52,017 nucleotides of DNA from Chloroflexota bacterium. GTDB taxonomy: Bacteria > Chloroflexota > Anaerolineae > J102. The DNA lies in assembly GCA_013152585.1 (NCBI GenBank), contig JAADGC010000153.1:1-52017 (forward strand). The letters run 5' to 3'. How positions within the stretch are numbered: the first letter of the stretch is position 1; each line of letters begins with the position of its first letter. This document shows positions 1 to 52,017 of this stretch, one piece after another. The position numbers and the translations under genes were made by a program. The notes below the pieces were generated by a model. That model searched no databases. It was not told where the DNA came from and saw only the letters and a list, made by a program, of their open reading frames with translations.

Positions 1-1882
1 GGTTCAGCCGGGCCAGACGATTCGCCAGCGAGGTGAGCGTGTCTTCGTCGTGCATCCCCATCATCGCCCCGTACAGCAAATCCTTGAGCGGAACGCCGGG
101 CTTGCGCTCCAGGGGGCGGCTGTCGGTCTTAAGCGATTGCGTGACGCCCACGGCGTCGATGATCACAAAATGGGTCTTGGGGCTGTGGGCCGAAGGCGTG
201 ACTTTGCGCAGTTCGTCGTAGTCCAGCACCCGCGTGCCCCGGCCCTTCATCTGCTCGAAATAGTTGCGGCTCTTCACATCGCGCATGAAGATGAGGACTT
301 CCAGCGGCTTCACATCGGTGCCGGTGGCGATCATGTCCACGGTGACGGCGATGCGGGGGTTGTAGTCGTTGCGAAACTGGGAAAGCACCGACTTGGGGTC
401 TTCCTCCGATTTATAGGTCACCTTTTTGCAGAAAGCGTTGCCCTCGCCGAACACTTCGCGGGCGATACGCACGATGTCATCGGCGTGGCTGTCGCTTTTG
501 GCAAAGATCAGGGTTTTGGGGATTTCACCGCGGCCGGGGAAGATGTCGGGCAGGCTATCCCGGTAGGTGCGCAGGATCAGTCGAATCTGGCTGGGATTGA
601 CCACATCCCGATCCAATTGCTTGCCCGAATAGCGCACATCTTCATCCAGCAACTCCCAGCGTTTGCGCCGGGTGAGCTTGTCCCGCTTGGGGATGTATTG
701 CCTGGCCTTGATCTCGGCCCCCTGCCGGGTCACTTCGGTCTCGATGGTGTAGACATCGTAGCCCACGTTGACGCCATCGGCCACCGCCTGCTCGTGGGTG
801 TACTCGCTGACCACATTCTCGTGAAAGAAAGCGTAGGTGCGGGCGTCGGGCGTGGCTGTCAAGCCAATCAAGAAAGCGTCAAAATAATCCAGCACCTGCT
901 GCCACAGGTTGTAAATCGAGCGATGGCACTCGTCGATGACGATAAAGTCGAAGAACTCGATGGGCAGATCGGGGTTGTAGACCACGGGCATCGGTTCTTT
1001 GCGCAGCACCTGGCGCTCGGCTGGATTTTCCAGCTCGGCGCTCTCATCCAGCGGCTCCCCTTTCAGGATCGAGTAGAGGCGCTGGATGGTGCTGATCACC
1101 ACCTGGCTGGCGTCGTCGATGTGGCTGGAGGTCAGGCGCTGCACGTTGTAGAGCTCGGTGAAGGTGCGGTTGTCATCGTTGGGCAGATAGCGCATGAACT
1201 CCTGCTCGGCCTGTTCGCCCAGATTTTTCGTATCCACCAGAAAGAGGACGCGCCGGGCCCCGGCATATTTCAGCAGCCGGTAGATGGCGGTGATGGCAGT
1301 GAAGGTCTTGCCGGCGCCGGTGGCCATCTGCACCAGCGCCCGTGGTTTGGCTTCCGTGAACGATTTCTCCAGGGCATTGATGGCCTGCACCTGCACTTTG
1401 CGCAACCCCTCCACGGGCAGGAGCGGCAAGGTCTGCATTCGGGCCCGCAGCGTATCTGGTTCGGCCAGCCAGGCTTGCAGCGTGCGTGGCTGGTGGAACC
1501 AGAAGACCTCCCGCGAGCGGGGCTTGGGGTCGCGGATGTCCCGAAACCAGGTAATCTCCCCATTGCTTTCGTGGATGAAGGGAAGGGGCTTCTGATCTTT
1601 GAACCACTTCAGCCGGGCCGTGGCGTAACCTTGGGATTGGTCTTCAACTTCATGGAGTTTGTGGCCCAGCTCCGGGCGTTTCGCTTCGATTACCCCCACT
1701 GGCTTGCGGTCAGCCAGCAGCACATAATCGGCGGGGCCGGTGTCGGTGGGGTATTCTCGCACGGCCAGGCCCGGGCTGCGGCTGAAATCGATGCAGCTTT
1801 TATCCTGCACGGACCAGCCCGCCAGTTCCAGCATGGTGTCGATCTTGTCTCGGGCTTTCTGTTCGGGGGTCTTGTTGGTCAT
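1..1882 (-). CDS. hsdR: Type I restriction enzyme R subunit, C-terminus beyond window edge
   Basis: Translocating and nuclease subunit of a type I restriction-modification complex. The ATG is at 1882 and the frame runs open off the left edge, giving about 627 residues. An N-terminal PD-(D/E)xK-type nuclease is visible with D52, E66 and K68 (VIEAKR). Walker A is TGAGKT at 188-193 and the DEAD-like motif is DECH at 317-320, followed by the LTATP motif III. A later segment (VTVDMIATGTDVKPLE) is the second RecA lobe. Family members are usually 750-1100 aa, so the C-terminal part is missing only because of the window edge. HsdM and HsdS are not in view; they may lie to the left. A 125-bp gap separates it from the secreted-protein operon upstream on the same strand; I see no convincing terminator there. 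An apparent 640-aa plus-strand frame over it is a shadow. Confidence 0.95.
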   Translation of the reverse strand, partial: MTNKTPEQKARDKIDTMLELAGWSVQDKSCIDFSRSPGLAVREYPTDTGPADYVLLADRKPVGVIEAKRPELGHKLHEVEDQSQGYATARLKWFKDQKPLPFIHESNGEITWFRDIRDPKPRSREVFWFHQPRTLQAWLAEPDTLRARMQTLPLLPVEGLRKVQVQAINALEKSFTEAKPRALVQMATGAGKTFTAITAIYRLLKYAGARRVLFLVDTKNLGEQAEQEFMRYLPNDDNRTFTELYNVQRLTSSHIDDASQVVISTIQRLYSILKGEPLDESAELENPAERQVLRKEPMPVVYNPDLPIEFFDFIVIDECHRSIYNLWQQVLDYFDAFLIGLTATPDARTYAFFHENVVSEYTHEQAVADGVNVGYDVYTIETEVTRQGAEIKARQYIPKRDKLTRRKRWELLDEDVRYSGKQLDRDVVNPSQIRLILRTYRDSLPDIFPGRGEIPKTLIFAKSDSHADDIVRIAREVFGEGNAFCKKVTYKSEEDPKSVLSQFRNDYNPRIAVTVDMIATGTDVKPLEVLIFMRDVKSRNYFEQMKGRGTRVLDYDELRKVTPSAHSPKTHFVIIDAVGVTQSLKTDSRPLERKPGVPLKDLLYGAMMGMHDEDTLTSLANRLARLN

Positions 1883-2007
1883 GGGGCAATACACACCACA
1901 GCGATGTTTGTGGAGTATACACCGCGCCACGACCTGCCGTCAACGAGCGTTAAGGGAACGGGGTATCAATAATCTCCGTTCTCCGTCAGGCAATCGCAGG
2001 CAGACCG

Positions 2008-5000
2008 CTACCGCTTGATCACCACGCCCGGCCAGAAGAGCCGATACATCTCCCGCACTTCGGCCTGCACCGGGCCGTAGAGGCGTCCGTCCGAGACGGT
2101 CTCAATCAGATACCAGTAAGTATCCGGACTGAGGAATGAATCTTTCCAGCGATAGTTGGCGCCGTCAGGGTCGGGGGCGGGGATGCGCTGACTGACCGGC
2201 TGGAAGGGGCCGGATGCCTGCAGGGCCCGCCAGACGACGAAGCCATCGGTTTCGCCGCCGGCTGTCGTCGCCCATTGCACCACCACGTTTTTCTCTTGCG
2301 GGGTGGCCGTGAGCTGGCCGGGTTCAGAACTGGGGGGGGGCGTTGCGCTGGTGGGCCGGGTCGGGCCACCGGGATCGACGATACGACCGTTGGCCAGTAA
2401 GTCGCCATCTCCCCGGCCGCCATCGGTCAGGTGCAGGAGGATGGTGTCGCCCCGAAATTCGGCGCCTGTATGGGTATCAAAGGCGAAGTGATACCAGTGT
2501 GGGTCGGGATTGCCGGGCTCGGCTCCGTATTTGAAGTAGTCGTGCATGACCGGGCCGGTGGGGGGCAGGATGAGCTTGATGGTCAGGCTTTGGCCGGGAG
2601 TGAGGCCCTCCAGGGCAAAGGAGAACACCCCCTGCGGGAAATCGATGGGCACGGGCAGGCTTTGGGGCAAGGGGGCGGCCAGGGCACGGGCGTTTTCGAT
2701 GCTGGTGCCGGGGGGTGAAACCACGGTAATGTAGCTGCCATCTACGGCATTGGGCATGGAGGTGACGTTTGCCTGGTCGGCATCGGGGATGCCATCGTGG
2801 TTGCCGTCGCCATTGCCGGGGGCATTGTTTTCGATGTCGCTGCTGATGCCGTCGGCGTCGTCATCCGGGCCGGTGACGAGCAGGGGCCAGCTTTGGATAG
2901 TGGCGCTGGGTTCGTGGCCGCCGGTGGTGGCAAGATAGACGGCTTCCAGAACGAGACCGGCGTCCTGCCCCGCAGGGCCAAGTTGGGTGCGCTGGCCGGA
3001 AAGGGCGAGGGCGGTGAAGGTGAACGTTGCCACCTGTGTTTCTTCGGAGATGCCGGTCGCTGACAGGATGTTGAATTTGATTTGGTCGGGGGCGAAGGTG
3101 GGATTGCAAAAACCGGCGAAGGTTTCATTCCCGGCGCCAATCTGGCAGTTTTGCAGTTGTAAAACGGCGGGATTGTAGTGCAGCAGGAAGGTGGCAGCCG
3201 CCAGGGCCATGCCGGGGCCGGGGGCCACGATCAGCGGTAGGGTGAGACTGTTGCCGGGGGTGATGTAGCCGGGGCCTTCACCCAGGCGTAAGATCAGCTC
3301 GTTGCCGGTGGCCGCGGGAGGCACGATATCGATGCCACCGTCGGCGGTCTGCACGGGCAGAGGATGGCCGCTGGGGTCGGCGAAGGTGGTGGGGCTAAGT
3401 TGGATGTCGCTGGTGTCACCGGGGGTGGCGCTGCTTGCAGCCTGCCAACGGACGGTCGCCAGGGTGAGGTCGCCGTTGACACCGCCAAGTGACACGGCAT
3501 TCAGGCGGATTTCGCCGGGGCCTGCCTGCAAGTTGCAGATACCGGAGCCAAAGGCGCTGTTCTGACTGCAGGCAAGCGGCTGCACGACTTGGGGCTGATA
3601 ATGCAATACGATGCTGATCGCTCCCAGGTTGGTAGCGCCTTCGATGCGAATGGCCGTCTCGATTTGGGCGGAAGCCGGCAGATCGTACTGGCCGCCGTTA
3701 GCGGCGTCGCCCAGCCGCAACAGGGCCACGCCGGGCCCGCTGCCGCTGTCGATGGTGACGCTGCCGGGATGGGTGCGTACGGGCAGGGGGATGGCGGCGG
3801 TGTCGTCAAAGCTGCGCACGGTCAGGGTCAGGGGCGTGCTATCTCCCACAGTAGCCGCGACCGCCGGCGTGAGCAACAGGTCGAACAGGGGCAGGTCACC
3901 GCTGATCCCTTGCGTTGAGATCAGGCTGACGCGCACGTGGTCGCCGTGCAGAGCGCACACACCCCAATCGAGTCGGGCGTCCTGGCGCACCCGGCAGCCG
4001 ACGGCCCTCACGATGGCGGGGTCGTAGCTGAGGTTGAGCGCGGCTGCACCCAGATCGCTCACCTGGCTCATCCACACGGGCACGGTGGTGGTGATGCCCA
4101 TAGACGTGCTGAAAGCGCCGTCGCCCTGGGGCGGGCCCACCCAAAGGTGCGGCGTCTGACCGGTGGGCTGGCCCAGGGTGATGCTACCGGCGGCGGGCAG
4201 GAGATAGAGCGGCTCGCCGCCGGCACCGGTGGCGTGATCGATGACCGGCTCTAACTCGCTGAGGGCGCCGGGGCTGGCGTCGGGGGCGGCCTGGAAGCGG
4301 ATGTCGAAGGCGGGGACGATGCCGTGCAGACCTGACGCCGACACCAGGTTGAGCTTTATCCAGCCCTGATCCGGATCGAAGTTGGGGTTGCAGGTGCCCA
4401 TCAGGGGCGAGGCAATGCGGCACTGACGGGGATGAAGCACGGCGGGGTCGTAGTGCAGGAGCAGGTCGAGGGCGCTGAGCGTGTGAGCGCCCGTAATCGC
4501 CAGGGTGACGGATAGGGCGAGGGTCTCTCCCGGCCGCAGCACATACGGTCCATGGCCGCTCTCTCCGATGCTCACCCTGCCATCTTCTCCGGCAACACCC
4601 CCCACTACATCCACCTGGCTGCCGGCGGTGTCGACGGGCAGGGCTTGGCCTTGGGGCGTGGCGAGCTGGGCGCTGGTGGGCGCGACGTTGCTGTGGCTGC
4701 CCACGGGGCCGTACACCTGCCACGTGATCTGGTAGAGGGGCTGCTCGCCGTTGACACCGGCAGCGGCGAGGGCATTGAATTTGACGGCGTTGGCGGCAAA
4801 GTGCAGGTTGCAATAGCCGCTGCCAAAGGCACTGCCGGGGGCTTTTTCGCAGGCGACCGCGCGCAGCACGGCCGGATCGAACTGGATCACGGCTGATGCC
4901 GTCCCCACGTTGGCGGCGTCGCTGAGCGTGACCGGCAGGGTGATGAGATCGCCCGACCTGAGGGTGTAGGGGACGCTGCGGCCATCGCCCACGCGCAGCA

Positions 5001-5148
5001 CGGCCGCTCCGGCCAGCGGCGCCGCCACACCGGGTTGCAACCCGCTGCTGAACATGAGCAGCAACAGGGCGGTGGTCAGTCCGGCCCAGAAGAGGCGCCG
5101 GAAGGGGTGGGCGGATGTTGAAGGCGCCGCAAGTGGATCAGGCCTCAT
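2008..5148 (-). CDS. Secreted protein with five cohesin-like modules, a choice-of-anchor U-like domain and an FN3-like domain
   Basis: Predicted exported scaffold-like protein of 1046 aa. A signal sequence covers about residues 15-45 (hydrophobic LTTALLLLMF). Five cohesin-like beta-sandwich modules of about 135 aa follow at roughly 49-182, 190-325, 336-467, 474-609 and 617-757. Each has the pattern F/YDPAVL, a Cys, 9-12 residues, then CysAsn (Ala in module 3), then K/R-F/L-N and a Gly-hydrophobic turn. Cys pairs are 100/113, 243/253, 385/398, 527/538 and 668/681. Residues 761-792 are Asp-rich TSP3-like calcium loops (DDDADGISSD), followed by a choice-of-anchor U-like domain (793-925), a Pro-rich linker, an FN3-like domain (943-1035) and the tail RLFWPGVVIKR. 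It is the last gene of the operon, 78 bp after the dockerin gene. No Shine-Dalgarno is obvious before the ATG. Family membership comes from motif reading; binding partners are inferred. Confidence 0.85.
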   Translation of the reverse strand: MRPDPLAAPSTSAHPFRRLFWAGLTTALLLLMFSSGLQPGVAAPLAGAAVLRVGDGRSVPYTLRSGDLITLPVTLSDAANVGTASAVIQFDPAVLRAVACEKAPGSAFGSGYCNLHFAANAVKFNALAAAGVNGEQPLYQITWQVYGPVGSHSNVAPTSAQLATPQGQALPVDTAGSQVDVVGGVAGEDGRVSIGESGHGPYVLRPGETLALSVTLAITGAHTLSALDLLLHYDPAVLHPRQCRIASPLMGTCNPNFDPDQGWIKLNLVSASGLHGIVPAFDIRFQAAPDASPGALSELEPVIDHATGAGGEPLYLLPAAGSITLGQPTGQTPHLWVGPPQGDGAFSTSMGITTTVPVWMSQVSDLGAAALNLSYDPAIVRAVGCRVRQDARLDWGVCALHGDHVRVSLISTQGISGDLPLFDLLLTPAVAATVGDSTPLTLTVRSFDDTAAIPLPVRTHPGSVTIDSGSGPGVALLRLGDAANGGQYDLPASAQIETAIRIEGATNLGAISIVLHYQPQVVQPLACSQNSAFGSGICNLQAGPGEIRLNAVSLGGVNGDLTLATVRWQAASSATPGDTSDIQLSPTTFADPSGHPLPVQTADGGIDIVPPAATGNELILRLGEGPGYITPGNSLTLPLIVAPGPGMALAAATFLLHYNPAVLQLQNCQIGAGNETFAGFCNPTFAPDQIKFNILSATGISEETQVATFTFTALALSGQRTQLGPAGQDAGLVLEAVYLATTGGHEPSATIQSWPLLVTGPDDDADGISSDIENNAPGNGDGNHDGIPDADQANVTSMPNAVDGSYITVVSPPGTSIENARALAAPLPQSLPVPIDFPQGVFSFALEGLTPGQSLTIKLILPPTGPVMHDYFKYGAEPGNPDPHWYHFAFDTHTGAEFRGDTILLHLTDGGRGDGDLLANGRIVDPGGPTRPTSATPPPSSEPGQLTATPQEKNVVVQWATTAGGETDGFVVWRALQASGPFQPVSQRIPAPDPDGANYRWKDSFLSPDTYWYLIETVSDGRLYGPVQAEVREMYRLFWPGVVIKR

Positions 5149-5226
5149 ATGTTTTCGTAGGGGCAGGTGTTGTTTGTTGGCAACATGGATTCTGAAAGCT
5201 CCCTCACTAATGTCGTGGCCCGCGAT

Positions 5227-6591
5227 TTAGCGCCGTAATTCGGGCAGGTAAAGGCGCGGGACCAGATCGGGGGCGGGGGTTTGTGCTGCGGTGGGGGCGA
5301 CGTCAGCGGCGGCGATAACCTGGGCATGGAAGAGCAGGGGCAGATACAGCCGCTGGCTCTCTTCGGGGATGGGGATGTCACTGGGGGCAGGCGCGCTTTG
5401 CTGCGATGCCTGGAAGCTCCAGAGCAGGGGCAGGTACAGCGGGTTGCTGTCGCCGGGGATGGGAATCAGCTCGGGGGCAGCCAGTTGCCAGGGAAGTCCG
5501 GCGCCCTGGTGGTCGGAGGTGTCGACGATGGCCAGCGAGAGGTTTTGTAACCGGGAATCGTCGCCGAGGGGGTGGTTCATGTGGAAGCTCACGGTTGCCA
5601 GTTCGGTTCCGTCGGAGAGGCCGGTGGTGCTAAGTGCGTTGAAACGCACGACTCCCGGCGCATAGTCCGCATTACAACTGGCCATGTCCAGCGCATCCGC
5701 ACTGGTTTCCTGGCAATCGACGGGCGTAAGCTGTTGCAGGTCGTATACCAGCTCCAGGGTACCGGCGCCGAAAGCTGCCTGTGGATCATCAGCCAGCACC
5801 CGCACGATCACCTGTTCTGTGGCTGCGTCGGCTTCGATCTGCAGGTGCAAGAGCAGCAGCGCCTCGTTGGGCGTGTTTTGCTCCTGGATGGCCGCGGCCG
5901 TGGGATGGTTGGGACACTCGACGCCGCTCATGCCCACATCGCATTGCAGGATGCGCAGGGCGTCGCTGGCGTTGCAGACGCCATCTTCGATGATGTCGCA
6001 CAAGGGCAGGTAGATGGTGCGGGGGCCGGGCGGGAAGCTGGTGACGCCTTCGATCAGGCCCACGTCGTACTTGAGCACCAGGAGGGCATCGCCGGAGTCG
6101 CGGCGACCGCTGGCGTTGACATCGCCCAGGGAATAGGCATCAGGGCCGGAAAGGAAGAGATCGAGGTGATAGGCGCCACCATTGCCGTCGCCGGGCACCA
6201 TGAAGCTGTTGAGCACGACGCCGTTGGCATCGGTAAACATGGCCGGGGCATCGTTGATCTGGAAGGTGATGTTTTCGCCCAGGCGGACGCTACCAGCGTC
6301 GTAGGCGGTGTCGCCGACGTCGTACTGGCGCAGGGGGATGCTGAGCACGTAGCCGTAGTCGGTGCCACTCACGGGGGCGATGACGGCGGTGACCACGCCC
6401 CCGCGCGGCAGCAGGGCTTTGACAGTGCCATCGCTAAGCGGCTGGCCGTCTCGCAGCACCGTGCCGTAGAGGATGAGGTCGGGCAGGGGCAGGGGCGTGT
6501 CGGGGGGGGCCTGCGCCAGCGCCTGCAGCGGGGCCACCAGTACCAGAAGACCGGTGAGAAGGATCAGCCTGAGGGATAGCCTGGGCTTCAT
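5227..6591 (-). CDS. Secreted dockerin-like plus cohesin-like protein with repeated LYLPLL motifs
   Basis: Exported 454-aa protein. I chose the ATG at 6591, which overlaps the stop of the giant gene by four bases (ATGA) and starts a clear signal peptide (LRLILLTGLLVLVAPLQALA). Residues 38-150 form a beta-rich domain. A dockerin-like double motif follows: GDVNASGRRDSGDALLVLKY at 156-175 and DIIEDGVCNASDALRIL at 199-215, the Asp/Asn-rich calcium loop plus helix pattern of type I dockerins; the second loop is less canonical. A cohesin-like module with Cys293/Cys306 spans 244-372. The C-terminus holds an imperfect tandem repeat of about 30 aa, each copy with I-P-I-P then LYLPLL (385-390 and 415-420), and ends in RLYLPELRR. 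Having both dockerin and cohesin-like modules makes an adaptor role plausible (inference). Translational coupling to the giant gene suggests matched synthesis. Confidence 0.85.
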   Translation of the reverse strand: MKPRLSLRLILLTGLLVLVAPLQALAQAPPDTPLPLPDLILYGTVLRDGQPLSDGTVKALLPRGGVVTAVIAPVSGTDYGYVLSIPLRQYDVGDTAYDAGSVRLGENITFQINDAPAMFTDANGVVLNSFMVPGDGNGGAYHLDLFLSGPDAYSLGDVNASGRRDSGDALLVLKYDVGLIEGVTSFPPGPRTIYLPLCDIIEDGVCNASDALRILQCDVGMSGVECPNHPTAAAIQEQNTPNEALLLLHLQIEADAATEQVIVRVLADDPQAAFGAGTLELVYDLQQLTPVDCQETSADALDMASCNADYAPGVVRFNALSTTGLSDGTELATVSFHMNHPLGDDSRLQNLSLAIVDTSDHQGAGLPWQLAAPELIPIPGDSNPLYLPLLWSFQASQQSAPAPSDIPIPEESQRLYLPLLFHAQVIAAADVAPTAAQTPAPDLVPRLYLPELRR

Positions 6592-9500
6592 GGTGCACTC
6601 TCCTCTGTGGATTGCGCCGCCGCAGTTCCGGCGTATGCGTAGGTCTGGAAGTAGATGTAGATGTCGGATACGTCCTCGATAAAGCGTTCGATGCCGATCT
6701 GGGGGTCGGAGAGCAGGGTGGCGCCGGGGATGACCAGCAGCCATTCCGTGTTCCATACCGTGCGCCCGATCAGGCGGGTGTCGGTGTTCAGCTCGTCGGG
6801 CGAGAAGGTATCGGAGTAGGGATAAGCCCGGAAGCGGGTGTAGGGTTTAATTTTGTACATTTCGCCGCTAAGACCGCCCAGACGTGGTGTCCAGTTCGGG
6901 TTCTCCATATCGGCCTGGGTGATGGGATAGGGCACGGGCAGCAGTTGTTCGGTGACGTTCCAGTAGCGCAGGAGGCCGCTGGTATTGCGCGGTCGGCCCA
7001 CATCCTTGCCGGCGGGGAGCAGGTAGACGCGCGGGGTTTGGGCCAAGCGACTGGTATCATAGCCCTGGAACCACACACCCACATTGGCGATCTTGGTGGA
7101 GAACTGGCTGGCGTCGTAGGCGCTGTCGCCAGGCCCGAGCGGGCGAGCGAAGAAGTTTTCGCCCTCAGTGATGGTGGAGGCGATAGGAATGACCAACCCA
7201 GGTTGCGGGCCGTTATCGCCATAGGGCCGCTTGGCTAGGCGGGCGACGTCGTCATTGCTGTAGATATCGGGCGTGTAGTAGCGCATCAGCTCCTGCCGCC
7301 ACTTGGCGTCGGAGTCGTCTCGCAAACGGAAGAGCTCCCGGCGCAATGAGAAGCGGTTGGCCTCGGCTTGCGGGTTGTTGAAGCCCATCTGGCCCTTGAG
7401 TATCTTGAAATTCTCGTTCATCTGCGCCAGGGGTTCGGCCAGACCGCCGGAACCAACGACCGGTTCGAGCGGCAGGGGGCGGAGCCGTCTCAGTTCGCCC
7501 AACGAGCGCAGGCCTATGATCTGGCGCAGGAATTTGTCGCCGTTGGCGGGATCGTCGCCAGAGAGGTTGGTTTCGTAGTCGTAGGCGGCGGCGGTGAGAT
7601 AGGTGTAGGTCTGGGCCATGTCGAATTGCCGGCGGTATTTCTGCAGGGCGTCATTTTGGAAGATGCGGTAGGCCATGTCGTTGTAGCGCTGCTCGGTGAT
7701 CTGCCCGGCCCAGCGTTTGCGCAGGCGGCTCAATTCATTCAGCTTGCGGAAGCCGCGCTGCAGGGTCTGATCATAGTTGCCCTGGGCCGAATTCACACGG
7801 TCCTTGGCCAGGTACACCGCCAGACGCAGTTCCCGTTCCTCCCGTAACAGACCGCCCATTGCCTTGCCGTACTGGGCGAGATCATAATTCGACGAGACTT
7901 CCAGGATGGCCGTTTCGATCCCGGCTTTCGCCGTGTCTTTTACGGCTCCCAGGACATCGACGCCTATGTCCAGGCCAAACACCACATTTGAAGCAATCGT
8001 ACTCAAGGCCGATCCGGACACAGAAAGGGCGCAAACAACGGGAGCGCCAACGTCGTTGGCCAGACCGGCGCTGCGCGGCGGGCATTCAGCCGCGGCATCG
8101 GTAATCGTTTTCGCCGTTTTGCCAAATTGGTTGATGGTTTTCGATATACCCTTGATCACACGGACGGTTTGATCGATGAGATAAACCGCCCATCTTTCGC
8201 TGTGCTTGAGACCACGCATGGCGGCGAGATACTGAGCCTTCTCCTTGATCTTCTTTTGCATACCGTCTATCTTTTCGACCTGGTTCTGGTAGGCCTGAAT
8301 CGCCATCTCGTATTCCACCCGCGCCTCGGTCAATTCTTGGAGGGTGTTCTGGATTTCGCCTGGCGCTTTGCGGGCGCTGTCTTCCGGCCAGGACGCCGGT
8401 TTGAAACGCCCCCGCCCCGCATCCAGACCAATGCCCACCCGGTACTCGATTTCCACTTTATCGCTGTCGCCCTTCTTGAGATTCACGTCGGAGCAGAGGT
8501 CTCCCCAGGTAATGGTGTCGATATAACGCTTGGGGAAATTCCCCAGACATTTGATCGTATTATACTCGAGCGTGAAGGTCGTCGTCTCGACGACACAGTG
8601 GCCGGCGTCCCTGTCCGCATCGCTGCACCGTTTCTGGGCATCGGTGAGTTCATTGCGATCCCAGAGATCGTAGTTGTAGATGTCGGGGCCGTCGTAGCCT
8701 GCCGGATAGGTGCCGTTGACACCGATGTCGGCGTCGTAGGGATAACCGAAGAGCTCGATCAGCTCGTTCATCAGCGCCGTATCTTTTTCGACGATGCTGG
8801 TGACGAAATCGCGGCGGGTGTTTTGCGATTGGCGCTGAGCGATCTTCATCTCGTTGGCATAGTCGAACAAATTGAAGGCGCTACCCAGGTTGACGAGCGT
8901 TCGGTCATAAACCTGCTCGAAGTGGGTCTTACCTCCACCCTCGGCCGTGGTCTTGGTCTTTGCCGGATCCAGATCGAAGAGCACGGCGTTACCCACCAGT
9001 CCTAGCGGGTTCAGGCCGCCGTCGGCCTCGTCCAACTGCTGTTGGATGGCGGCGTACTTGTCGGCGATCTCGCCCAGTTCGGCCACGGTGGTGCGGTCGA
9101 TCTTACGCACATCGCTGTAGCGATTGTCCACGGGCGGTAGGATGGCATTGGCCACGACCCAATCGAGATACGCGCCCTGCCCGGCGCGGCGCGCCCAATC
9201 GGCCACGCCCCAGGCCCGGCGCTGTCCGTCCGAGGTGTCGATGTGGCTGTCCACGTATTCTTGGCTGTGCGGATCCGAGTATTCCTTGCGGTAGGTCAGG
9301 TCCACGATTTCGGCCCCCATCCGCGCCTTGGCGGCAGCAGCAATGGCAAAACGGCGCTCGTCGTAGTAGTCCACCACCACCGGCGCCCCGGCCACGAGGA
9401 TAGGCTCGGCCCGGGGTGACCAGGTGTAGTAAGGATGGCGTAGCAATTGGTAATATTTGCTGATCGCCGTCAGCATCTGGCCCCAGGCGTCGCCGTGCCC

Positions 9501-12500
9501 CTGGGGATAGAGGATGGCTGCGTCTGCCTCGTCCACAAAGCCATCCTGGTTGATGTCCTTGATGTTGTAGTTGGTGACGTAGGCTATCTCTCCGTCGCCG
9601 TTGGTGAAATTCCAGGTGAGACGATTATAAGTTGGTGCTGCCGCCACCCCACCCAGGGTCTCATCCCGACCGCGCAACAGGGCCAGCTCCTCGTCGATCA
9701 GGCCAAAGCTGTCTGGCCGGAACTGGTTCATGAAGGCGAAGATGGCGGGGGCGCGAGAGGCGAAACCACTGTTCGAGTCCAGGCCTACGGTCGGGTCCCG
9801 GGCGTCCATATAGGCGTCGTTGCCCAGCAGCATGTACAGATCGGCGATGCGCGAGGTGACATTGAGCAGGGCGGCGTTGGCCCCCTGGTCGTTGACGCCG
9901 GAGTCGATGGAGAGCTTGCGGCCGCGGTCGAGTATCGTTTCGTAGGCCTCGATCAGGCCCATGTTGTTGAGCGTCTCGGGGTCGTTGCTGAGGGCGACCG
10001 GCCCCTCGTAGCGGTGACCGGCCTGACGGATCATGTCGACGGTGGTGTTGACCGGGGCACTGATGAAGTCGTCCACGCGGGCGTCGAAGGGATTGAGGGC
10101 CGAGGTCACGCGCTTGATCCAGCCCGGCGCGAACTGCGCCCGCACCTCCGAGGGCTTGGCCGAGGGATCACCGGCAAAGGCGCTCCAGCGGTACTGGTTG
10201 CCGCAGATGGGGTAGCCCTTGTAGCGCATGATCAGCCAGTTATCGCTGAGGGTGGTGGGATTGGCGCCCTCGATGGTGATCTCCGGGCCGATGGCGCTGG
10301 CTCCCGGCTCCACCTTCGTCCAACTCCGCCAGGGATAGTTGGGCGGGATGGCCGTGGGCGAGACGCCGGTGTCGTCCACCGCGGCGATGTACCACTGGAA
10401 TTCGAAGTCGTCGGGTCGGCCGCCGAAGTCGCCGGTGTGGCGCAAGGTCAGCTTTTCGTCGAAGAGGTTGTCCGATTTGATCACCAGCAGGTTGCCGCGA
10501 TAGGTGCTGTCCTCGCCCAAATGGTTCTTGGTGCAGCCCACTTTGATCACCTGCAGCGAGACCGGCAGTCCGCCCAGGCTGGAATCATTGTTGTAGGCCA
10601 CGGTGATGTAGCCGGCGCCGGCGGCGTTACCGGCGGTGAGGGCTTTGCCCTTGCCCAGACCTTCGTAGGGTTCGGAAACGCCATCGTTGTTGACGTCCTG
10701 CACGCCGATCAAGAAGGCCTGGTCGGGTTGTCCGTCGCGATAGGTGGCTGCCGCATGGTTACATATTTGCGGGTCAGATGGGTCCGCTGGCCCCTGGTTG
10801 GCGGCTGGCTCAGGATCGCCGGCATAGAGTTCACCGGCGGCGTTGCGGCACAAATCCAACTGACGGGGATTCAAGGTCTGCCAGTAAAGAGCCTGGACCG
10901 CAGCTTTGTATTTGTCGCAGTCAGTGCCGCCGGGACACAAAGCCCACAGACGCTCTTTGTCAGAGGTGGACATAACATTGAGCAACAGCAAGGGGTCGCC
11001 TTTGATGTATTCCTTGGATGTGCCGTCGTAGTAACCGCGGAAGATCAGGTCGCCGGCGCCGTCATCGAATAGAACGCGAGAGCGTAGCGAGAAGGGCAGC
11101 GCCAGATCGGGATCATTCTTGTTGCCGACGATGGCCTGGCCGCCGCCGAAGAGCAGACGCTCGCTCTTGAGGTCGGTGGGCAGGCTCCAGTTGTCGTTGA
11201 TCTTCAGGTCGAGATGCACTCGCACCTCTCCTATGGGGTCGATCAGTTGTGCCAGCGATTGTTGCACCTCGGGGCCTTGCATGATGATTCTTTGCGTGCT
11301 GCTATCCCAGGCGCCGGGCGCCCAATCGTCGTAGATGCGCGAGACCGCCAGTTGGTTGGCTACGCCGGAAATGCCGCTCTTGGCCCGTTCGTAGACGGTC
11401 TCGCCCACGCTGAGCAGCGGCGGCAGGTCGGGCCAGTCGGCATGGTAGGCCACGGGTAGGACTTGGGTGTTACTCCCTTCCTCGGGGAAGTCGGCATAGG
11501 GCACGGCACCGTTGCTGAGCTGGTCCATCCAGGGTACACATCGACCCACCCGATCGTCTATGGACAGGACGTTGTCGTTTGTATCCACCAGACCCAGGTT
11601 GCGGGCGTGGGCGTCCGTTAGGTAGAAGCCGGGTTGCAAGGGATAGAAGTACAGCACCTGCATGTCGCCGGCCGCCCGTGCCCACAACATGCCCTTCCAA
11701 TCCTTCCAGAAGGGACGCGCCGTGACATCCGCCGCCCGCGTTTGTTCGCAGGGCTGGATGTCGAGCAGCCCGCGTAGGGGCGTGGGGGCGTAGACCGGAT
11801 TGCCGGCGTCGATGTTGTAGCTCAGGTCTTCATAGCTGGGGCCGAATAGGGCGATATTGCTGAATCCCACTTCTGTCGTGTCCCCGTCTATGTTGAAAGC
11901 CGGGGTCGCCGCAAAGGTCAGGTCCGAAAGCCGCAGATCACCGCTGAGGCCGTGTTTGGCCCGCGCTTGCAGCTCGATGCTCAGTTGGCCGGCTTGCTCG
12001 ATGCGACAGCCGCTGGTCGGCAAGTCAGTAAGGGTGCCGGGGCTGGCCGCATCATCTATGCTCACGGGCGTCGTGGCCGTGAGATCGGCAAAGACACCAT
12101 TTGCCGCCGTCACCGTCACAGTGTAATCGCCGTTGGCGCCGTAGACATGGCTGACTTCGGCCCCGGCCACGCGCGAAGTGCCGTCGCCGAAGTCCCAGAA
12201 ATACTGGGCATCGGTACCAGCGGCCAGGCTGGCGCGCAGATGCACCACGTGGAAGGGCCACTGCGGGCTGTCGCTGGTCACTTGCAGACCGTAGAGCTGC
12301 TCGACGAATTTCAGGCGATTGGTGGTGCAGTTAGTGGGCGTGAGCTTACTGGCATCGTAGGTCACCTTCAGAGAGAGCGAGTGTAAATTGCGAGCGCCCA
12401 GCGCTTCCAGCGGCAGGGTCACTTCGCCGCCTGGCGTGAGGTTACCGTCGTCCACCCGCAGGATGACATTGGGAGGCGACGCCGCGGCCTGAGCCGTGAT

Positions 12501-15500
12501 GGCAGCGGCGTTCAGGGTGACGATGCCGGAGTCTGATGTAAAGTTGGGAATGGGGTTGGCGGGCCGGGTGAGCATGACCTTGTAAATACCGATTTTAGTC
12601 AGGCCGTCCTCGAGGGGATCGTGGTATTTGAGCAGGGCGTAGGATTGTCCCCCGGGCTCGCTAGGGTCCCGATCCTGAAGGTCGATGCGCAGGGCGTACA
12701 GCGCCGGGGCCGGGTTGCCCAGGTTGGAGGCCGCCAGCAGGGCGTGCTCCCAGTTGGGGCTATAGCCCGGCAGGCTTGTGTCCGGCTGGTGGTAAATGGT
12801 GAGATCTCTGAAGGCGTCGGTCTCCAACACCGCCTGGTTGGCGATCTCCGAGCCAAGCTCGCTGGCGATCACGATCTCGGGTGGATCAGCAGGCCAATCG
12901 CAGCGATAGCCCACGGTTTTCACCGGCCAGGCCACGTTACGGCCATCGGGCCGGTACCAGGCGATGCGTAGATCATGATCGCCGGTGACCGCATCCGTGT
13001 TGAGGAAGGGCGTCGGCGCCGTGTTGAGGACGGGGATGATCGGCCCCTCGCGGGTTTCCTGGTTGTAGGCGGGAGGAATAAGGTTGTCCACCGTGTTCTG
13101 GGCAAGAGCCAATTCGGCCGTCTCATGCACGCCGTCGAAAGCCTCGCCTGTCAGGATCTGGCCGGCCTTGCCTTCGGGATCTTCGTGGCCGGGAAGCTCA
13201 CCGGCGGCGTCGCCGAAGGGCCGGTAACGTAGCTCACGACCGATCTCACACTGCGTGCGCTCTGCTCGCATATCCCGCACGCCCGGGGTGTTCCAATCTA
13301 CCGTCTTCACCACTTCCACCTTCAGGGTAGCATTGGTCTGGTTGCCCTTGATCCATTGTAATACCGAGTAGGAATCACCGGCGTCGGGCAGCGTCGCGCG
13401 ACGGAAGACGCCGTTGACCAACAACTGCCCGGCCTCCGCATCGGCGGGGTTGAGACCTTCGAAGGCGCGGGCTCCGGCAATCTGGAAACCATCGCTGATC
13501 TCTTGGTGCATCAATGCAACCCCTGCGCCCGACACATGAATCTGGGGAGCATCCGGCCATTCGATCACGCCCACCTGGCCAATTTCGACCAGCGTCGCCG
13601 GATCGGGGTCGGTATCCCAAGACACGGTCACCAGTTCTTCCGGCTCCAGCGTGTCATCACCATCATTGGGCGAGGGTCGCAGGGCATAATCCTGAGATGC
13701 GGCTGCACTCCAGGCGTGGTAGGATTGTACATCCGGTCCGCTCTCGGCCCCGCCCACATTCCAGCGCGCCGGTTGCGTGATAATGGCCGAGGGGGGGTGC
13801 AAGACGGGCTGACCCACGATCCAGGGTTGGAACTCGTAGGAACCCATGTCACAGGCATATTCGCCGCCGGTGCCCCGTTGCGGCAGGAGTACCCCGCGCT
13901 GATCCACAGTGCGGGGTCGCGCCTGCACAGTGATACGACCGTAGGCGATCTGGGCGCGACCGGCATTGTCATAGACGCGATAAGCATAGCTACCGTCTTC
14001 GCTGAATTGCCGCGGGAGCGACCTTCCCCCTGCGGGGACATCGATCATCTCGACGTTCGCCTCGCCGTCATCAAAAGCCACCGTGACATGCGCCTGATAT
14101 GCAAAAATCACGATGTCTCCGGCAGCGATGGTGACCTCAGGGTTTGCCCCGCCGACGAGGAAAATGGTGTGGGTGGTGGCTGCTTCACAGGTTTCGGGCG
14201 GGATGCGATCCATGGCCGAGCTGCCCGGCTTCAGGGCATGGGAGTAGGTGAAGCCGCTGACTGTATTCTGAGCGAAATCGATGGCATTGTTATCTTGCAG
14301 GGGGCCCAACCTGGCGTCCAGCTCAGGCATAATCGCCGGCCGCAGGTCGGTGTCGTCAGTCAGGCCGCAGGAGGCGTCATCCACCAGATTGTATTGCCCC
14401 GAGCTGATATGGGCTGTGGCGGAAGCCAACACGCAGTCATCCCCGGCGGAACCGACGCTTTTGACAATAATGGAATGGGCGATAGTGGTGGCGCTGTTTT
14501 CGCCGGCATACACGGCGTGCGCTTGCGGCGTGAATGGCAGAGGATTGACCGTCAGCACGATCGTCAGGTCATTAATCTGATCGGAGCGCAGCGTCACCAG
14601 GCCTGTGCTGCAGATCAATGGCGCCGACAATCCCATCCCCAGAGGATCCACTTTCACAGCGTCGGTATTACAGGCGCTGGCCGGTTCCACCAGCAGACGA
14701 TAGGCATCACCGGTACGATTCTGGAATTGCACGATGTCGCCGGAGGTCACGGTGAGGGCAGTGGGAACGAACACGGGTCCCGTGTCAATCGCCACCACAT
14801 ATTGATCGGCTAGGCGCGCCGCCTGATTCTCGGCAATCGTACTTGCCTGCAAGAGGGCCGTGGCGGCTATGGGGCTGGTGGGCAGAGCAGCATTATAGAT
14901 GCCGCCACCGTAGAATTCGGCCTGATTGCCGGATAGGGTGCTGCGTTGCAACGTCAGTTGGCCGGCATTGTAGATGGCCCCACCCCGCGCTTCCTGCCCA
15001 CTCACAACAGCGCCCCCCTCATCCAACTGATTGACGGCGGCGTTTTCGGACAGCGTCGAACGCACGACCGTCAGGCGCCCGCGATTGCTAATGCCGCCGC
15101 CCTGGCGACTGAGGCCGTGTTGAATGGTTAGATTCTCTATGGTGACTGAGACATCACCAGTGACGGCAATGGTGCCGGTGGCTGTGATGGGATAGTAGGC
15201 CTGCACGGTGAGCACGGTGCCCGAGAGTCCGCTTGCCCGGGCGGGATCCAGCAAACGATGCTGTTCCGGAATGGTACGCTCCGAAGCCTGCAAGATGGCG
15301 CGCACGTCCACGGGCTGATCGGGGCTGAGGGTGGTGACATCGATGCCGGCGTGTTGCAGGGTGGCGTCTTTGTAGACGATGAAGTTGCCGGTGTAGGCCC
15401 CGGCCTCGATGGCCACGATGTCACCGGCCATGGCGGTGTTCAGCGCTTTTTGCAGATCATTGAATCGCCCGTTGTCCGGGTCTTCGTCACAGTTCTCGCA

Positions 15501-18500
15501 CACGGTTAGGGTTTGGGGGCCGTATTCGATGGCGCCGATGTCACAGCGGGCGCCACCGCCACCGGGCATGTCGAAGGGGCGCAGCTTGCCCCGCTGGTCC
15601 GTTTCCACCGCACAGTCAGCCTCCGGGGGGCCGCTCTCGACGGCGGGGCTGGTTGCCGCCAGATCAAGCGTGAGTGTGGGGCCGCCGTTATCTCGCAAGG
15701 GCCCAAGCTGGGGATCACCAGTGCTATCGTGCCCGGCCAGGGTTACGAAGCAATTGCCGCCATTGGTCAGATTGTAGTCCAGCGAGGTCACGGCATCGCC
15801 CGTACACTGGCTGGCTGCCTCCTGGCTGCTGAGGATGCTTGCGCCTACACGCACCGATCCGCCACCGACGTTTAAGTCGTGCAGTGAGCCGCCTTCGTTA
15901 TCGGCCAACGTCGCCTCGGTCACCGTCGCCGTGCCGCCGGGGGCATTGAAAATGCCGCCACCACTTTGGGCCGTATTGCTGTAGATCGTGCTGTTGATGA
16001 CGTTGAGCGAACCGCTGTTGTAAACGGCGCCGCCATCATTCGCCTCGCTGTGATAGATGGTCACGCCCTGCAACGTCAGATCGCCGGCATTGTTGATGCC
16101 GCCGCCCTGATCGGCGTCGCCGTGGCGGATGTTCAAGTTCTTGATGGTGACGATTGCCCCCACGGTGATAGAAAATACGCTGCCCGGCGCCTGATCGCCG
16201 TTCGCTTCGGCCAGCGTCGCCTGCACCACACCCATGTGCGTGCCTGGTGTCGCTTCCACGAGCAACGGCCCGCGAATGGTGACGCTCTTGGACACGGTCA
16301 CGGTTTCGGTGACAACGCCGGAGACGACGATGGTGTCGCCGGTTTGGGCGTCCTGCAGGGCGGTGCTGATGGCGTCATAAGTGCAGCGATCCAGATGTTG
16401 GGCGATGGGCAGCAAGGGCGGGCCACAGACCAATAAAGTGGCTGCGCCTAACTCGACCGCCCCGGCGTCGCACTTCCACTCGCTCTTGTCGATGATCACA
16501 CCTTCCTGACGGATGCCCCAGGCCGGGCGGGTTTTGCCCCGCTGGTCCTGCTTGTGTACACCCAAATTCTGCAAGTCGCTTTCACAGACTCCCCGGGGTA
16601 TGATATCCACCAGCGAGGTGTTCGCTTTGCCCGCGGGTTTGTGCGTCAGCGTGGGGCCATCATTGTCGGCCAGGGGCTCCAGGGCAATCGTGGCGTTTTC
16701 CTGGTCGTCGGCAGTGGCATTTTGCAACTGGCAGGAACTGTCGCTGATACGATTGTAGCCCCCCACAGATGTGAGCGAGTCGCCGCTGCAGTTGGCGGTC
16801 ACCGTTCCCTGGGGGTTAGCAACGATGGTTGCGAACAAATTGATAGTACCACCGCGATTCCAGATATTGGCCCCCGCCACTGAAGCACTATTTTGGGCAA
16901 GCGTGGAAAAGTGCAGGTCTGCTGATGCGTTATCTATGACAATACCCCCGCCTCTGTTCGCCTCGTTGCCTGAAATTGTGCTATTGATGATGGTGATCGG
17001 GCCGTTTTTGCCGTAAAGCCCGCCGCCATACCTGGAAGCGCTGTTCTTAGAGAGGGTGCTATTTATCATTCTGAGACTGGCATGAGTATTGTAGATGCCA
17101 CCACCCTCACGCAGAGAGATGTTTTGGCTTACGGTGACGCCATCAAGCGTTAGATTTCCCAGATAGTTGATGATGCCACCACCAGCGGTACCCGCGGCGC
17201 TGGCGCCACCGGTGAGGGTCACGCCTCGTATGAGGACGGTGTAAGCCCCTTTGACGCGGATCACGCGATCGATTCCTCGGGCATCGATCACCGTCGTATT
17301 GGCGCCGGCGCCGATAAGGGAGAGGTTACTGACAATATCGAGGTCGCCTGCGGTGTTGGAATAGTCCGGTGGATAGACCTGCACTTCGGCCAGCGACAGA
17401 GGCTCTGTGCCCGTGAGTTGCACGCGCACGTAGCGTCCCCAAAGCGCGCCCGGGGTGCCTGCTGAGGGTGTGAAGTTAGCTGTCGTCAAAGAGAAAGTAG
17501 TTCCGGCCGCTCCACTGTGGTAAGCGCTCCACACCCCGGGTTGATTTTTGGTTGCATCGGGGTCATCGGAGGTAAAGGCAGTGGCCGAGACAAAGACGTA
17601 GAAATTGCTCAGGCGCGTGCTACAACAATCGCTGCGGTTCCATAGCTTGATCTCGTTGATCCCTCGCCCCTCGCCCAAGTCCACCTGCCACCAGGCATAG
17701 TGCTCAGAATTTGTGTGCGTCACCGAACCATGGATCCAATTGCCGTTGCTGTCGCCATCCACGGCCCGGCTGGCGCTACCCCCGGCATACGTGCTGGATT
17801 GGGAGGCCGGCTTGTTCAGCGCCATATTCCCAGCGACATTAGCGATATCAAGGTTGTAGGCGCCGGCGGGCACGGTGATGGTGTAATAGCCGCTGTTGCC
17901 CAGATTACAGCCGCCAAAGGGGGAGTTCGTGTTGACGGATTGCACCGCCTCACGCAGGGAGCAGGTGGCATCGTTGGTATTAAACTCATCGAGCTCGGTA
18001 TTGACGGTGAGCACGGGAACGAATCCCGCTTCGTAGGCGCCGATGTCGCACTTGGCCGTGCCGTCATTGTCACCATCCTGCGGGCGCTCGACCCCGCGTT
18101 GGTCGCTGGCGAGGCCGGGGCAACTGCCAGCATCGATAGCCGGGCTGCCGGGCAGCAGGGCATGGGTTTGAGTAGGTCCACCGTTGTCTTTGAGGCTGCC
18201 CAGCTTGGGATCCGTATTCACTAGATCGCTGGCCTGGTTGAAGCCACAGTCATTGCGGTTTTCCAGGTTGTGGCCCTCGGAATTAATAGTTGGCCCCCAG
18301 TTTGCACAGTTGGGATACCGTGTAGCCAGATTGTTGGCAATAATGGTATTGCTGACCGTTAGCCCATCCGCCGCTTCCCCATTGAGTAATCCACCAACCT
18401 CTACAGTGGCTCGATTGTCGATCACAGTGCTGCTGCGCAGCGTAAGCGCCCCCCCGTTCTCGATGCCACCGCCGTTGTTAGCAGAGTTGCCACTTACAGT

Positions 18501-19889
18501 GCTGTTACTCAGCGTAAGTGTTCCCCGATTATCGATGCCGCCGCCGAAGTGCTCTGAGTTGTTGCTGTAGATGGTACTATCGCTGACAGTCATCGTGCCA
18601 TTTCTGTTGTTGATGCCGCCACCCTCGGTATAACCGCTCCCTATGCTGCTGCCGCCACTACCGCCGGGGCCACGACTGCCGAATTGACCGCCGCTGCCGC
18701 CGTGGGCTGTACAACCGTCTACATATGTTGTACCTGAGGAACCCCACGAACCGTAGCCACCTCTGGGGCCCTTAGAACCTGTGGCACCGCCTGCGCCACT
18801 GCTAACCCTGTTGTAGCTGACGGTACTGTTGCTTAACGTCACAGCGCCGACGTTATAGAGTCCCCCGCCCCGGCCTATCCCGCCGTAGCCCCCATATCCC
18901 CCCGGTCCACCTTGGCCGCCTGCACCTGCTGCGCCACCATCGCCGCCATCTCCGCAGGCGGCCCCGAAAAACCACAGGTAGGCGCCATTACCGCCATTGC
19001 CACCCCGGCCGCCATTGCCACCCCGGCCGCCATTGCCGCCCCGGCCACCAACGCCACCCATGGTGCTGTTATTTGTTATACTGCTGCTGCGCACGGTTAA
19101 CGTGCCGGCGTTGTAAATGCCGCCGCCCAGCCCTTGGCCACCTGCTCCCCCACTACTGCCAACGTTACCAGTGCTGCCATTACTGCCATTACTGCCATCG
19201 TGACCGTCCGAGCATGAGCTGAAGCCACAACTGCCATTACTACCATTGCCGCCATCGTTCCCCTTGCCACCGGTGCCACCCGTGCCGCCAGTGCTGCCCT
19301 GACCGCCGACGGCTGTGCTGCTGCTTACCGTCGAGTTGAGTAGCGTCAGGTTGCCTGCGTTGTAAATGCCCCCGCCTCGGCCAGCACTGCCGTTGGCTCC
19401 CACCACCCGCCCGTTTTGAATGATCAAATACTCCAGCACCACCGTGTGTCCGGCCGGGATATTCACCACGCGGTCGTTGTTGCTGCCATCGAGAATCGTG
19501 TCGCCACTCTCACTGCCGCGTAATGTCAGGTTTTTGGCGATGGTGAGATGTTCGGCATAGGTGCCGGCGGCAATGTAAATCGTGTCGCCGTTGCTGGCCT
19601 TGCCCATAGCCGCGGCGATAGTGCGACAAGGCGCGGCGGCGCTCTGGCAGCTATTGCCATCGTTGCCGGTGGTGGCCACAAACCAGGCGGTGGCGCTGGG
19701 CAGAGAATTGCGGTGGGCAAGCTCCGGCATCAGCAAAGCGTTGCCGGGCGCGGTGAAGCTCGCCATGCTTGCTGGCGCCACAGCGGGCGTCTGGCTCATG
19801 GCCCCCACCCGATTGCCTGCTCCCAGCAGGGCGATCATCAGCGCCAATCCTATGAAAACCATCAACCGCAGGATATGTCGTGTCTTCAT
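6588..19889 (-). CDS. Giant secreted beta-helix/CSLREA protein with nested discoidin, cupredoxin-like and PKD-in-cohesin domains
   Basis: A 4433-aa exported protein. The start used (19889) gives a clean signal peptide (MKTRHILRLMVFIGLALMIA) with AAGGA upstream; an ATG at 19949 overlaps the upstream stop (ATGA) and would add 20 residues. Rough layout: a parallel beta-helix with long Gly-rich loops (60-600), choice-of-anchor Q unit 1 (to about 620), a CSLREA motif near 643 with an F5/8C discoidin domain inserted (687-844), further beta-helix and choice-of-anchor Q units (850-1990) holding two cupredoxin-like insertions (1692-1790 and 1904-1991), and a cohesin-like domain (about 2470-2680) with a PKD domain (WDFGDGTS) nested in it. 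The remaining about 1750 residues are unrecognised apart from an EF-hand/dockerin-like loop (DINQDGFVDEADA, about 3441) and a coiled coil (3843-3890). No protease, glycosidase or LPxTG is seen. It is probably a stalk or adhesin at the cell surface (inference). Confidence 0.88.
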   Translation of the reverse strand: MKTRHILRLMVFIGLALMIALLGAGNRVGAMSQTPAVAPASMASFTAPGNALLMPELAHRNSLPSATAWFVATTGNDGNSCQSAAAPCRTIAAAMGKASNGDTIYIAAGTYAEHLTIAKNLTLRGSESGDTILDGSNNDRVVNIPAGHTVVLEYLIIQNGRVVGANGSAGRGGGIYNAGNLTLLNSTVSSSTAVGGQGSTGGTGGTGGKGNDGGNGSNGSCGFSSCSDGHDGSNGSNGSTGNVGSSGGAGGQGLGGGIYNAGTLTVRSSSITNNSTMGGVGGRGGNGGRGGNGGRGGNGGNGAYLWFFGAACGDGGDGGAAGAGGQGGPGGYGGYGGIGRGGGLYNVGAVTLSNSTVSYNRVSSGAGGATGSKGPRGGYGSWGSSGTTYVDGCTAHGGSGGQFGSRGPGGSGGSSIGSGYTEGGGINNRNGTMTVSDSTIYSNNSEHFGGGIDNRGTLTLSNSTVSGNSANNGGGIENGGALTLRSSTVIDNRATVEVGGLLNGEAADGLTVSNTIIANNLATRYPNCANWGPTINSEGHNLENRNDCGFNQASDLVNTDPKLGSLKDNGGPTQTHALLPGSPAIDAGSCPGLASDQRGVERPQDGDNDGTAKCDIGAYEAGFVPVLTVNTELDEFNTNDATCSLREAVQSVNTNSPFGGCNLGNSGYYTITVPAGAYNLDIANVAGNMALNKPASQSSTYAGGSASRAVDGDSNGNWIHGSVTHTNSEHYAWWQVDLGEGRGINEIKLWNRSDCCSTRLSNFYVFVSATAFTSDDPDATKNQPGVWSAYHSGAAGTTFSLTTANFTPSAGTPGALWGRYVRVQLTGTEPLSLAEVQVYPPDYSNTAGDLDIVSNLSLIGAGANTTVIDARGIDRVIRVKGAYTVLIRGVTLTGGASAAGTAGGGIINYLGNLTLDGVTVSQNISLREGGGIYNTHASLRMINSTLSKNSASRYGGGLYGKNGPITIINSTISGNEANRGGGIVIDNASADLHFSTLAQNSASVAGANIWNRGGTINLFATIVANPQGTVTANCSGDSLTSVGGYNRISDSSCQLQNATADDQENATIALEPLADNDGPTLTHKPAGKANTSLVDIIPRGVCESDLQNLGVHKQDQRGKTRPAWGIRQEGVIIDKSEWKCDAGAVELGAATLLVCGPPLLPIAQHLDRCTYDAISTALQDAQTGDTIVVSGVVTETVTVSKSVTIRGPLLVEATPGTHMGVVQATLAEANGDQAPGSVFSITVGAIVTIKNLNIRHGDADQGGGINNAGDLTLQGVTIYHSEANDGGAVYNSGSLNVINSTIYSNTAQSGGGIFNAPGGTATVTEATLADNEGGSLHDLNVGGGSVRVGASILSSQEAASQCTGDAVTSLDYNLTNGGNCFVTLAGHDSTGDPQLGPLRDNGGPTLTLDLAATSPAVESGPPEADCAVETDQRGKLRPFDMPGGGGARCDIGAIEYGPQTLTVCENCDEDPDNGRFNDLQKALNTAMAGDIVAIEAGAYTGNFIVYKDATLQHAGIDVTTLSPDQPVDVRAILQASERTIPEQHRLLDPARASGLSGTVLTVQAYYPITATGTIAVTGDVSVTIENLTIQHGLSRQGGGISNRGRLTVVRSTLSENAAVNQLDEGGAVVSGQEARGGAIYNAGQLTLQRSTLSGNQAEFYGGGIYNAALPTSPIAATALLQASTIAENQAARLADQYVVAIDTGPVFVPTALTVTSGDIVQFQNRTGDAYRLLVEPASACNTDAVKVDPLGMGLSAPLICSTGLVTLRSDQINDLTIVLTVNPLPFTPQAHAVYAGENSATTIAHSIIVKSVGSAGDDCVLASATAHISSGQYNLVDDASCGLTDDTDLRPAIMPELDARLGPLQDNNAIDFAQNTVSGFTYSHALKPGSSAMDRIPPETCEAATTHTIFLVGGANPEVTIAAGDIVIFAYQAHVTVAFDDGEANVEMIDVPAGGRSLPRQFSEDGSYAYRVYDNAGRAQIAYGRITVQARPRTVDQRGVLLPQRGTGGEYACDMGSYEFQPWIVGQPVLHPPSAIITQPARWNVGGAESGPDVQSYHAWSAAASQDYALRPSPNDGDDTLEPEELVTVSWDTDPDPATLVEIGQVGVIEWPDAPQIHVSGAGVALMHQEISDGFQIAGARAFEGLNPADAEAGQLLVNGVFRRATLPDAGDSYSVLQWIKGNQTNATLKVEVVKTVDWNTPGVRDMRAERTQCEIGRELRYRPFGDAAGELPGHEDPEGKAGQILTGEAFDGVHETAELALAQNTVDNLIPPAYNQETREGPIIPVLNTAPTPFLNTDAVTGDHDLRIAWYRPDGRNVAWPVKTVGYRCDWPADPPEIVIASELGSEIANQAVLETDAFRDLTIYHQPDTSLPGYSPNWEHALLAASNLGNPAPALYALRIDLQDRDPSEPGGQSYALLKYHDPLEDGLTKIGIYKVMLTRPANPIPNFTSDSGIVTLNAAAITAQAAASPPNVILRVDDGNLTPGGEVTLPLEALGARNLHSLSLKVTYDASKLTPTNCTTNRLKFVEQLYGLQVTSDSPQWPFHVVHLRASLAAGTDAQYFWDFGDGTSRVAGAEVSHVYGANGDYTVTVTAANGVFADLTATTPVSIDDAASPGTLTDLPTSGCRIEQAGQLSIELQARAKHGLSGDLRLSDLTFAATPAFNIDGDTTEVGFSNIALFGPSYEDLSYNIDAGNPVYAPTPLRGLLDIQPCEQTRAADVTARPFWKDWKGMLWARAAGDMQVLYFYPLQPGFYLTDAHARNLGLVDTNDNVLSIDDRVGRCVPWMDQLSNGAVPYADFPEEGSNTQVLPVAYHADWPDLPPLLSVGETVYERAKSGISGVANQLAVSRIYDDWAPGAWDSSTQRIIMQGPEVQQSLAQLIDPIGEVRVHLDLKINDNWSLPTDLKSERLLFGGGQAIVGNKNDPDLALPFSLRSRVLFDDGAGDLIFRGYYDGTSKEYIKGDPLLLLNVMSTSDKERLWALCPGGTDCDKYKAAVQALYWQTLNPRQLDLCRNAAGELYAGDPEPAANQGPADPSDPQICNHAAATYRDGQPDQAFLIGVQDVNNDGVSEPYEGLGKGKALTAGNAAGAGYITVAYNNDSSLGGLPVSLQVIKVGCTKNHLGEDSTYRGNLLVIKSDNLFDEKLTLRHTGDFGGRPDDFEFQWYIAAVDDTGVSPTAIPPNYPWRSWTKVEPGASAIGPEITIEGANPTTLSDNWLIMRYKGYPICGNQYRWSAFAGDPSAKPSEVRAQFAPGWIKRVTSALNPFDARVDDFISAPVNTTVDMIRQAGHRYEGPVALSNDPETLNNMGLIEAYETILDRGRKLSIDSGVNDQGANAALLNVTSRIADLYMLLGNDAYMDARDPTVGLDSNSGFASRAPAIFAFMNQFRPDSFGLIDEELALLRGRDETLGGVAAAPTYNRLTWNFTNGDGEIAYVTNYNIKDINQDGFVDEADAAILYPQGHGDAWGQMLTAISKYYQLLRHPYYTWSPRAEPILVAGAPVVVDYYDERRFAIAAAAKARMGAEIVDLTYRKEYSDPHSQEYVDSHIDTSDGQRRAWGVADWARRAGQGAYLDWVVANAILPPVDNRYSDVRKIDRTTVAELGEIADKYAAIQQQLDEADGGLNPLGLVGNAVLFDLDPAKTKTTAEGGGKTHFEQVYDRTLVNLGSAFNLFDYANEMKIAQRQSQNTRRDFVTSIVEKDTALMNELIELFGYPYDADIGVNGTYPAGYDGPDIYNYDLWDRNELTDAQKRCSDADRDAGHCVVETTTFTLEYNTIKCLGNFPKRYIDTITWGDLCSDVNLKKGDSDKVEIEYRVGIGLDAGRGRFKPASWPEDSARKAPGEIQNTLQELTEARVEYEMAIQAYQNQVEKIDGMQKKIKEKAQYLAAMRGLKHSERWAVYLIDQTVRVIKGISKTINQFGKTAKTITDAAAECPPRSAGLANDVGAPVVCALSVSGSALSTIASNVVFGLDIGVDVLGAVKDTAKAGIETAILEVSSNYDLAQYGKAMGGLLREERELRLAVYLAKDRVNSAQGNYDQTLQRGFRKLNELSRLRKRWAGQITEQRYNDMAYRIFQNDALQKYRRQFDMAQTYTYLTAAAYDYETNLSGDDPANGDKFLRQIIGLRSLGELRRLRPLPLEPVVGSGGLAEPLAQMNENFKILKGQMGFNNPQAEANRFSLRRELFRLRDDSDAKWRQELMRYYTPDIYSNDDVARLAKRPYGDNGPQPGLVIPIASTITEGENFFARPLGPGDSAYDASQFSTKIANVGVWFQGYDTSRLAQTPRVYLLPAGKDVGRPRNTSGLLRYWNVTEQLLPVPYPITQADMENPNWTPRLGGLSGEMYKIKPYTRFRAYPYSDTFSPDELNTDTRLIGRTVWNTEWLLVIPGATLLSDPQIGIERFIEDVSDIYIYFQTYAYAGTAAAQSTEESAP
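18991..19044. repeat. 18-bp tandem repeat, three copies, in the giant gene
   Basis: Copies of CCGCCATTGCCACCCCGG sit at 18991-19008, 19009-19026 (identical) and 19027-19044 (one change). On the coding strand each encodes the hexapeptide unit of a GGRGGN-type glycine-rich loop inside the first beta-helix. The repeat length keeps frame, so copy-number change would lengthen or shorten the loop without breaking the protein. Confidence 0.9.
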
Positions 19890-19945
19890 CTTATTATTCC
19901 TTGCCCTCACAGCGTGATATCGATCAGGGGTGTGCAAATGTCTCA

Positions 19946-22633
19946 TCATCCACCTCCTCCCCCAGTTTGATCATAGCCCTGGGGCGTCAGATCCTCCCAG
20001 GCGAGCAAATGGTGGATGACGAAATAGCCCTTTACGGTAATGTCATTCTTATGAATGCCGCTGATCACTTCTTTGTACAGCCCCCCCCACACGCCACCGC
20101 CCCAATCCAGATTGGCGGCAATGGTGGCAGTGGCGCCAGCTACCGGCGGCAACTCGGTCAATTCCAGTTGCATCCGTCGCCGTACTTCGTAGGATTCCCA
20201 CAGATAGGGCGCCACGGTGTTGAAGTCGATGGGATTGAATTTGACATCCAGGTTATCGTGATCCGGGTTGTATTTGTGTTTATAGGGATTGAGCGGATCG
20301 TCGGGGCCAATCAGGATCGAAAAATCGAGCAGGCCGGAGGTGTCGCCGAAATCGGCGCCGGTCGCCACGACCGGTTCTATCATGCTAAAATTCACGGAAC
20401 TGACGCGCTTGCCTTCAGCGCTGAGATAGTCTGGCAGCAGCTCTACGCCGCCGTTCTCATTCACGCGCAACAGCACCCGGAAGCGGAACTCGCTGCCGTC
20501 GCCGTTGGCGAAGCGCGTGGGCGCTCCCACTACAATCTCGCCGCAGGCAATACCCTGGCCCACAGCGCCATTGGCGCCATGTTTTTCGATGTATAGTACA
20601 TACGACGGAGAACCAAGCAGCAGATCGTCGACGACGTAGCCGGGGTTGAGAGCGGCGCTGTTGATGGTGGTAAGCAGCACGCCATTCACCATGGGCGCCA
20701 GGTCTTTGCGTTTTTCCCGGAGATCGCTGCACTGCCCGGTCCACAAAGAGACATCGTAAATAGGCACCACGCCGAAGTTCAGCAGAGGCTCGACGCGATT
20801 GTCGTCGGCATCGTATTGGGGCAGGGTGAAGGGGGGAAACAGCACTTGCTGACGGTAAGCGGCAGGCTCCAGGGCGCTAATACCGGCGGCGTTCACGGTC
20901 ACAAAGGTGGGCAGGGCATTGCTGGTGATGGTGGTCGTTTGCGGCAGCATCACCGCGAAATCGCTGGTATAGCCCGCCGGTGCCGCGGCGGTAATGGCAA
21001 GCTGTCCCGCAGACAGGCCTGCGAATACGAAGAGGCCATCCTCGGCCGTTTGCCTGCTCATGCCGCCGAGCGTCACCGTCACCCCCGCCAGTCCGCTCTC
21101 GTCTGCATCCCGCTGGCCGTTCTGGTTGCTATCTGCGAAGACATAACCGGCCACGTAGGGGGTCGTGGCGCTGATGGCCTGTAGGGGCAGGATTTCTTCC
21201 GGCACCGGCAGAGAGAGGGTGGCCGTCAGGGCCACCGAGGCCGTGTTGCCGGCCGGTATCTCGTGCAACTGGGCGGAGCCTTGCTGGCCGGAAAGATCAC
21301 GGGGGCGCAGGGCGATGGTGAGTTCGCCATTCTCCACGTTGGTGCCGCCCAGCCGGCCTTCGCTGACATCATTGACGACCACCTCGCCGATCCAGAGACC
21401 GGCGAAGTCGCCTCGCAGCGCCGTGACCGGCACCAGCCAGCGCGTGCCCAGATCGGGAGAGCGAATTTCCAACAGGGCGGCGCCATCAGCCGCCTGATCG
21501 ACAGCGGGCACGACGAAATGGATAGCGGCGGCTTGCCCTGCCGCCAGGGAACGGGAGGCCGGGTTGGGCCACAGTGTCTGCAAGGGATCCGTATCGGATT
21601 CGGGATCACTGTCGTATTGCAGAGCCACGGCGGGTGCGCTCTGGCTCAACACTTGCAACTGCACCGTGATGTTGCTGTTTGCTAGATTCTCGATGCGCAG
21701 CGTTTGCTTGCTGCCGTCGAAGCCGGGCGTGAAGTCGAGGCCCTCGCCGATCGTGCTGATGATATCGAACGGTGCCGTGTAGTTGAGCACATCGTCGCTG
21801 CGGTAGTACACCAGATAGGCCTCGCCGTAGGCGAGCTCGGCATCGGAGGCCATGGCGTCGCTCCATTTACCATCAGCTTGCAGCGCCCGTACTTCGGTCA
21901 CCGGGGAAGGGCCGCCGACGAGGTTTTGGAAAAACGTCGCCACGGTAGGGGACGGGGAGGCGTCGGGGTCGATGGGGAACCCGGCGAGGTTGTAGGAATC
22001 GGGCAGCCACTGATGGTGGGCGACCACGGGCTGGCCGCGTACATCCAGCGTCGCCGGTCCGGCCCCGTCCTTGAGCTTGACCAGATAGCCGCTGTTGGCG
22101 TGCAGGCTGAACAGGTCGCTGAGAAAGGCGCGTGATTCGCCGTCCGGCCCCAGGCTGCCGGCCGGGTAATAGCGATTCCAGCCGGGTGCATCCCACAAGC
22201 CCTCTGCCGGATCGACGATGTAGTCCATGGTGGTGAGGGGGATGTTCCAGGTCCATACGCTTTCCAGGCAATCGCCGCAGGAGAGGCCGGCAAAGACGGC
22301 CTCGATGGTCGATAGTTCGGGCGCCATGATCGGCTGATCGACCGTGCCCACGTTGACCAACGGTGAATCGTTGATCGGGTCCACCTCGAGGTAGATGCTG
22401 TTCCAGCCCGGGTGCAGGTCAAACGTTTGGGTGAGGATGGCCCCATCCACCTGGGTGGTGGCCATCGCCTGGGCGCGGCGCCTCGTCATTTGGGGAGCGG
22501 GGGCGCCTGCCGCCTGACTGGCGGGCCGGGCTTCTGCAATGGCGCTGTGTCCCACCGAGGCTCTAAACCCCACCACGATCATGGCGGCGATGACAAGTAT
22601 CAGCCCAAAGCGAGTGATTGTCTGCTTGGACAT
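19946..22633 (-). CDS. Secreted protein with SdrD-type B repeat, function unknown
   Basis: Exported 895-aa protein with an N-terminal signal segment (FGLILVIAAMIVVGF). AAGGAG lies about 10 bases before the ATG, inside the end of the upstream gene, which it follows by 4 bp. The N-terminal part begins with HPGWNSIYLEVDP, a beta-rich start seen in other large secreted proteins, with a CGDC pair shortly after. One SdrD B-like repeat (about residues 492-549) carries the calcium-loop motif FADSNQNGQRDADESG and the following G-V-T-V-T-L. The C-terminal 250 residues (PIYDVSLWTGQCSDLREK onward) are unrecognised and end in a poly-Gly tail QTGGGGG. It has no cohesin-like module, unlike the other four operon proteins. 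The stop overlaps an ATG of the giant gene by four bases. Likely an extracellular structural or binding protein; no catalytic motif was recognised. Confidence 0.85.
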   Translation of the reverse strand: MSKQTITRFGLILVIAAMIVVGFRASVGHSAIAEARPASQAAGAPAPQMTRRRAQAMATTQVDGAILTQTFDLHPGWNSIYLEVDPINDSPLVNVGTVDQPIMAPELSTIEAVFAGLSCGDCLESVWTWNIPLTTMDYIVDPAEGLWDAPGWNRYYPAGSLGPDGESRAFLSDLFSLHANSGYLVKLKDGAGPATLDVRGQPVVAHHQWLPDSYNLAGFPIDPDASPSPTVATFFQNLVGGPSPVTEVRALQADGKWSDAMASDAELAYGEAYLVYYRSDDVLNYTAPFDIISTIGEGLDFTPGFDGSKQTLRIENLANSNITVQLQVLSQSAPAVALQYDSDPESDTDPLQTLWPNPASRSLAAGQAAAIHFVVPAVDQAADGAALLEIRSPDLGTRWLVPVTALRGDFAGLWIGEVVVNDVSEGRLGGTNVENGELTIALRPRDLSGQQGSAQLHEIPAGNTASVALTATLSLPVPEEILPLQAISATTPYVAGYVFADSNQNGQRDADESGLAGVTVTLGGMSRQTAEDGLFVFAGLSAGQLAITAAAPAGYTSDFAVMLPQTTTITSNALPTFVTVNAAGISALEPAAYRQQVLFPPFTLPQYDADDNRVEPLLNFGVVPIYDVSLWTGQCSDLREKRKDLAPMVNGVLLTTINSAALNPGYVVDDLLLGSPSYVLYIEKHGANGAVGQGIACGEIVVGAPTRFANGDGSEFRFRVLLRVNENGGVELLPDYLSAEGKRVSSVNFSMIEPVVATGADFGDTSGLLDFSILIGPDDPLNPYKHKYNPDHDNLDVKFNPIDFNTVAPYLWESYEVRRRMQLELTELPPVAGATATIAANLDWGGGVWGGLYKEVISGIHKNDITVKGYFVIHHLLAWEDLTPQGYDQTGGGGG

Positions 22634-22637
22634 AAGG

Positions 22638-23618
22638 TTAGTTCTCCTTCATCAGAAGAGATGCAAACGAGAAGGAATGTTCGCTATTTGAGGTAACTTC
22701 GGCTTGCGTACAAATGACAATGGATTTACAGGCCAGCAACCACCGCCCCTGCCACATGGCTTCGATGTAGACGGTGGCGCCTGTGGGTGCTTCGGCCAGG
22801 GCGGAGAAGGCTGTTTCTTTCACCAGGTTTTCCTGGATTTGACCGTTGATGCGTATGCGCCAGTCACTAACGGTTTTGTCGCTGGTGACGCTCTGTCGCC
22901 GCAGGTCGGGGGCGCTGCCCGCCCTGCACCAGCCACCACACTGAAATGCCGGCGGTGGACCGCCTGTGGCGAAGGTCATCAACGGCAGGTGGATGGTCTG
23001 GCCTGCTGAAGCTGGCGGCGTGGGTGTGGGGGTCGGTGTGAGTACGGGGACCAGGGTGATGACGCCATTTTGGGCTGTGACGTCCAGGGGCAGGGCATCG
23101 ACATTGGTGAAGGTTTCTACCTGCACCTCGATCATGCTTTCGTTTCCCGACCCGGGCATACTCCCCCCCTGCCAACTAATCTCTACCAACACCAGGGGGC
23201 TGGATGCGGGGACATCGACACCATCGAGCGACACGACATTGAAGCGCACGGCATCAGGCACGCCATTCCCATCCCGATCCAGGTCCAGGTTGCACAGGCC
23301 CACTTCGAAAACGGGATTGCGCTGGCATGAGGTGGGATGGAGCACATCGGGATCATAATCCAGGGTGATCGTGGCGGCGCCGAGCTGTTGTACCCCGCTG
23401 ACTTCGACCGGCAGCGAGGTGGCATTCCCCGGGATAGTCACAACGCCATCGCGCGCCCGCACCAGGGCCGGGCCGACGTCTGGGGCCATGAGACCTGAGA
23501 CGATATGCCCGGGTCCATGTCCGCTGGCGGGTGATGGCACAAAAAAAACCAGGATTGCGATGATGAACAGCGCACCCAGGACGATTCCTGATGATGTCGT
23601 GAAGTGATGGTGCCTCAT
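22638..23618 (-). CDS. Secreted single cohesin-like module protein, first large gene of the operon
   Basis: Exported 326-aa protein. A long hydrophobic N-terminal segment (GIVLGALFIIAILVFFV, residues 11-27) is a signal peptide or anchor. One cohesin-like module spans about 57-190 with Cys98/Cys109 followed by Asn, and an Asp-rich loop (DLDRDGNGVPD) between the second Cys and the RFN signature. A PTPTPTP linker leads to an IHLPLM motif (209-214), comparable to the LYLPLL motifs of the 454-aa protein. The C-terminal 100 residues contain a Cys pair (CGGWC) and an unrecognised beta-rich domain. It opens the tightly packed secreted-protein run, 4 bp before the 895-aa gene. No clear Shine-Dalgarno precedes the ATG. 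The presence of the same module as the five-cohesin protein suggests a shared partner, which is inference. Confidence 0.85.
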   Translation of the reverse strand: MRHHHFTTSSGIVLGALFIIAILVFFVPSPASGHGPGHIVSGLMAPDVGPALVRARDGVVTIPGNATSLPVEVSGVQQLGAATITLDYDPDVLHPTSCQRNPVFEVGLCNLDLDRDGNGVPDAVRFNVVSLDGVDVPASSPLVLVEISWQGGSMPGSGNESMIEVQVETFTNVDALPLDVTAQNGVITLVPVLTPTPTPTPPASAGQTIHLPLMTFATGGPPPAFQCGGWCRAGSAPDLRRQSVTSDKTVSDWRIRINGQIQENLVKETAFSALAEAPTGATVYIEAMWQGRWLLACKSIVICTQAEVTSNSEHSFSFASLLMKEN

Positions 23619-23690
23619 AGATCAATATGAAAGCTCGTGAAGCTGTACCTCGAACCGACAAGTGGCAAACATTTTAGACGAGACTTTTTC

Positions 23691-23745
23691 CTTCTTTTTC
23701 CGTGCAATTCGTGGCAAAATCGAAAAACACCAGGGTGCAGTTATG
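23691..23745 (+). repeat. Remnant of the CCGTG/CCGTGGC intergenic palindrome
   Basis: This stretch aligns with the right arm and flank of the inverted repeat at 36023-36100 (shared blocks TTTTTCCGTG, CGTGGCAAAA and the A-rich run before CCAG). Only one arm is recognisable, so it looks like a decayed copy. It lies between the small gene and the 326-aa gene, inside the leader of the secreted operon. Confidence 0.6.
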
Positions 23746-23779
23746 AACGCCGGGATGGTCCAGTGTATGCTCGCATCCG

Positions 23780-24001
23780 TCAGGGATCGTTGTGTCCGTG
23801 CTCTTTGATACTCAATTCATTCGTCAAGAAGGCCATCATGCTTTGCATGTCCGTAAACCCGTGTTTTTCCCCAGACTGGGGATCCTCCAGGCTAAACCGC
23901 CAGCCAGGAGAATAGGCAGCCTTGTCGCCGCGGATTTGCCAACACCGCAACCAGAACGACCGGCGTTGCGGGAGGGGGTCTTGAGGCGGGACTTGTTTCA
24001 T
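23780..24001 (-). CDS. Small conserved-type protein of 73 aa, unknown function
   Basis: Short reading frame ending in an acidic/His tail. The central pattern, an aromatic-rich RRSFWLRCW, then WRFSLEDPQSGEKHGF, then F-T-D-MQSMMAFLTNEL, resembles a family of 60-100-aa Chloroflexota proteins with an (V/F)xLEdpxTGExxGFxdLexLxxFL motif (recollection, not a search). ATG at 24001 is used; an in-frame TTG lies at 24019. Neither has a good ribosome site. It sits between the SARP-like regulator (divergent) and the secreted operon (same strand, 161 bp downstream), so it may be the first gene of that operon. It is not obviously secreted. It could be a spurious frame, but the motif favours a real gene. 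Confidence 0.5.
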   Translation of the reverse strand: MKQVPPQDPLPQRRSFWLRCWQIRGDKAAYSPGWRFSLEDPQSGEKHGFTDMQSMMAFLTNELSIKEHGHNDP

Positions 24002-24051
24002 GATGAGGGAATGCCACAAAAAAATGATCCATCTTTTAGCTTAGCAAACTG

Positions 24052-24084
24052 ATCGTACAAAAATCGTATAAGATGATGTATAAT
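24052..24084 (+). promoter_or_regulatory. Candidate SARP-box direct repeat and -10 box of the regulator gene
   Basis: Heptamers ATCGTAC (24052-24058) and ATCGTAT (24063-24069) are spaced by four bases, an 11-bp period. A TATAAT (24079-24084) begins nine bases after the second heptamer, and no good -35 box is present. This is the geometry known for SARP activators, which bind heptad direct repeats one helical turn apart just upstream of the -10. The site lies 54 bp before the regulator's start and also between the divergent genes. Confidence 0.5.
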
Positions 24085-24137
24085 GGTAAAGCAGAGTAAT
24101 GTTTCATTCTATCGTGTGCTCAAGTCGAGGCGTAACG

Positions 24138-25727
24138 ATGGCTGACCAACTGCAGTTGAGTTTTTTGGGGATGCCACAGATTAAATGTGACGGTGTTTCT
24201 GTGCCCAAATTTGCCTTACGCAAGTCACTGGCCTTGTTGTGCTATCTGAGCATGACGAAGAGCGAGCAACTACGTTCGGTGCTGGCGAATCTGTTGTGGA
24301 GTGAATACACGGAGGTCAACGCCCGAGCGGGTTTGCGCAAAGTCCTGGCCGAATTGCGGGTGGGGATGGGGTCTCATCTGGTGATCATGCGGGAGACAGT
24401 CGCCTTCGATCGCATATCGCCGTACTGGCTCGATGTCGAGGTATTCGGGCGGCCCTCGGCGCACTTGCCAGGAGACCTGTTTGTATCACCCACACCGGAT
24501 GCGGTGGCAGCGCTGACGGCGGCTGTAGCCCAGTACCGCGGCGATTTTTTAGCAGGGTTTCACGTCCATCGGGCACCAGTCTTCGAGGAATGGGTAACGC
24601 TGCAACGGGAGCGGCTGCGGTTAGATGCACTGCGGATGCTGTACGTGCTGGCGAAGTATCATTTGGGTCTGGGGGAGTATCCGCAAGCCAGCGACTATGC
24701 CAATCAATTGTTGGCCCTGGACCCCTATCACGAGGAGGGGCTGCGCTTGCTGATGACCGTGCTGGTGCTCAGCGCTCAGCCGTTGGTCGCCTTACGCCAT
24801 TATCAGACCTATCGCACAAGGCTGCAAGCAGAATTGGGGTTGGCAGTACAAAAAGAAACCAGCGAACTATATGAACGTATCCGCGATGACAGCGTCAACG
24901 ATTCCCCCATTTTTTCGCTGCGCAGACGCCTTTTTTCTCAGCCCACCCCCTTACTGGGCAGGCAGCGCGAATTGGCGGAGATCATGGCGTTGTGGCAAGA
25001 CCCCGATTGCCGTCTACTCACTTTGGTCGGAGCTGCTGGTGTGGGCAAAACGCGTTTGGCGCAGGAAATTGGCGTCGACCTTGCTGTTCAGACAGGCCAA
25101 CATGAGATCTATCTGGTGCCGCTAGAAAACGTGCAAACATGTGATGTCTGTATTTCCGCTATCGCCGCCGCGGTGGGACTGCGTCTTTCGGCCGCACAAG
25201 AATCCCGTCAGCAACTGCTGAGCGCCTTGTGGCACAGGCGGGCGCTGCTGATTCTGGACGGTTGTGAGGGGATGTCTGCCTGGCGCCAGAATTGGGGGAG
25301 AGGAGTGGAGGAGTTGATTGGCGATATCATCGCTGTCTCACCACACATCAAGATTCTGGCCACCTCGCGGGCGCGGCTGGATGTGCCCGGAGAACAACTG
25401 TATATTCTCCGGGGGTTGGCCCATCCCGACCATCTGCCAGAGAAAGCTGATATGCTTCGCTCTTTCGGTGCTGTGGCGCTTTTTTTGTGGCAAATGCGGC
25501 GCACGCGACCAGCGGTTAAGCCCTCCCCCGAGCAGCTCCAGGCCATCGCCCGCATCTGTCGCCAAGTGTCAGGCAACCCCCAGGAGATTTTGCTGGTGGC
25601 CAATAGGTGCTGTGACCTGTCCTCCCGTCAAATTTGTGACCTGACCTGTGTTTTCTGCTCTGCGCAATCCTGTCCCCAGGCAGAGTTCCATCCACTGATT
25701 GAAATGGGTGCTTTCAAAACGATGTGA
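24138..25727 (+). CDS. SARP-like transcriptional regulator with BTAD and shortened NB-ARC domain
   Basis: Cytoplasmic activator-type regulator of 529 aa from the ATG at 24138. An N-terminal winged-helix region (about 1-95; LQLSFLGMPQIKCDG, LLWSEYTEVNARAGLRKVL) is followed by the bacterial transcriptional activator domain (about 100-245; FLAGFHV, ERLRLDALRMLYVLAKYHL, LLALDPYHEEGLRLLM). An NB-ARC ATPase region follows with Walker A GAAGVGKTR near 298-306 and a Walker B-like ALLILDGCE. The family normally continues with an ARC subdomain and TPR repeats to about 900-1100 aa. Here the frame stops shortly after the GNPQEILLVANRCC segment and a structured GC-rich repeat starts within 20 bp, so the gene looks 3'-truncated. 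It is divergent to the secreted-protein operon, which it may control (inference). Confidence 0.88.
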   Translation: MADQLQLSFLGMPQIKCDGVSVPKFALRKSLALLCYLSMTKSEQLRSVLANLLWSEYTEVNARAGLRKVLAELRVGMGSHLVIMRETVAFDRISPYWLDVEVFGRPSAHLPGDLFVSPTPDAVAALTAAVAQYRGDFLAGFHVHRAPVFEEWVTLQRERLRLDALRMLYVLAKYHLGLGEYPQASDYANQLLALDPYHEEGLRLLMTVLVLSAQPLVALRHYQTYRTRLQAELGLAVQKETSELYERIRDDSVNDSPIFSLRRRLFSQPTPLLGRQRELAEIMALWQDPDCRLLTLVGAAGVGKTRLAQEIGVDLAVQTGQHEIYLVPLENVQTCDVCISAIAAAVGLRLSAAQESRQQLLSALWHRRALLILDGCEGMSAWRQNWGRGVEELIGDIIAVSPHIKILATSRARLDVPGEQLYILRGLAHPDHLPEKADMLRSFGAVALFLWQMRRTRPAVKPSPEQLQAIARICRQVSGNPQEILLVANRCCDLSSRQICDLTCVFCSAQSCPQAEFHPLIEMGAFKTM

Positions 25728-25741
25728 GACCCCCCTGAGAT

Positions 25742-26090
25742 GTGGTTGAATCAAAATTGTTCGCCCGCAGACCGGGGCGCCGGGGCGACGGCGAGGGTGC
25801 GCGGCGACGGGCACTTCCGCGAGGCCACGGCCGCCGGGGGCTTGAAAGCCGCCCGGCTACACAACGGCGCCCCCTCAAAGGGGGCTTGACGACCGTGGCG
25901 GCATCTGAAGCCGGGTTCACCCGGCGCCGTTTTGGTGCCCTGCGGTTCACCGCCGGGCGGTCGGCGCCGTCCCGCCGACTGGAAGTCGGGCTCTTTAGGC
26001 CTGCGGCCAGAGGTCGGCCTGCGCCGACCGAACGTGTTGACAGCGACCCGTCGTTTCGGCGAAACACATTCTGACAGCAAAGGGGGCACC
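25742..26090 (+). repeat. GC-rich structured repeat block, copy 1
   Basis: The 374-bp gap between the regulator and gltX holds no gene. It is filled with small hairpins: CCCCCTCAAAGGGGG, CCGGGTTCACCCGG, CCGACTGGAAGTCGG, GGTCGGCCTGCGCCGACC and GGCCTGCGGCC. The part 25971-26031 is homologous, in the opposite orientation, to 51957-52017 at the window's right end, with stem changes that keep base pairing. This is an interspersed repeat of REP or structured-element type. Confidence 0.8.
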
Positions 26091-26101
26091 CTGTGGCCTC
26101 A

Positions 26102-27601
26102 TCAGCCTGTCAGCACCGCCAGTGCCCGCTGCAAGCGTTGCACTGTGACATCCTGCCCCACGGCGGCCAGGGTCACGAACAAGGGTGGGGTTACGTCTTT
26201 GCCGGTGACAGCCACGCGGATGGGATTGAAAAGCTGACCGGCCTTGACGCCCAATTCACCTACCAAGGCCCGCAACGCCGTCTCAATCGTGGGCTCGCTC
26301 CATTCGCACAGATGCTGCAGTCGCTCGATGATGGCGGCCAAGATGACCCGTGTTTGTTCAGGGGTGGTTTTGCGGGGGACCAGATCTTTGGCAGTGGGTA
26401 TCGGAACATCTTCGGCCCAGATGAAGTCGATCAAAGGCGCGGCATCGCGCAGGGTTTTGATGCGTTCCCGAATGGCCGGCGCCAGCAATCGCAGGCGGGG
26501 GTCGTGGCCCAAAGTTTCGGCCTCGACGCCCAGTTGTTCGCTGAGGAAGGGCACAAGCGCCGACAGCAATGCCTCTGTGCTCATCTGCCGGATGTACATG
26601 CCGTTCATCCATTCCAGTTTGTCAGTAGGGAATGCGCCTGGCGAGGCCTGGATGTTGTGAATATCGAAGGCGGCAATGGCGGTTTCGCGGTCATAAATCT
26701 CGGTTTCGCCATCCAGTGCCCAGCCTATGCCGGTGAGAAAATTGACGACAGCAGGGGACAAATAGCCCATTTTTTGGTATTCATGGACGAAAACGGGGAT
26801 GGTGGCGCCGCTCGGGGTTTGAATGGCGCGCTTGCTAACCTTGCCTTTGCCCGAGGGATTGAGGATGACGGGGAGATGTGCCCACACGGGCGGGCGCCAG
26901 CCAAAGGCCTGGTATAGATGCCAGTGCAGGGGTACCGATGACAGCCATTCGTCGCCCCGCATGATGTGGGTGATCTTCATCATTTTGTCATCGATGACGT
27001 TGGCCAGATGGTAGGTGGGCCAACGGTCGCTTTTGATCAAGACAGCATCTTGCAACTGGGCATTGGCGTAGGTGATGTCGCCACGAATGGCATCATGAAA
27101 GGTGACTTCCCCTTCCAGCGGCACGGCCAGGCGAACGACCCACGACTTGCCGGCGGCCTCGCGGGCGGCGCGTTCGGCAGGGCTCAGCCAGCGACAACGC
27201 CTGTCGTAGCCCACCTTTTGTTTGGTGGCCCGCTGCCGATCACGCATTTCGTTCAATTCGTCGGTGGTGCAATAGCAACGATACGCTGCGCCCTGCTCAA
27301 TCAGCCAATCCGCCCACTCCTGATAAAAATGCAAACGCTGTGACTGAAAATAGGGGCCATAGTCCCCCCCGACTTCGGGACCCTCATCCCACTGCAAGCC
27401 CAACCAGCGCAAGCCCTGTAGGTGGTCTTGCAAGGCGTCGGAGTGAAAGCGTTTGCGGTCGGTGTCTTCGATGCGGAGGATGAACTTCCCCCCGGTATGG
27501 CGCGCATACAGCCAGTTGAACAAGGCCGTGCGGGCGCCACCAATGTGAAAATAACCGGTGGGGCTGGGGGCGAAACGAACACGAGCAGGCGTTGGGGTCA
27601 T
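26102..27601 (-). CDS. gltX: Glutamyl-tRNA synthetase
   Basis: Charges tRNA(Glu), and possibly tRNA(Gln) in organisms that use the amidotransferase route. A class I synthetase of 499 aa, normal for the family. The HIGH-type motif is HIGG at 19-22 inside FAPSPTGYFHIGGARTAL; the KMSKS-type motif is KVSKR near residue 254 (GKGKVSKRAIQ). The glutamate-specific region LRIEDTDRKRF is present, and the anticodon-binding helical domain occupies the last 150 residues. ATG at 27601 is chosen because an AAAGGAA ribosome site lies nine bases upstream; a longer frame to 27664 lacks one. It stands alone, with GC-rich repeats downstream and the LysM gene and its terminator upstream on the same strand. No T-box is visible in the leader. 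Confidence 0.97.
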   Translation of the reverse strand: MTPTPARVRFAPSPTGYFHIGGARTALFNWLYARHTGGKFILRIEDTDRKRFHSDALQDHLQGLRWLGLQWDEGPEVGGDYGPYFQSQRLHFYQEWADWLIEQGAAYRCYCTTDELNEMRDRQRATKQKVGYDRRCRWLSPAERAAREAAGKSWVVRLAVPLEGEVTFHDAIRGDITYANAQLQDAVLIKSDRWPTYHLANVIDDKMMKITHIMRGDEWLSSVPLHWHLYQAFGWRPPVWAHLPVILNPSGKGKVSKRAIQTPSGATIPVFVHEYQKMGYLSPAVVNFLTGIGWALDGETEIYDRETAIAAFDIHNIQASPGAFPTDKLEWMNGMYIRQMSTEALLSALVPFLSEQLGVEAETLGHDPRLRLLAPAIRERIKTLRDAAPLIDFIWAEDVPIPTAKDLVPRKTTPEQTRVILAAIIERLQHLCEWSEPTIETALRALVGELGVKAGQLFNPIRVAVTGKDVTPPLFVTLAAVGQDVTVQRLQRALAVLTG

Positions 27602-27840
27602 CTGAACTTCCTTTTTTAGTACGGTGTCACTACTTTCACAGTTGCGTTCTTGCCCACAAAGCAAGAATCATTTGTTGCGCGGAAAAAATCTCTCGCAAAG
27701 CATGTCCTCTTGGATCCGGCTATGCCAGGCTAAGGTGCAAACAAGCCTGATGCCGGCGACCGGGGAGTCGGCATCAGGATATGAGTCCATGTTACAGGCA
27801 CTTGCGCAAAGGGGCAAATTTTAGCAGGCTGCGGGGGAGG
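27602..27840. other. gltX leader region with two hairpins, no gene
   Basis: No credible coding frame. A 7-bp stem TTCTTGC/GCAAGAA lies at 27647-27667, in the probable gltX leader. A perfect 10-bp inverted repeat CCTGATGCCG/CGGCATCAGG with a 13-base loop lies at 27746-27778, without a strong T-run on either strand. It may be a second terminator of the LysM gene or a protein-binding site. Confidence 0.6.
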
Positions 27841-27882
27841 CCATAAAACAAGATCCCCGCCCGCAGGCAGGCAAGGATCTTG
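27841..27882 (-). terminator. Rho-independent terminator of the LysM gene
   Basis: On the minus strand, CAAGATCC and GGATCTTG form a perfect 8-bp stem (27849-27856 and 27875-27882) closed further by GC-rich inner pairing, followed directly by TTTTAT. It lies 25 bp after the LysM gene stop. Confidence 0.78.
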
Positions 27883-27907
27883 ATCACGTTCGGGGATGCG
27901 GGTATGG

Positions 27908-29719
27908 CTACTTGGCAGGAACGGTGATCCTCTGCCCGGGTCGAATCTTATTCGCATTCTTGATGTGATTCTGTGCCTGCAGAACCTTGACGGTTGTGTC
28001 ATAGCGTTGGGCAATCTGGCCCAGGCTTTCACCACGCTTGACAGTGTGCACTTTATCCCTCTGCACCTGGGTGACTTTCTGCTTGGGCTGATTGGCCTGC
28101 GCCGTGGCTTTGCCATTGCTGCCGCCGGAATCAGATGCGGAGCTGGCCCCATCGGCCGGGGGGTCTGCGGCAGGGGTGCCATTACACGGCACCTGCAGGG
28201 GCTGCCAGACATAGATCAGGCTGGGATTCTTGATATTGTTCATCTCCACCAGGGTGGCGACGGTGGTGTTGTATTGGCCGGCAATGCTGGTGAGGGTATC
28301 GCCCGCCATCACCACGTAGGTACAGACAGCCTGTTGGTCGCTTGCGGGTGGCGCTTCTTGTACCGGCACCTGCTCTGTTACGGTAATAGTGCGGCACTTG
28401 CGCAGTTGAATCCAGTCCAGATTGAAGTTGACCTCGCGTTCCAGCGTGGCCCATTTCTTGCGGCCAAACAGATACAGTACCATCTTCTTGCTGCTGGCAT
28501 CGAAGGTCATATTGTAACTGCTAAAGGCGCCGGGATGCGTGCGTAGAGCAATATTGGATACGGGGATATTGTACCAGCCATCGAGCTCGCCGGTGCCGGT
28601 GATGGCATCCACTCCGTTGTTATAGCCCCAAGATAGCTCGTAGCGATAGCGATCTTCGTCACTGTGATCCACCGCCTCCCGGATCATGGCCTGCAGGCTG
28701 ATTTGGTACGTGGCGCCTTTCTTTAGCCCCTTCACGTTTTGGTAAATGCCGATCATGCGATCAGGTTCGGTGGTGCTGGCGCCATACGTATTGATCTCGA
28801 GCAGTTGCGAATGCTTGCCGTTGGCGACTACGGGCGCCCAATGATCATCATAGTAACCATAGGCCGCCGAACCGCCGTTGTTGAAGGGTTTCCAGTAGCG
28901 ACCGGTGCCGGCAAGAAGCTTGAAGCCGGATTCGAAATTGCCGTTCGAGAGCAGATTGTCGCCATCGCACACCAGTTTGGTGGTCTTGATCGTGGTCATG
29001 GCTTGCCCGGAGGCTGCCGGGGTGGGCGTGGATGCGGGGGCCTCAGCACCGGCGGTCGGCATAGCACCCTGCAACGATACTTTATCGATGTTAAAGTTGA
29101 CCTCGCGATTCCAATCTCCCCATTTCATACGGCCGGCGATGAAAATCGTCATCTGCTCGCCTTCGGCCTTGATCTGTAGCTTCACATCCTTAAAACCGGT
29201 GGGATTCAGACGATCCTGAATCGGCCCTACATCGATCTCCTGCACGCTGGCGTCGGCCCACCGGGTGCTGCCATCGTGTGTGACCCCCACCAACATCACG
29301 TAGCGCCAGGGATCACCGCCCAAATCCAGGTCATTCGCCCGCATGAGGGCGCTCAACGACAACTCGTAGGTCTCACCTTTGACCACATTCACCGTCTGAT
29401 AAATGCCGGCGGTACGATCTTGGTCGCCAAAATCCTTTTTGGTGTTGATCTCGATTAATTGCGAATGCGCCCCCGCAGCCACGGCGGGGCCCCAGCCTTC
29501 ATCATAAAAACCATAGCCACCCATCCCCCCCGTATCGAAACAGCCCCAGCCTTCGCCCACCATGCCGCAGCCGCCCGTGGCAGCGAAGCCCTTTTCGAAG
29601 CCACCGTTGGCCAACAGCTCACCTGTGCTGTAGCCGCCAGCCAGCGTAGAGATCACCGCTATCAAAAGCATAGCGGTCATGGCCAAAGACAGTGCACCTA
29701 AAGCGGTACGTTTCGACAT
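27908..29719 (-). CDS. Secreted protein with two duplicated beta-sandwich modules and two LysM domains
   Basis: Exported 603-aa protein likely held on peptidoglycan or another glycan by its LysM repeats. A signal peptide covers residues 1-28 ([21 protein letters not shown]). Two homologous carbohydrate-binding-like modules lie at 34-218 and 255-442; both contain N-G-(G/N)-F-E, G-Y-G/Y-F/Y-Y-D, H-S-Q-L-(I/L)-E-I-N-T, a Y-E/Q-(L/I)-S-L core and an R-E-V-N-F-N end, so they arose by duplication. LysM 1 (466-512, [19 protein letters not shown]) and LysM 2 (557-601, [19 protein letters not shown]) follow, separated by a Ser/Gly/Gln linker. ATG at 29719 is preceded by AGGAGG at a slightly long distance. 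A near-consensus promoter lies about 100 bp upstream and a terminator 25 bp downstream, so it is a monocistronic unit. Confidence 0.92.
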
Positions 29720-29816
29720 TTTCACGGGTGCCCTCCTGCTTGCGAAGTGGGGGAAAAACAAGACAGCTTGATCTGTGAATTCCGGCGAATTCCCTGAGAT
29801 CTACACTTAGACATAG

Positions 29817-29845
29817 ATTCTAACATCTTTATGACAACTTGTCAA
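29817..29845 (-). promoter_or_regulatory. Sigma-70-type promoter of the LysM gene
   Basis: On the minus strand TTGACA (29845-29840) is followed after exactly 17 bp by TAGAAT (29822-29817). A second TTGACA lies 11 bp further upstream (29856-29851). Predicted start near 29810, leaving a leader of about 90 nt. Confidence 0.75.
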
Positions 29846-29950
29846 TAATATGTCAAATCAACCAACCTGAGGTACAAATACGGAGACACATGATCACAGC
29901 CAAAACATGCGATGTTCCTAACGGTGATAGCCATACAATAAGACGCAGAA

Positions 29951-29994
29951 GCGGGCCTGAGGATACGGCGAAACCGCTCCGGCCCGCGGGTTTT
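29951..29994 (+). terminator. Terminator-like hairpin, plus strand
   Basis: GCGGGCC (29951-29957) pairs with GGCCCGC (29981-29987); the inner part can also pair. GGG then TTTT follows at 29991-29994. No gene on the plus strand ends upstream of it, so it could end an unannotated small RNA. Confidence 0.4.
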
Positions 29995-30085
29995 GTGCCA
30001 GGTCTGAAATTGCAAATCAGTCAAAGGGTGCGTCCCATGTTTTTGGTGGCGTGTGTTGGCTGCATCATGATGCGGCCAACACACG

Positions 30086-30126
30086 AAAAAAGGAAGTGCT
30101 CGGCGCATCCGTGATGCGCCGAGCAC
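30086..30126 (-). terminator. Terminator-like hairpin, minus strand
   Basis: On the minus strand a perfect 14-bp stem (30126-30113 with 30109-30096) is followed by TTCCTTTTTT. No minus-strand gene ends here, so it may block leftward transcription from the acyl-CoA cluster promoter region or end a small RNA. Confidence 0.45.
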
Positions 30127-30179
30127 CACCTCCAACCTTACGCCCAAATTCCTGGGACACACCCCAGCCAAAATCGGTA

Positions 30180-30208
30180 TTGACAAAGTAAACTAAATAC
30201 ACTATAAT
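30180..30208 (+). promoter_or_regulatory. Consensus sigma-70-type promoter of the acyl-CoA catabolic cluster
   Basis: TTGACA (30180-30185), a 17-bp spacer and TATAAT (30203-30208): a perfect match to both consensus boxes with ideal spacing. The expected start lies near 30215, with about 65 nt of leader before the first ligase gene. Confidence 0.85.
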
Positions 30209-30280
30209 AGTTTTATAGGATACTGCCGACAGGTGATGTCTCTTTCTTTTGCACACACAACGAAAAAGGTTCAGTGAACC

Positions 30281-31852
30281 ATGAATCATACAACTGTGGA
30301 TGAGTTGTACGACAACTGTGTCCGGTTCTATCGTTCAGAGGTGGCGCTCAAATATCATGACCGTACGTTTACGTATCAGAAGATGGGGGAAAACGCTGAC
30401 CGTCTGGCGAACGCATTGCACCACGTAGGCCTGCGGAAAGGGGACAAGGTCGCCTTTTTGATGGCGAATTGTCCGGAGTACGTCTTTGCCGAAATCGCTT
30501 TGACAAAGATCGGCGCCGTGCGTGTACCCCTCGCTGTTTTATTGGGCGCAGATGATCACATCTACATGATGAATCATTCCCAGAGCGTGACCCTCATCTA
30601 CCACGAAAAGCTGACATCACGGGTTGAAGCCATGATGCCGCATCTCAAGACGGTGCAGCACTTCATCTGCGTCTGCGACAATCCCACTCACGTACCCCTC
30701 GGGCACCTGCACTTGCAAACGCTCATGGCCGCGTACGCGCCGGAACCGCCGCCGGTCGAAATCGAACCCCAGGACTTGTGCGGTTTGTACTACACCGGTG
30801 GCACCACGGGCCGGCCCAAGGGTGTGATGTTATCCCATCGTGCCTGGGTGAATGCTGTGATGCTGGAGATGCTGGAGTTGGGGTTAGGCTGGGGGGAGGT
30901 GTTTGCCTACATGACGCCCTTGACACATGCCGGCGGTGTTCTGCTGTTGCCGGTGCTGTTGCGCAAAGGGCTTTGTCTGATTCTCGATGGCTTTGATGTC
31001 AAAACCTTCCTGGAACAGACCGAGAAAGAAAAGATCACCGCCTCTTTGTTTGTGCCCACCATGATCTATCTCCTGCTCGACTACCCCCAACTGGCCAACT
31101 ACGACACCAGCAGTCTGCACACCCTTCTCTACGGCGCCGCTCCCATCGCACCGGAACGGCTGAAGCAAGCCATCGATCATTTCGGGCCCATCTTCTCGCA
31201 GTTTTATGGACAGACCGAGTCACCGATGATCCTGACAGCACTGCCCCCCACCGAGCATGTCATTGCCGACCCCGAGCGCCAGCACCAGGTCTTCAGCTCT
31301 TGTGGGCGCCCCACCATGACGACGCAGATCAAACTGCTAGACACGGAAGGAGACGAGGTAGCACCTGGAGGGGTGGGCGAGATCGTCGCCCGCTCCACTT
31401 TTATGATGGATGGCTACTACAAAAACCCAGAAAAGACAGCCGAGACGATTCGGGATGGCTGGCTGTACACGGGCGACATGGCCCGGCAGGATGAACAAGG
31501 TTTTTTGTATATCGTCGATCGTTCCAAAGACATGATCGTCAGTGGAGGGTTCAATATCTACCCCCGCGAGATTGAAGATGTGCTGTTTGAGCACCAGGCA
31601 GTGAAGGAAGCGGCGGTGATCGGGGTGCCGGATGAAAAATGGGGAGAAGCCGTGAAGGCAATCGTCGTCTTGCACGAAGGACAGCAAACCACCGCTGCCG
31701 AGCTGATCGAGTTTGTCAAAGACCGCAAGGGCAGCCTCGTGGCTCCGAAATCAGTGGAATTCTGGGAGTCGATCCCCTTGACCAACCTGGGCAAGGTCGA
31801 TAAAAAGAAAATGCGAGAACCATTCTGGCGCGGCCACGATCGCCGGGTGTAG
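30281..31852 (+). CDS. AMP-forming acyl-CoA ligase, first gene of the catabolic cluster
   Basis: Activates a carboxylic acid to its CoA thioester with ATP. An ANL-superfamily protein of 523 aa. The AMP/ATP-binding P-loop is YYTGGTTGRPKGVMLSH at 171-187. FYGQTES, DGWLYTGDMA and DRSKDMIVSGGFNIYPREIE follow in the expected order, and the C-terminal catalytic lysine lies in NLGKVDKKKM. Closest by look to medium/long-chain fatty-acid or cyclic-acid ligases (FadD type); the substrate is unknown. It starts the plus-strand run of 14 genes and lies 72 bp after a consensus promoter. A hairpin separates it from the next ligase gene. The leader ATG at 30281 has only a weak AAGG-like ribosome site. Confidence 0.9.
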   Translation: MNHTTVDELYDNCVRFYRSEVALKYHDRTFTYQKMGENADRLANALHHVGLRKGDKVAFLMANCPEYVFAEIALTKIGAVRVPLAVLLGADDHIYMMNHSQSVTLIYHEKLTSRVEAMMPHLKTVQHFICVCDNPTHVPLGHLHLQTLMAAYAPEPPPVEIEPQDLCGLYYTGGTTGRPKGVMLSHRAWVNAVMLEMLELGLGWGEVFAYMTPLTHAGGVLLLPVLLRKGLCLILDGFDVKTFLEQTEKEKITASLFVPTMIYLLLDYPQLANYDTSSLHTLLYGAAPIAPERLKQAIDHFGPIFSQFYGQTESPMILTALPPTEHVIADPERQHQVFSSCGRPTMTTQIKLLDTEGDEVAPGGVGEIVARSTFMMDGYYKNPEKTAETIRDGWLYTGDMARQDEQGFLYIVDRSKDMIVSGGFNIYPREIEDVLFEHQAVKEAAVIGVPDEKWGEAVKAIVVLHEGQQTTAAELIEFVKDRKGSLVAPKSVEFWESIPLTNLGKVDKKKMREPFWRGHDRRV

Positions 31853-31865
31853 GGAGCGTTCTTTC

Positions 31866-31891
31866 GGCGTCTGGTGCTGGAACCGGACGCC
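31866..31891 (+). terminator. Intercistronic hairpin between the two ligase genes
   Basis: GGCGTCTGG (31866-31874) pairs with CCGGACGCC (31883-31891) with one G-T pair and an 8-base loop; the following bases are AAATTTCCTCTTATTT rather than a clean T-run. It could be an attenuator or an mRNA-stabilising element. Confidence 0.4.
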
Positions 31892-31958
31892 AAATTTCCT
31901 CTTATTTAGCCACCATTCCACACCATTCGGTAGTTCTCAACCCAAAGGAGGGGTGACC

Positions 31959-33644
31959 ATGATTCTCAGTTCCGCTGCACAAATTCGCGAGTACACAGAA
32001 AAAGGCTGGTGGGGCACAGACACCATCCTCGACCTTTTCCTGAAAGATGTCCAGGCCACGCCGGATGCCGTTGCCGTAGTCGATCCGCCCAATCGCGGCG
32101 ATTTGATCGCTGGCGCACCTCAGCGTCTGACCTACACCGAGCTGAAGGAGGCAACCGAGCGGCTGGCCGGGGCCATGGCAGAGGCCGGGCTCAGGCAAGA
32201 TGATGTTCTGATGGTGCAATTACCCAATATCGTGGAACTGGTAGCGATTTACCTCGCCGCCGCCCGTCTGGGAGTGATCGTCAGCCCGTTGCCCATGCAA
32301 TATCGCAGCCACGAATTACGACAATTGATGGCGCTTACCACACCCCGCGCATTCATCTCGACCATGGATTTTCATGGCTTCAACTATGTGGCTATGGTGC
32401 AGGAGCACCAGGCCGAGTTCCCCAGCTTGCAGTGGATTGCCGCCCTGGAAGCCGAAACACCCGATGGCGTTCTCTCGTTGACCCAGATGTTAAACACCCC
32501 CCTCGACGGCGCCGCGCCGCGGGCTGATGTCACCGCCAATGATATCTTCACCATTTGCTGGACGTCGGGCACCGAAGCTGCCCCCAAAGGCGTGCCCCGC
32601 AGCCACAATCACTGGATTTGGATATCCTACGCCTCCATCGACGGCTGTGAATTCGAGGCCGGGCACCATCTGCTGAACCCCTTTCCCCTGATCAACATGG
32701 CCGGCATCGGCGGCATGCTGGTTCCCTGGCTGCTCACCGGCGGCAAACTCGTGCTGCATCAGCCCTTTGATCTGCCCACCTATCTCAAGCAAATCGTCGT
32801 GGAGAAGATCAACTACACCGTAGCCCCACCCGCCTTGCTCAACATGCTGCTGATGCGGCCGGAAATCCTGGAAAAAGTGGACTTGAGTGCGATGAAAAAC
32901 ATCGGTTCCGGCTCTGCCCCCCTCTCGCCGTGGATGGTGACGCAGTGGCAGGAAAAATACGATCTCATCGTCATCAACATCTTCGGCTCGAATGAAGGCG
33001 CCTCGTTCACAAGCGGCCACAACGAATTCCCCGACCCCGCCATCCGTGCCCAGTACTTCCCCCGCTTCGGCGTACCCGAATATGTCTGGCCGTCGCGCGT
33101 TGCCGCCCAGATGTTGACCAAGCTGGTGGACCCGGCGTCCGGGCAGGAGATCACCGAGCCCGGCATTCCCGGCGAGTTGGCGATCAAGGGGCCCGGCATC
33201 TTCCCGGGCTACTACAAACGCCCCGATCTCACCGCCAAGGTATTCGATGAAGATGGCTATTTCTATACCGGCGATCTGTTCGAGATAGCCGGTGAGGGCG
33301 ACAAGCTCGACCGCTATCGCTTTGTGGGCCGCGTGAAAGACATCATCAATCGCGGTGGCGTCAAGATTTCGTCGGAGGAGATCGAAGGCTTGATCATGGG
33401 CCACCCGAAAGTGGCTGAGGTGGCCGTCGTCGGGTATCCCGATGAACGCATGGGCGAGAAACTCTGTGCGGTCGTTGCCGTCAAGCCGGGACAAAGCCTC
33501 ACCCTGCCGGAAATCGTGGACTATCTCAAGGCGAAGGACATCGCCGTGTTCAAATTACCGGAAAAGTTGCTTGTAGTCGATAGATTGCCCCGCAATCCCG
33601 TGGGGAAAGTCCTGAAGAGAACCCTGAGAGAGCAAGTGCGGTAA
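31959..33644 (+). CDS. AMP-dependent synthetase/ligase, second acid-activating enzyme
   Basis: ANL-superfamily acid-CoA ligase of 561 aa. The start at 31959 is chosen because AAGGAGG ends seven bases before it; an in-frame GTG lies two codons earlier. The P-loop region reads TICWTSGTEAAPKGVPRSHNHW split around the usual T/S-G-T-x-x-x-P-K-G-V. Further motifs are NIFGSNEG, GYFYTGDLFEI, GRVKDIINRGGVKISSEEIE, and the catalytic Lys in RNPVGKVLKRTLRE. The N-terminus (QIREYTEKGWWG) resembles aryl- and cyclic-acid ligases such as 2,3-dihydroxybenzoate-AMP ligase and cyclohexanecarboxylate-CoA ligase, so the acid may be cyclic or aromatic (inference). It ends two bases before the acyl-CoA dehydrogenase gene, so the two are co-transcribed. 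Confidence 0.9.
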   Translation: MILSSAAQIREYTEKGWWGTDTILDLFLKDVQATPDAVAVVDPPNRGDLIAGAPQRLTYTELKEATERLAGAMAEAGLRQDDVLMVQLPNIVELVAIYLAAARLGVIVSPLPMQYRSHELRQLMALTTPRAFISTMDFHGFNYVAMVQEHQAEFPSLQWIAALEAETPDGVLSLTQMLNTPLDGAAPRADVTANDIFTICWTSGTEAAPKGVPRSHNHWIWISYASIDGCEFEAGHHLLNPFPLINMAGIGGMLVPWLLTGGKLVLHQPFDLPTYLKQIVVEKINYTVAPPALLNMLLMRPEILEKVDLSAMKNIGSGSAPLSPWMVTQWQEKYDLIVINIFGSNEGASFTSGHNEFPDPAIRAQYFPRFGVPEYVWPSRVAAQMLTKLVDPASGQEITEPGIPGELAIKGPGIFPGYYKRPDLTAKVFDEDGYFYTGDLFEIAGEGDKLDRYRFVGRVKDIINRGGVKISSEEIEGLIMGHPKVAEVAVVGYPDERMGEKLCAVVAVKPGQSLTLPEIVDYLKAKDIAVFKLPEKLLVVDRLPRNPVGKVLKRTLREQVR

Positions 33645-33646
33645 CG

Positions 33647-34789
33647 ATGAATTTCAACCTCACGGACGAGCAATCCTTTATCCAGGCAACCATCCGTAAG
33701 TTTATGCGTCGGGAGTGCCCTCGCCCGCTAGCTCACGAGCTGGACGAACAAGGCGCATTTCCGGGTGACCCCCGGCAAAAACTGGCCCGGCTGGGATTCT
33801 GCAGCCTCACTGTGCCCGAAGCCTATGGTGGGGGAGGCCCCGATCTCGTGGCGGCCGCCATCGTCGTGGAGGAAATTGCCCGGCTGGCGCCCGTGCTGGC
33901 GGGCGCCTTCGCCAGCACGGCCCTGTACGGCGGTGAGGCCATCACCCTGCTGGGCAGCGCCGAGCAAAAACAGCGGCTTCTGCCGGCGGTGGCCGCGGAC
34001 GAACTCTCGTTCAGTCTGGCGCTGAACGAGCCTGCGGGCGACATGCCAACCACGGTTATCGCCCAGGGCGATGGCTATGTGCTGCAGGGGCGCAAGGCCT
34101 TTGTCAGCCTGGCAGACAGCGCCGATTATCTCCTGGTCCTGGCCCAAAGCGATGCCAACGGCGCCCAGTCTCTCTTCCTCGTCCCGGCGCAGGCCAGCGG
34201 CATCCGGCGTCAGGCCGTGGAGATGGTGGGGTATCACGGAATGGGCCTGTTTACAGTTGAGTTCGATCAGGTTCATGTGTCGGCAGACAAGCTGTTGGGC
34301 GGCGCCGAGGCCTGGCATCAGGGCAAGAATCAGGCCCGCATCTTGGGGACAATCGAGCATGTGGCACAGACAGCAATGGCACTTGGTATCGCCCAAGGTG
34401 CTTATGAATACACGCTCGGCTATGCGCAGGAGCGACGCCAATTCGGCCACGCCCTCGCCGACTTCGAGGCCATCCGGCACATGCTCGTCGATCTGGCAAT
34501 CGAAATCCAGGCCGTGCGTCTTATGCTCACTCAGGCCTGCTGGCAGGCTGATCAGGGGCGCCCGTTTGCCTTGGAGGCGGCCATGGCCCGGCTGCGGGCG
34601 GGCAAGCTGGCCCGGCAGGCGGGATTACAGGCTGTGCACATCCTGGGCGGATATGGCTACACGACCGAGTACGATGCCCAACGCGCTCTGAGAGACGCCC
34701 TGGTGCTTTTCTCCGGCAGTGAAACCCCGGCTCTGCTCAAGAACTCGATCGGCGATCTGTTAGCGCTGAGCTCGAATGGAGGATGCTAA
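33647..34789 (+). CDS. Acyl-CoA dehydrogenase family subunit lacking the catalytic Glu
   Basis: Flavoprotein-type subunit of 380 aa. The three ACAD domains are recognisable. FAD-contact motifs from the partner-facing side are kept (AQERRQFGHALADFEA and HILGGYGYTTEYDAQRALRD). The base position of the MCAD/SCAD type (YEGT) reads FSGSE, and the alternative IVD/LCAD-type position (ERL) reads NQARIL, so I find no catalytic Glu at either site. The middle domain also carries ALNEPAGDM in place of the usual TEPxAGSD. Together with the second dehydrogenase gene at 37042 this suggests a heteromeric alpha2beta2 enzyme in which this chain supplies FAD contacts and the other the base. It is packed between the ligase (2-bp gap) and the aldolase-like gene. 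Confidence 0.9.
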   Translation: MNFNLTDEQSFIQATIRKFMRRECPRPLAHELDEQGAFPGDPRQKLARLGFCSLTVPEAYGGGGPDLVAAAIVVEEIARLAPVLAGAFASTALYGGEAITLLGSAEQKQRLLPAVAADELSFSLALNEPAGDMPTTVIAQGDGYVLQGRKAFVSLADSADYLLVLAQSDANGAQSLFLVPAQASGIRRQAVEMVGYHGMGLFTVEFDQVHVSADKLLGGAEAWHQGKNQARILGTIEHVAQTAMALGIAQGAYEYTLGYAQERRQFGHALADFEAIRHMLVDLAIEIQAVRLMLTQACWQADQGRPFALEAAMARLRAGKLARQAGLQAVHILGGYGYTTEYDAQRALRDALVLFSGSETPALLKNSIGDLLALSSNGGC

Positions 34790-34793
34790 CGTT

Positions 34794-35975
34794 ATGGGCA
34801 CATTCAAAGGACAAGTGGCCATTGTGGGCATCGGGGAAGTGCCGACCGGACGTTTCCCCGAGCGCAGTGCTATTTATTGCGCTGTCAAAGCGGCGCAACT
34901 GGCCATTGCCGATGCCGGCCTGCACAAGGACGACATCGATACCGTCATCCCCACGACCGCTTTGTACAATGCCAAGTTCAACACCGACTTGGTGACAGGG
35001 CGCATTGTGGAGGAATTGGGGTTGCGCGTCAGAAACAATCTCCAGCTTTTCGCCGGTGGGGCGACCAGTGCCATCATGCTCAAAGTCGCGGCCGGGCTGA
35101 TCAGCACCGGCGTTTCCGACGCCATCCTTTTCGTCCATGCCGATAAACTGGGCAGCGGCGTTTCTGGCCAGGAAGGGATCGACCTGTTTTCGACGGCGGG
35201 GATTTCCAAAGAATGGGAAGTGCCCTACGGCTTGCACTATTCCGCCGTCGCCGGGCTGATCACGCAGCGCACCATGTATGAGACGGCTACGACGGCAGAA
35301 CAATTGGCCTCGGTGTGCGTTTCCAACCGCAAGTGGGCCCAGCTCAATCCCCTGGCCATGTTCCGCAAACCCCTGAGCATCGAGAAAGTTCTGAATTCGA
35401 AAATCCTCTCCTCCCCGCTCCATGCCTACGAGTCCAACATGTTGGCGGATGGCGGCGCCGCCTTTATCGTCACCTCGGCGCAGCGGGCGCGCACCCTCAG
35501 CGAGCGCCCGGCCTATCTGCTGGGAGAAGGATCCCGCGTCACCCACTTTGCGCTGTCGCAAGAACCCGACATGACCCGTTTCGGCTACGCGGCGGCAGCA
35601 GCCGACGCCTACGCCATGGCCGGTCTATCACCGGCTGATATCGATCTGGCCGAGCTCTACGATTCCTATCCCATCTTTCAACTGATCGCTTTGGAGGAAC
35701 TGGGCTTGTGTGCCCGCGGCGAGGCCGGGAGCTTTGTGCTGGCAGGTCACACCTGGCCGGGGGGAAAGCTGCCCATGACCACCAACGGCGGCATGCTCTC
35801 GCAGGGGCACACCGGCGCCGGTGGCGGCATCTCCATCTTGATAGAAGCCGCGCGGCAGTTGATGGGCAAAGCGGGCGAACGGCAGGTTCCCAATGCGCGC
35901 TTTGCCATCGAGACGGCCACAGGCGGCACCTATGTCGATGCCCATGTCACACTTTTAGGCAATGAAATTCCGTAA
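34794..35975 (+). CDS. Thiolase-fold protein without nucleophilic Cys, Ltp2-like retro-aldolase candidate
   Basis: A 393-aa protein of the SCP-x/Ltp2 branch of the thiolase superfamily. The ATG at 34794 follows GGAGG; an ATG at 34776 would overlap the upstream gene and lacks a ribosome site. Where thiolases have the nucleophile Cys (CxS/CxSG) this protein has LFAGGATSAIM, with no Cys. The C-terminal catalytic motif reads LAELYDSYPIFQ, a YDSY at 289-292, in place of HDCF of SCP-x thiolases, and NGGMLSQGHTGAGG replaces the NxxGG-GHP loop. This is the pattern described for steroid side-chain aldolases (Ltp2), which act with a DUF35 partner; that partner gene follows at 36151. Retro-aldol activity is inference; a DpgC-like or non-catalytic role cannot be excluded. 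Confidence 0.85.
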   Translation: MGTFKGQVAIVGIGEVPTGRFPERSAIYCAVKAAQLAIADAGLHKDDIDTVIPTTALYNAKFNTDLVTGRIVEELGLRVRNNLQLFAGGATSAIMLKVAAGLISTGVSDAILFVHADKLGSGVSGQEGIDLFSTAGISKEWEVPYGLHYSAVAGLITQRTMYETATTAEQLASVCVSNRKWAQLNPLAMFRKPLSIEKVLNSKILSSPLHAYESNMLADGGAAFIVTSAQRARTLSERPAYLLGEGSRVTHFALSQEPDMTRFGYAAAAADAYAMAGLSPADIDLAELYDSYPIFQLIALEELGLCARGEAGSFVLAGHTWPGGKLPMTTNGGMLSQGHTGAGGGISILIEAARQLMGKAGERQVPNARFAIETATGGTYVDAHVTLLGNEIP

Positions 35976-36022
35976 ATGGAATCTGGCGAAAATCACGTTG
36001 GCCGCGTAAGACGGCATTTTCA

Positions 36023-36100
36023 GCCACAGATTGCACGGATTCCCACAGATTTTCACTTGATTTTTTTGATTTTTCCGTGAAAATCCGTGTAATCCGTGGC
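36023..36100. repeat. Imperfect inverted repeat, MITE/REP-like
   Basis: Arms of about 34 bp (36023-36056 and 36067-36100) face each other around an AT-rich centre: GCCACAGATTGCACGGAT on the left, ATCCGTGTAATCCGTGGC on the right. The arms differ at several places. A partial homologue lies at 23691-23745. The 175-bp gap between the aldolase-like and DUF35 genes consists mostly of this element. Confidence 0.75.
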
Positions 36101-36150
36101 AAAAGCAAAAAACGCCAGTGTCCAGTTCCATAAGACACGCGAGGCACATC

Positions 36151-36555
36151 ATGCCAGCAAAACCACTTCCCCCCACTGATCCCTGGACAGAACCCTACTG
36201 GACCGCTGCTCGCCAGGGCAAGTTGCTGATTCAACGCTGTAAAACCTGCCACCACTATGTCTTTTACCCGCGCCTGGTCTGCCCTCATTGCGGCGCTGAC
36301 GCCCTCGCCTGGGTGGAAGCAACGGGCAAAGGGGTGATCTACACCTATTCGGTGGTCACCAACAACCCGCCTTCGGCGTTCATGGCCGACCTTCCCTTTG
36401 TCATCGCTGTGGTGCAGCTCGCAGAGGGCGTGCGCATGATGGCGAACATTGTCGATTGCGATTCTGCCGCCCTGCACTGCGACATGCCCGTGGAAGTAAC
36501 TTTTGAAGCACGCAGCGATGAAATCACACTGCCCCAGTTCAGGCCCCAGCGATGA
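36151..36555 (+). CDS. DUF35 zinc-ribbon and OB-fold protein, aldolase partner
   Basis: A 134-aa protein with a rubredoxin-like zinc ribbon (RCKTCHHYVFYPRLVCPHCG, Cys pairs CxxC and CxxC) and an OB fold (GKGVIYTYSVVTNNPPSAF onward). Such proteins bind and stabilise thiolase-fold enzymes and their acyl-CoA ligand; in mycobacteria the DUF35 part of ChsH2 does this for Ltp2. An earlier frame to 36118 begins in the repeat, so ATG at 36151 is used. The gene follows the thiolase-fold gene across the repeat element and precedes the MaoC gene, matching the ChsH arrangement but with the two domains encoded separately. Confidence 0.92.
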   Translation: MPAKPLPPTDPWTEPYWTAARQGKLLIQRCKTCHHYVFYPRLVCPHCGADALAWVEATGKGVIYTYSVVTNNPPSAFMADLPFVIAVVQLAEGVRMMANIVDCDSAALHCDMPVEVTFEARSDEITLPQFRPQR

Positions 36556-36591
36556 ACCGGCAGCCAGCCAAGCCCACACCAGGAGGAAACA

Positions 36592-37041
36592 ATGCCTGAA
36601 AAATACTGGGATGATTTTAGCGTAGGCGAAACCTTCGACAGTCCCGGCATCACCGTCACCGAAACCCATCTGGTCAACTGGGCGGGCCTGACAATGGATT
36701 TTTATCCCTTGCACATGAATGAGGAATACGCCCGCCACACGCCCTTTGGCGAGCGCATCGCCCACGGACCGTTGACCTTTGCCCTGGCGGTGGGCATGAT
36801 GGCAATGACCGGCGCTGCCAAGGACTCGGTCATCGCCTGGCTGGGCGTCGACAACATGCGCATACCGGCGCCGGTCAAAATCGGCGATACGATCAAGCTG
36901 CATGTCGAAGTGACAGAGATGCGACCCACCCGAAAACCCAGCCAGGGACTGACGACCATGCGCTACACCGTCAGCAACCAGCATCAGCAAATGGTGATGG
37001 TTTTCGATATGAAATTCTTAATGCACAAGCGAGCTTCCTGA
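36592..37041 (+). CDS. MaoC-family (R)-specific enoyl-CoA hydratase
   Basis: Adds water to an enoyl-CoA. Hot-dog-fold protein of 149 aa. The hydratase motif reads MDFYPLHMNEEYARHTPFG with the catalytic Asp and His (D-x4-H here) and the following IAHGPLTFALAVGMM. A strong GGAGGAAAC ribosome site precedes the ATG. Its stop is followed at once by the start of the second acyl-CoA dehydrogenase, a hallmark of linked expression. In the mycobacterial igr set the equivalent ChsH1 pairs with the MaoC half of ChsH2; here a single MaoC protein presumably acts as a homodimer or with a partner outside the window. Confidence 0.92.
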   Translation: MPEKYWDDFSVGETFDSPGITVTETHLVNWAGLTMDFYPLHMNEEYARHTPFGERIAHGPLTFALAVGMMAMTGAAKDSVIAWLGVDNMRIPAPVKIGDTIKLHVEVTEMRPTRKPSQGLTTMRYTVSNQHQQMVMVFDMKFLMHKRAS

Positions 37042-38205
37042 ATGTACACAACACCTCAAACCGGGACGCGACCAGGCCTGGACCAGGCTGCCATTCGCGC
37101 CACCGTACGAGATTTTGTCGAACGGGAAATCCCGCCAGATCGGGCCCGTGCCATCGACCAAAACGACGAATATCCGTCCGATCTCCTTGACAAATTCGGC
37201 CAGACGGGTTTGTGGGGGATCAATATCGCCGAGGAATACGGAGGACTGGGGGGGTGCCCGGTGGATGCCTTGCCGATTTACGAGGAATTATCGCGACGCC
37301 TGCCGGTGCTGGCGTGGGTGATCGGCAATATCTTGCTCTATGGCAACGACATCATCGGCAAAAGCGGCAGCCCTGAGCAAAAAGAGTACTACTTGCCACG
37401 TCTGGCGCAGGGTGAATTGCGCTTCAGTTTCGCCCTCACCGAGCCCAACGCCGGTTCCGATGCGGCCAAAATCAGCACCAAAGCCACCTTCAGGGAGGGG
37501 CACTACCTCATCACCGGTAGCAAGATGTTCATCACCGGCGCCGGGGTTAGCGACGTGGTGGTGACCATGACCCGCACCGCCCCCTCCAAATACCGGGGAA
37601 TCACCGCCTTCCTGGTGCCCACAGCCACCCCGGGGTACAGCACCAGCCACCTCAAAAAACTGGGCTATCAGGGGTCCGATACCTGCGCCGTGCATTACGA
37701 AGATGTCCAGGTGACCCCCAGCCACATACTGGGCGGCGAATCCTGTCTGAATCAGGGGTGGGGGCAGATGGTGAAGCTCTTGAACAGTGAACGCCTGGCC
37801 CTGGCATCCTGCTCGTTGGGCATCGGCCAGGCTGTCCTGGACGAAACCATCGCCTACGCCAAAGAACGCTTCCATCTGGCGCAAGGCCGCTGGCAACACC
37901 AGGCCATCCGCCACGCCTTGGTCGATATGGCCACCGAGCTGGAAGCTGCCCGGCACTTGACGTATCATGCCGCCCGCCTGGAGGGCGCCGGGATCGAGTG
38001 TGTACGGGAGACATCCATGGCCAAATACTTCGCTTCGGAGACGGCCAAAAAAATCGCCCTGCAGGGCGTCGAAATCCTGGGCAGAGACGGCGCCACCCTG
38101 GCGTTCGACTGCCAACGCGCTTTGCGCGATGTGCTGGTGCTGAGCATCGGCGGCGGCACCACGCAGATTCAGAAAAACATCGTCGCCAGGCAGATGGGGT
38201 TATAA
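37042..38205 (+). CDS. Acyl-CoA dehydrogenase family subunit with IVD/LCAD-type Glu
   Basis: A 387-aa ACAD. FSFALTEPNAGSDAAKIST and the substrate loop are kept. The MCAD-type base site reads IGGGTTQIQ (Gly in place of Glu), but the IVD/LCAD-type site LLNSERLALA keeps a Glu, so this chain can be the catalytic one. FAD-contact motifs that act on the neighbouring subunit are altered: AKERFHLAQGRW replaces RQFG, and EILGRDGATLAFD replaces LGGxGY. Losses here are complementary to those of the 33647 protein, which keeps the FAD motifs and lacks a base, as in the ChsE1/ChsE2 heteromers. It begins directly after the MaoC stop and is followed 6 bp later by the TetR gene. Confidence 0.92.
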   Translation: MYTTPQTGTRPGLDQAAIRATVRDFVEREIPPDRARAIDQNDEYPSDLLDKFGQTGLWGINIAEEYGGLGGCPVDALPIYEELSRRLPVLAWVIGNILLYGNDIIGKSGSPEQKEYYLPRLAQGELRFSFALTEPNAGSDAAKISTKATFREGHYLITGSKMFITGAGVSDVVVTMTRTAPSKYRGITAFLVPTATPGYSTSHLKKLGYQGSDTCAVHYEDVQVTPSHILGGESCLNQGWGQMVKLLNSERLALASCSLGIGQAVLDETIAYAKERFHLAQGRWQHQAIRHALVDMATELEAARHLTYHAARLEGAGIECVRETSMAKYFASETAKKIALQGVEILGRDGATLAFDCQRALRDVLVLSIGGGTTQIQKNIVARQMGL

Positions 38206-38211
38206 AAACCT

Positions 38212-38796
38212 ATGATGACACAGAATAAAAAGAAAAAGCAAAAGCAGATCCTCCAGGCGGCCAAAGAGATGTTTGGTCGCTATGGATTCCGTAAAACGAC
38301 CGTGGACGAGATCGCAGAACAGGCCGGCATCTCCAAGCGCACCATGTACAAGCTGTTTCACAGCAAAGTCACTCTGCTGGCCGATTTGGTCCTGGACGAA
38401 GCCCTGACCTTCCGCAGCCATTGCCTGGTCACGTTGCAACAGTACGAAGATCCGAGTGAGAAAGTACAGATGTTCTTCAAATTGAGCAACGCCTACTTTG
38501 ACGAGAATCCTTTTCTGGGGCGGGTCATGGCAGACGACGACCGCCTGTACACACCCTTTCTGGGCGACGAACTGCACTGGGTGGAAGAGGGCATCGAGAG
38601 CATTATGGCCGGCCTCCTGCGCCATGGGATCGAGAGCGGCGTTTTTCGGGATGAAGACTTCACGGCGACGTTGCAGTGCATGATGGTCTTGTTTTGCGAA
38701 TTTGCCTACCACCGTGGCTCTCGCCAAGACGGCAACGACGCCTGGATTTCGTTCATTTTACATGCTATCAGCCGCGACCCCACCGGCGAATCGTAA
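38212..38796 (+). CDS. TetR/AcrR-family transcriptional regulator
   Basis: DNA-binding regulator of 194 aa. The N-terminal helix-turn-helix is clear: FGRYGFRKTTVDEIAEQAG followed by ISKRTMYKLFHSK. The C-terminal ligand-binding part is helical and unassigned. It lies inside the plus-strand run, 6 bp after an acyl-CoA dehydrogenase and 88 bp before the SDR gene, so it is a good candidate for acyl-CoA-responsive repression of the cluster. No palindromic operator was identified with confidence. Start is the first of two adjacent ATGs; the second is also possible. Confidence 0.92.
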   Translation: MMTQNKKKKQKQILQAAKEMFGRYGFRKTTVDEIAEQAGISKRTMYKLFHSKVTLLADLVLDEALTFRSHCLVTLQQYEDPSEKVQMFFKLSNAYFDENPFLGRVMADDDRLYTPFLGDELHWVEEGIESIMAGLLRHGIESGVFRDEDFTATLQCMMVLFCEFAYHRGSRQDGNDAWISFILHAISRDPTGES

Positions 38797-38884
38797 TCCA
38801 ACGAAACCATCACCCGCACAGCCTCTTTTGCCATGGTTTCCCTCATCGACTAGATCATCATTCCACCCCCAAGGAGAACCTTTT

Positions 38885-39649
38885 ATGGATGTTTCTTATC
38901 TATCATTAGCAGGCAAGACCGCGCTGGTCACCGGCGGCAGTCGTGGTATTGGCCGCGCCATCGCCCTGGCGTTGGCCGATGCCGGCGCCGATGTGGCTAT
39001 CAGCAGCCGTAAGATGCCCGCCCTGCAGGAGGTTGCGACAGAAATCAAGGCGATGGGGCGCCGCGCTCTGCCGGTAGCCGCACACAACCGCAAGCCCGAG
39101 GCGTTGCGACAGCTCATGGCCACGGTGCAGGCGGCGTTTGGCCGTCTGGATATTCTGGTCAACAACGCTGCCACCAATCCGATTCTGGCGCCGCTGATAG
39201 ATGTCGAGGAAACAACCTTCGATGTGATCATGGACACCAATCTCAAAGGCTATTTCCTGCTTTCACAGATGGCCGCCAAGATAATGCTTGGCCAGGGCGG
39301 AGGCGTCATTCTCAACATCTCCTCGGTGGGAGGTGTCACACCCGACAAAGGCCTGGGCGTCTATTGCATCAGCAAAGCGGCCATCAATATGCTCACACAG
39401 GTGCTCGCCATCGAACTGGGAGAATACAACATTCGTGTCAACGCCCTCGCTCCCGGCGTGGTGAAGACGCGCTTCAGCCGGGCACTCTGGAGCAATGAGA
39501 AGATCATGGCCCAGGAGATGGCGCACACCCCCTTACAACGCATCGCCACGCCCGAAGAAGTGGGCAGAATGGCCCTGGCAATGGTCTCCGACGCTTCCGC
39601 CTACATCACCGGCCAGATAGTGGTCATGGATGGCGGCGGCTCCATCTAA
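38885..39649 (+). CDS. Short-chain dehydrogenase/reductase
   Basis: NAD(P)-dependent classical SDR of 254 aa. The ATG at 38885 is used: AAGGAG lies eight bases upstream and the sequence begins at a normal SDR N-terminus; the longer frame to 38702 overlaps the TetR gene. Coenzyme motif TGGSRGIGRAIA, LVNNAATNP, catalytic Ser in ISSVGG, and YCISK (Y-x3-K) are all present. The C-terminus DGGGSI is typical of the FabG-like group. It most likely oxidises or reduces a hydroxyl or keto group on the pathway substrate; the exact substrate cannot be read from the sequence. The next gene follows after 43 bp. Confidence 0.93.
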   Translation: MDVSYLSLAGKTALVTGGSRGIGRAIALALADAGADVAISSRKMPALQEVATEIKAMGRRALPVAAHNRKPEALRQLMATVQAAFGRLDILVNNAATNPILAPLIDVEETTFDVIMDTNLKGYFLLSQMAAKIMLGQGGGVILNISSVGGVTPDKGLGVYCISKAAINMLTQVLAIELGEYNIRVNALAPGVVKTRFSRALWSNEKIMAQEMAHTPLQRIATPEEVGRMALAMVSDASAYITGQIVVMDGGGSI

Positions 39650-39692
39650 TCCCGATCCCCGCAGGCGATCCACTCTTCAAGGGAGTATAACA

Positions 39693-41309
39693 ATGTCGAC
39701 TCACGATTATGATGCCATCATCATCGGCGCCGGCGTGGCCGGTTTGGCCACGGCGGCCCTCCTGGCCAAAGATTTCAATCAGAAGGTACTGGTGCTGGAA
39801 CAGGCCCCCTTTATTGGCGGTCGCACCCTTTCCTACGTGGGCCAAGGCCACAAGGTCGTGGCCGATGGCATCGAGATGGACGCCCAGCAGTTCCGTCGCT
39901 CATTGGCTTATGCCAGTTGCTATCTAGGCAAGTGTACGCCCGACATCGATACGATCTTTGCCAAGGGCCTGCTGGATGGCCGTACTTTCGAAGCTGGCGG
40001 CCACGGACTTTTTTGGGGCAACAAGAGCCGCACCCACTGCCTCCTCGACTATCTGGGTGAGTATGTGAGCATGCCGCTGAACCGCGGCCTGGGATTTATC
40101 CAGTGGCAGGGGGAGACAGAAGCAGGGCAGGTAGAACCCGGCGTCGTTTATCAGGTAGAAAAACGCACACCCTACCAATGGATGAGTCCCGAAGGCTTTG
40201 CCAAAACCATGGAGCAGTTGCGCGACATGGGCACGAGCACTTTCGCCGACATGGCCGGTCTCATGAAGACGTCGTTGCAAGAATGGCTAGACGCCCGCGG
40301 CATGCACCCCGAAGCCTACGAGTACATTAAAGTACTGGCGGCCTCGCAGACGGCGCAGGCCGAGCCGGCCATGACCCCGGCCGGCGACTTCCTGGGCTAC
40401 ATGGCCATCGCTCGCCCTATTCGCATGAACCTGATTTCCGGTTCGGTGGCGACGGCGGATGAACCGGGCTGCATTGCCATTCCCCAGGCTATGGAGCGCG
40501 TGGTGCTCGACCATGGCGGAGAAGTCCGCCGCAACACGCCTGTCACCGAAGTGATCATCGCCGACGGGCGGGCGCAGGGTGTACAGATCAAGGTCAACGG
40601 CGAATTGCAGACGCTCACGTCCACCACGGTTATTTGCACGATTCCGCCCAAACATATCTTCCGCGTATTAGCCAAAAACGCCTTCCCCGGCGACTGGGTG
40701 GAACTGCTGGAAACGAAATTCTGGGGCGCCGGCTTGCTGACCGGCTGGGCGGGCACCAAACGCAGTCTTTGGTCAGATATCGGTCTGGACGAGCGCAGTT
40801 TTGTCTACATGCCGGGCATCATTCGTGACGAGGGCTACATCGGCGCTGTCGATATGGTGATGTGCGAGTTCACGGCCTGGGGCGATCACAGCGCCAAACG
40901 AGCCCCGAAAGGCAAGTACGAATTTCTCTTTTCCACGGCACTGACCGACAACGAGATGCGCAACCCCGAGCGCGTCAACCGCGTGATCGAACTGTGCGAG
41001 AGCTGGGCCCGGGCCACCTTCCCCACCTGGGATGAAGATGTCGAGTTTTTGATTTGGACCCCGTCGCCGGAGGCCTACGGCCTGTGGCGGCCCATTGGCG
41101 AAGAACGCCCGGATGTGAAATCGCCCTGGGTCGACGGCCTGTACTTTGCCGGCGATCAATACGGCAAACGCCTGTGGGGTGGGGGTGTAGACGGGGCCTC
41201 GCTCTCAGCCGTACTGTGTGTCGACAACATGATGCACTCCCATCTCGAAGAAGCCATCTTCCCCGACTACCATCGCGGCCTCCCCGAGGTTGCCGACTCC
41301 GCCGCCTGA
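39693..41309 (+). CDS. FAD-dependent oxidoreductase, phytoene-desaturase/amine-oxidase-like
   Basis: A 538-aa flavoprotein. The ATG at 39693 follows AAGGGAG by seven bases. An N-terminal Rossmann motif (YDAIIIGAGVAGLATAALLA) binds the ADP part of FAD, followed by VLVLEQAPFIGGRTLSY (E/D plus GGR of the GR2 family). The C-terminal FAD motif is GLYFAGDQYGKRLWGGGVDGA. No transmembrane segment is obvious. Related proteins desaturate or oxidise polyisoprenoid, amine and steroid-like compounds. In this cluster a dehydrogenation of a cyclic or isoprenoid intermediate is plausible; the reaction is unknown. It sits between the SDR and the HpaB/AbfD-like gene with ordinary short gaps. Confidence 0.88.
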   Translation: MSTHDYDAIIIGAGVAGLATAALLAKDFNQKVLVLEQAPFIGGRTLSYVGQGHKVVADGIEMDAQQFRRSLAYASCYLGKCTPDIDTIFAKGLLDGRTFEAGGHGLFWGNKSRTHCLLDYLGEYVSMPLNRGLGFIQWQGETEAGQVEPGVVYQVEKRTPYQWMSPEGFAKTMEQLRDMGTSTFADMAGLMKTSLQEWLDARGMHPEAYEYIKVLAASQTAQAEPAMTPAGDFLGYMAIARPIRMNLISGSVATADEPGCIAIPQAMERVVLDHGGEVRRNTPVTEVIIADGRAQGVQIKVNGELQTLTSTTVICTIPPKHIFRVLAKNAFPGDWVELLETKFWGAGLLTGWAGTKRSLWSDIGLDERSFVYMPGIIRDEGYIGAVDMVMCEFTAWGDHSAKRAPKGKYEFLFSTALTDNEMRNPERVNRVIELCESWARATFPTWDEDVEFLIWTPSPEAYGLWRPIGEERPDVKSPWVDGLYFAGDQYGKRLWGGGVDGASLSAVLCVDNMMHSHLEEAIFPDYHRGLPEVADSAA

Positions 41310-41353
41310 GCGGCACCTGAATCCCTTCCCGTCATTTTCCTCAGGAGTGCATC

Positions 41354-42784
41354 GTGGCATTGAAAACCGCACAGGAATACAAAGATAGCCTGAAAGATGG
41401 CCGCGTTGTCTACTACAAAGGTGAACGGGTGGCGGATGTGACCACACATCCCGAGCTATCCGTGTGCGTTGACACCATGGCCCTGGATTACGAGATGGCG
41501 GAGAATCCCCGGTACCGTGATCTGGCCGTCGTCAGCGATGAAGCCTTGGGCGAAGACATCAGCCGCTACTATCATTTACCGCAAAATGGCGAAGATCTGC
41601 TCAAACTATTCGACTTGATCGTGGCCTCCACACGCCTGGGAGACGGCTTCATTCCCCTGGCCCACGACATCGGCGCCGACGCCCTCAACGCCATCAGCAT
41701 CACCGCCAACATCCTGGGCAACAGCGACTACATCGCCCGCATCGAGGCCTATCGCACCACTTTGAAAAAGAACGATCTGGCGGTGGTCACCGGCATGACC
41801 GATGTCAAAGGCGACCGCATGTTGCGGCCCTCTGATCCCGGGCAAGCGCATCCCGATTACTACGTGCGGGTGGTGGAGCGGCGGCGGGATGGCATCGTGG
41901 TGCGCGGCGCCAAGGTACACATCAGCGGGGCGCCGTACAGCAACGAGCTGTTCGTGATCCCCAGCCGGGCGATGACCGCGGCCGACGCAGATTACGCCGT
42001 GGCCTTCGCCATCCCCGTGAACACCCCAGGACTCAAGCAGGTGGGACGCCCCTTCCACGCCCACATCACATCTCTGGAATTTCCTAACAGCCGCCCCTTA
42101 CGCGTCCACACCGATTCTCTCATCATCTTCGACGACGTGTTCGTGCCCTGGGAACGGGTCTTTTTGTGCGGCGAATGGCAGGTTGCCGCCACACTGGTGG
42201 TCAACTTCGCCCTCCTGCACCGTCGCACCGGCTGCGCCTATCGCATCCCCATGTCGGAACAACTCTTGGGTGTGGCCAAAGCCATCGCCGAGTACAATGG
42301 CATCGCCAACGCCCCCCATGTGAAGGAAAAACTCACCGACATCGTCATCTATCTCGAAACCCTGCGCTCGCTCTCGCACGCCGCCTGTCTCGATTTTGTC
42401 ACCTACGGCGGCATCGCTGTGCCCAATCCCGTCAGCACCAACATCGCCAAGTATCATTTCGCCAACGAATACCACAAGGTGATCAAGATCATCCAGGACC
42501 TGGCGGGCGGGCTGCTGGTGACCGCACCCACCTTCAGAGATTACCAGTTGCCCGAATTGCAGGCCGATATCGCCAAATACCTGGGCGCCAAAGCAGACGT
42601 TCCCACCGAGCAGCGTCTGCGCATGTTGGATTTGATCCGCCGCATCACCGGCGCCGATCGGGAAACGATCGCCCTGCATGGCGAGGGCTCGTTGCAGGCA
42701 CAACGCATGACCATCCTCGCCGAAGCGCGAAAGACGATTGCCCAATGTCAGTTGATGGTAGAGGAGCAGGCCGAGATCGCATGA
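41354..42784 (+). CDS. HpaB/AbfD-superfamily protein without the [4Fe-4S] ligands
   Basis: A 476-aa protein with the 4-hydroxyphenylacetate 3-hydroxylase N- and C-terminal domains, the superfamily that contains FADH2-dependent monooxygenases (HpaB) and 4-hydroxybutyryl-CoA dehydratase (AbfD). ALKTAQEYKDSLKDGR at the N-terminus and HTDSLIIFDDVFVPWERVF are typical. AbfD holds its [4Fe-4S] cluster with Cys99, Cys103, His292 and Cys299. Here positions 99 and 103 are Phe and Ala (GDGFIPLAHDIGADAL), and the His289-Cys294 spacing differs. The AbfD reaction is thus unlikely and a flavin-dependent oxygenase or isomerase is favoured (inference). Its stop overlaps the next gene's ATG by four bases. A flavin reductase partner is not seen in the window. 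Confidence 0.88.
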   Translation: MALKTAQEYKDSLKDGRVVYYKGERVADVTTHPELSVCVDTMALDYEMAENPRYRDLAVVSDEALGEDISRYYHLPQNGEDLLKLFDLIVASTRLGDGFIPLAHDIGADALNAISITANILGNSDYIARIEAYRTTLKKNDLAVVTGMTDVKGDRMLRPSDPGQAHPDYYVRVVERRRDGIVVRGAKVHISGAPYSNELFVIPSRAMTAADADYAVAFAIPVNTPGLKQVGRPFHAHITSLEFPNSRPLRVHTDSLIIFDDVFVPWERVFLCGEWQVAATLVVNFALLHRRTGCAYRIPMSEQLLGVAKAIAEYNGIANAPHVKEKLTDIVIYLETLRSLSHAACLDFVTYGGIAVPNPVSTNIAKYHFANEYHKVIKIIQDLAGGLLVTAPTFRDYQLPELQADIAKYLGAKADVPTEQRLRMLDLIRRITGADRETIALHGEGSLQAQRMTILAEARKTIAQCQLMVEEQAEIA

Positions 42785-43674
42785 ATATCCGCACCGACTT
42801 CACCGAGATGCTGGGTATCGACGTCCCCATCGTGGGGGCACCCATGTTTCTGGTGAGCTATGAGGAATACGTGATCGCCCTCTCGGAGGCGGGCGCATTG
42901 GGCACATTTCCCCTGCCCAACTATCGCACGACGGCCGATCTCAAACAGGCATTGCAGACGATACGACAGGCGACCGGGCGGCCCATCGGGGTGAACATCC
43001 ATTTATCGGGTCGTTTTCCCTGGAAAGAGCAGTTGGGCATCTGCCTGGATGCGGGCGTCTCCTTCTACATCAGTTCGCTGGGCAACCCCGCCCTGATCCT
43101 GGACGACGTGCATGCCAACGGTGGCATCGTCTTTGCCGATGTGATCTCGTTGGCGCAGGGCTTGAAGGCGCGTGAGCACGGCGTCGATGGCCTGATTGCC
43201 GTGGCCGCCGGCGCCGGCGGGCATTGCGGAATGCTCCCCACCCTGATTTTTACCCCCTATCTGCGGCAACACACCGGACTGCCGGTGATTGCCGCCGGCG
43301 GCATCAGCACCGGCGCCCAATTGGCCGCCGCTCTGGCCGTGGGCGCTTGCGCGGCGATCGTCGGCACCCGCCTGATCGCCACCCACGAAGCGCGGGCGGC
43401 CCCGGCTTACAAGCAGGCGGTCATCGTCGCCCACCCCGAAGATATCGTCATCAGCAACGAAATTACCGGCACCCCGGCGACATGGCTGTCCAGCAGCATC
43501 GCCGATTTCGACGAACAGCCAGCCCCGCAATCGAAGCGCTGGCGTGATCTGTGGAGCGCCGGGCTCAGCGTGGCCCAGATCGACCAGATCAAACCGGTGG
43601 GGGAGGTGATAGAGGAAATGGTTCAGACATACACGCAAACCTGTCAGCATCTATCTCAAACCATCCACCCATAG
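42781..43674 (+). CDS. Nitronate monooxygenase-like FMN protein
   Basis: A TIM-barrel flavoprotein of 297 aa related to 2-nitropropane dioxygenase. Signature parts are IVGAPMFLVSYEEYV, GGIVFADVISL, LIAVAAGAGGHCG and VIAAGGISTGAQLAAALAVG, with the FMN phosphate site. Start at 42781 is chosen for the four-base ATGA overlap with the HpaB/AbfD-like gene; a longer in-frame extension to 42166 is a shadow of that gene. Proteins of this family in acyl-CoA clusters often act as oxidoreductases on unsaturated or activated acids rather than on nitroalkanes. Coupling to the upstream gene hints that it may serve the same step. Confidence 0.9.
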   Translation: MNIRTDFTEMLGIDVPIVGAPMFLVSYEEYVIALSEAGALGTFPLPNYRTTADLKQALQTIRQATGRPIGVNIHLSGRFPWKEQLGICLDAGVSFYISSLGNPALILDDVHANGGIVFADVISLAQGLKAREHGVDGLIAVAAGAGGHCGMLPTLIFTPYLRQHTGLPVIAAGGISTGAQLAAALAVGACAAIVGTRLIATHEARAAPAYKQAVIVAHPEDIVISNEITGTPATWLSSSIADFDEQPAPQSKRWRDLWSAGLSVAQIDQIKPVGEVIEEMVQTYTQTCQHLSQTIHP

Positions 43675-44042
43675 AATGACTCTACATGCACTGCCAGACC
43701 CTTCACTTCACTCAGGGTGACATTGCCCCGCCTGTCATGCTGAACGAGTCTAACCGCCATCCTCTTTAATGACGCTACCCACGCAACACCTGAACGCACA
43801 TAACACCACCCCACACCAGTGAAGCATCTCATCGTTAAGAGCCTGGATTTTTTCACTTCACTACGTTCCGTTCAGACTGACACGTTTGGAATTTGGTTGC
43901 GACCGGAGGCGGCGCTATGAGATAATACCCATGGCTCGGGTTTACGTCGATGCCCGGGCGTAACGAACCACCGGCGGAACGAAATCATCAAAGAACTCAT
44001 CGCACATTCGACGGTATTTTCAGACAGCACGGAGAAAGCATC
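43675..44042. repeat. Intergenic stretch with decayed inverted repeats
   Basis: No gene. At 43707-43722 and 43733-43748 lie TTCACTCAGGGTGACA and TGTCATGCTGAACGAG, nearly complementary arms of a type common in intergenic repeats of many bacteria. A more damaged copy (TTCACTTCACTACG, then TTCAGACTGACACG) is at 43853-43883. The thiolase ribosome site is at the end. Confidence 0.55.
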
Positions 44043-45251
44043 ATGACCAACGAAGCCTATATTTTCGATGCTATCCGCACACCGCGTGGTCGCGGGAAGG
44101 CGAGTGGCTCTCTTTACGAAGTTAAACCGGTGGACTTGCTGACGACCCTGTTGCGGGCAATGCAGGGGCGTCACGATCTCGACACGGCCCAGGTAGAAGA
44201 CCTCATCCTGGGCTGCGTCACGCCCATCGGCGATCAGGGGGGCAATATCGCCCGCACCGCTGTCCTCTATGCCGATTGGGACACGAGTGTCCCCGGTATG
44301 CAAATCAATCGCTTCTGTGCGTCTGGCCTGGAGGCAGTGAACCTGGCGGCGATGAAGGTGCGCTCCGGCTGGGCCGATCTGGTGGCCGCTGGCGGCGTGG
44401 AGTCGATGTCGCGAGTGCCCATCGGCACCGACGGCGGCGCCCTCTCCCAAGACCCGGCGGTGAGTATGCACGTGGGTTTTGTGCCACAGGGCATCAGCGC
44501 CGACCTGATCGCCACTATCGAAGGCTTCAGCCGCACAGATATCGATGCCTTCGCCCTCAATTCGCAAGAACGCGCCGCCCATGCCTGTAAGCAGGGCTAT
44601 TTTAAATCGTTGGTCCCGGTCAAGGACCAGAACGGCCTCACCATTCTTGATCACGATGAGCATATCCGCCCCAATAGCACGCCGGAGGGCTTGGGCAAGC
44701 TCAGGCCAGCCTTTGCCGCCATGGGCGAGATGGGCTTCGACGCCGTGGCCCTGCAAAAATATCCGCAGGTCGAGCGCATCCACCATATCCACACTGCCGG
44801 CAATTCCTCCGGCATCGTCGATGGGGCTGCCTTACTGCTGCTCGGATCAGAAGCAGCGGGGAGGGCGCAGGGCCTGAAACCGCGCGCCCGCATGGTCTCC
44901 GCAGCCCTGGTGGGCAGCGAACCCACGATCATGCTCACGGGCCCGGGCCCGGCCTCGCGCAAAGCCTTGCGCAAAGCCGGCATGACCATCGACGATATCG
45001 ACTTGGTCGAGGTCAACGAAGCTTTCGCGGCCGTGGTGCTGCGCTTCATGCGGGATATGGGCCTTTATAGCCTCGACAAGATCAATGTCAATGGCGGCGC
45101 TATCGCCATGGGACATCCCCTGGGCGCCACCGGCGGCATGTTGCTGGGCACGGCCCTGGACGAACTGGAACGACGAAATCTGACAACCGCCCTGATCACG
45201 CTTTGCATCGGCGGCGGCATGGGCATAGCGACCATTATCGAACGCGTGTGA
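44043..45251 (+). CDS. Acetyl-CoA acetyltransferase (thiolase)
   Basis: Cleaves 3-oxoacyl-CoA in the last step of a beta-oxidation round. A canonical 402-aa thiolase: nucleophile Cys92 in [26 protein letters not shown] with the catalytic His, and the second Cys in [12 protein letters not shown]. The start at 44043 with a GGAG ribosome site is preferred to a frame reaching back to 43950. The FadB-type gene begins 8 bp after its stop, the usual thiolase and multifunctional-enzyme pair, though here the order is beta then alpha. Unlike the thiolase-fold protein at 34794, all catalytic residues are present. Confidence 0.95.
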
Positions 45252-45259
45252 GGAATCAA

Positions 45260-47389
45260 ATGGCCATTAGCTACGAAAAACAAGCAAATAACATCGTTAT
45301 CCTGACCATGGATGCGCCAGGGCGGTCTGTGAATCTGATCGACGACACATTTGGCGCCATCCTGGAGCAGGCCGTGGAGCGATTGGCCACCGAGCAGCCG
45401 CTGGCCGGGGTGATCCTTGCTTCGGCCAAATCGACATTCATTGCCGGTGCCGATCTGCAAATGATATGGAGGCTGGAGGATGCCTCGGCCACCATGCAGT
45501 TGGCCGAGGCGCTCAAACACACGCTGCGGCGCCTGGAAACGCTGGGCGTGCCCGTGGTGGCGGCCATCAATGGCACGGCCCTGGGCGGCGGATTGGAGGT
45601 GGCGCTGGCCTGCCATCATCGCATTGCCGTGGATGATCCCCGGATCAGACTGAGCCTGCCAGAAGTGACGCTGGGCCTGTTACCCGGCGGTGGGGGGGTG
45701 ACGCGGGTGACGCGTATGTTAGGGCTGCAGAAAGCGTTTTCGCTCCTCACCGAGGGCAAACGTTTCGATCCCCGGGCAGCGCAGGCCGTCGGGATCATCG
45801 ACGAACTGGCGAGCGATGGCGCAGAGATGATGGCGCAAGCCCAGGCCTGGATCCTCGCCCACCCCCAATCGGCCCAAGCCTGGGACCAAGCCGGTTTCCG
45901 CATCCCTGGCGGCGGCCCCCATCATCCCCGCAATGCCGGCATGGTCGCCATTGCCCCGGCGATGGTGCGCCAAAAGACCTTCGGCAACTACCCGGCCCCG
46001 GCAGCGATCCTGAGTGCGCTGATCGAAGGAGCGGCGGTCGATTTCGATACTGCCAGTCGTATCGAGTCGCGCTATTTCGCCGCAGTAGCGACCGGCAAGG
46101 TCGCCAAAAACATGCTGCACGCCTTCTGGTTCCAACTCAACGAGATCAAGGACGGACGTAGTCGGCCAAAGGGCGTCTCCCCCCGGACCACGCACAAGGT
46201 CGGCGTCTTGGGCGCCGGGTTGATGGGGCACGGCATCGCCTATGCCAGCGCCCTGGCGGGCGTGGCAGTGGTGCTGAAAGATGTGAACATGGACCTGGCT
46301 ACGGCGGGCAAAGCCCGGATCGAAAAGCTGCTCGCTGGCCGCGTGCAGCGTCGGCGCCTCAGCCCCGAGCAGAAGCAGGCTGCGCTTGATCACATCCTCG
46401 TCACTGACTCCGCCGCCGACCTCGCCGATTGCGATCTGATCATCGAGGCGGTGCCGGAGAACCGACAAATCAAAGAAGCGGTTCTTCGCGAGGCCGACGC
46501 CCATCTCGACCCCGACGCCGTCATCTGCTCGAATACCTCCACTCTGCCCATTACCAGTCTGGCCGCTTACACATCCCGACCGCACAACTTCATCGGCCTG
46601 CACTTTTTCTCACCGGTGCCCAAAATGCAACTGGTCGAGATCATTCGCGGCCAACAGACATCAGCCAGCACACTGGCCAAAGCGTTTGACTTCGTGCTGC
46701 AAATACGCAAGACACCCATCGTCGTCAATGATAGCCGCGGGTTTTACACCTCGCGCGTGTTTACAGCGTTCGTCTACGAAGGCCTGGCCATGCTCACCGA
46801 GGGCCAGTATCCCCATACCATCGAGATGGCAGGCATGCAAGCGGGCATGCCCATGGGCCCGCTGGCTGTCTCGGATGAGGTTAATTTGGGCCTGGCCATG
46901 CACATCCTCGACCAAACCCGGCAGGATTTGGCAGCCGAAGGCAAAGCCTTGCCGTACCATCCCGGCTATACCGTGCTGGAAAAAATGGTGCATGAATATC
47001 AGCGTTTGGGCAAAGCACAGGGGGCGGGGTTTTATGATTATCCGTCTGCTGCGCCCAAGCACTTGTGGCCCCAGCTCCAGCAGATATTCCCCACGCGGGC
47101 CCAGCAGCTTTCGCAGCAGGAGATGATCGACCGCATGATGTTCATCCAGGCATTGGAGACGGTGCGTTGCTTTGAGGAAGGCGTGGTGAGCTCGGTCGCC
47201 GAGGCCAACATTGGCAGCATCTTCGGCTGGGGATTCGCTGCATTCAAGGGCGGAACCCTGCAATACATCAACGATTATGGCTTGCCCGCATTTGTGGAGC
47301 GCAGTAAAGAACTGGCCGCCCTTTATGGTGAGCGTTTCGCGGTACCGGCGCTTTTACAGAGGATAGCCGCCGCCGGACAGCAATTCTAA
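45260..47389 (+). CDS. Bifunctional enoyl-CoA hydratase/3-hydroxyacyl-CoA dehydrogenase
   Basis: Carries out hydration and the second oxidation of beta-oxidation; FadB/FadJ type, 709 aa (FadJ about 714). Crotonase domain about 1-190 with [22 protein letters not shown] and the second catalytic Glu in [14 protein letters not shown]. The NAD-binding 3-hydroxyacyl-CoA dehydrogenase domain begins near 314 ([15 protein letters not shown]); catalytic His near 448 in [10 protein letters not shown]-terminal 3HCDH domains end the protein. Start at 45260 has AGGA just before it; an upstream extension to 45203 overlaps the thiolase. It closes the 14-gene plus-strand run. A 24-base-loop hairpin (GGGGTCGG/CCGACCCC, 47400-47439) follows the stop but has no T-run. 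Confidence 0.95.
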
Positions 47390-47951
47390 TGGATGTCTCG
47401 GGGTCGGCGATCCTATCTCCCCAGGGCCACCCCGACCCCTGAACTGCTCCAGCAGGCAACTGACATGAACAGGAAACGCCAGTGAAGGGTGCCGCCGCCC
47501 GTGAAAGGCGAGATTCTTCACTGGAATTGGCTTCGTGATGGCCGTTTCGGCGTCAAAGTGCCTGTCTCTTCGATGTGGGTCGGCTGCTATCATTCATTCA
47601 GAATGACAGACAGCGGCGAACCGGATTCGCCGTCTCATCATTCGAAATCCCCGCGGCGTGATCAGGGCAACGCCGGGCGCTGCACCCACGGCGGCCCCGC
47701 CGCGCACCCACCGAATCAATTCGGGGCTCGGGGGCGTTCCGCCGTCTGTCGCCGCACTCCGCATCTTCGGAACAATCCTTGACCGTATTGGGTTGGTCAC
47801 TCGGCGGTGCCAGGCAATCGAATCCGGGTCGCCAGATTCGGCAGGCTCGATGGATTTGATGTAAACTGTGACCGTTGGTCGAAACCTTTTTCGTCCAACA
47901 CACATGCCACGTTCTGATCATTGCTCACCGATCACTGCTCCTTTCCCACCT
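47390..47951. other. Intergenic repeat region, no gene seen
   Basis: About 560 bp without a credible gene. It holds hairpins GGGGTCGG/CCGACCCC (47400-47439) and CCAGTGAAG/CTTCACTGG (47479-47524), a small hairpin CGAACCGGATTCG near 47617, and the direct repeat at 47703-47744 described separately. It looks like a landing zone of small interspersed elements. Confidence 0.65.
47703..47744 (+). repeat. 42-bp exact direct repeat, copy 1
   Basis: Identical to 51860-51901. It contains the small hairpin CCGAATCAATTCGG, similar in size and shape to hairpins in the structured repeat at 26 kb and at the right end. Here it stands without the rest of the element. Confidence 0.9.
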
Positions 47952-49415
47952 ATGTTCCCTTACAACGACACGAACGCCGGGGCGGCCAGCCTGGCGGCCC
48001 TGCTGGACACCCCGCACTCAGGCCCCGAGCACGAGCTTGCCGCCCGTTACACGCCCATCATCCGTTTCGATAGCCGCGAGCCCTTCTTTCCCCAGGCCGT
48101 GGGTTACACCATCTTCCGCCAAGATGGCCCCTCGCCCTCGTTTCCCCGCCACATCGAACTGCGGCCGTCCGACCAACCCGCGGCCGAGCTTGCCATCGAA
48201 TATGCCATCTGGTGGGACTGGGACATCGGGCACCTGTATGAGCTAGAACACGTGTGGGTTTATGTGGATGCCCGCGGCGAGTTGCTACGTGTCGAGGCAA
48301 GCTGGCATGGAGGCTTTGCCAGCATGGCATCCGAGGGCGTGATTGCCGGTGAAGGCACGCATCCGATTGTGCTGTCGGAGCCCGGGAAACATGCCTTCGC
48401 CCCAGCCGTCGCCTGCTACGACGAACGCCGGCAGCGCTACCAGGGCCAGGAAAGTGAGCGCCTGGCCGGTATCGGCGGCGTGTGGGTCACTCCCATGTTT
48501 GCCGACGAGCTGACTTCTTTGCGCACACCCGAAGCCAACACCCTGGTGCATACCTATCTCCAGCGCCATCGCTTCCAGCCGGCCTGGGATTTTGGCCGTC
48601 GTTTTGTGATTGATCCAGTGCTGCTGACACCGTGGTCAGCCTTGCGGGCCTGGGTGCCGGGCCGTATTGCCTGGTGGATCGAGCAGTTGCGGCAGGGCAT
48701 TCCCCCGCAGGAGCGACGTTTCTGGCGCATTGGCCATCGCGGGGCATCGGCTCACGCCCCCGATAATACGCTGGCGTCATTTCGCAAAGCAGCAGAGCTC
48801 GGCGCCGACATGGTCGAGGTGGATGTGCAGATGTCGGCGGACGGGGTGCCCGTGATCATCCACGATCTCGAAGTCGACCGTTTTCCCGGCCAATGTGGCG
48901 CGGTCAAAAATCATACCTGGGACGAACTGAAAGGCATCGACGCCGGCGATGGCGAACACATCCCCACGCTGGCGGAAGTGATCAGTCTGTGCCGGGAGTT
49001 GGGGCTGGGCATGTACATCGAGCTGAAATCAGGCGATGCGATTGCGCCGGTGGTGCAGGCCATCCAGGAAGGACAGCTTTACCTTTGGGTCATCGTGGCC
49101 TCGTTTCGAGCAGACTGGCTGGCCTGGGTCAAAGCCGCCGATGCACGTATCGTCACCTCCGTCTTGTTTGGCGCCCCCCATGTGGATCCCGTCAAGCTGG
49201 CACAGGCCATCTCGGCCGATTATGTGCATCCCTGCTGGGAGAACGTGAGCCCTACCCCGCACAAATTGCTGACCCCAGACTGGGTACGGCGGGTGCACGC
49301 TGCGAGACTGGGCATTATCGCCTGGCACGAGGAACGGCCTTCCGAAATTGCCGCCCTGCGCGAGCTGGGCGTGGATGGCATTTGCAGCAACAATCCCGAG
49401 ATGTTGGGGGAGTAG
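47952..49415 (+). CDS. Glycerophosphodiester phosphodiesterase with extra N-terminal domain
   Basis: Hydrolyses glycerophosphodiesters to glycerol-3-phosphate and an alcohol. The C-terminal GDPD domain (about 256-487) has the catalytic [27 protein letters not shown] (E-x-D), and IIHD, then MYIELKSG. The N-terminal about 220 residues form a separate unrecognised domain ([48 protein letters not shown]). No signal peptide is evident, so it is probably cytoplasmic. The start is uncertain: ATGs at 47868, 47904 and 47952 all lack a ribosome site, and conserved sequence begins after the last. It is convergent with the DUF2344 gene. Confidence 0.88.
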
Positions 49416-49421
49416 GGAAGA

Positions 49422-49440
49422 GGGAGTAAAGCTCCCATTT
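49422..49440. terminator. Possible bidirectional terminator between convergent genes
   Basis: GGGAG (49422-49426) and CTCCC (49432-49436) form a 5-bp stem with a 5-base loop, followed by ATTTTCCC on the plus strand; outer GGGA/TCCC pairing may extend it. It lies between the two converging stops but is short. Confidence 0.4.
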
Positions 49441-49455
49441 TCCCACTCCATCAAC

Positions 49456-50142
49456 CTATCCCTGCCCCCCGTTCTCTGCGCCTTCCGCCAGAGGGGCTGC
49501 GAAGATCAGCTCATGGCGCACGGTGTGATGCCGGATATCGGCCACGCCCAGGGCGCCGAGTACTTCGTCCACGCGGGCATTGCCCTGCGAGCCGCTGTGC
49601 ACGAGCAGCCGCAACAAGGTACCGTTTCCTGTCTCCTCCACCTGCATCTCGTCGATAAGGGCGCGCAGGTCGTAGATTTTGTCCTTGCGCTTGTGGTGCG
49701 GTCGCCACAACTCTGGCTCGGCCAGCAGGTGCTGCACCCGCGCGGTGAGGGCATCCCCGGCGATGGCGGTGCCAAAGTCGACGCTGTAGCGGGCCGTGCG
49801 TAATTGGCTCTGCATGGCAGGTGCCTTCAGCGGCACATCCTGCACCGATTTGAGACGAAAGCCGGGGGGGAGGGCGTGCTGCAAGCGCTCGATCCAGACC
49901 TGTGGATGCAGCGTTTCATTGAGCCACACATCAAGCAGCTCGTTTTCGCCGTCGATACCCACGGGCAGGGCCGAAGCAAACTGGATGCGAGGCTGGGGAT
50001 TATAGCCCTGGGTGTAGGCCAGCGGCAGATCGGCGCGGCGGAAGACGCGTTCCCAGAAGCGGGCGGTGTCGAGGTGGCCGACGTAGCGGGCGTCGCCGGT
50101 TTGAGCATAGCAGAGGCGCAGACGTTGCACGGGTGGGGACAT
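49456..50142 (-). CDS. DUF2344 / TIGR03936-type radical-SAM-associated protein
   Basis: A 228-aa protein matching the family found beside, or fused to, B12-binding radical SAM proteins. Diagnostic pieces are RLRLCYAQTGDARYVGHLD at the start, RRADLPLAYTQGYNPQPRI, and FASALPVGIDGENELLDV. Its function is unknown; a role in RNA or tRNA modification has been suggested for the pair. Here no radical SAM partner is adjacent within the window: the neighbours are a convergent GDPD gene and a GbsR-type regulator on the same strand 157 bp upstream. ATG at 50142 is used; other upstream starts have poorer context. Confidence 0.9.
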   Translation of the reverse strand: MSPPVQRLRLCYAQTGDARYVGHLDTARFWERVFRRADLPLAYTQGYNPQPRIQFASALPVGIDGENELLDVWLNETLHPQVWIERLQHALPPGFRLKSVQDVPLKAPAMQSQLRTARYSVDFGTAIAGDALTARVQHLLAEPELWRPHHKRKDKIYDLRALIDEMQVEETGNGTLLRLLVHSGSQGNARVDEVLGALGVADIRHHTVRHELIFAAPLAEGAENGGQG

Positions 50143-50299
50143 GAAAGTACTGGGGCGGAGGGTGAGAGGGTGGAGTGAGTTTCATTGTACGATACGCGGG
50201 CGTAGAATTGGAACTTGGGAATCGTGCCAAAACGAGTTGCCGTTTTTGACCACCTCCAGGAGGTTGATTCCAGACAAACACTCGACTGCAAACGCAAAA

Positions 50300-50827
50300 T
50301 CAAGTGTCCGGTCGCCCCAATATCTTGTGTAATGTGCTCAGGCGGAATTCATCCAGGGCGGCGATGGCAGTCACGATTTTATCAAAGGTGCTGAAGAACG
50401 ATTGCATCCTGCTGATGCGCTGCTGGTAAAATCGGCTCAGATCATCGTCTTCGGACGCGGCGGAAACCATTTGTAAACTCTCATCCACGGCCCGCAAGGC
50501 CTGATCGAACTGGCGATTCTGTCGCTCCTGCAAAATCGCCTGCACCACCCGCCAGAAATTCGTCTCAGCCACATAATAATCCTTGCGATCACCGATCTTC
50601 ACTTCTTTATGCACCATTTGTAAACGTTCCAGTTTACGGACATTGGTGCTGACCGCCCCCTTGCTTACCCCAACCAGTTCCACCAACGCATCCAGCGTGA
50701 TGGGCCGCGGCGAGAGATAAACGGCGCCGTAGATTGCCCCCATTGCTTTGGGGAAGCCCCAAAAAGAACTGATCTGGCTCATGGCCTGAATGAATTTTGC
50801 GCCGGCTGCCTGGAGTTTGGCGTCCAT
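50300..50827 (-). CDS. GbsR/MarR-family transcriptional regulator
   Basis: A 175-aa DNA-binding protein. The winged-helix core is visible: AIYGAVYLSPRPITLDALVE, LVGVSKGAVSTNVRKLERL and the wing MVHKEVKIGDRKDYYVAE. The C-terminal half is helical with a likely dimerisation coil. It lies 12 bp after the NAD(P)H-binding protein gene and is transcribed with it, so it probably controls this two-gene operon, with the candidate operator at 51802-51819. GbsR-type proteins answer to small organic ligands such as choline; the ligand here is unknown. ATG is at 50827 with a GAAAGGATC ribosome site upstream. Confidence 0.92.
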   Translation of the reverse strand: MDAKLQAAGAKFIQAMSQISSFWGFPKAMGAIYGAVYLSPRPITLDALVELVGVSKGAVSTNVRKLERLQMVHKEVKIGDRKDYYVAETNFWRVVQAILQERQNRQFDQALRAVDESLQMVSAASEDDDLSRFYQQRISRMQSFFSTFDKIVTAIAALDEFRLSTLHKILGRPDT

Positions 50828-50839
50828 AAAGAGATCCTT

Positions 50840-51781
50840 TCAACGACTACGTTGGGGGTGACTGTGGGTTTGGCGGCGGGCCAGCTCGCTGCTGTAGCGA
50901 TGCCCCAGGGTGCCGGCGTGTTGCTGAACCCAGTCTGATAACCGGGTCTCAGCGGCGGGCGGAGCCTCGACATAGAGCAGTTCGGCCATCAAACCGGCGA
51001 TTTCGGCCCGGGTGATAAATACATCCCCCATCAGTTTACCAATCCCCCAGCCTACGGCATAGCCCAACCAGGGGGGGATGGAGAGGATGGGGCGGGGACA
51101 GCCGATAGTGCGGCCGATCATCTCGATCAAAGCTCGGTAGGTGTAGGTCTCGGGGCCAATGGCGTCGATGATGACGTTTTGGCGACGCTCGCCCTGCTCG
51201 ACCGCCAGTTGTGCCAGGTCATCGACGTAAATGGGTTGAAGACGGTAGCTGCCATCGCCGAACACGCCCATGACGGGCAAATGACGCAAGGCCCAGGCGA
51301 TATTGTTGATCAGGATGTCTTCTTTGCCAAAAAGGACGGTAGGGCGCAGAATCGCATACGAGACACCCGTATCCACCAGCGCCTGCTCCACCTCGGCTTT
51401 GCCGCTGAAGTACTCCAACGGCGAATCCAGGCTGGGGTTGGTGATACTGACGTGCACAATGCGCTCCACGCCCGCCTCTTTGGCGGCAGCAAAGAGGGCG
51501 TGGGAGTTGCGGACGGCGTCGGCATGGCTGAAGCCTTTGTGGTTGAAACGCACCCAATAAGTATTGTACAACACCGAGGTCCCACGCAAGCTTTCCACTA
51601 ACTTCTCGGGTTGATGCCAATGAAACGGGTGCGCCTTCACCACGGAGCCAAATGGATTGGCAGACGCCGTGGCATGGGTGAGGGTGTTGACTGTGTGCCC
51701 GTTGGCTATCAATCGTTGCGCGATGTATTTTCCCGAGTAGCCGAAGGCGCCGGTGACGGTGTGAGTTTGTCGAGTTGACAT
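50840..51781 (-). CDS. NAD(P)H-binding atypical SDR protein (NDUFA9/NmrA-like)
   Basis: A 313-aa protein of the extended or atypical SDR group. The dinucleotide motif is VTGAFGYSGKYIAQRL near the N-terminus; later parts are VHVSITNPSLDSPLEYFSGKAEVEQ (S and Y-x3-K like region), YAILRPTVLFGKED, and QPIYVDDLAQL, the pattern of NDUFA9-like and sugar-nucleotide-type proteins. The C-terminus has LGYAVGWGIGKLMGD. A GGAGG ribosome site precedes the ATG by six bases. It may act as a reductase or a redox sensor; the substrate is unknown. It is the first gene of a two-gene operon with the GbsR-type regulator. Confidence 0.9.
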   Translation of the reverse strand: MSTRQTHTVTGAFGYSGKYIAQRLIANGHTVNTLTHATASANPFGSVVKAHPFHWHQPEKLVESLRGTSVLYNTYWVRFNHKGFSHADAVRNSHALFAAAKEAGVERIVHVSITNPSLDSPLEYFSGKAEVEQALVDTGVSYAILRPTVLFGKEDILINNIAWALRHLPVMGVFGDGSYRLQPIYVDDLAQLAVEQGERRQNVIIDAIGPETYTYRALIEMIGRTIGCPRPILSIPPWLGYAVGWGIGKLMGDVFITRAEIAGLMAELLYVEAPPAAETRLSDWVQQHAGTLGHRYSSELARRQTHSHPQRSR

Positions 51782-51801
51782 TGCAACCTCCAGGTTGGTT
51801 T

Positions 51802-51852
51802 GTTTAGTTCGTTCTAAACGTATATTATCATATAATTAGGAAATCGTCCAGA
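51802..51852 (-). promoter_or_regulatory. Promoter and candidate operator of the NAD(P)H-binding/GbsR operon
   Basis: An inverted repeat GTTTAG (51802-51807) and CTAAAC (51814-51819) with six bases between lies about 20 bp before the gene start. On the minus strand TGGACG near 51852 and TAATAT about 17 bp later form a reasonable -35/-10 pair just upstream, so the repeat would cover the start point. A palindrome here fits autoregulation by the GbsR-type protein. Confidence 0.5.
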
Positions 51853-51859
51853 AAGGGGA

Positions 51860-52017
51860 CGCACCCACCGAATCAATTCGGGGCTCGGGGGCGTTCCGCC
51901 GCTTGTCCCCCTACGGGGACAGGTCGCCGAAAAGAGCGGGCCGCCGTCGACAGGATCGGTCGGCGGAGGCCGACCTCCGGCGCGAAGCGCCTAAAAAGCC
52001 CGATTTCAATCGGCGGG
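51860..52017 (-). repeat. Structured GC-rich repeat, copy 2 plus the 42-bp direct repeat, cut by window edge
   Basis: 51860-51901 equals 47703-47744. It is followed by GTCCCCCTACGGGGAC and a part (51957-52017) homologous, inverted, to 25971-26031. Hairpins GGTCGGCCTCCGCCGACC, GGCGCTTCGCGCC and CCGATTGAAATCGG are read on the minus strand. The element continues beyond the window. Confidence 0.8.

What the first reader, a model, noticed from the sequence alone, without database searches (positions are those of the whole stretch)
2008..23618. Operon of five secreted proteins with eight cohesin-like modules and a dockerin but no hydrolase
Seen: a minus-strand run with 4-bp gaps or ATGA overlaps at three of four junctions; signal peptides on all five; cohesin-like modules in four (1, 1, 1 and 5 copies) and a dockerin-like double motif in the 454-aa protein. 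Known: cohesin-dockerin pairs assemble cellulosomes. Inference: this is a non-cellulosomal, probably cell-surface assembly in which the dockerin protein links to the five-cohesin protein and the beta-helix giant acts as stalk or adhesin. No glycoside hydrolase or sortase motif occurs.
Basis: partly seen in the sequence, partly recalled or inferred. Interest (0 to 1): 0.85.

Follow-up and report, generated by a model that had tools for sequence, protein, structure and literature searches.

The report
Five-gene non-cellulosomal cohesin–dockerin surface assembly
A little-studied Chloroflexota bacterium carries a conserved gene set that uses the plug-and-socket parts of cellulose-degrading machines (dockerins and cohesins) with no digestive enzyme attached, probably to hold a giant adhesin-like protein in an extracellular complex.

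Summary
Five minus-strand genes (window 2008-23618) encode secreted proteins with 1+1+1+5 cohesin modules and one dockerin. No hydrolase family was detected. Cohesin identity rests on Pfam, on a profile matching solved cohesins, and on a fold match of the most divergent intact module (Z about 11). The dockerin alone scores below Pfam's cut-off, but a 14-sequence profile matches solved dockerins.

The gene order recurs in other Chloroflexota MAGs: giant, dockerin part and five-cohesin protein wherever contigs allow, all five genes in one. In three genomes the giant and the dockerin protein are a single reading frame, so the dockerin is effectively the giant's C-terminal tail. Every orthologue of the scaffold protein whose cohesin array is complete has exactly five cohesins. 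They are 19-37% alike among themselves but 53-66% identical by position between two genomes.

Cellulosome membership is rejected: none of the three dockerin loci detected in the genome belongs to a hydrolase. Which cohesin the dockerin binds is untested. The adhesin role is inferred. I rate it a new variant of non-cellulosomal cohesin–dockerin systems.

The parts
22638..23618 (-). p326: secreted protein with one cohesin module (residues about 60-190)
   Evidence: Pfam Cohesin 7e-4; profile from p1046 modules 1.6e-23; orthologue at the same position in G418, 41% identity
19946..22633 (-). p895: secreted protein with an SdrD_B-like domain (residues 496-557), otherwise no known family, Gly5 C-terminus
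   Evidence: Pfam SdrD_B 2.1e-10; orthologues 45-50% identical in G418 and G419
6588..19949 (-). giant, 4453 aa: signal peptide, Gly-rich repeats with choice-of-anchor Q stretches (suggesting beta-helix), F5/8C (715-809), cohesin split by a PKD (about 2495-2720), highly conserved C-terminal region 3000-4453 of unknown fold with an EF-hand-like loop near 3465
   Evidence: conserved C-terminal region 62-78% identical in three orthologues
5227..6591 (-). p454: signal peptide, Ig/CarboxypepD_reg-looking domain (about 34-147), Cys-rich dockerin (156-232), cohesin (about 244-385), Pro-rich tail with three LYLP motifs
5896..6126 (-). dockerin of p454, two Ca-loop/helix repeats, with four Cys that are invariant in the family
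2008..5148 (-). p1046: scaffoldin-like protein, five cohesins (49-182, 190-325, 335-466, 475-609, 618-758), choice-of-anchor U domain (835-929), Fn3-looking C-terminus ending YRLFWPGVVIKR
   Evidence: five cohesins in every orthologue with a complete array
24099..25727 (+). divergent BTAD/SARP-type regulator with NACHT/AAA domain; possible regulator of the operon
   Evidence: Pfam BTAD 5.7e-21; a homologue (31.5% over 257 aa) sits divergently at the same place in G418

Best explanation
The five genes make one non-cellulosomal, extracellular cohesin–dockerin assembly. p1046 is a scaffold with five different cohesin sockets and p326 is a single-socket partner. The giant is the functional cargo: Gly-rich repeats that look like a beta-helix, an F5/8C carbohydrate-binding-like domain and a highly conserved C-terminal region. 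The dockerin is the giant's plug, either fused to its C-terminus or carried on the separate adaptor p454, and it docks Ca-dependently into cohesins of the operon, so that giants are held in a multivalent surface or matrix complex that most likely serves adhesion. Shown: the modules, the operon layout, conservation of order, the giant–dockerin fusions, five conserved cohesin positions, no hydrolase domain. Inferred: trans docking, surface location, adhesive role.
For: Cohesin and dockerin identity. Gene order giant / dockerin protein / multi-cohesin protein in G002, G443 (= G419) and G719, with all five genes in G418. Giant and dockerin protein in one ORF in G002, G443 and G576, split in the window, G418 and G719. 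Exactly five cohesins in p1046 of the window, G002, G443 and G418. Cohesins kept distinct by position: 53-66% identity between window and G002 at the same position, 19-37% within the protein, position-wise clades for the window/G002 pair. Among the 20 genomes of the family, proteins with three or more cohesins occur only in the two that have the giant. A second locus of the same genome (C85) repeats the theme: a long protein ending in a dockerin followed by a two-cohesin protein.
Against: No binding was tested or modelled; AlphaFold-Multimer is not on offer and the dockerin itself was not resolved (pLDDT about 33). In the family most dockerins lie next to a cohesin in the same chain, which suits cis or self-docking. 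No cell-wall anchor was identified in any of the five, although the genome has one sortase. One Ca ligand position of the second dockerin loop (I instead of N/D) is non-canonical in the window.
Confidence: 0.55

Rival explanations
1. Cis or self-docking: the dockerin binds a cohesin of its own chain or of an identical chain, so that p454 (or the giant-p454 fusion) folds back on itself or polymerises head to tail. The p1046 cohesins then bind something else or are mere spacers.
For: 21 of 29 dockerin hits in the family lie within 200 bp of a cohesin in the same reading frame, 11 with a cohesin on both sides. In p454 the cohesin follows the dockerin directly and this order is kept in all orthologues where it is readable.
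Against: It does not explain why a five-cohesin protein is always encoded next door when the contig allows a look, nor why such proteins are confined to genomes with the giant. The p454 cohesins form a clade of their own, apart from the cohesins of coh-doc-coh proteins, so shared specificity is not implied.
Confidence: 0.25
2. The modules are structural: cohesin-like jelly rolls used as stalk spacers and the dockerin as a Ca-stabilised end cap, with no cohesin-dockerin recognition.
For: Modules within p1046 are divergent (19-37% identity) and have a conserved Cys pair suited to rigid stalks. Clostridial cellulosomal cohesins usually lack such a pair (own knowledge).
Against: Joint presence of both partner modules in one operon in several genomes; both calcium loops and the helix positions of the dockerin are strongly conserved across families; sequence and fold match true cohesins that bind dockerins.
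Confidence: 0.12
3. A true cellulosome or other enzyme scaffold whose dockerin-bearing enzymes are encoded elsewhere in the genome.
For: A five-cohesin scaffold would suit recruitment of several dockerin proteins; three dockerin loci exist in the genome.
Against: The three are this p454, a coh-doc-coh protein on C215 and a long protein of Ig/cadherin-like repeats ending in a dockerin on C85; none is a hydrolase. No CBM3 or GH model in the operon.
Confidence: 0.03
4. The giant is a secreted effector or antagonism factor, with the cohesin proteins as its delivery or display platform.
For: Size, fast-changing N-terminal part and strongly conserved helical C-terminal region; patchy distribution (6 of 396 genomes of the class).
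Against: No catalytic or toxin domain in Pfam or NCBIfam; no solved structure matches the C-terminal profile; structure prediction failed (pLDDT 31).
Confidence: 0.05

Closest known systems
Non-cellulosomal cohesin–dockerin proteins of Archaeoglobus fulgidus
   Same: Cohesin and dockerin proteins without cellulosome; the solved A. fulgidus cohesin 2xdh is among the best profile matches (1.1e-6) and a fold match (Z 10.3). Its Coh-Doc pair binds with high affinity (PMC9705933).
   Different: Archaeal carriers of these modules were described as lacking multi-cohesin scaffoldins (review cited in PMC9012536); here there is a five-cohesin scaffold, a 4453-aa partner and a five-gene operon.
Scaffoldin-like cohesin/dockerin proteins of ANME archaea
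   Different: There the dockerin and the cohesin array share a chain and partners are e.g. ABC-transporter binding proteins. Here the array and the dockerin are on separate proteins and the partner is a giant adhesin-like protein.
Clostridial cellulosome scaffoldins and adaptor scaffoldins
   Same: Several cohesins on one chain; adaptor scaffoldins carry both dockerin and cohesins (PMC4959524), as p454 does. Fold and sequence of modules related.
   Different: No hydrolase, no CBM3; cohesins much more divergent among themselves; conserved Cys in both partners; different phylum.
Coh-doc-coh proteins of the same Chloroflexota family (e.g. G000 C215)
   Same: Same Cys-rich dockerin type and cohesins of the same profile.
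   Different: Cohesin on both sides of the dockerin, no giant and no five-cohesin partner; two additional Cys in the dockerin.

Membership tests
Cohesin modules (PF00963) | sequence match above Pfam gathering score | tested here: met
   p1046 90.2 bits against 24.1. p326 (20.2) and p454 (13.0) are below it on their own; the giant's split module is not matched.
Cohesin modules (PF00963) | jelly-roll cohesin fold | tested here: met
   p454 module, moderate-confidence model (pLDDT about 50-75): the top 33 rows by Z are all cohesins, best Z 11.2. Folds of the other modules were not predicted.
Dockerin type I (PF00404) | two Ca-loop/helix repeats, match to dockerin models | tested here: met
   Pfam 19.0 bits against a cut-off of 22.9 alone, 23.9 over the whole frame; family profile matches solved dockerins, best 2.4e-4; loop positions D1, N3, D/N9, D12 in loop 1 and D1, D/N5, D12 in loop 2 kept across operon orthologues.
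Cohesin–dockerin binding pair | specific high-affinity binding of the dockerin to a cohesin of the set | not testable with these tools
   no complex prediction or binding data available
Cellulosome | dockerin-bearing glycoside hydrolases assembled on a scaffoldin | tested here: not met
   No hydrolase in the operon; the three dockerin loci of the genome are non-enzymatic.
Cellulosome | cellulose-binding CBM3 on the scaffoldin | tested here: not met
   no CBM model in p1046
Sortase- or SLH-anchored surface protein | LPxTG-TM-positive tail, or SLH domains | tested here: not met
   No SLH model; no C-terminal transmembrane segment with sorting motif. The genome does have one sortase.

The most novel reading that the evidence does not exclude
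A previously undescribed class of bacterial surface machine: a giant adhesin-like protein with a detachable dockerin (fused in some lineages, carried by an adaptor in others) displayed on a scaffold with five positionally fixed, mutually different cohesins, using a Cys-rich dockerin subtype found in Chloroflexota. Five-fold different sockets would imply ordered rather than random assembly.
Probability: 0.3. Interest if true: 0.75.

Novelty: new variant of a known kind. Interest (0 to 1): 0.55.

Why it matters
What non-cellulosomal cohesins and dockerins do has been open since they were found in archaea and other bacteria. Here both partner modules, a five-socket scaffold and an obvious candidate cargo are encoded together, conserved in order across several families, and naturally fused in some genomes. 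That makes the question testable with eight cohesins and one dockerin. It would also add a disulfide-type cohesin–dockerin pair for protein engineering.

Tried and rejected
Cellulosome: rejected. Chance similarity of the modules: rejected (shuffled controls and leave-out profile; fold). AlphaFold2 on the giant's last 1200 residues with three orthologues failed (pLDDT 31); only long helices are suggested and I drew nothing else from it. AlphaFold2 on p454 left the dockerin unresolved. The layout of the giant's C-terminus (long helices followed by a last conserved domain) reminded me of the C-terminal part of Tc-toxin A subunits. This is from memory only: Pfam gave no such match and the profile matched no Tc structure in the PDB at E up to 10, so I do not claim it, and I did not fetch a Tc toxin as a yardstick. 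Searches of plasmids and viral contigs for the giant found nothing. A C-terminal [LIVF][YFHW]LP tail as a general sorting signal: 3 of 249 proxy genes against about 0.9 expected, too weak to claim. The 2009 review of non-cellulosomal modules (PMC3035643) is not held.

Full report
What is there. The window is contig C202 of a 3.8-Mb, 96%-complete assembly. Its nearest named relatives are Chloroflexota MAGs (Caldilineaceae bacterium ACE_CHL9 and an uncultured Anaerolineae bacterium). Five minus-strand genes run p326, p895, giant, p454, p1046 with a 4-bp gap, two ATGA overlaps and a 78-bp gap. Each protein starts with a hydrophobic signal-like segment. Downstream lies an unrelated type-I-restriction-like HsdR reading frame (identified by eye); upstream, divergently, a BTAD/SARP-type regulator that has a homologue in the same place in G418.

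Modules. Pfam calls p1046 a cohesin protein at 1.8e-25 but scores p326 and p454 below its cut-off and misses the giant's module. A leave-out profile made from p1046 alone finds p326 (1.6e-23) and p454 (7.8e-15), and the giant's module as two weak halves with a whole-protein E of 2.8e-4; 400 shuffled sequences gave none. The eight modules align with two invariant cysteines and their joint profile matches solved cohesins, including the non-cellulosomal one of Archaeoglobus. The most divergent intact module (p454) was folded; its best 33 structural neighbours are all cohesins, Z up to 11.2. In the giant the cohesin is opened between its two cysteines by a PKD domain, and this is so in all four orthologues compared.

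Dockerin. The p454 dockerin is at 0.0016 in Pfam. Aligned with 13 relatives from other loci it shows two loop-helix repeats with G-D-V-N, P-P and four cysteines invariant. This profile matches solved dockerins (best 2.4e-4). The type occurs in 24 of 392 genomes of the class, 11 of them in the family of the window. In the operon orthologues the dockerin is visibly the best conserved part of p454.

Conservation. The C-terminal region of the giant is found in 2 of 20 genomes of the family and in 6 of 396 genomes of the class, and in no other of 400 sampled across the phylum. So the cassette is rare and patchy. Where contigs allow, order is kept: giant, dockerin part, five-cohesin protein in G002, G443 (= G419) and G719; all five genes in G418. 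In G002, G443 and G576 the giant and the dockerin protein form one open reading frame with the internal signal peptide lost; in the window, G418 and G719 they are separate. This natural fusion is the best evidence that the two work together and that the dockerin is the giant's plug. p1046 has exactly five cohesins in the window, G002, G443 and G418 (the G719 copy is cut by the contig end). They are 19-37% identical to each other but 53-66% to the module at the same position in G002, and window and G002 modules pair by position in the tree. In more distant genomes the positional pairing is less clear.

What it is not. No hydrolase model matches any of the five proteins. The genome's three dockerin loci are p454, a coh-doc-coh protein (C215) and a long repeat protein ending in a dockerin (C85), the last followed by a two-cohesin protein. 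A cellulosome is therefore excluded as far as these tools reach.

Mechanism. I think p1046 is a scaffold with five distinct sockets, p326 a single-socket partner, and the giant the cargo. The giant's N-terminal 1000 or so residues are the less conserved part (30-51% identity to G418) and its C-terminal region the most conserved (up to 78%), as expected of a variable binding end on a constant base; this is inference. F5/8C and PKD domains fit an adhesive or matrix role; inference. Calcium dependence follows from the dockerin family; inference here.

Main doubt. In this family 21 of 29 dockerin hits lie within 200 bp of a cohesin in the same frame, and 11 have one on both sides. A dockerin that always travels beside a cohesin may dock in cis or build chains of itself. 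p454 has the same dockerin-then-cohesin order. Only binding experiments can decide.

Comparison with the literature. Non-cellulosomal cohesins and dockerins are known, an archaeal pair binds tightly (PMC9705933), and ANME archaea have proteins with a dockerin and up to five cohesins of unknown role (PMC9012536). Adaptor scaffoldins with both modules exist in cellulosomes (PMC4959524). Among the twelve papers in the library that mention cohesin, dockerin and Chloroflexi together, titles and abstracts show none describing such an operon; I did not read them in full, and subscription papers are not held. Hence: new variant of a known kind.

Noticed in passing
window 5227-5400 and 2008-2050; L019 C-terminus; L022; L027 p326 C-terminus: Many of the cohesin/dockerin proteins end in, or contain near the end, a short motif of the type LYLPLV/LYLPELRR; p454 has three. 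It may be a tail signal of this lineage, but the genome sample gives only 3 of 249 genes.
   Followed up: partly
window, giant residue about 3465 (near 9540): The most conserved stretch of the giant contains one EF-hand-like loop, DxNxDGFxxExD, kept in all four orthologues.
   Followed up: partly
L020 (G000 C85) 6805-12567: Long protein of Ig/cadherin-like repeats ending in a dockerin, followed directly by a protein with two cohesins of another type: a second candidate pair in the same genome.
   Followed up: partly
L019 (G000 C215) 1780-5100: Coh-doc-coh protein; equivalents in about ten genomes of the family, a recurrent cis arrangement.
   Followed up: partly
L062 and L063 (G719 C699, C258): One genome has two copies of the giant's C-terminal region; the C699 copy carries an in-frame TAG call.
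   Followed up: no
window 30281-47389, + strand: Run of acyl-CoA dehydrogenases, AMP-binding ligases, thiolases and related enzymes, apparently a fatty or aromatic acid degradation cluster unrelated to the finding.
   Followed up: no
window 27908-29761, - strand: Secreted protein with two CBM_4_9-like and two LysM domains, a possible cell-wall binding protein near the operon.
   Followed up: no

What the first reader, a model, noticed from the sequence alone, without database searches (positions are those of the whole stretch)
12007..12329. PKD domain nested inside a cohesin-like module of the giant protein
In the other modules the two Cys are 9-12 residues apart. In the giant the first (TPTNC, codon near 12328) and the second (GCRIEQ, codon near 12007) are separated by about 107 residues, and the gap encodes a PKD-like domain (WDFGDGTS, then VSHVYGANGDYTVTV). 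The end of the module (KHGLSGDLRLSDLTF) then resumes. This is a domain inserted at the cysteine loop, not a tandem array.
Basis: partly seen in the sequence, partly recalled or inferred. Interest (0 to 1): 0.7.

Follow-up and report, generated by a model that had tools for sequence, protein, structure and literature searches.

The report
PKD domain nested in split cohesin module
In a very large secreted bacterial protein, one small binding-type (cohesin-like) module is split in two by a complete second domain inserted between its two cysteines; this insertion is conserved in relatives from four bacterial families, so it is a stable design and not an error.

Summary
In the 4453-aa giant (6588..19949, minus strand) Cys2541 (12329-12327) and Cys2648 (12008-12006) are 106 residues apart. 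The gap holds a full PKD domain (Pfam PF00801, E=1e-12), and after it the second half of a cohesin-like module resumes.

Each half alone matches its own half of the window's uninterrupted modules: N-half to profile columns 2-56 (score 61.8), C-half to 72-129 (36.1), against shuffle maxima of 19-20. The PKD does not match. AlphaFold2 with the window's own modules packs both halves into one cohesin fold (PDB cohesins, Z 16, 136 of 143 residues, 2.2 A). With PKD relatives, the insert folds as an independent PKD domain.

Seven nested modules from six genomes in four families keep both cysteines 105-110 residues apart with the PKD between. No uninterrupted orthologue and no other nested case was found.

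So this is a discontinuous cohesin-fold module with a PKD in its beta4-beta5 loop, probably clamped by a disulfide, within a conserved, apparently exported operon of cohesin- and dockerin-bearing proteins. Disulfide, binding partner and function are inferred. New variant of known kinds.

The parts
6588..19949 (-). Giant protein P0001, 4453 aa: signal-like N-terminus, beta-helix / choice-of-anchor Q regions, CSLREA, F5/8 type C, split cohesin-like module with PKD, long unannotated C-terminal half
   Evidence: translation; Pfam; NCBIfam (CSLREA below its cut-off)
12315..12485 (-). N-terminal half of the cohesin-like module (residues 2489-2545)
   Evidence: hhalign to window modules cols 2-56, score 61.8; AF2 pLDDT 80-88 over residues 11-50 of the model
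12327..12329 (-). Cys2541, first cysteine of the pair
   Evidence: invariant in 7 of 7 nested modules
12048..12314 (-). Inserted PKD domain with short entry linker (residues 2546-2634); confidently modelled core about 2560-2635
   Evidence: PF00801 E=1e-12; AF2 pLDDT 90+ with PKD relatives; Foldseek top PDB hits are PKD domains
12009..12047 (-). Return linker ASPGTLTDLPTSG (residues 2635-2647)
   Evidence: similar length in the orthologues
12006..12008 (-). Cys2648, second cysteine of the pair
   Evidence: invariant in 7 of 7 nested modules
11751..12008 (-). C-terminal half of the cohesin-like module (residues 2648-2733), ending at the last predicted strand GLLDI
   Evidence: hhalign cols 72-129, score 36.1; AF2 pLDDT 81-85 over residues 181-220 of the model
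2008..5148 (-). P0002, five uninterrupted cohesin-like modules, choice-of-anchor U domain
   Evidence: PF00963 90.2 bits; NF041766; C-C spacing
5227..6591 (-). P0003, dockerin-like repeat plus one cohesin-like module; likely start ATG at 6591-6589, overlapping the giant's stop by four bases
   Evidence: Dockerin_1; HMM of window modules 133.9 bits; start inferred by eye
19946..22633 (-). P0004, apparently exported protein with SdrD_B-like domain; its stop overlaps the giant's ATG by four bases
22638..23618 (-). P0005, one uninterrupted cohesin-like module

Best explanation
The giant carries one discontinuous cohesin-fold module. A complete PKD (Ig-like) domain was inserted, most likely once in a common ancestor, into the loop between strands 4 and 5, exactly between the two cysteines that the sibling modules share. 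The two halves still pack together, and the cysteine pair most likely forms a disulfide that pins the entry and exit of the inserted domain, so that the PKD stands out sideways as an appendage on a short entry linker (about 6 residues) and a longer return linker (about 13 residues). The protein belongs to an apparently exported five-gene operon whose other products carry uninterrupted cohesin-like modules and a dockerin. The most likely role is a non-cellulosomal surface or matrix assembly in which the PKD acts as a spacer or extra adhesive face beside the dockerin-binding sheet. Shown: nested order, homology of both halves, autonomous PKD, conservation, gene neighbourhood. Inferred: disulfide, single origin, orientation, dockerin binding, export, function. 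The confidence given refers to the nested architecture; the functional role is nearer 0.4.
For: Half-by-half profile matches with shuffle and reversal controls. With the PKD removed, prob 98.4 and score 87.6 over 116 columns. Plain HMM finds the two complementary halves in order in 6 of 7 giants. AF2 model with window modules: 49 of the 50 listed PDB matches are cohesins or cohesin-like modules, best Z 16.3, 136 aligned of 143, 2.2 A, model range 3-244, which needs both halves. PKD folds alone at pLDDT 90+ and matches PKD crystal structures. Seven nested modules from six genomes of four families, both Cys invariant, spacing 105-110. 32 of 32 non-redundant uninterrupted sibling modules of this subtype have a Cys pair 8-14 apart. 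Gene neighbourhood shared in part with G008, G049, G368, G405 and G203. Dockerins in the same genome.
Against: The nested module is below the Pfam Cohesin cut-off (15.5 against 24.1 bits, N-half only). The first AF2 run was guided by an alignment to uninterrupted modules (no orthologues could be used), and its PKD part was poor. The second run, without cohesin rows, left the flanks unfolded (pLDDT 28-43), so no single model shows both parts well. The C-half match of the single window sequence by plain HMM is weak (1.5 bits), and in G405 it is not complementary. The HMM used to count cysteine pairs was itself built from Cys-bearing modules. No coordinates were available to measure the Cys-Cys distance.
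Confidence: 0.88

Rival explanations
1. Three consecutive units: a degenerate half cohesin, a PKD, and an unrelated beta-rich segment; no nesting.
For: Pfam sees only the N-half; the single-sequence HMM score of the C-half is weak; AF2 without cohesin rows does not fold the flanks.
Against: The C-half profile alone hits the complementary cohesin columns at 36.1 against a shuffle maximum of 20.2. The model built with the window modules needs both halves for 136 aligned residues at 2.2 A. The second Cys and the KHGxSGxLxL tail are invariant in all seven.
Confidence: 0.06
2. Nested, but the split module has lost dockerin binding and is now only a structural carrier that presents the PKD.
For: The insert sits next to strand 5, which from general knowledge of type I cohesins belongs to the dockerin-binding sheet 8-3-6-5; the giant's module has diverged from the siblings (20-28% identity).
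Against: Nothing tested here separates it from the main explanation, of which it is a variant; the fold is retained.
Confidence: 0.4
3. Assembly or frameshift artefact that placed a PKD inside a module.
For: The genome is a draft in 251 contigs.
Against: Open frame throughout; same architecture in six other sequences, from five other genomes; same GC and GC3 in insert and flanks.
Confidence: 0.01

Closest known systems
Cohesin domain (Pfam PF00963), including non-cellulosomal cohesins such as the Archaeoglobus fulgidus one (PDB 2xdh)
   Same: Predicted fold (Z 15.6 to 2xdh, Z 16 to type I cohesins); sibling modules in P0002 pass Pfam; the neighbouring gene encodes a dockerin.
   Different: Split by a whole domain between strands 4 and 5; carries a conserved cysteine pair; below the Pfam cut-off on its own. 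No partner shown.
PKD domain (Pfam PF00801), as in clostridial collagenases and an archaeal surface-layer protein (PDB 2y72, 1l0q)
   Same: WDFGDG core, Pfam score, predicted fold; same subtype as the tandem PKDs of the same class (39-43% identity).
   Different: Elsewhere in the class the PKDs inspected lie end to end or beside other domains; here one lies inside another domain.

Membership tests
Cohesin (PF00963) | Sequence above the curated Pfam score | tested here: not met
   15.5 bits against 24.1, N-half only; PKD-free concatenation 15.6
Cohesin (PF00963) | Homology of both halves to accepted cohesin-like modules | tested here: met
   hhalign N-half 61.8, C-half 36.1, full 87.6, shuffles at most 20.8
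Cohesin (PF00963) | Nine-strand jelly-roll cohesin fold | tested here: met
   AF2 model, Z 16.3 to 5nrk_A, 136 residues, 2.2 A; model guided by cohesin-like rows
Cohesin (PF00963) | Contiguous module of about 140 residues | tested here: not met
   106 residues between the cysteines, PKD inserted; hence filed as a variant, 'cohesin-fold module'
Cohesin (PF00963) | Binds a dockerin | not testable with these tools
   dockerins exist in the genome; binding cannot be computed here
PKD (PF00801) | Sequence above the curated Pfam score | tested here: met
   48.1 bits against 23.5
PKD (PF00801) | Autonomous Ig-like PKD fold | tested here: met
   pLDDT 90+ in residues 91-140 of the second model; best Foldseek hits 4tn9, 1l0q, 4jgu

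The most novel reading that the evidence does not exclude
A cohesin whose disulfide-closed beta4-beta5 loop serves as a port for a whole extra domain, so that one module both binds a dockerin and presents a second, sideways adhesive domain, giving branched instead of linear surface scaffolds.
Probability: 0.2. Interest if true: 0.6.

Novelty: new variant of a known kind. Interest (0 to 1): 0.42.

Why it matters
Cohesins and PKDs are normally beads on a string. A naturally conserved insertion shows a tolerated site in the cohesin fold, which is useful both for understanding how giant surface proteins branch and for protein engineering with cohesin-dockerin pairs. It also warns that domain tables report only the PKD here and miss the split cohesin.

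Tried and rejected
Genome-contig scan with the region found only one PKD-bearing Bacteroidetes contig, no orthologue. Viral scan with the single PKD found nothing. Mixed alignments of half-modules, or of PKD rows plus modules, were misaligned by MAFFT and not used. The second structure job used an alignment (A7) in which MAFFT displaced the first strands of the PKD rows away from the PKD (seen, after submission); its PKD core is still confident, but the run is less clean than planned. Typing slip: the first five residues of the query are not from the window; all matches start at query residue 6 or later, so nothing depends on them. Candidates for other nested cases (G345, G348, G260, G362, G324) proved to be tandem PKDs or PKDs followed by other domains. 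Eight literature searches on cohesin, dockerin, PKD and nesting gave no report of this arrangement in the titles and abstracts listed; no paper was read in full and the library lacks most subscription journals, so absence is weak evidence.

Full report
OBSERVATION. The giant ORF runs 19949 to 6588 on the minus strand, 4453 aa. In the window's uninterrupted modules the same two cysteines are 9-12 apart. Pfam finds a PKD in the gap at E=1e-12 and no cohesin in the giant at whole-protein level. In the isolated region only the N-half of the Cohesin model gives a sub-threshold hit.

HOMOLOGY OF THE HALVES. I aligned nine uninterrupted modules from the window and its genome and seven nested modules (the giant plus six orthologous sequences), and compared profiles with hhalign. 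N-half: columns 2-56, prob 97.5, score 61.8. C-half alone: columns 72-129, prob 85.5, score 36.1. PKD: prob 0.2. PKD removed: prob 98.4, score 87.6. Column shuffles (200 each) never reached the observed values for the halves or the whole (maxima 19.0, 20.2, 20.8), and reversed profiles scored 13-16. The C-half therefore matches the part of the module that the N-half lacks. A plain HMM of the uninterrupted modules gives the same picture without profile-profile methods: in 6 of 7 sequences it reports an N-piece before and a complementary C-piece after the PKD. The C-pieces are individually weak (1.5 to 9.3 bits), so the weight lies in their recurrence and position.

STRUCTURE. AF2 with only the window's own modules as alignment gave confident cohesin flanks (pLDDT 80-88 and 81-85) and a poor PKD. 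Against the PDB the best matches are cohesins (Z 16.3, 136 of 143 residues, 2.2 A, model range 3-244); 49 of the 50 listed entries are cohesins or cohesin-like modules. Foldseek agrees. As neither half alone has 136 residues, both halves take part. The alignment given to AF2 may have steered this result, so the profile test of the C-half alone is the more independent evidence. A second run with PKD relatives from viral contigs gave a confident PKD core (pLDDT 90+ at 91-140) whose best matches are PKD crystal structures, but left the flanks unfolded. The two runs are complementary, and no single run shows everything.

CONSERVATION. The giant has orthologues in G008 (73% identity in the region), G049, G368 (two copies), G245 and G405; with the window's genome these are six genomes in four families of the class. 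All seven nested modules keep both cysteines, the PKD between them, spacing 105-110, an entry of six residues before the [FM][VI]E motif, and the tail KHGxSGxLxL. G203 has a partial orthologue whose frame starts downstream of the module. A profile of the nested module run over 396 genomes of the class and 400 of the phylum found no further nested case and no uninterrupted version; other hits centred on the PKD. GC and GC3 of the insert equal those of the flanks, which together with the orthologues argues against a recent acquisition.

CYSTEINES. In 32 non-redundant uninterrupted modules from the window, its genome and the orthologous loci, every one has a cysteine pair 8-14 apart at this place (counted with overlapping loci removed; the HMM was built from Cys-bearing modules). 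Two further modules on contig C85, of a different subtype, lack it (sequence, HMM hit). A disulfide is the obvious reading but was not tested. If it forms, it closes the base of the inserted domain.

SURROUNDINGS. P0005, P0004, the giant, P0003 and P0002 follow each other on the minus strand; P0005/P0004 are 4 bases apart, and P0004/giant and giant/P0003 appear joined by ATGA overlaps, so they are probably one operon. P0003 has a dockerin and a cohesin-like module, P0002 five modules and a choice-of-anchor U domain. Relatives of P0003 follow the giant in G008, G049, G368, G405 and G203, relatives of P0002 in G008, G049, G368 and G405, and relatives of P0004 and P0005 precede it in G405.

MECHANISM. 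Shown: nested order, two-half homology, independent PKD, conservation across families. Inferred: insertion into the beta4-beta5 loop of an ancestral module, disulfide at the base, sideways projection with the longer return linker bridging the distance between the PKD's ends (general knowledge: PKD termini lie at opposite poles), secretion (signal-like N-terminus seen by eye), and a part in a non-cellulosomal cohesin-dockerin surface assembly. Whether the split module still binds a dockerin is open.

NOVELTY. Both domain kinds are well known, and so is domain insertion in general. I found no report of a PKD inside a cohesin, in a limited library and without reading full papers. I file it as a new variant of a known kind. 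The confidence of 0.88 refers to the nested architecture; the functional role is nearer 0.4.

Noticed in passing
L033 (G008:C135), about protein residues 2210-2545 of the orthologous giant: The G008 orthologue has a second large insertion of about 335 aa, an FG-GAP repeat region, probably a propeller (PF13517, E=9e-40), at a point where the window's giant has only about 4 residues (after 2819). The family tolerates whole-domain insertions.
   Followed up: partly
G368 contigs C258 and C699: G368 carries two copies of the giant, both with the nested module.
   Followed up: no
window 6588..6591 and 19946..19949: Four-base ATGA overlaps appear to join P0004, the giant and P0003, suggesting a translationally coupled operon.
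   Followed up: no
G000:C215:1000-5000 (L077): Another protein of the same genome combines two Cys-pair cohesin-like modules with a dockerin that passes the Pfam cut-off, a candidate partner.
   Followed up: partly
window 9447..11072 + and other long plus-strand frames opposite the giant: Long antisense open frames over the giant, as expected for GC-rich coding DNA (GC 0.61, GC3 0.74); no sign that they are genes.
   Followed up: no

Follow-up and report, generated by a model that had tools for sequence, protein, structure and literature searches.

An igr-like gene cassette in a Chloroflexota operon that apparently belongs to a horizontally spread, mainly anaerobic module

Thiolase-fold aldolases with DUF35 partners have been characterised mainly in aerobic steroid degraders. 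In the igr operon of Mycobacterium tuberculosis (ChsE1-ChsE2, ChsH1-ChsH2, Ltp2) and in ORF40-44 of Comamonas, such an aldolase is encoded together with a pair of acyl-CoA dehydrogenases (ACADs) and a MaoC hydratase; ChsH2 is a MaoC-DUF35 fusion that works with ChsH1. The bile-acid aldolase Sal-Shy of Comamonas testosteroni (CtSal, CtShy; 9myr) likewise has a DUF35 partner, and both CtSal and TcLtp2 (6ok1) use the tyrosine of a YDxY-type motif (PMC12329534), which in the Ltp2-type aldolases reads YDxF. An earlier note on the DNA analysed here had pointed out an igr-like cassette outside the Actinobacteria. Such a cassette is not new: Comamonas, which is not an actinobacterium, already carries one (PMC12502768). 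The same components are present in the Chloroflexota genome described here, and the three-step chemistry is probably the same. Beyond the earlier note, the cassette apparently lies within a larger, horizontally spread and mainly anaerobic module, of which we found no description in the open-access literature searched.

Gene order of the operon and distribution of the module

The window, i.e. the whole stretch of 52,017 nucleotides that was analysed, contains the five genes listed in the earlier note (ACAD, thiolase-fold, DUF35, MaoC, ACAD), all on the plus strand and in the order claimed, and two AMP-binding ligase genes upstream of them. A thiolase and a FadB-type gene are also found downstream, as claimed, but the genes for TetR, SDR, fadox, hpaB and nmo intervene. 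Together with these neighbours, the cassette forms an operon of 14 genes (~30.3-47.4 kb), which is preceded by a conserved promoter and palindrome:

30158..30213, plus strand: promoter (TTGACA, 17 bases, TATAAT) with overlapping palindrome; start coordinate of the -35 element approximate
30190-30213: palindrome AAACTA-N12-TAGTTT, overlapping the promoter, candidate TetR operator
30281..31852, plus strand: lig1, acyl-CoA ligase of the long-chain fatty acid-CoA ligase type (PF00501; NCBIfam PRK06187 above cut-off)
31953..33644, plus strand: lig2, adenylate-forming (AMP-binding) ligase; among solved structures, nearest to salicylate/dihydroxybenzoate AMP ligases
33647..34789, plus strand: acad1, degenerate ACAD homologue; Glu positions and FAD-site motif lost
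34776..35975, plus strand: ald, thiolase-fold, aldolase-type protein; YDSY, His345, no catalytic Cys
36118..36555, plus strand: duf35, C4 zinc ribbon and OB fold, ChsH2-type (PF12172, PF01796)
36592..37041, plus strand: maoc, single-domain MaoC enoyl-CoA hydratase (PF01575)
37042..38205, plus strand: acad2, catalytic ACAD; isovaleryl-type Glu (NSER), intact FAD motif
38212..38796, plus strand: TetR-family regulator (PF00440)
38888..39649, plus strand: sdr, SDR oxidoreductase (PF13561)
39690..41309, plus strand: fadox, rare CrtI/amine-oxidase-like flavoprotein
41354..42784, plus strand: hpaB, HpaB/4-hydroxybutyryl-CoA dehydratase family
42781..43674, plus strand: nmo, NMO/FabK-like FMN enzyme (PF03060; TIGR03151 below cut-off; among solved structures, nearest to FabK)
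~44043..45251, plus strand: thl, ordinary thiolase with catalytic cysteines (NCBIfam PRK08242 above cut-off; CASG, CxGGGxG)
45203..47389 (ORF), plus strand: fadB, enoyl-CoA hydratase/3-hydroxyacyl-CoA dehydrogenase; the actual start codon probably lies further downstream than the ORF start

The promoter and palindrome upstream of lig1 are kept in the window and at three other loci (L117, L032 and L036). In a matrix scan of the window, the next-best site scored less than half as high as the palindrome, which would be the operator of the TetR protein. Lig2 resembles ligases of aryl and alicyclic acids; cyclohexanecarboxylate-CoA ligase was among its best profiles but scored below the cut-off.

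The 14-gene block is found with the same gene order in a further two Chloroflexota genomes (G079 and L032; in the L032 copy the last gene, fadB, is cut by the contig end). Eight of the genes (ald, duf35, maoc, acad2, hpaB, fadox, nmo and lig2) are present in shuffled order at L033, L034 and L035, and this shuffled core spans Bacillota, Actinomycetota and Desulfatibacillum MAGs. Parts of the module occur in further Desulfatibacillum relatives, and further sets at L131, L133, L135 and L137; at L133, a thiolase-motif protein takes the place of ald while the rest of the cassette is present. None of the 12 genes flanking the block in the window was found at the other module loci. Because two other genomes keep the 14-gene order and distant phyla keep core genes together in other orders, while the flanks are not shared, we conclude that the order is not due to chance. 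It is most improbable that ordinary genes for beta-oxidation of branched- or long-chain fatty acids were gathered by accident: thl and lig1 do exceed the cut-offs of ordinary families and fadB is of the normal FadB/FadJ type, but the same unusual genes lie together in several phyla with changing order, and fadox is rare (apart from the window, two of 400 genomes in the phylum have it). Of 249 genomes sampled from the class, one besides the window had an ald orthologue at high identity, and the sampled genome of the same genus had none. Because ald is this rare and the flanking genes are not shared, the best reading is that the module has spread horizontally, with sulfate reducers among its carriers; several of these carriers are metagenome bins, in which contigs may be misplaced.

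The aldolase-type protein and the dehydrogenase pair

In the alignment, ald has FAGGATS, with Gly-Gly in place of the thiolase Cys, lacks the second Cys, and has YDSY instead of the thiolase HDxF, thus keeping the aldolase tyrosine. All members of the ald clade have the Gly-Gly and most have YDxY, the two most distant having YGAY and YIAY. Because the thiolase nucleophile is lost and the tyrosine is kept, the assignment of ald as aldolase-type rather than as a thiolase is well supported by its residues. The outcome that the earlier note had named as contrary to its reading, i.e. grouping with true thiolases and no aldolase activity, is not borne out at the level of these residues.

Among solved proteins, ald matched best an uncharacterised thiolase-fold protein of Sphaerobacter thermophilus (4u4e, PRK06158-like; 222 bits), followed by CtSal (175 bits) and TcLtp2 (157 bits). 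4u4e (~37-41% identity) also has Gly-Gly for Cys and retains the His, but its motif is YDSF and it lies in a large separate clade. In the tree, ald belongs to a clade of its own (support 100), apart from Ltp2 and Sal, the nearest sister of which is not fixed by the data: AU tests rejected neither a position next to Ltp2 (p-AU 0.24) nor one next to Sal (p-AU 0.26), and a position beside thiolases was likewise not rejected. The AlphaFold model of ald (pLDDT 86.5) matched 9myr and 6ok1 in Foldseek, and thiolases and acyltransferases equally; because it fits aldolases and thiolases alike, the structure comparison does not discriminate between them.

The DUF35 gene adjoins ald, its best solved relatives are TcChsH2-DUF35 and CtShy-DUF35, and its product is expected to be the partner of ald in a putative retro-aldol step. 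In contrast to Sal-Shy, the zinc finger is C4 and not C3H1, and in contrast to both Sal-Shy and ChsH2, the DUF35 protein is separate from MaoC, which is single and keeps the Asp and His of the hydratase-2 motif (MDFYPLH; read from the sequence). The active site of ald also differs from those of the characterised aldolases. His345, which sits at the thiolase His position, and Ser297 correspond to Tyr344 (the second catalytic Tyr) and His296 in TcLtp2 and to Gln352 and the catalytic Cys304 in CtSal, the motif of which is YDCY. Because this pair is unlike both, ald may catalyse another reaction on a CoA ester. We consider it unlikely that this reaction is a decarboxylation, an acyl transfer or a condensation, as in PhlABC, within a biosynthetic cassette: the equal fold matches and the retained His345 agree with such a function, but ald lacks the nucleophilic Cys used by thiolases, and the pairs of ligases and ACADs, along with MaoC, FadB and thiolase, form a degradative set, with a TetR gene inside the operon. 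Separately, a ketone carboxylase was considered beside a Rhizobium etli homologue; the hydantoinase genes there matched caprolactamase best, and this below the cut-off, and were, therefore, dropped as evidence for a ketone product.

In acad1, neither catalytic Glu position is conserved across copies and the FAD-site motif TEPxAGSD is lost; identity between the window and G079 is 49%, compared with 62-84% for the other cassette enzymes. Acad2 has the isovaleryl-type Glu in nine of nine copies inspected and an intact FAD motif. This asymmetry is as expected of a heteromer, and acad1 is a probable non-catalytic partner in a putative complex with acad2; no acad1 was found at L033 or L034. With the solved steroid heteromer 6wy8, acad1 and acad2 scored only ~96 and 115 bits versus 179 and 259 bits with ordinary ACADs, and neither is close to 4x28. 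Altogether, the igr-like content, the probable chemistry (dehydrogenation, hydration, retro-aldol cleavage), the aldolase-type site and an igr-like asymmetric ACAD pair are supported, whereas kinship to igr is not: ald is nearer to the Sphaerobacter protein and CtSal than to TcLtp2, the ACADs are far nearer to ordinary ones, and DUF35 and MaoC are separate.

Flavoproteins, oxygen and steroid-ring markers

Two unusual flavoproteins, hpaB and fadox, are constant members of the module in addition to the cassette. The best solved relative of hpaB is the 4-hydroxybutyryl-CoA dehydratase AbfD (1u8v; 235 bits), the 4Fe4S ligands of which are Cys99, Cys103, His292 and Cys299; unlike in AbfD, the three Cys ligands are replaced, and the His is kept, in 11 of 11 module copies inspected. 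An HpaB two-component phenol monooxygenase was rejected because hpaB scored 205 bits against a curated cut-off of 480 and most carriers are without detected terminal oxidases. The fadox model has low confidence (pLDDT 63) and its fold matches are, therefore, only general. In general kind and size, fadox resembles the CtmAB limonene dehydrogenase and the delta-24 steroid desaturase, phytoene-desaturase-like flavoproteins that function without oxygen. Their covalent-FMN histidine consensus near the N terminus (G-F-L/R-X-N/S-T/L-H-A; PMC11061730) is missing in five fadox proteins, and fadox was rejected as a member of either type. The two families are candidates for assay, and fadox adjoining hpaB would serve as a pathway marker in sediments, reservoirs and wastewater.

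Neither COX1 nor cytochrome bd was detected in the window genome (96% complete) or in the genomes of L033, L034 and L035, while one carrier, the L036 Chloroflexi bin (G619), has both. The host probably lives without oxygen, and the module appears to be mainly anaerobic. In the same window genome, KshA was absent, and HsaA and KstD matches were far below cut-off. A sterol or bile-acid substrate, among those proposed earlier, thus lacks the expected markers, and we consider true igr-type steroid side-chain degradation in this genome very doubtful. The content of the cassette, the relation of ald and DUF35 to TcLtp2/ChsH2 and CtSal/Shy, and the ACAD asymmetry are shared with that system, and Comamonas illustrates that low identity to igr is compatible with this function (PMC12502768); the ACAD scores, the placement of ald outside Ltp2 and Sal, the missing ring and oxidase genes and the conserved partners hpaB, fadox and nmo, foreign to igr, argue against it. 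The missing CtmAB/delta-24 consensus points the same way but excludes anaerobic steroid routes only in part. The operon would also caution against taking gene content by itself as grounds for annotating such cassettes as steroid degradation.

Proposed pathway

With moderate confidence, we favour a horizontally spread catabolic operon, probably working without oxygen, for a hydrophobic carboxylic acid whose beta-carbon carries a branch or belongs to a ring, which would block ordinary beta-oxidation. The resemblance of lig2 to aryl and alicyclic acid ligases speaks for this reading, as does a FadL/TodX transporter gene next to hpaB in one Desulfatibacillum relative. We infer each reaction, complex and substrate class as follows. 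Lig1 or lig2 would form the CoA ester, and acad2, with acad1 as structural partner, would generate the 2,3-enoyl-CoA, to which MaoC would add water to yield a tertiary 3-hydroxyacyl-CoA. The ald-DUF35 complex would then perform a retro-aldol cleavage to acetyl- or propionyl-CoA and a ketone or aldehyde, with Tyr295 as base and His345 or Ser297 as second acid or oxyanion residue. SDR, fadox, the iron-sulfur-free hpaB and the FabK-like nmo may process the ring or ketone product, and thiolase and FadB would carry out the final beta-oxidation. With this operon, thiolase-fold aldolase/DUF35 chemistry would reach anaerobes and substrates other than steroids.

Terpenoids are substrates of CrtI-like flavoproteins, and a narrower alternative is that anaerobes process terpenoid acids, cyclic or acyclic, by this route: ald would remove acetyl-CoA from a beta-methyl-branched acyl-CoA to leave a methyl ketone, and the flavoproteins would introduce double bonds into the terpenoid or rearrange it. 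A second CrtI-like gene adjoins sdr in several Desulfatibacillum-related copies, and CtmAB, which acts in anaerobic limonene metabolism, has a phytoene-dehydrogenase domain structure (PMC4109377); because fadox lacks the covalent-flavin consensus and the surroundings of the modules showed no terpenoid-specific gene, we regard this alternative as rather unlikely. Returning to the hydrophobic-acid operon, a more specific version is tentative and somewhat short of an even chance: recalcitrant alicyclic or polycyclic carboxylic acids would be attacked by an undescribed oxygen-independent pathway that Chloroflexota, Bacillota, Actinomycetota and sulfate reducers have passed to one another. In it, igr-like retro-aldol cleavage would be coupled to two flavoenzymes of a new type, namely a 4-hydroxybutyryl-CoA dehydratase family protein lacking the iron-sulfur cluster and a desaturase of the CrtI kind whose substrate is either a CoA ester or a cyclic ketone.

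Layout of the putative operon and candidate regulation

The contig (C202) belongs to a genome of 251 contigs and 3.8 Mb that is 96% complete. An earlier note had claimed an igr-like side-chain degradation cassette, igr being the mycobacterial cholesterol side-chain operon, and the window sequence bears out the five genes in the claimed order (acad1 to acad2), all on the + strand. They lie in a co-directional run of 14 genes:

30190-30213: palindrome AAACTA-N12-TAGTTT, upstream of lig1
+ strand: lig1, lig2, ligases
33647-34789, + strand: acad1, dehydrogenase
34776-35975, + strand: ald, thiolase-fold, aldolase-type protein
36118-36555, + strand: duf35
36592-37041, + strand: maoc
37042-38205, + strand: acad2, dehydrogenase
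+ strand: tetR, then sdr
39690-41309, + strand: fadox, CrtI/amine-oxidase-like flavoprotein
41354-42784, + strand: hpaB, HpaB/4-hydroxybutyryl-CoA dehydratase family
+ strand: nmo (NMO/FabK-like), thl (thiolase), then fadB

The palindrome is conserved in four loci, and the window's next-best match has less than half its score. It is overlapped by a near-consensus promoter 5' of lig1 that is conserved in three related loci. We infer that the TetR protein binds this candidate operator and that a single transcription unit spans all 14 genes. Elsewhere, the - strand carries a 4453-aa ORF (6588-19949), with a cohesin-domain protein (2008-5148) nearby.

Enzymes of the module and the predicted pathway

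Among solved structures, the best relatives of ald are 4u4e, an uncharacterised Sphaerobacter protein (222 bits), the bile-acid aldolase CtSal (9myr; 175 bits), and the aldolase TcLtp2 (6ok1; 157 bits). The protein lacks the nucleophilic Cys, with Gly-Gly in its place, as well as the second Cys, and has YDSY at the position of the thiolase HDxF motif; the Tyr of the equivalent motif serves as catalytic base in both TcLtp2 and CtSal (PMC12329534). The second catalytic residue is unlike that of either enzyme: His345 and Ser297 stand at Tyr344 and His296 of TcLtp2, and at Gln352 and Cys304 of CtSal. In a tree of 112 proteins, ald forms a separate clade (support 100) with a long stem, on the Sal/Ltp2 side and away from Cys-containing thiolases. 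A further analysis, smaller and more careful, rejected none of the placements next to Ltp2 (p-AU 0.24), Sal (0.26), or thiolases (0.42), so the argument for an aldolase stands on residues and not on deep placement. The AlphaFold model, of good quality (pLDDT 86.5), fits aldolases and thiolases equally.

DUF35 has a C4 zinc ribbon and most resembles the equivalent domains of ChsH2 and Shy; the single-domain MaoC carries the hydratase-motif Asp and His. In igr and Comamonas the two are fused in ChsH2, whereas in the window they are separate proteins; separately expressed MaoC and DUF35 domains are also functional (PMC12502768).

The acad2 FAD motif is intact, and the isovaleryl-type Glu (N-x-E-R) is kept in the window, L032, L033, L034 (in a slightly different setting), L035, L131, L133, L135, and L137. 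In acad1 from the window, L003, L032, L036, L035, L133, and L135, neither catalytic position holds a conserved Glu and the TEPxAGSD motif is lost; a Glu near the isovaleryl-type position occurs only in the window copy. Compared with G079, another Chloroflexota genome, acad1 is the least conserved of the enzymes (49% identity). At the level of sequence, the pattern fits a catalytic acad2 with a non-catalytic acad1 partner, as in igr. Both dehydrogenases score higher with ordinary ACADs (179 bits for acad1, 259 for acad2) than with the solved steroid ACAD heteromer 6wy8 (96 and 115 bits), which leaves the proposed kinship to igr without support.

Closest to the hpaB protein is 4-hydroxybutyryl-CoA dehydratase (235 bits), yet each of the 11 module copies inspected has the three 4Fe4S Cys ligands replaced, with the His retained. 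In a low-confidence model, fadox has a phytoene-desaturase/amine-oxidase fold; its sequence is missing the covalent-flavin consensus found in CtmAB and in delta-24 steroid desaturase. The nmo protein is FabK-like.

Most likely, the substrate would be activated as a CoA ester, undergo alpha,beta-dehydrogenation, and be hydrated to a tertiary alcohol, which ald-DUF35 would cleave by retro-aldol reaction; flavoenzymes and the SDR would process the product and beta-oxidation would finish. The chemistry read by the earlier note is plausible.

Oxygen and steroid-ring genes

Searches for COX1 and cytochrome bd found neither in the window genome or in those of L033, L034, and L035; the L032 genome gave only a COX1 fragment below threshold, and the L036 genome has both oxidases. 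The module therefore sits mainly, not exclusively, in probable anaerobes. KshA was not found in the window genome, and KstD and HsaA gave only matches far below cut-off. Together, these searches do not indicate aerobic steroid ring degradation, and the suggestion of a steroid substrate finds no support.

Distribution of the module

All 14 genes occur in identical order in G079 (L117, L118) and L032, where the locus end truncates the final gene. A core of ald, duf35, maoc, acad2, hpaB, fadox, nmo, and lig2 occurs in shuffled order in three loci:

L033: Desulfovirgula MAG
L034: Actinomycetota MAG
L035: Desulfatibacillum MAG

That misbinned single MAG contigs lie behind this distribution is unlikely, as there are too many different arrangements. 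Outside the window, fadox is rare: the phylum yielded it in 2 of 400 genomes, at ~31% identity and with the module absent, and the class of Desulfatibacillum in 8 of 291. In five of these eight hpaB directly adjoins it (68-69% identity), accompanied by acad2 and sdr in four of the five and by further module genes in two (L133, L135). The L035 genome itself and two short contigs make up the remaining three. Searches of the related loci found none of 12 genes that flank the block in the window. An ald orthologue occurs, window aside, in one of 249 sampled genomes, from the same family (83% identity), and is absent from the sampled same-genus genome. Together, the shared module, unshared flanks, and patchy ald point to a functional unit that moved by horizontal transfer. 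For fadox there was no plasmid match. What is new is an anaerobe-centred pathway module, apparently mobile, with two unstudied flavoprotein families.

Within the module of two anaerobes, an HMG-CoA-synthase-like/DUF35 fusion lies beside a thiolase-like protein (L033:6181-8991, L133:6845-9785). In Desulfatibacillum-related copies, a second, shorter CrtI-like flavoprotein, ~20% identical to fadox, adjoins sdr (L131:3323-4795, L135:11999-13333, L137:9682-11073). A Rhodococcus plasmid has consecutive ACAD, MaoC, ald homologue, and zinc-ribbon genes adjoined by P450 and ferredoxin (L113:10329-13580), and an aerobic relative on a Rhizobium etli megaplasmid combines an ald homologue (50%) with DUF35, P450, hydantoinase-type, and CoA transferase genes (L112:5303-26752).
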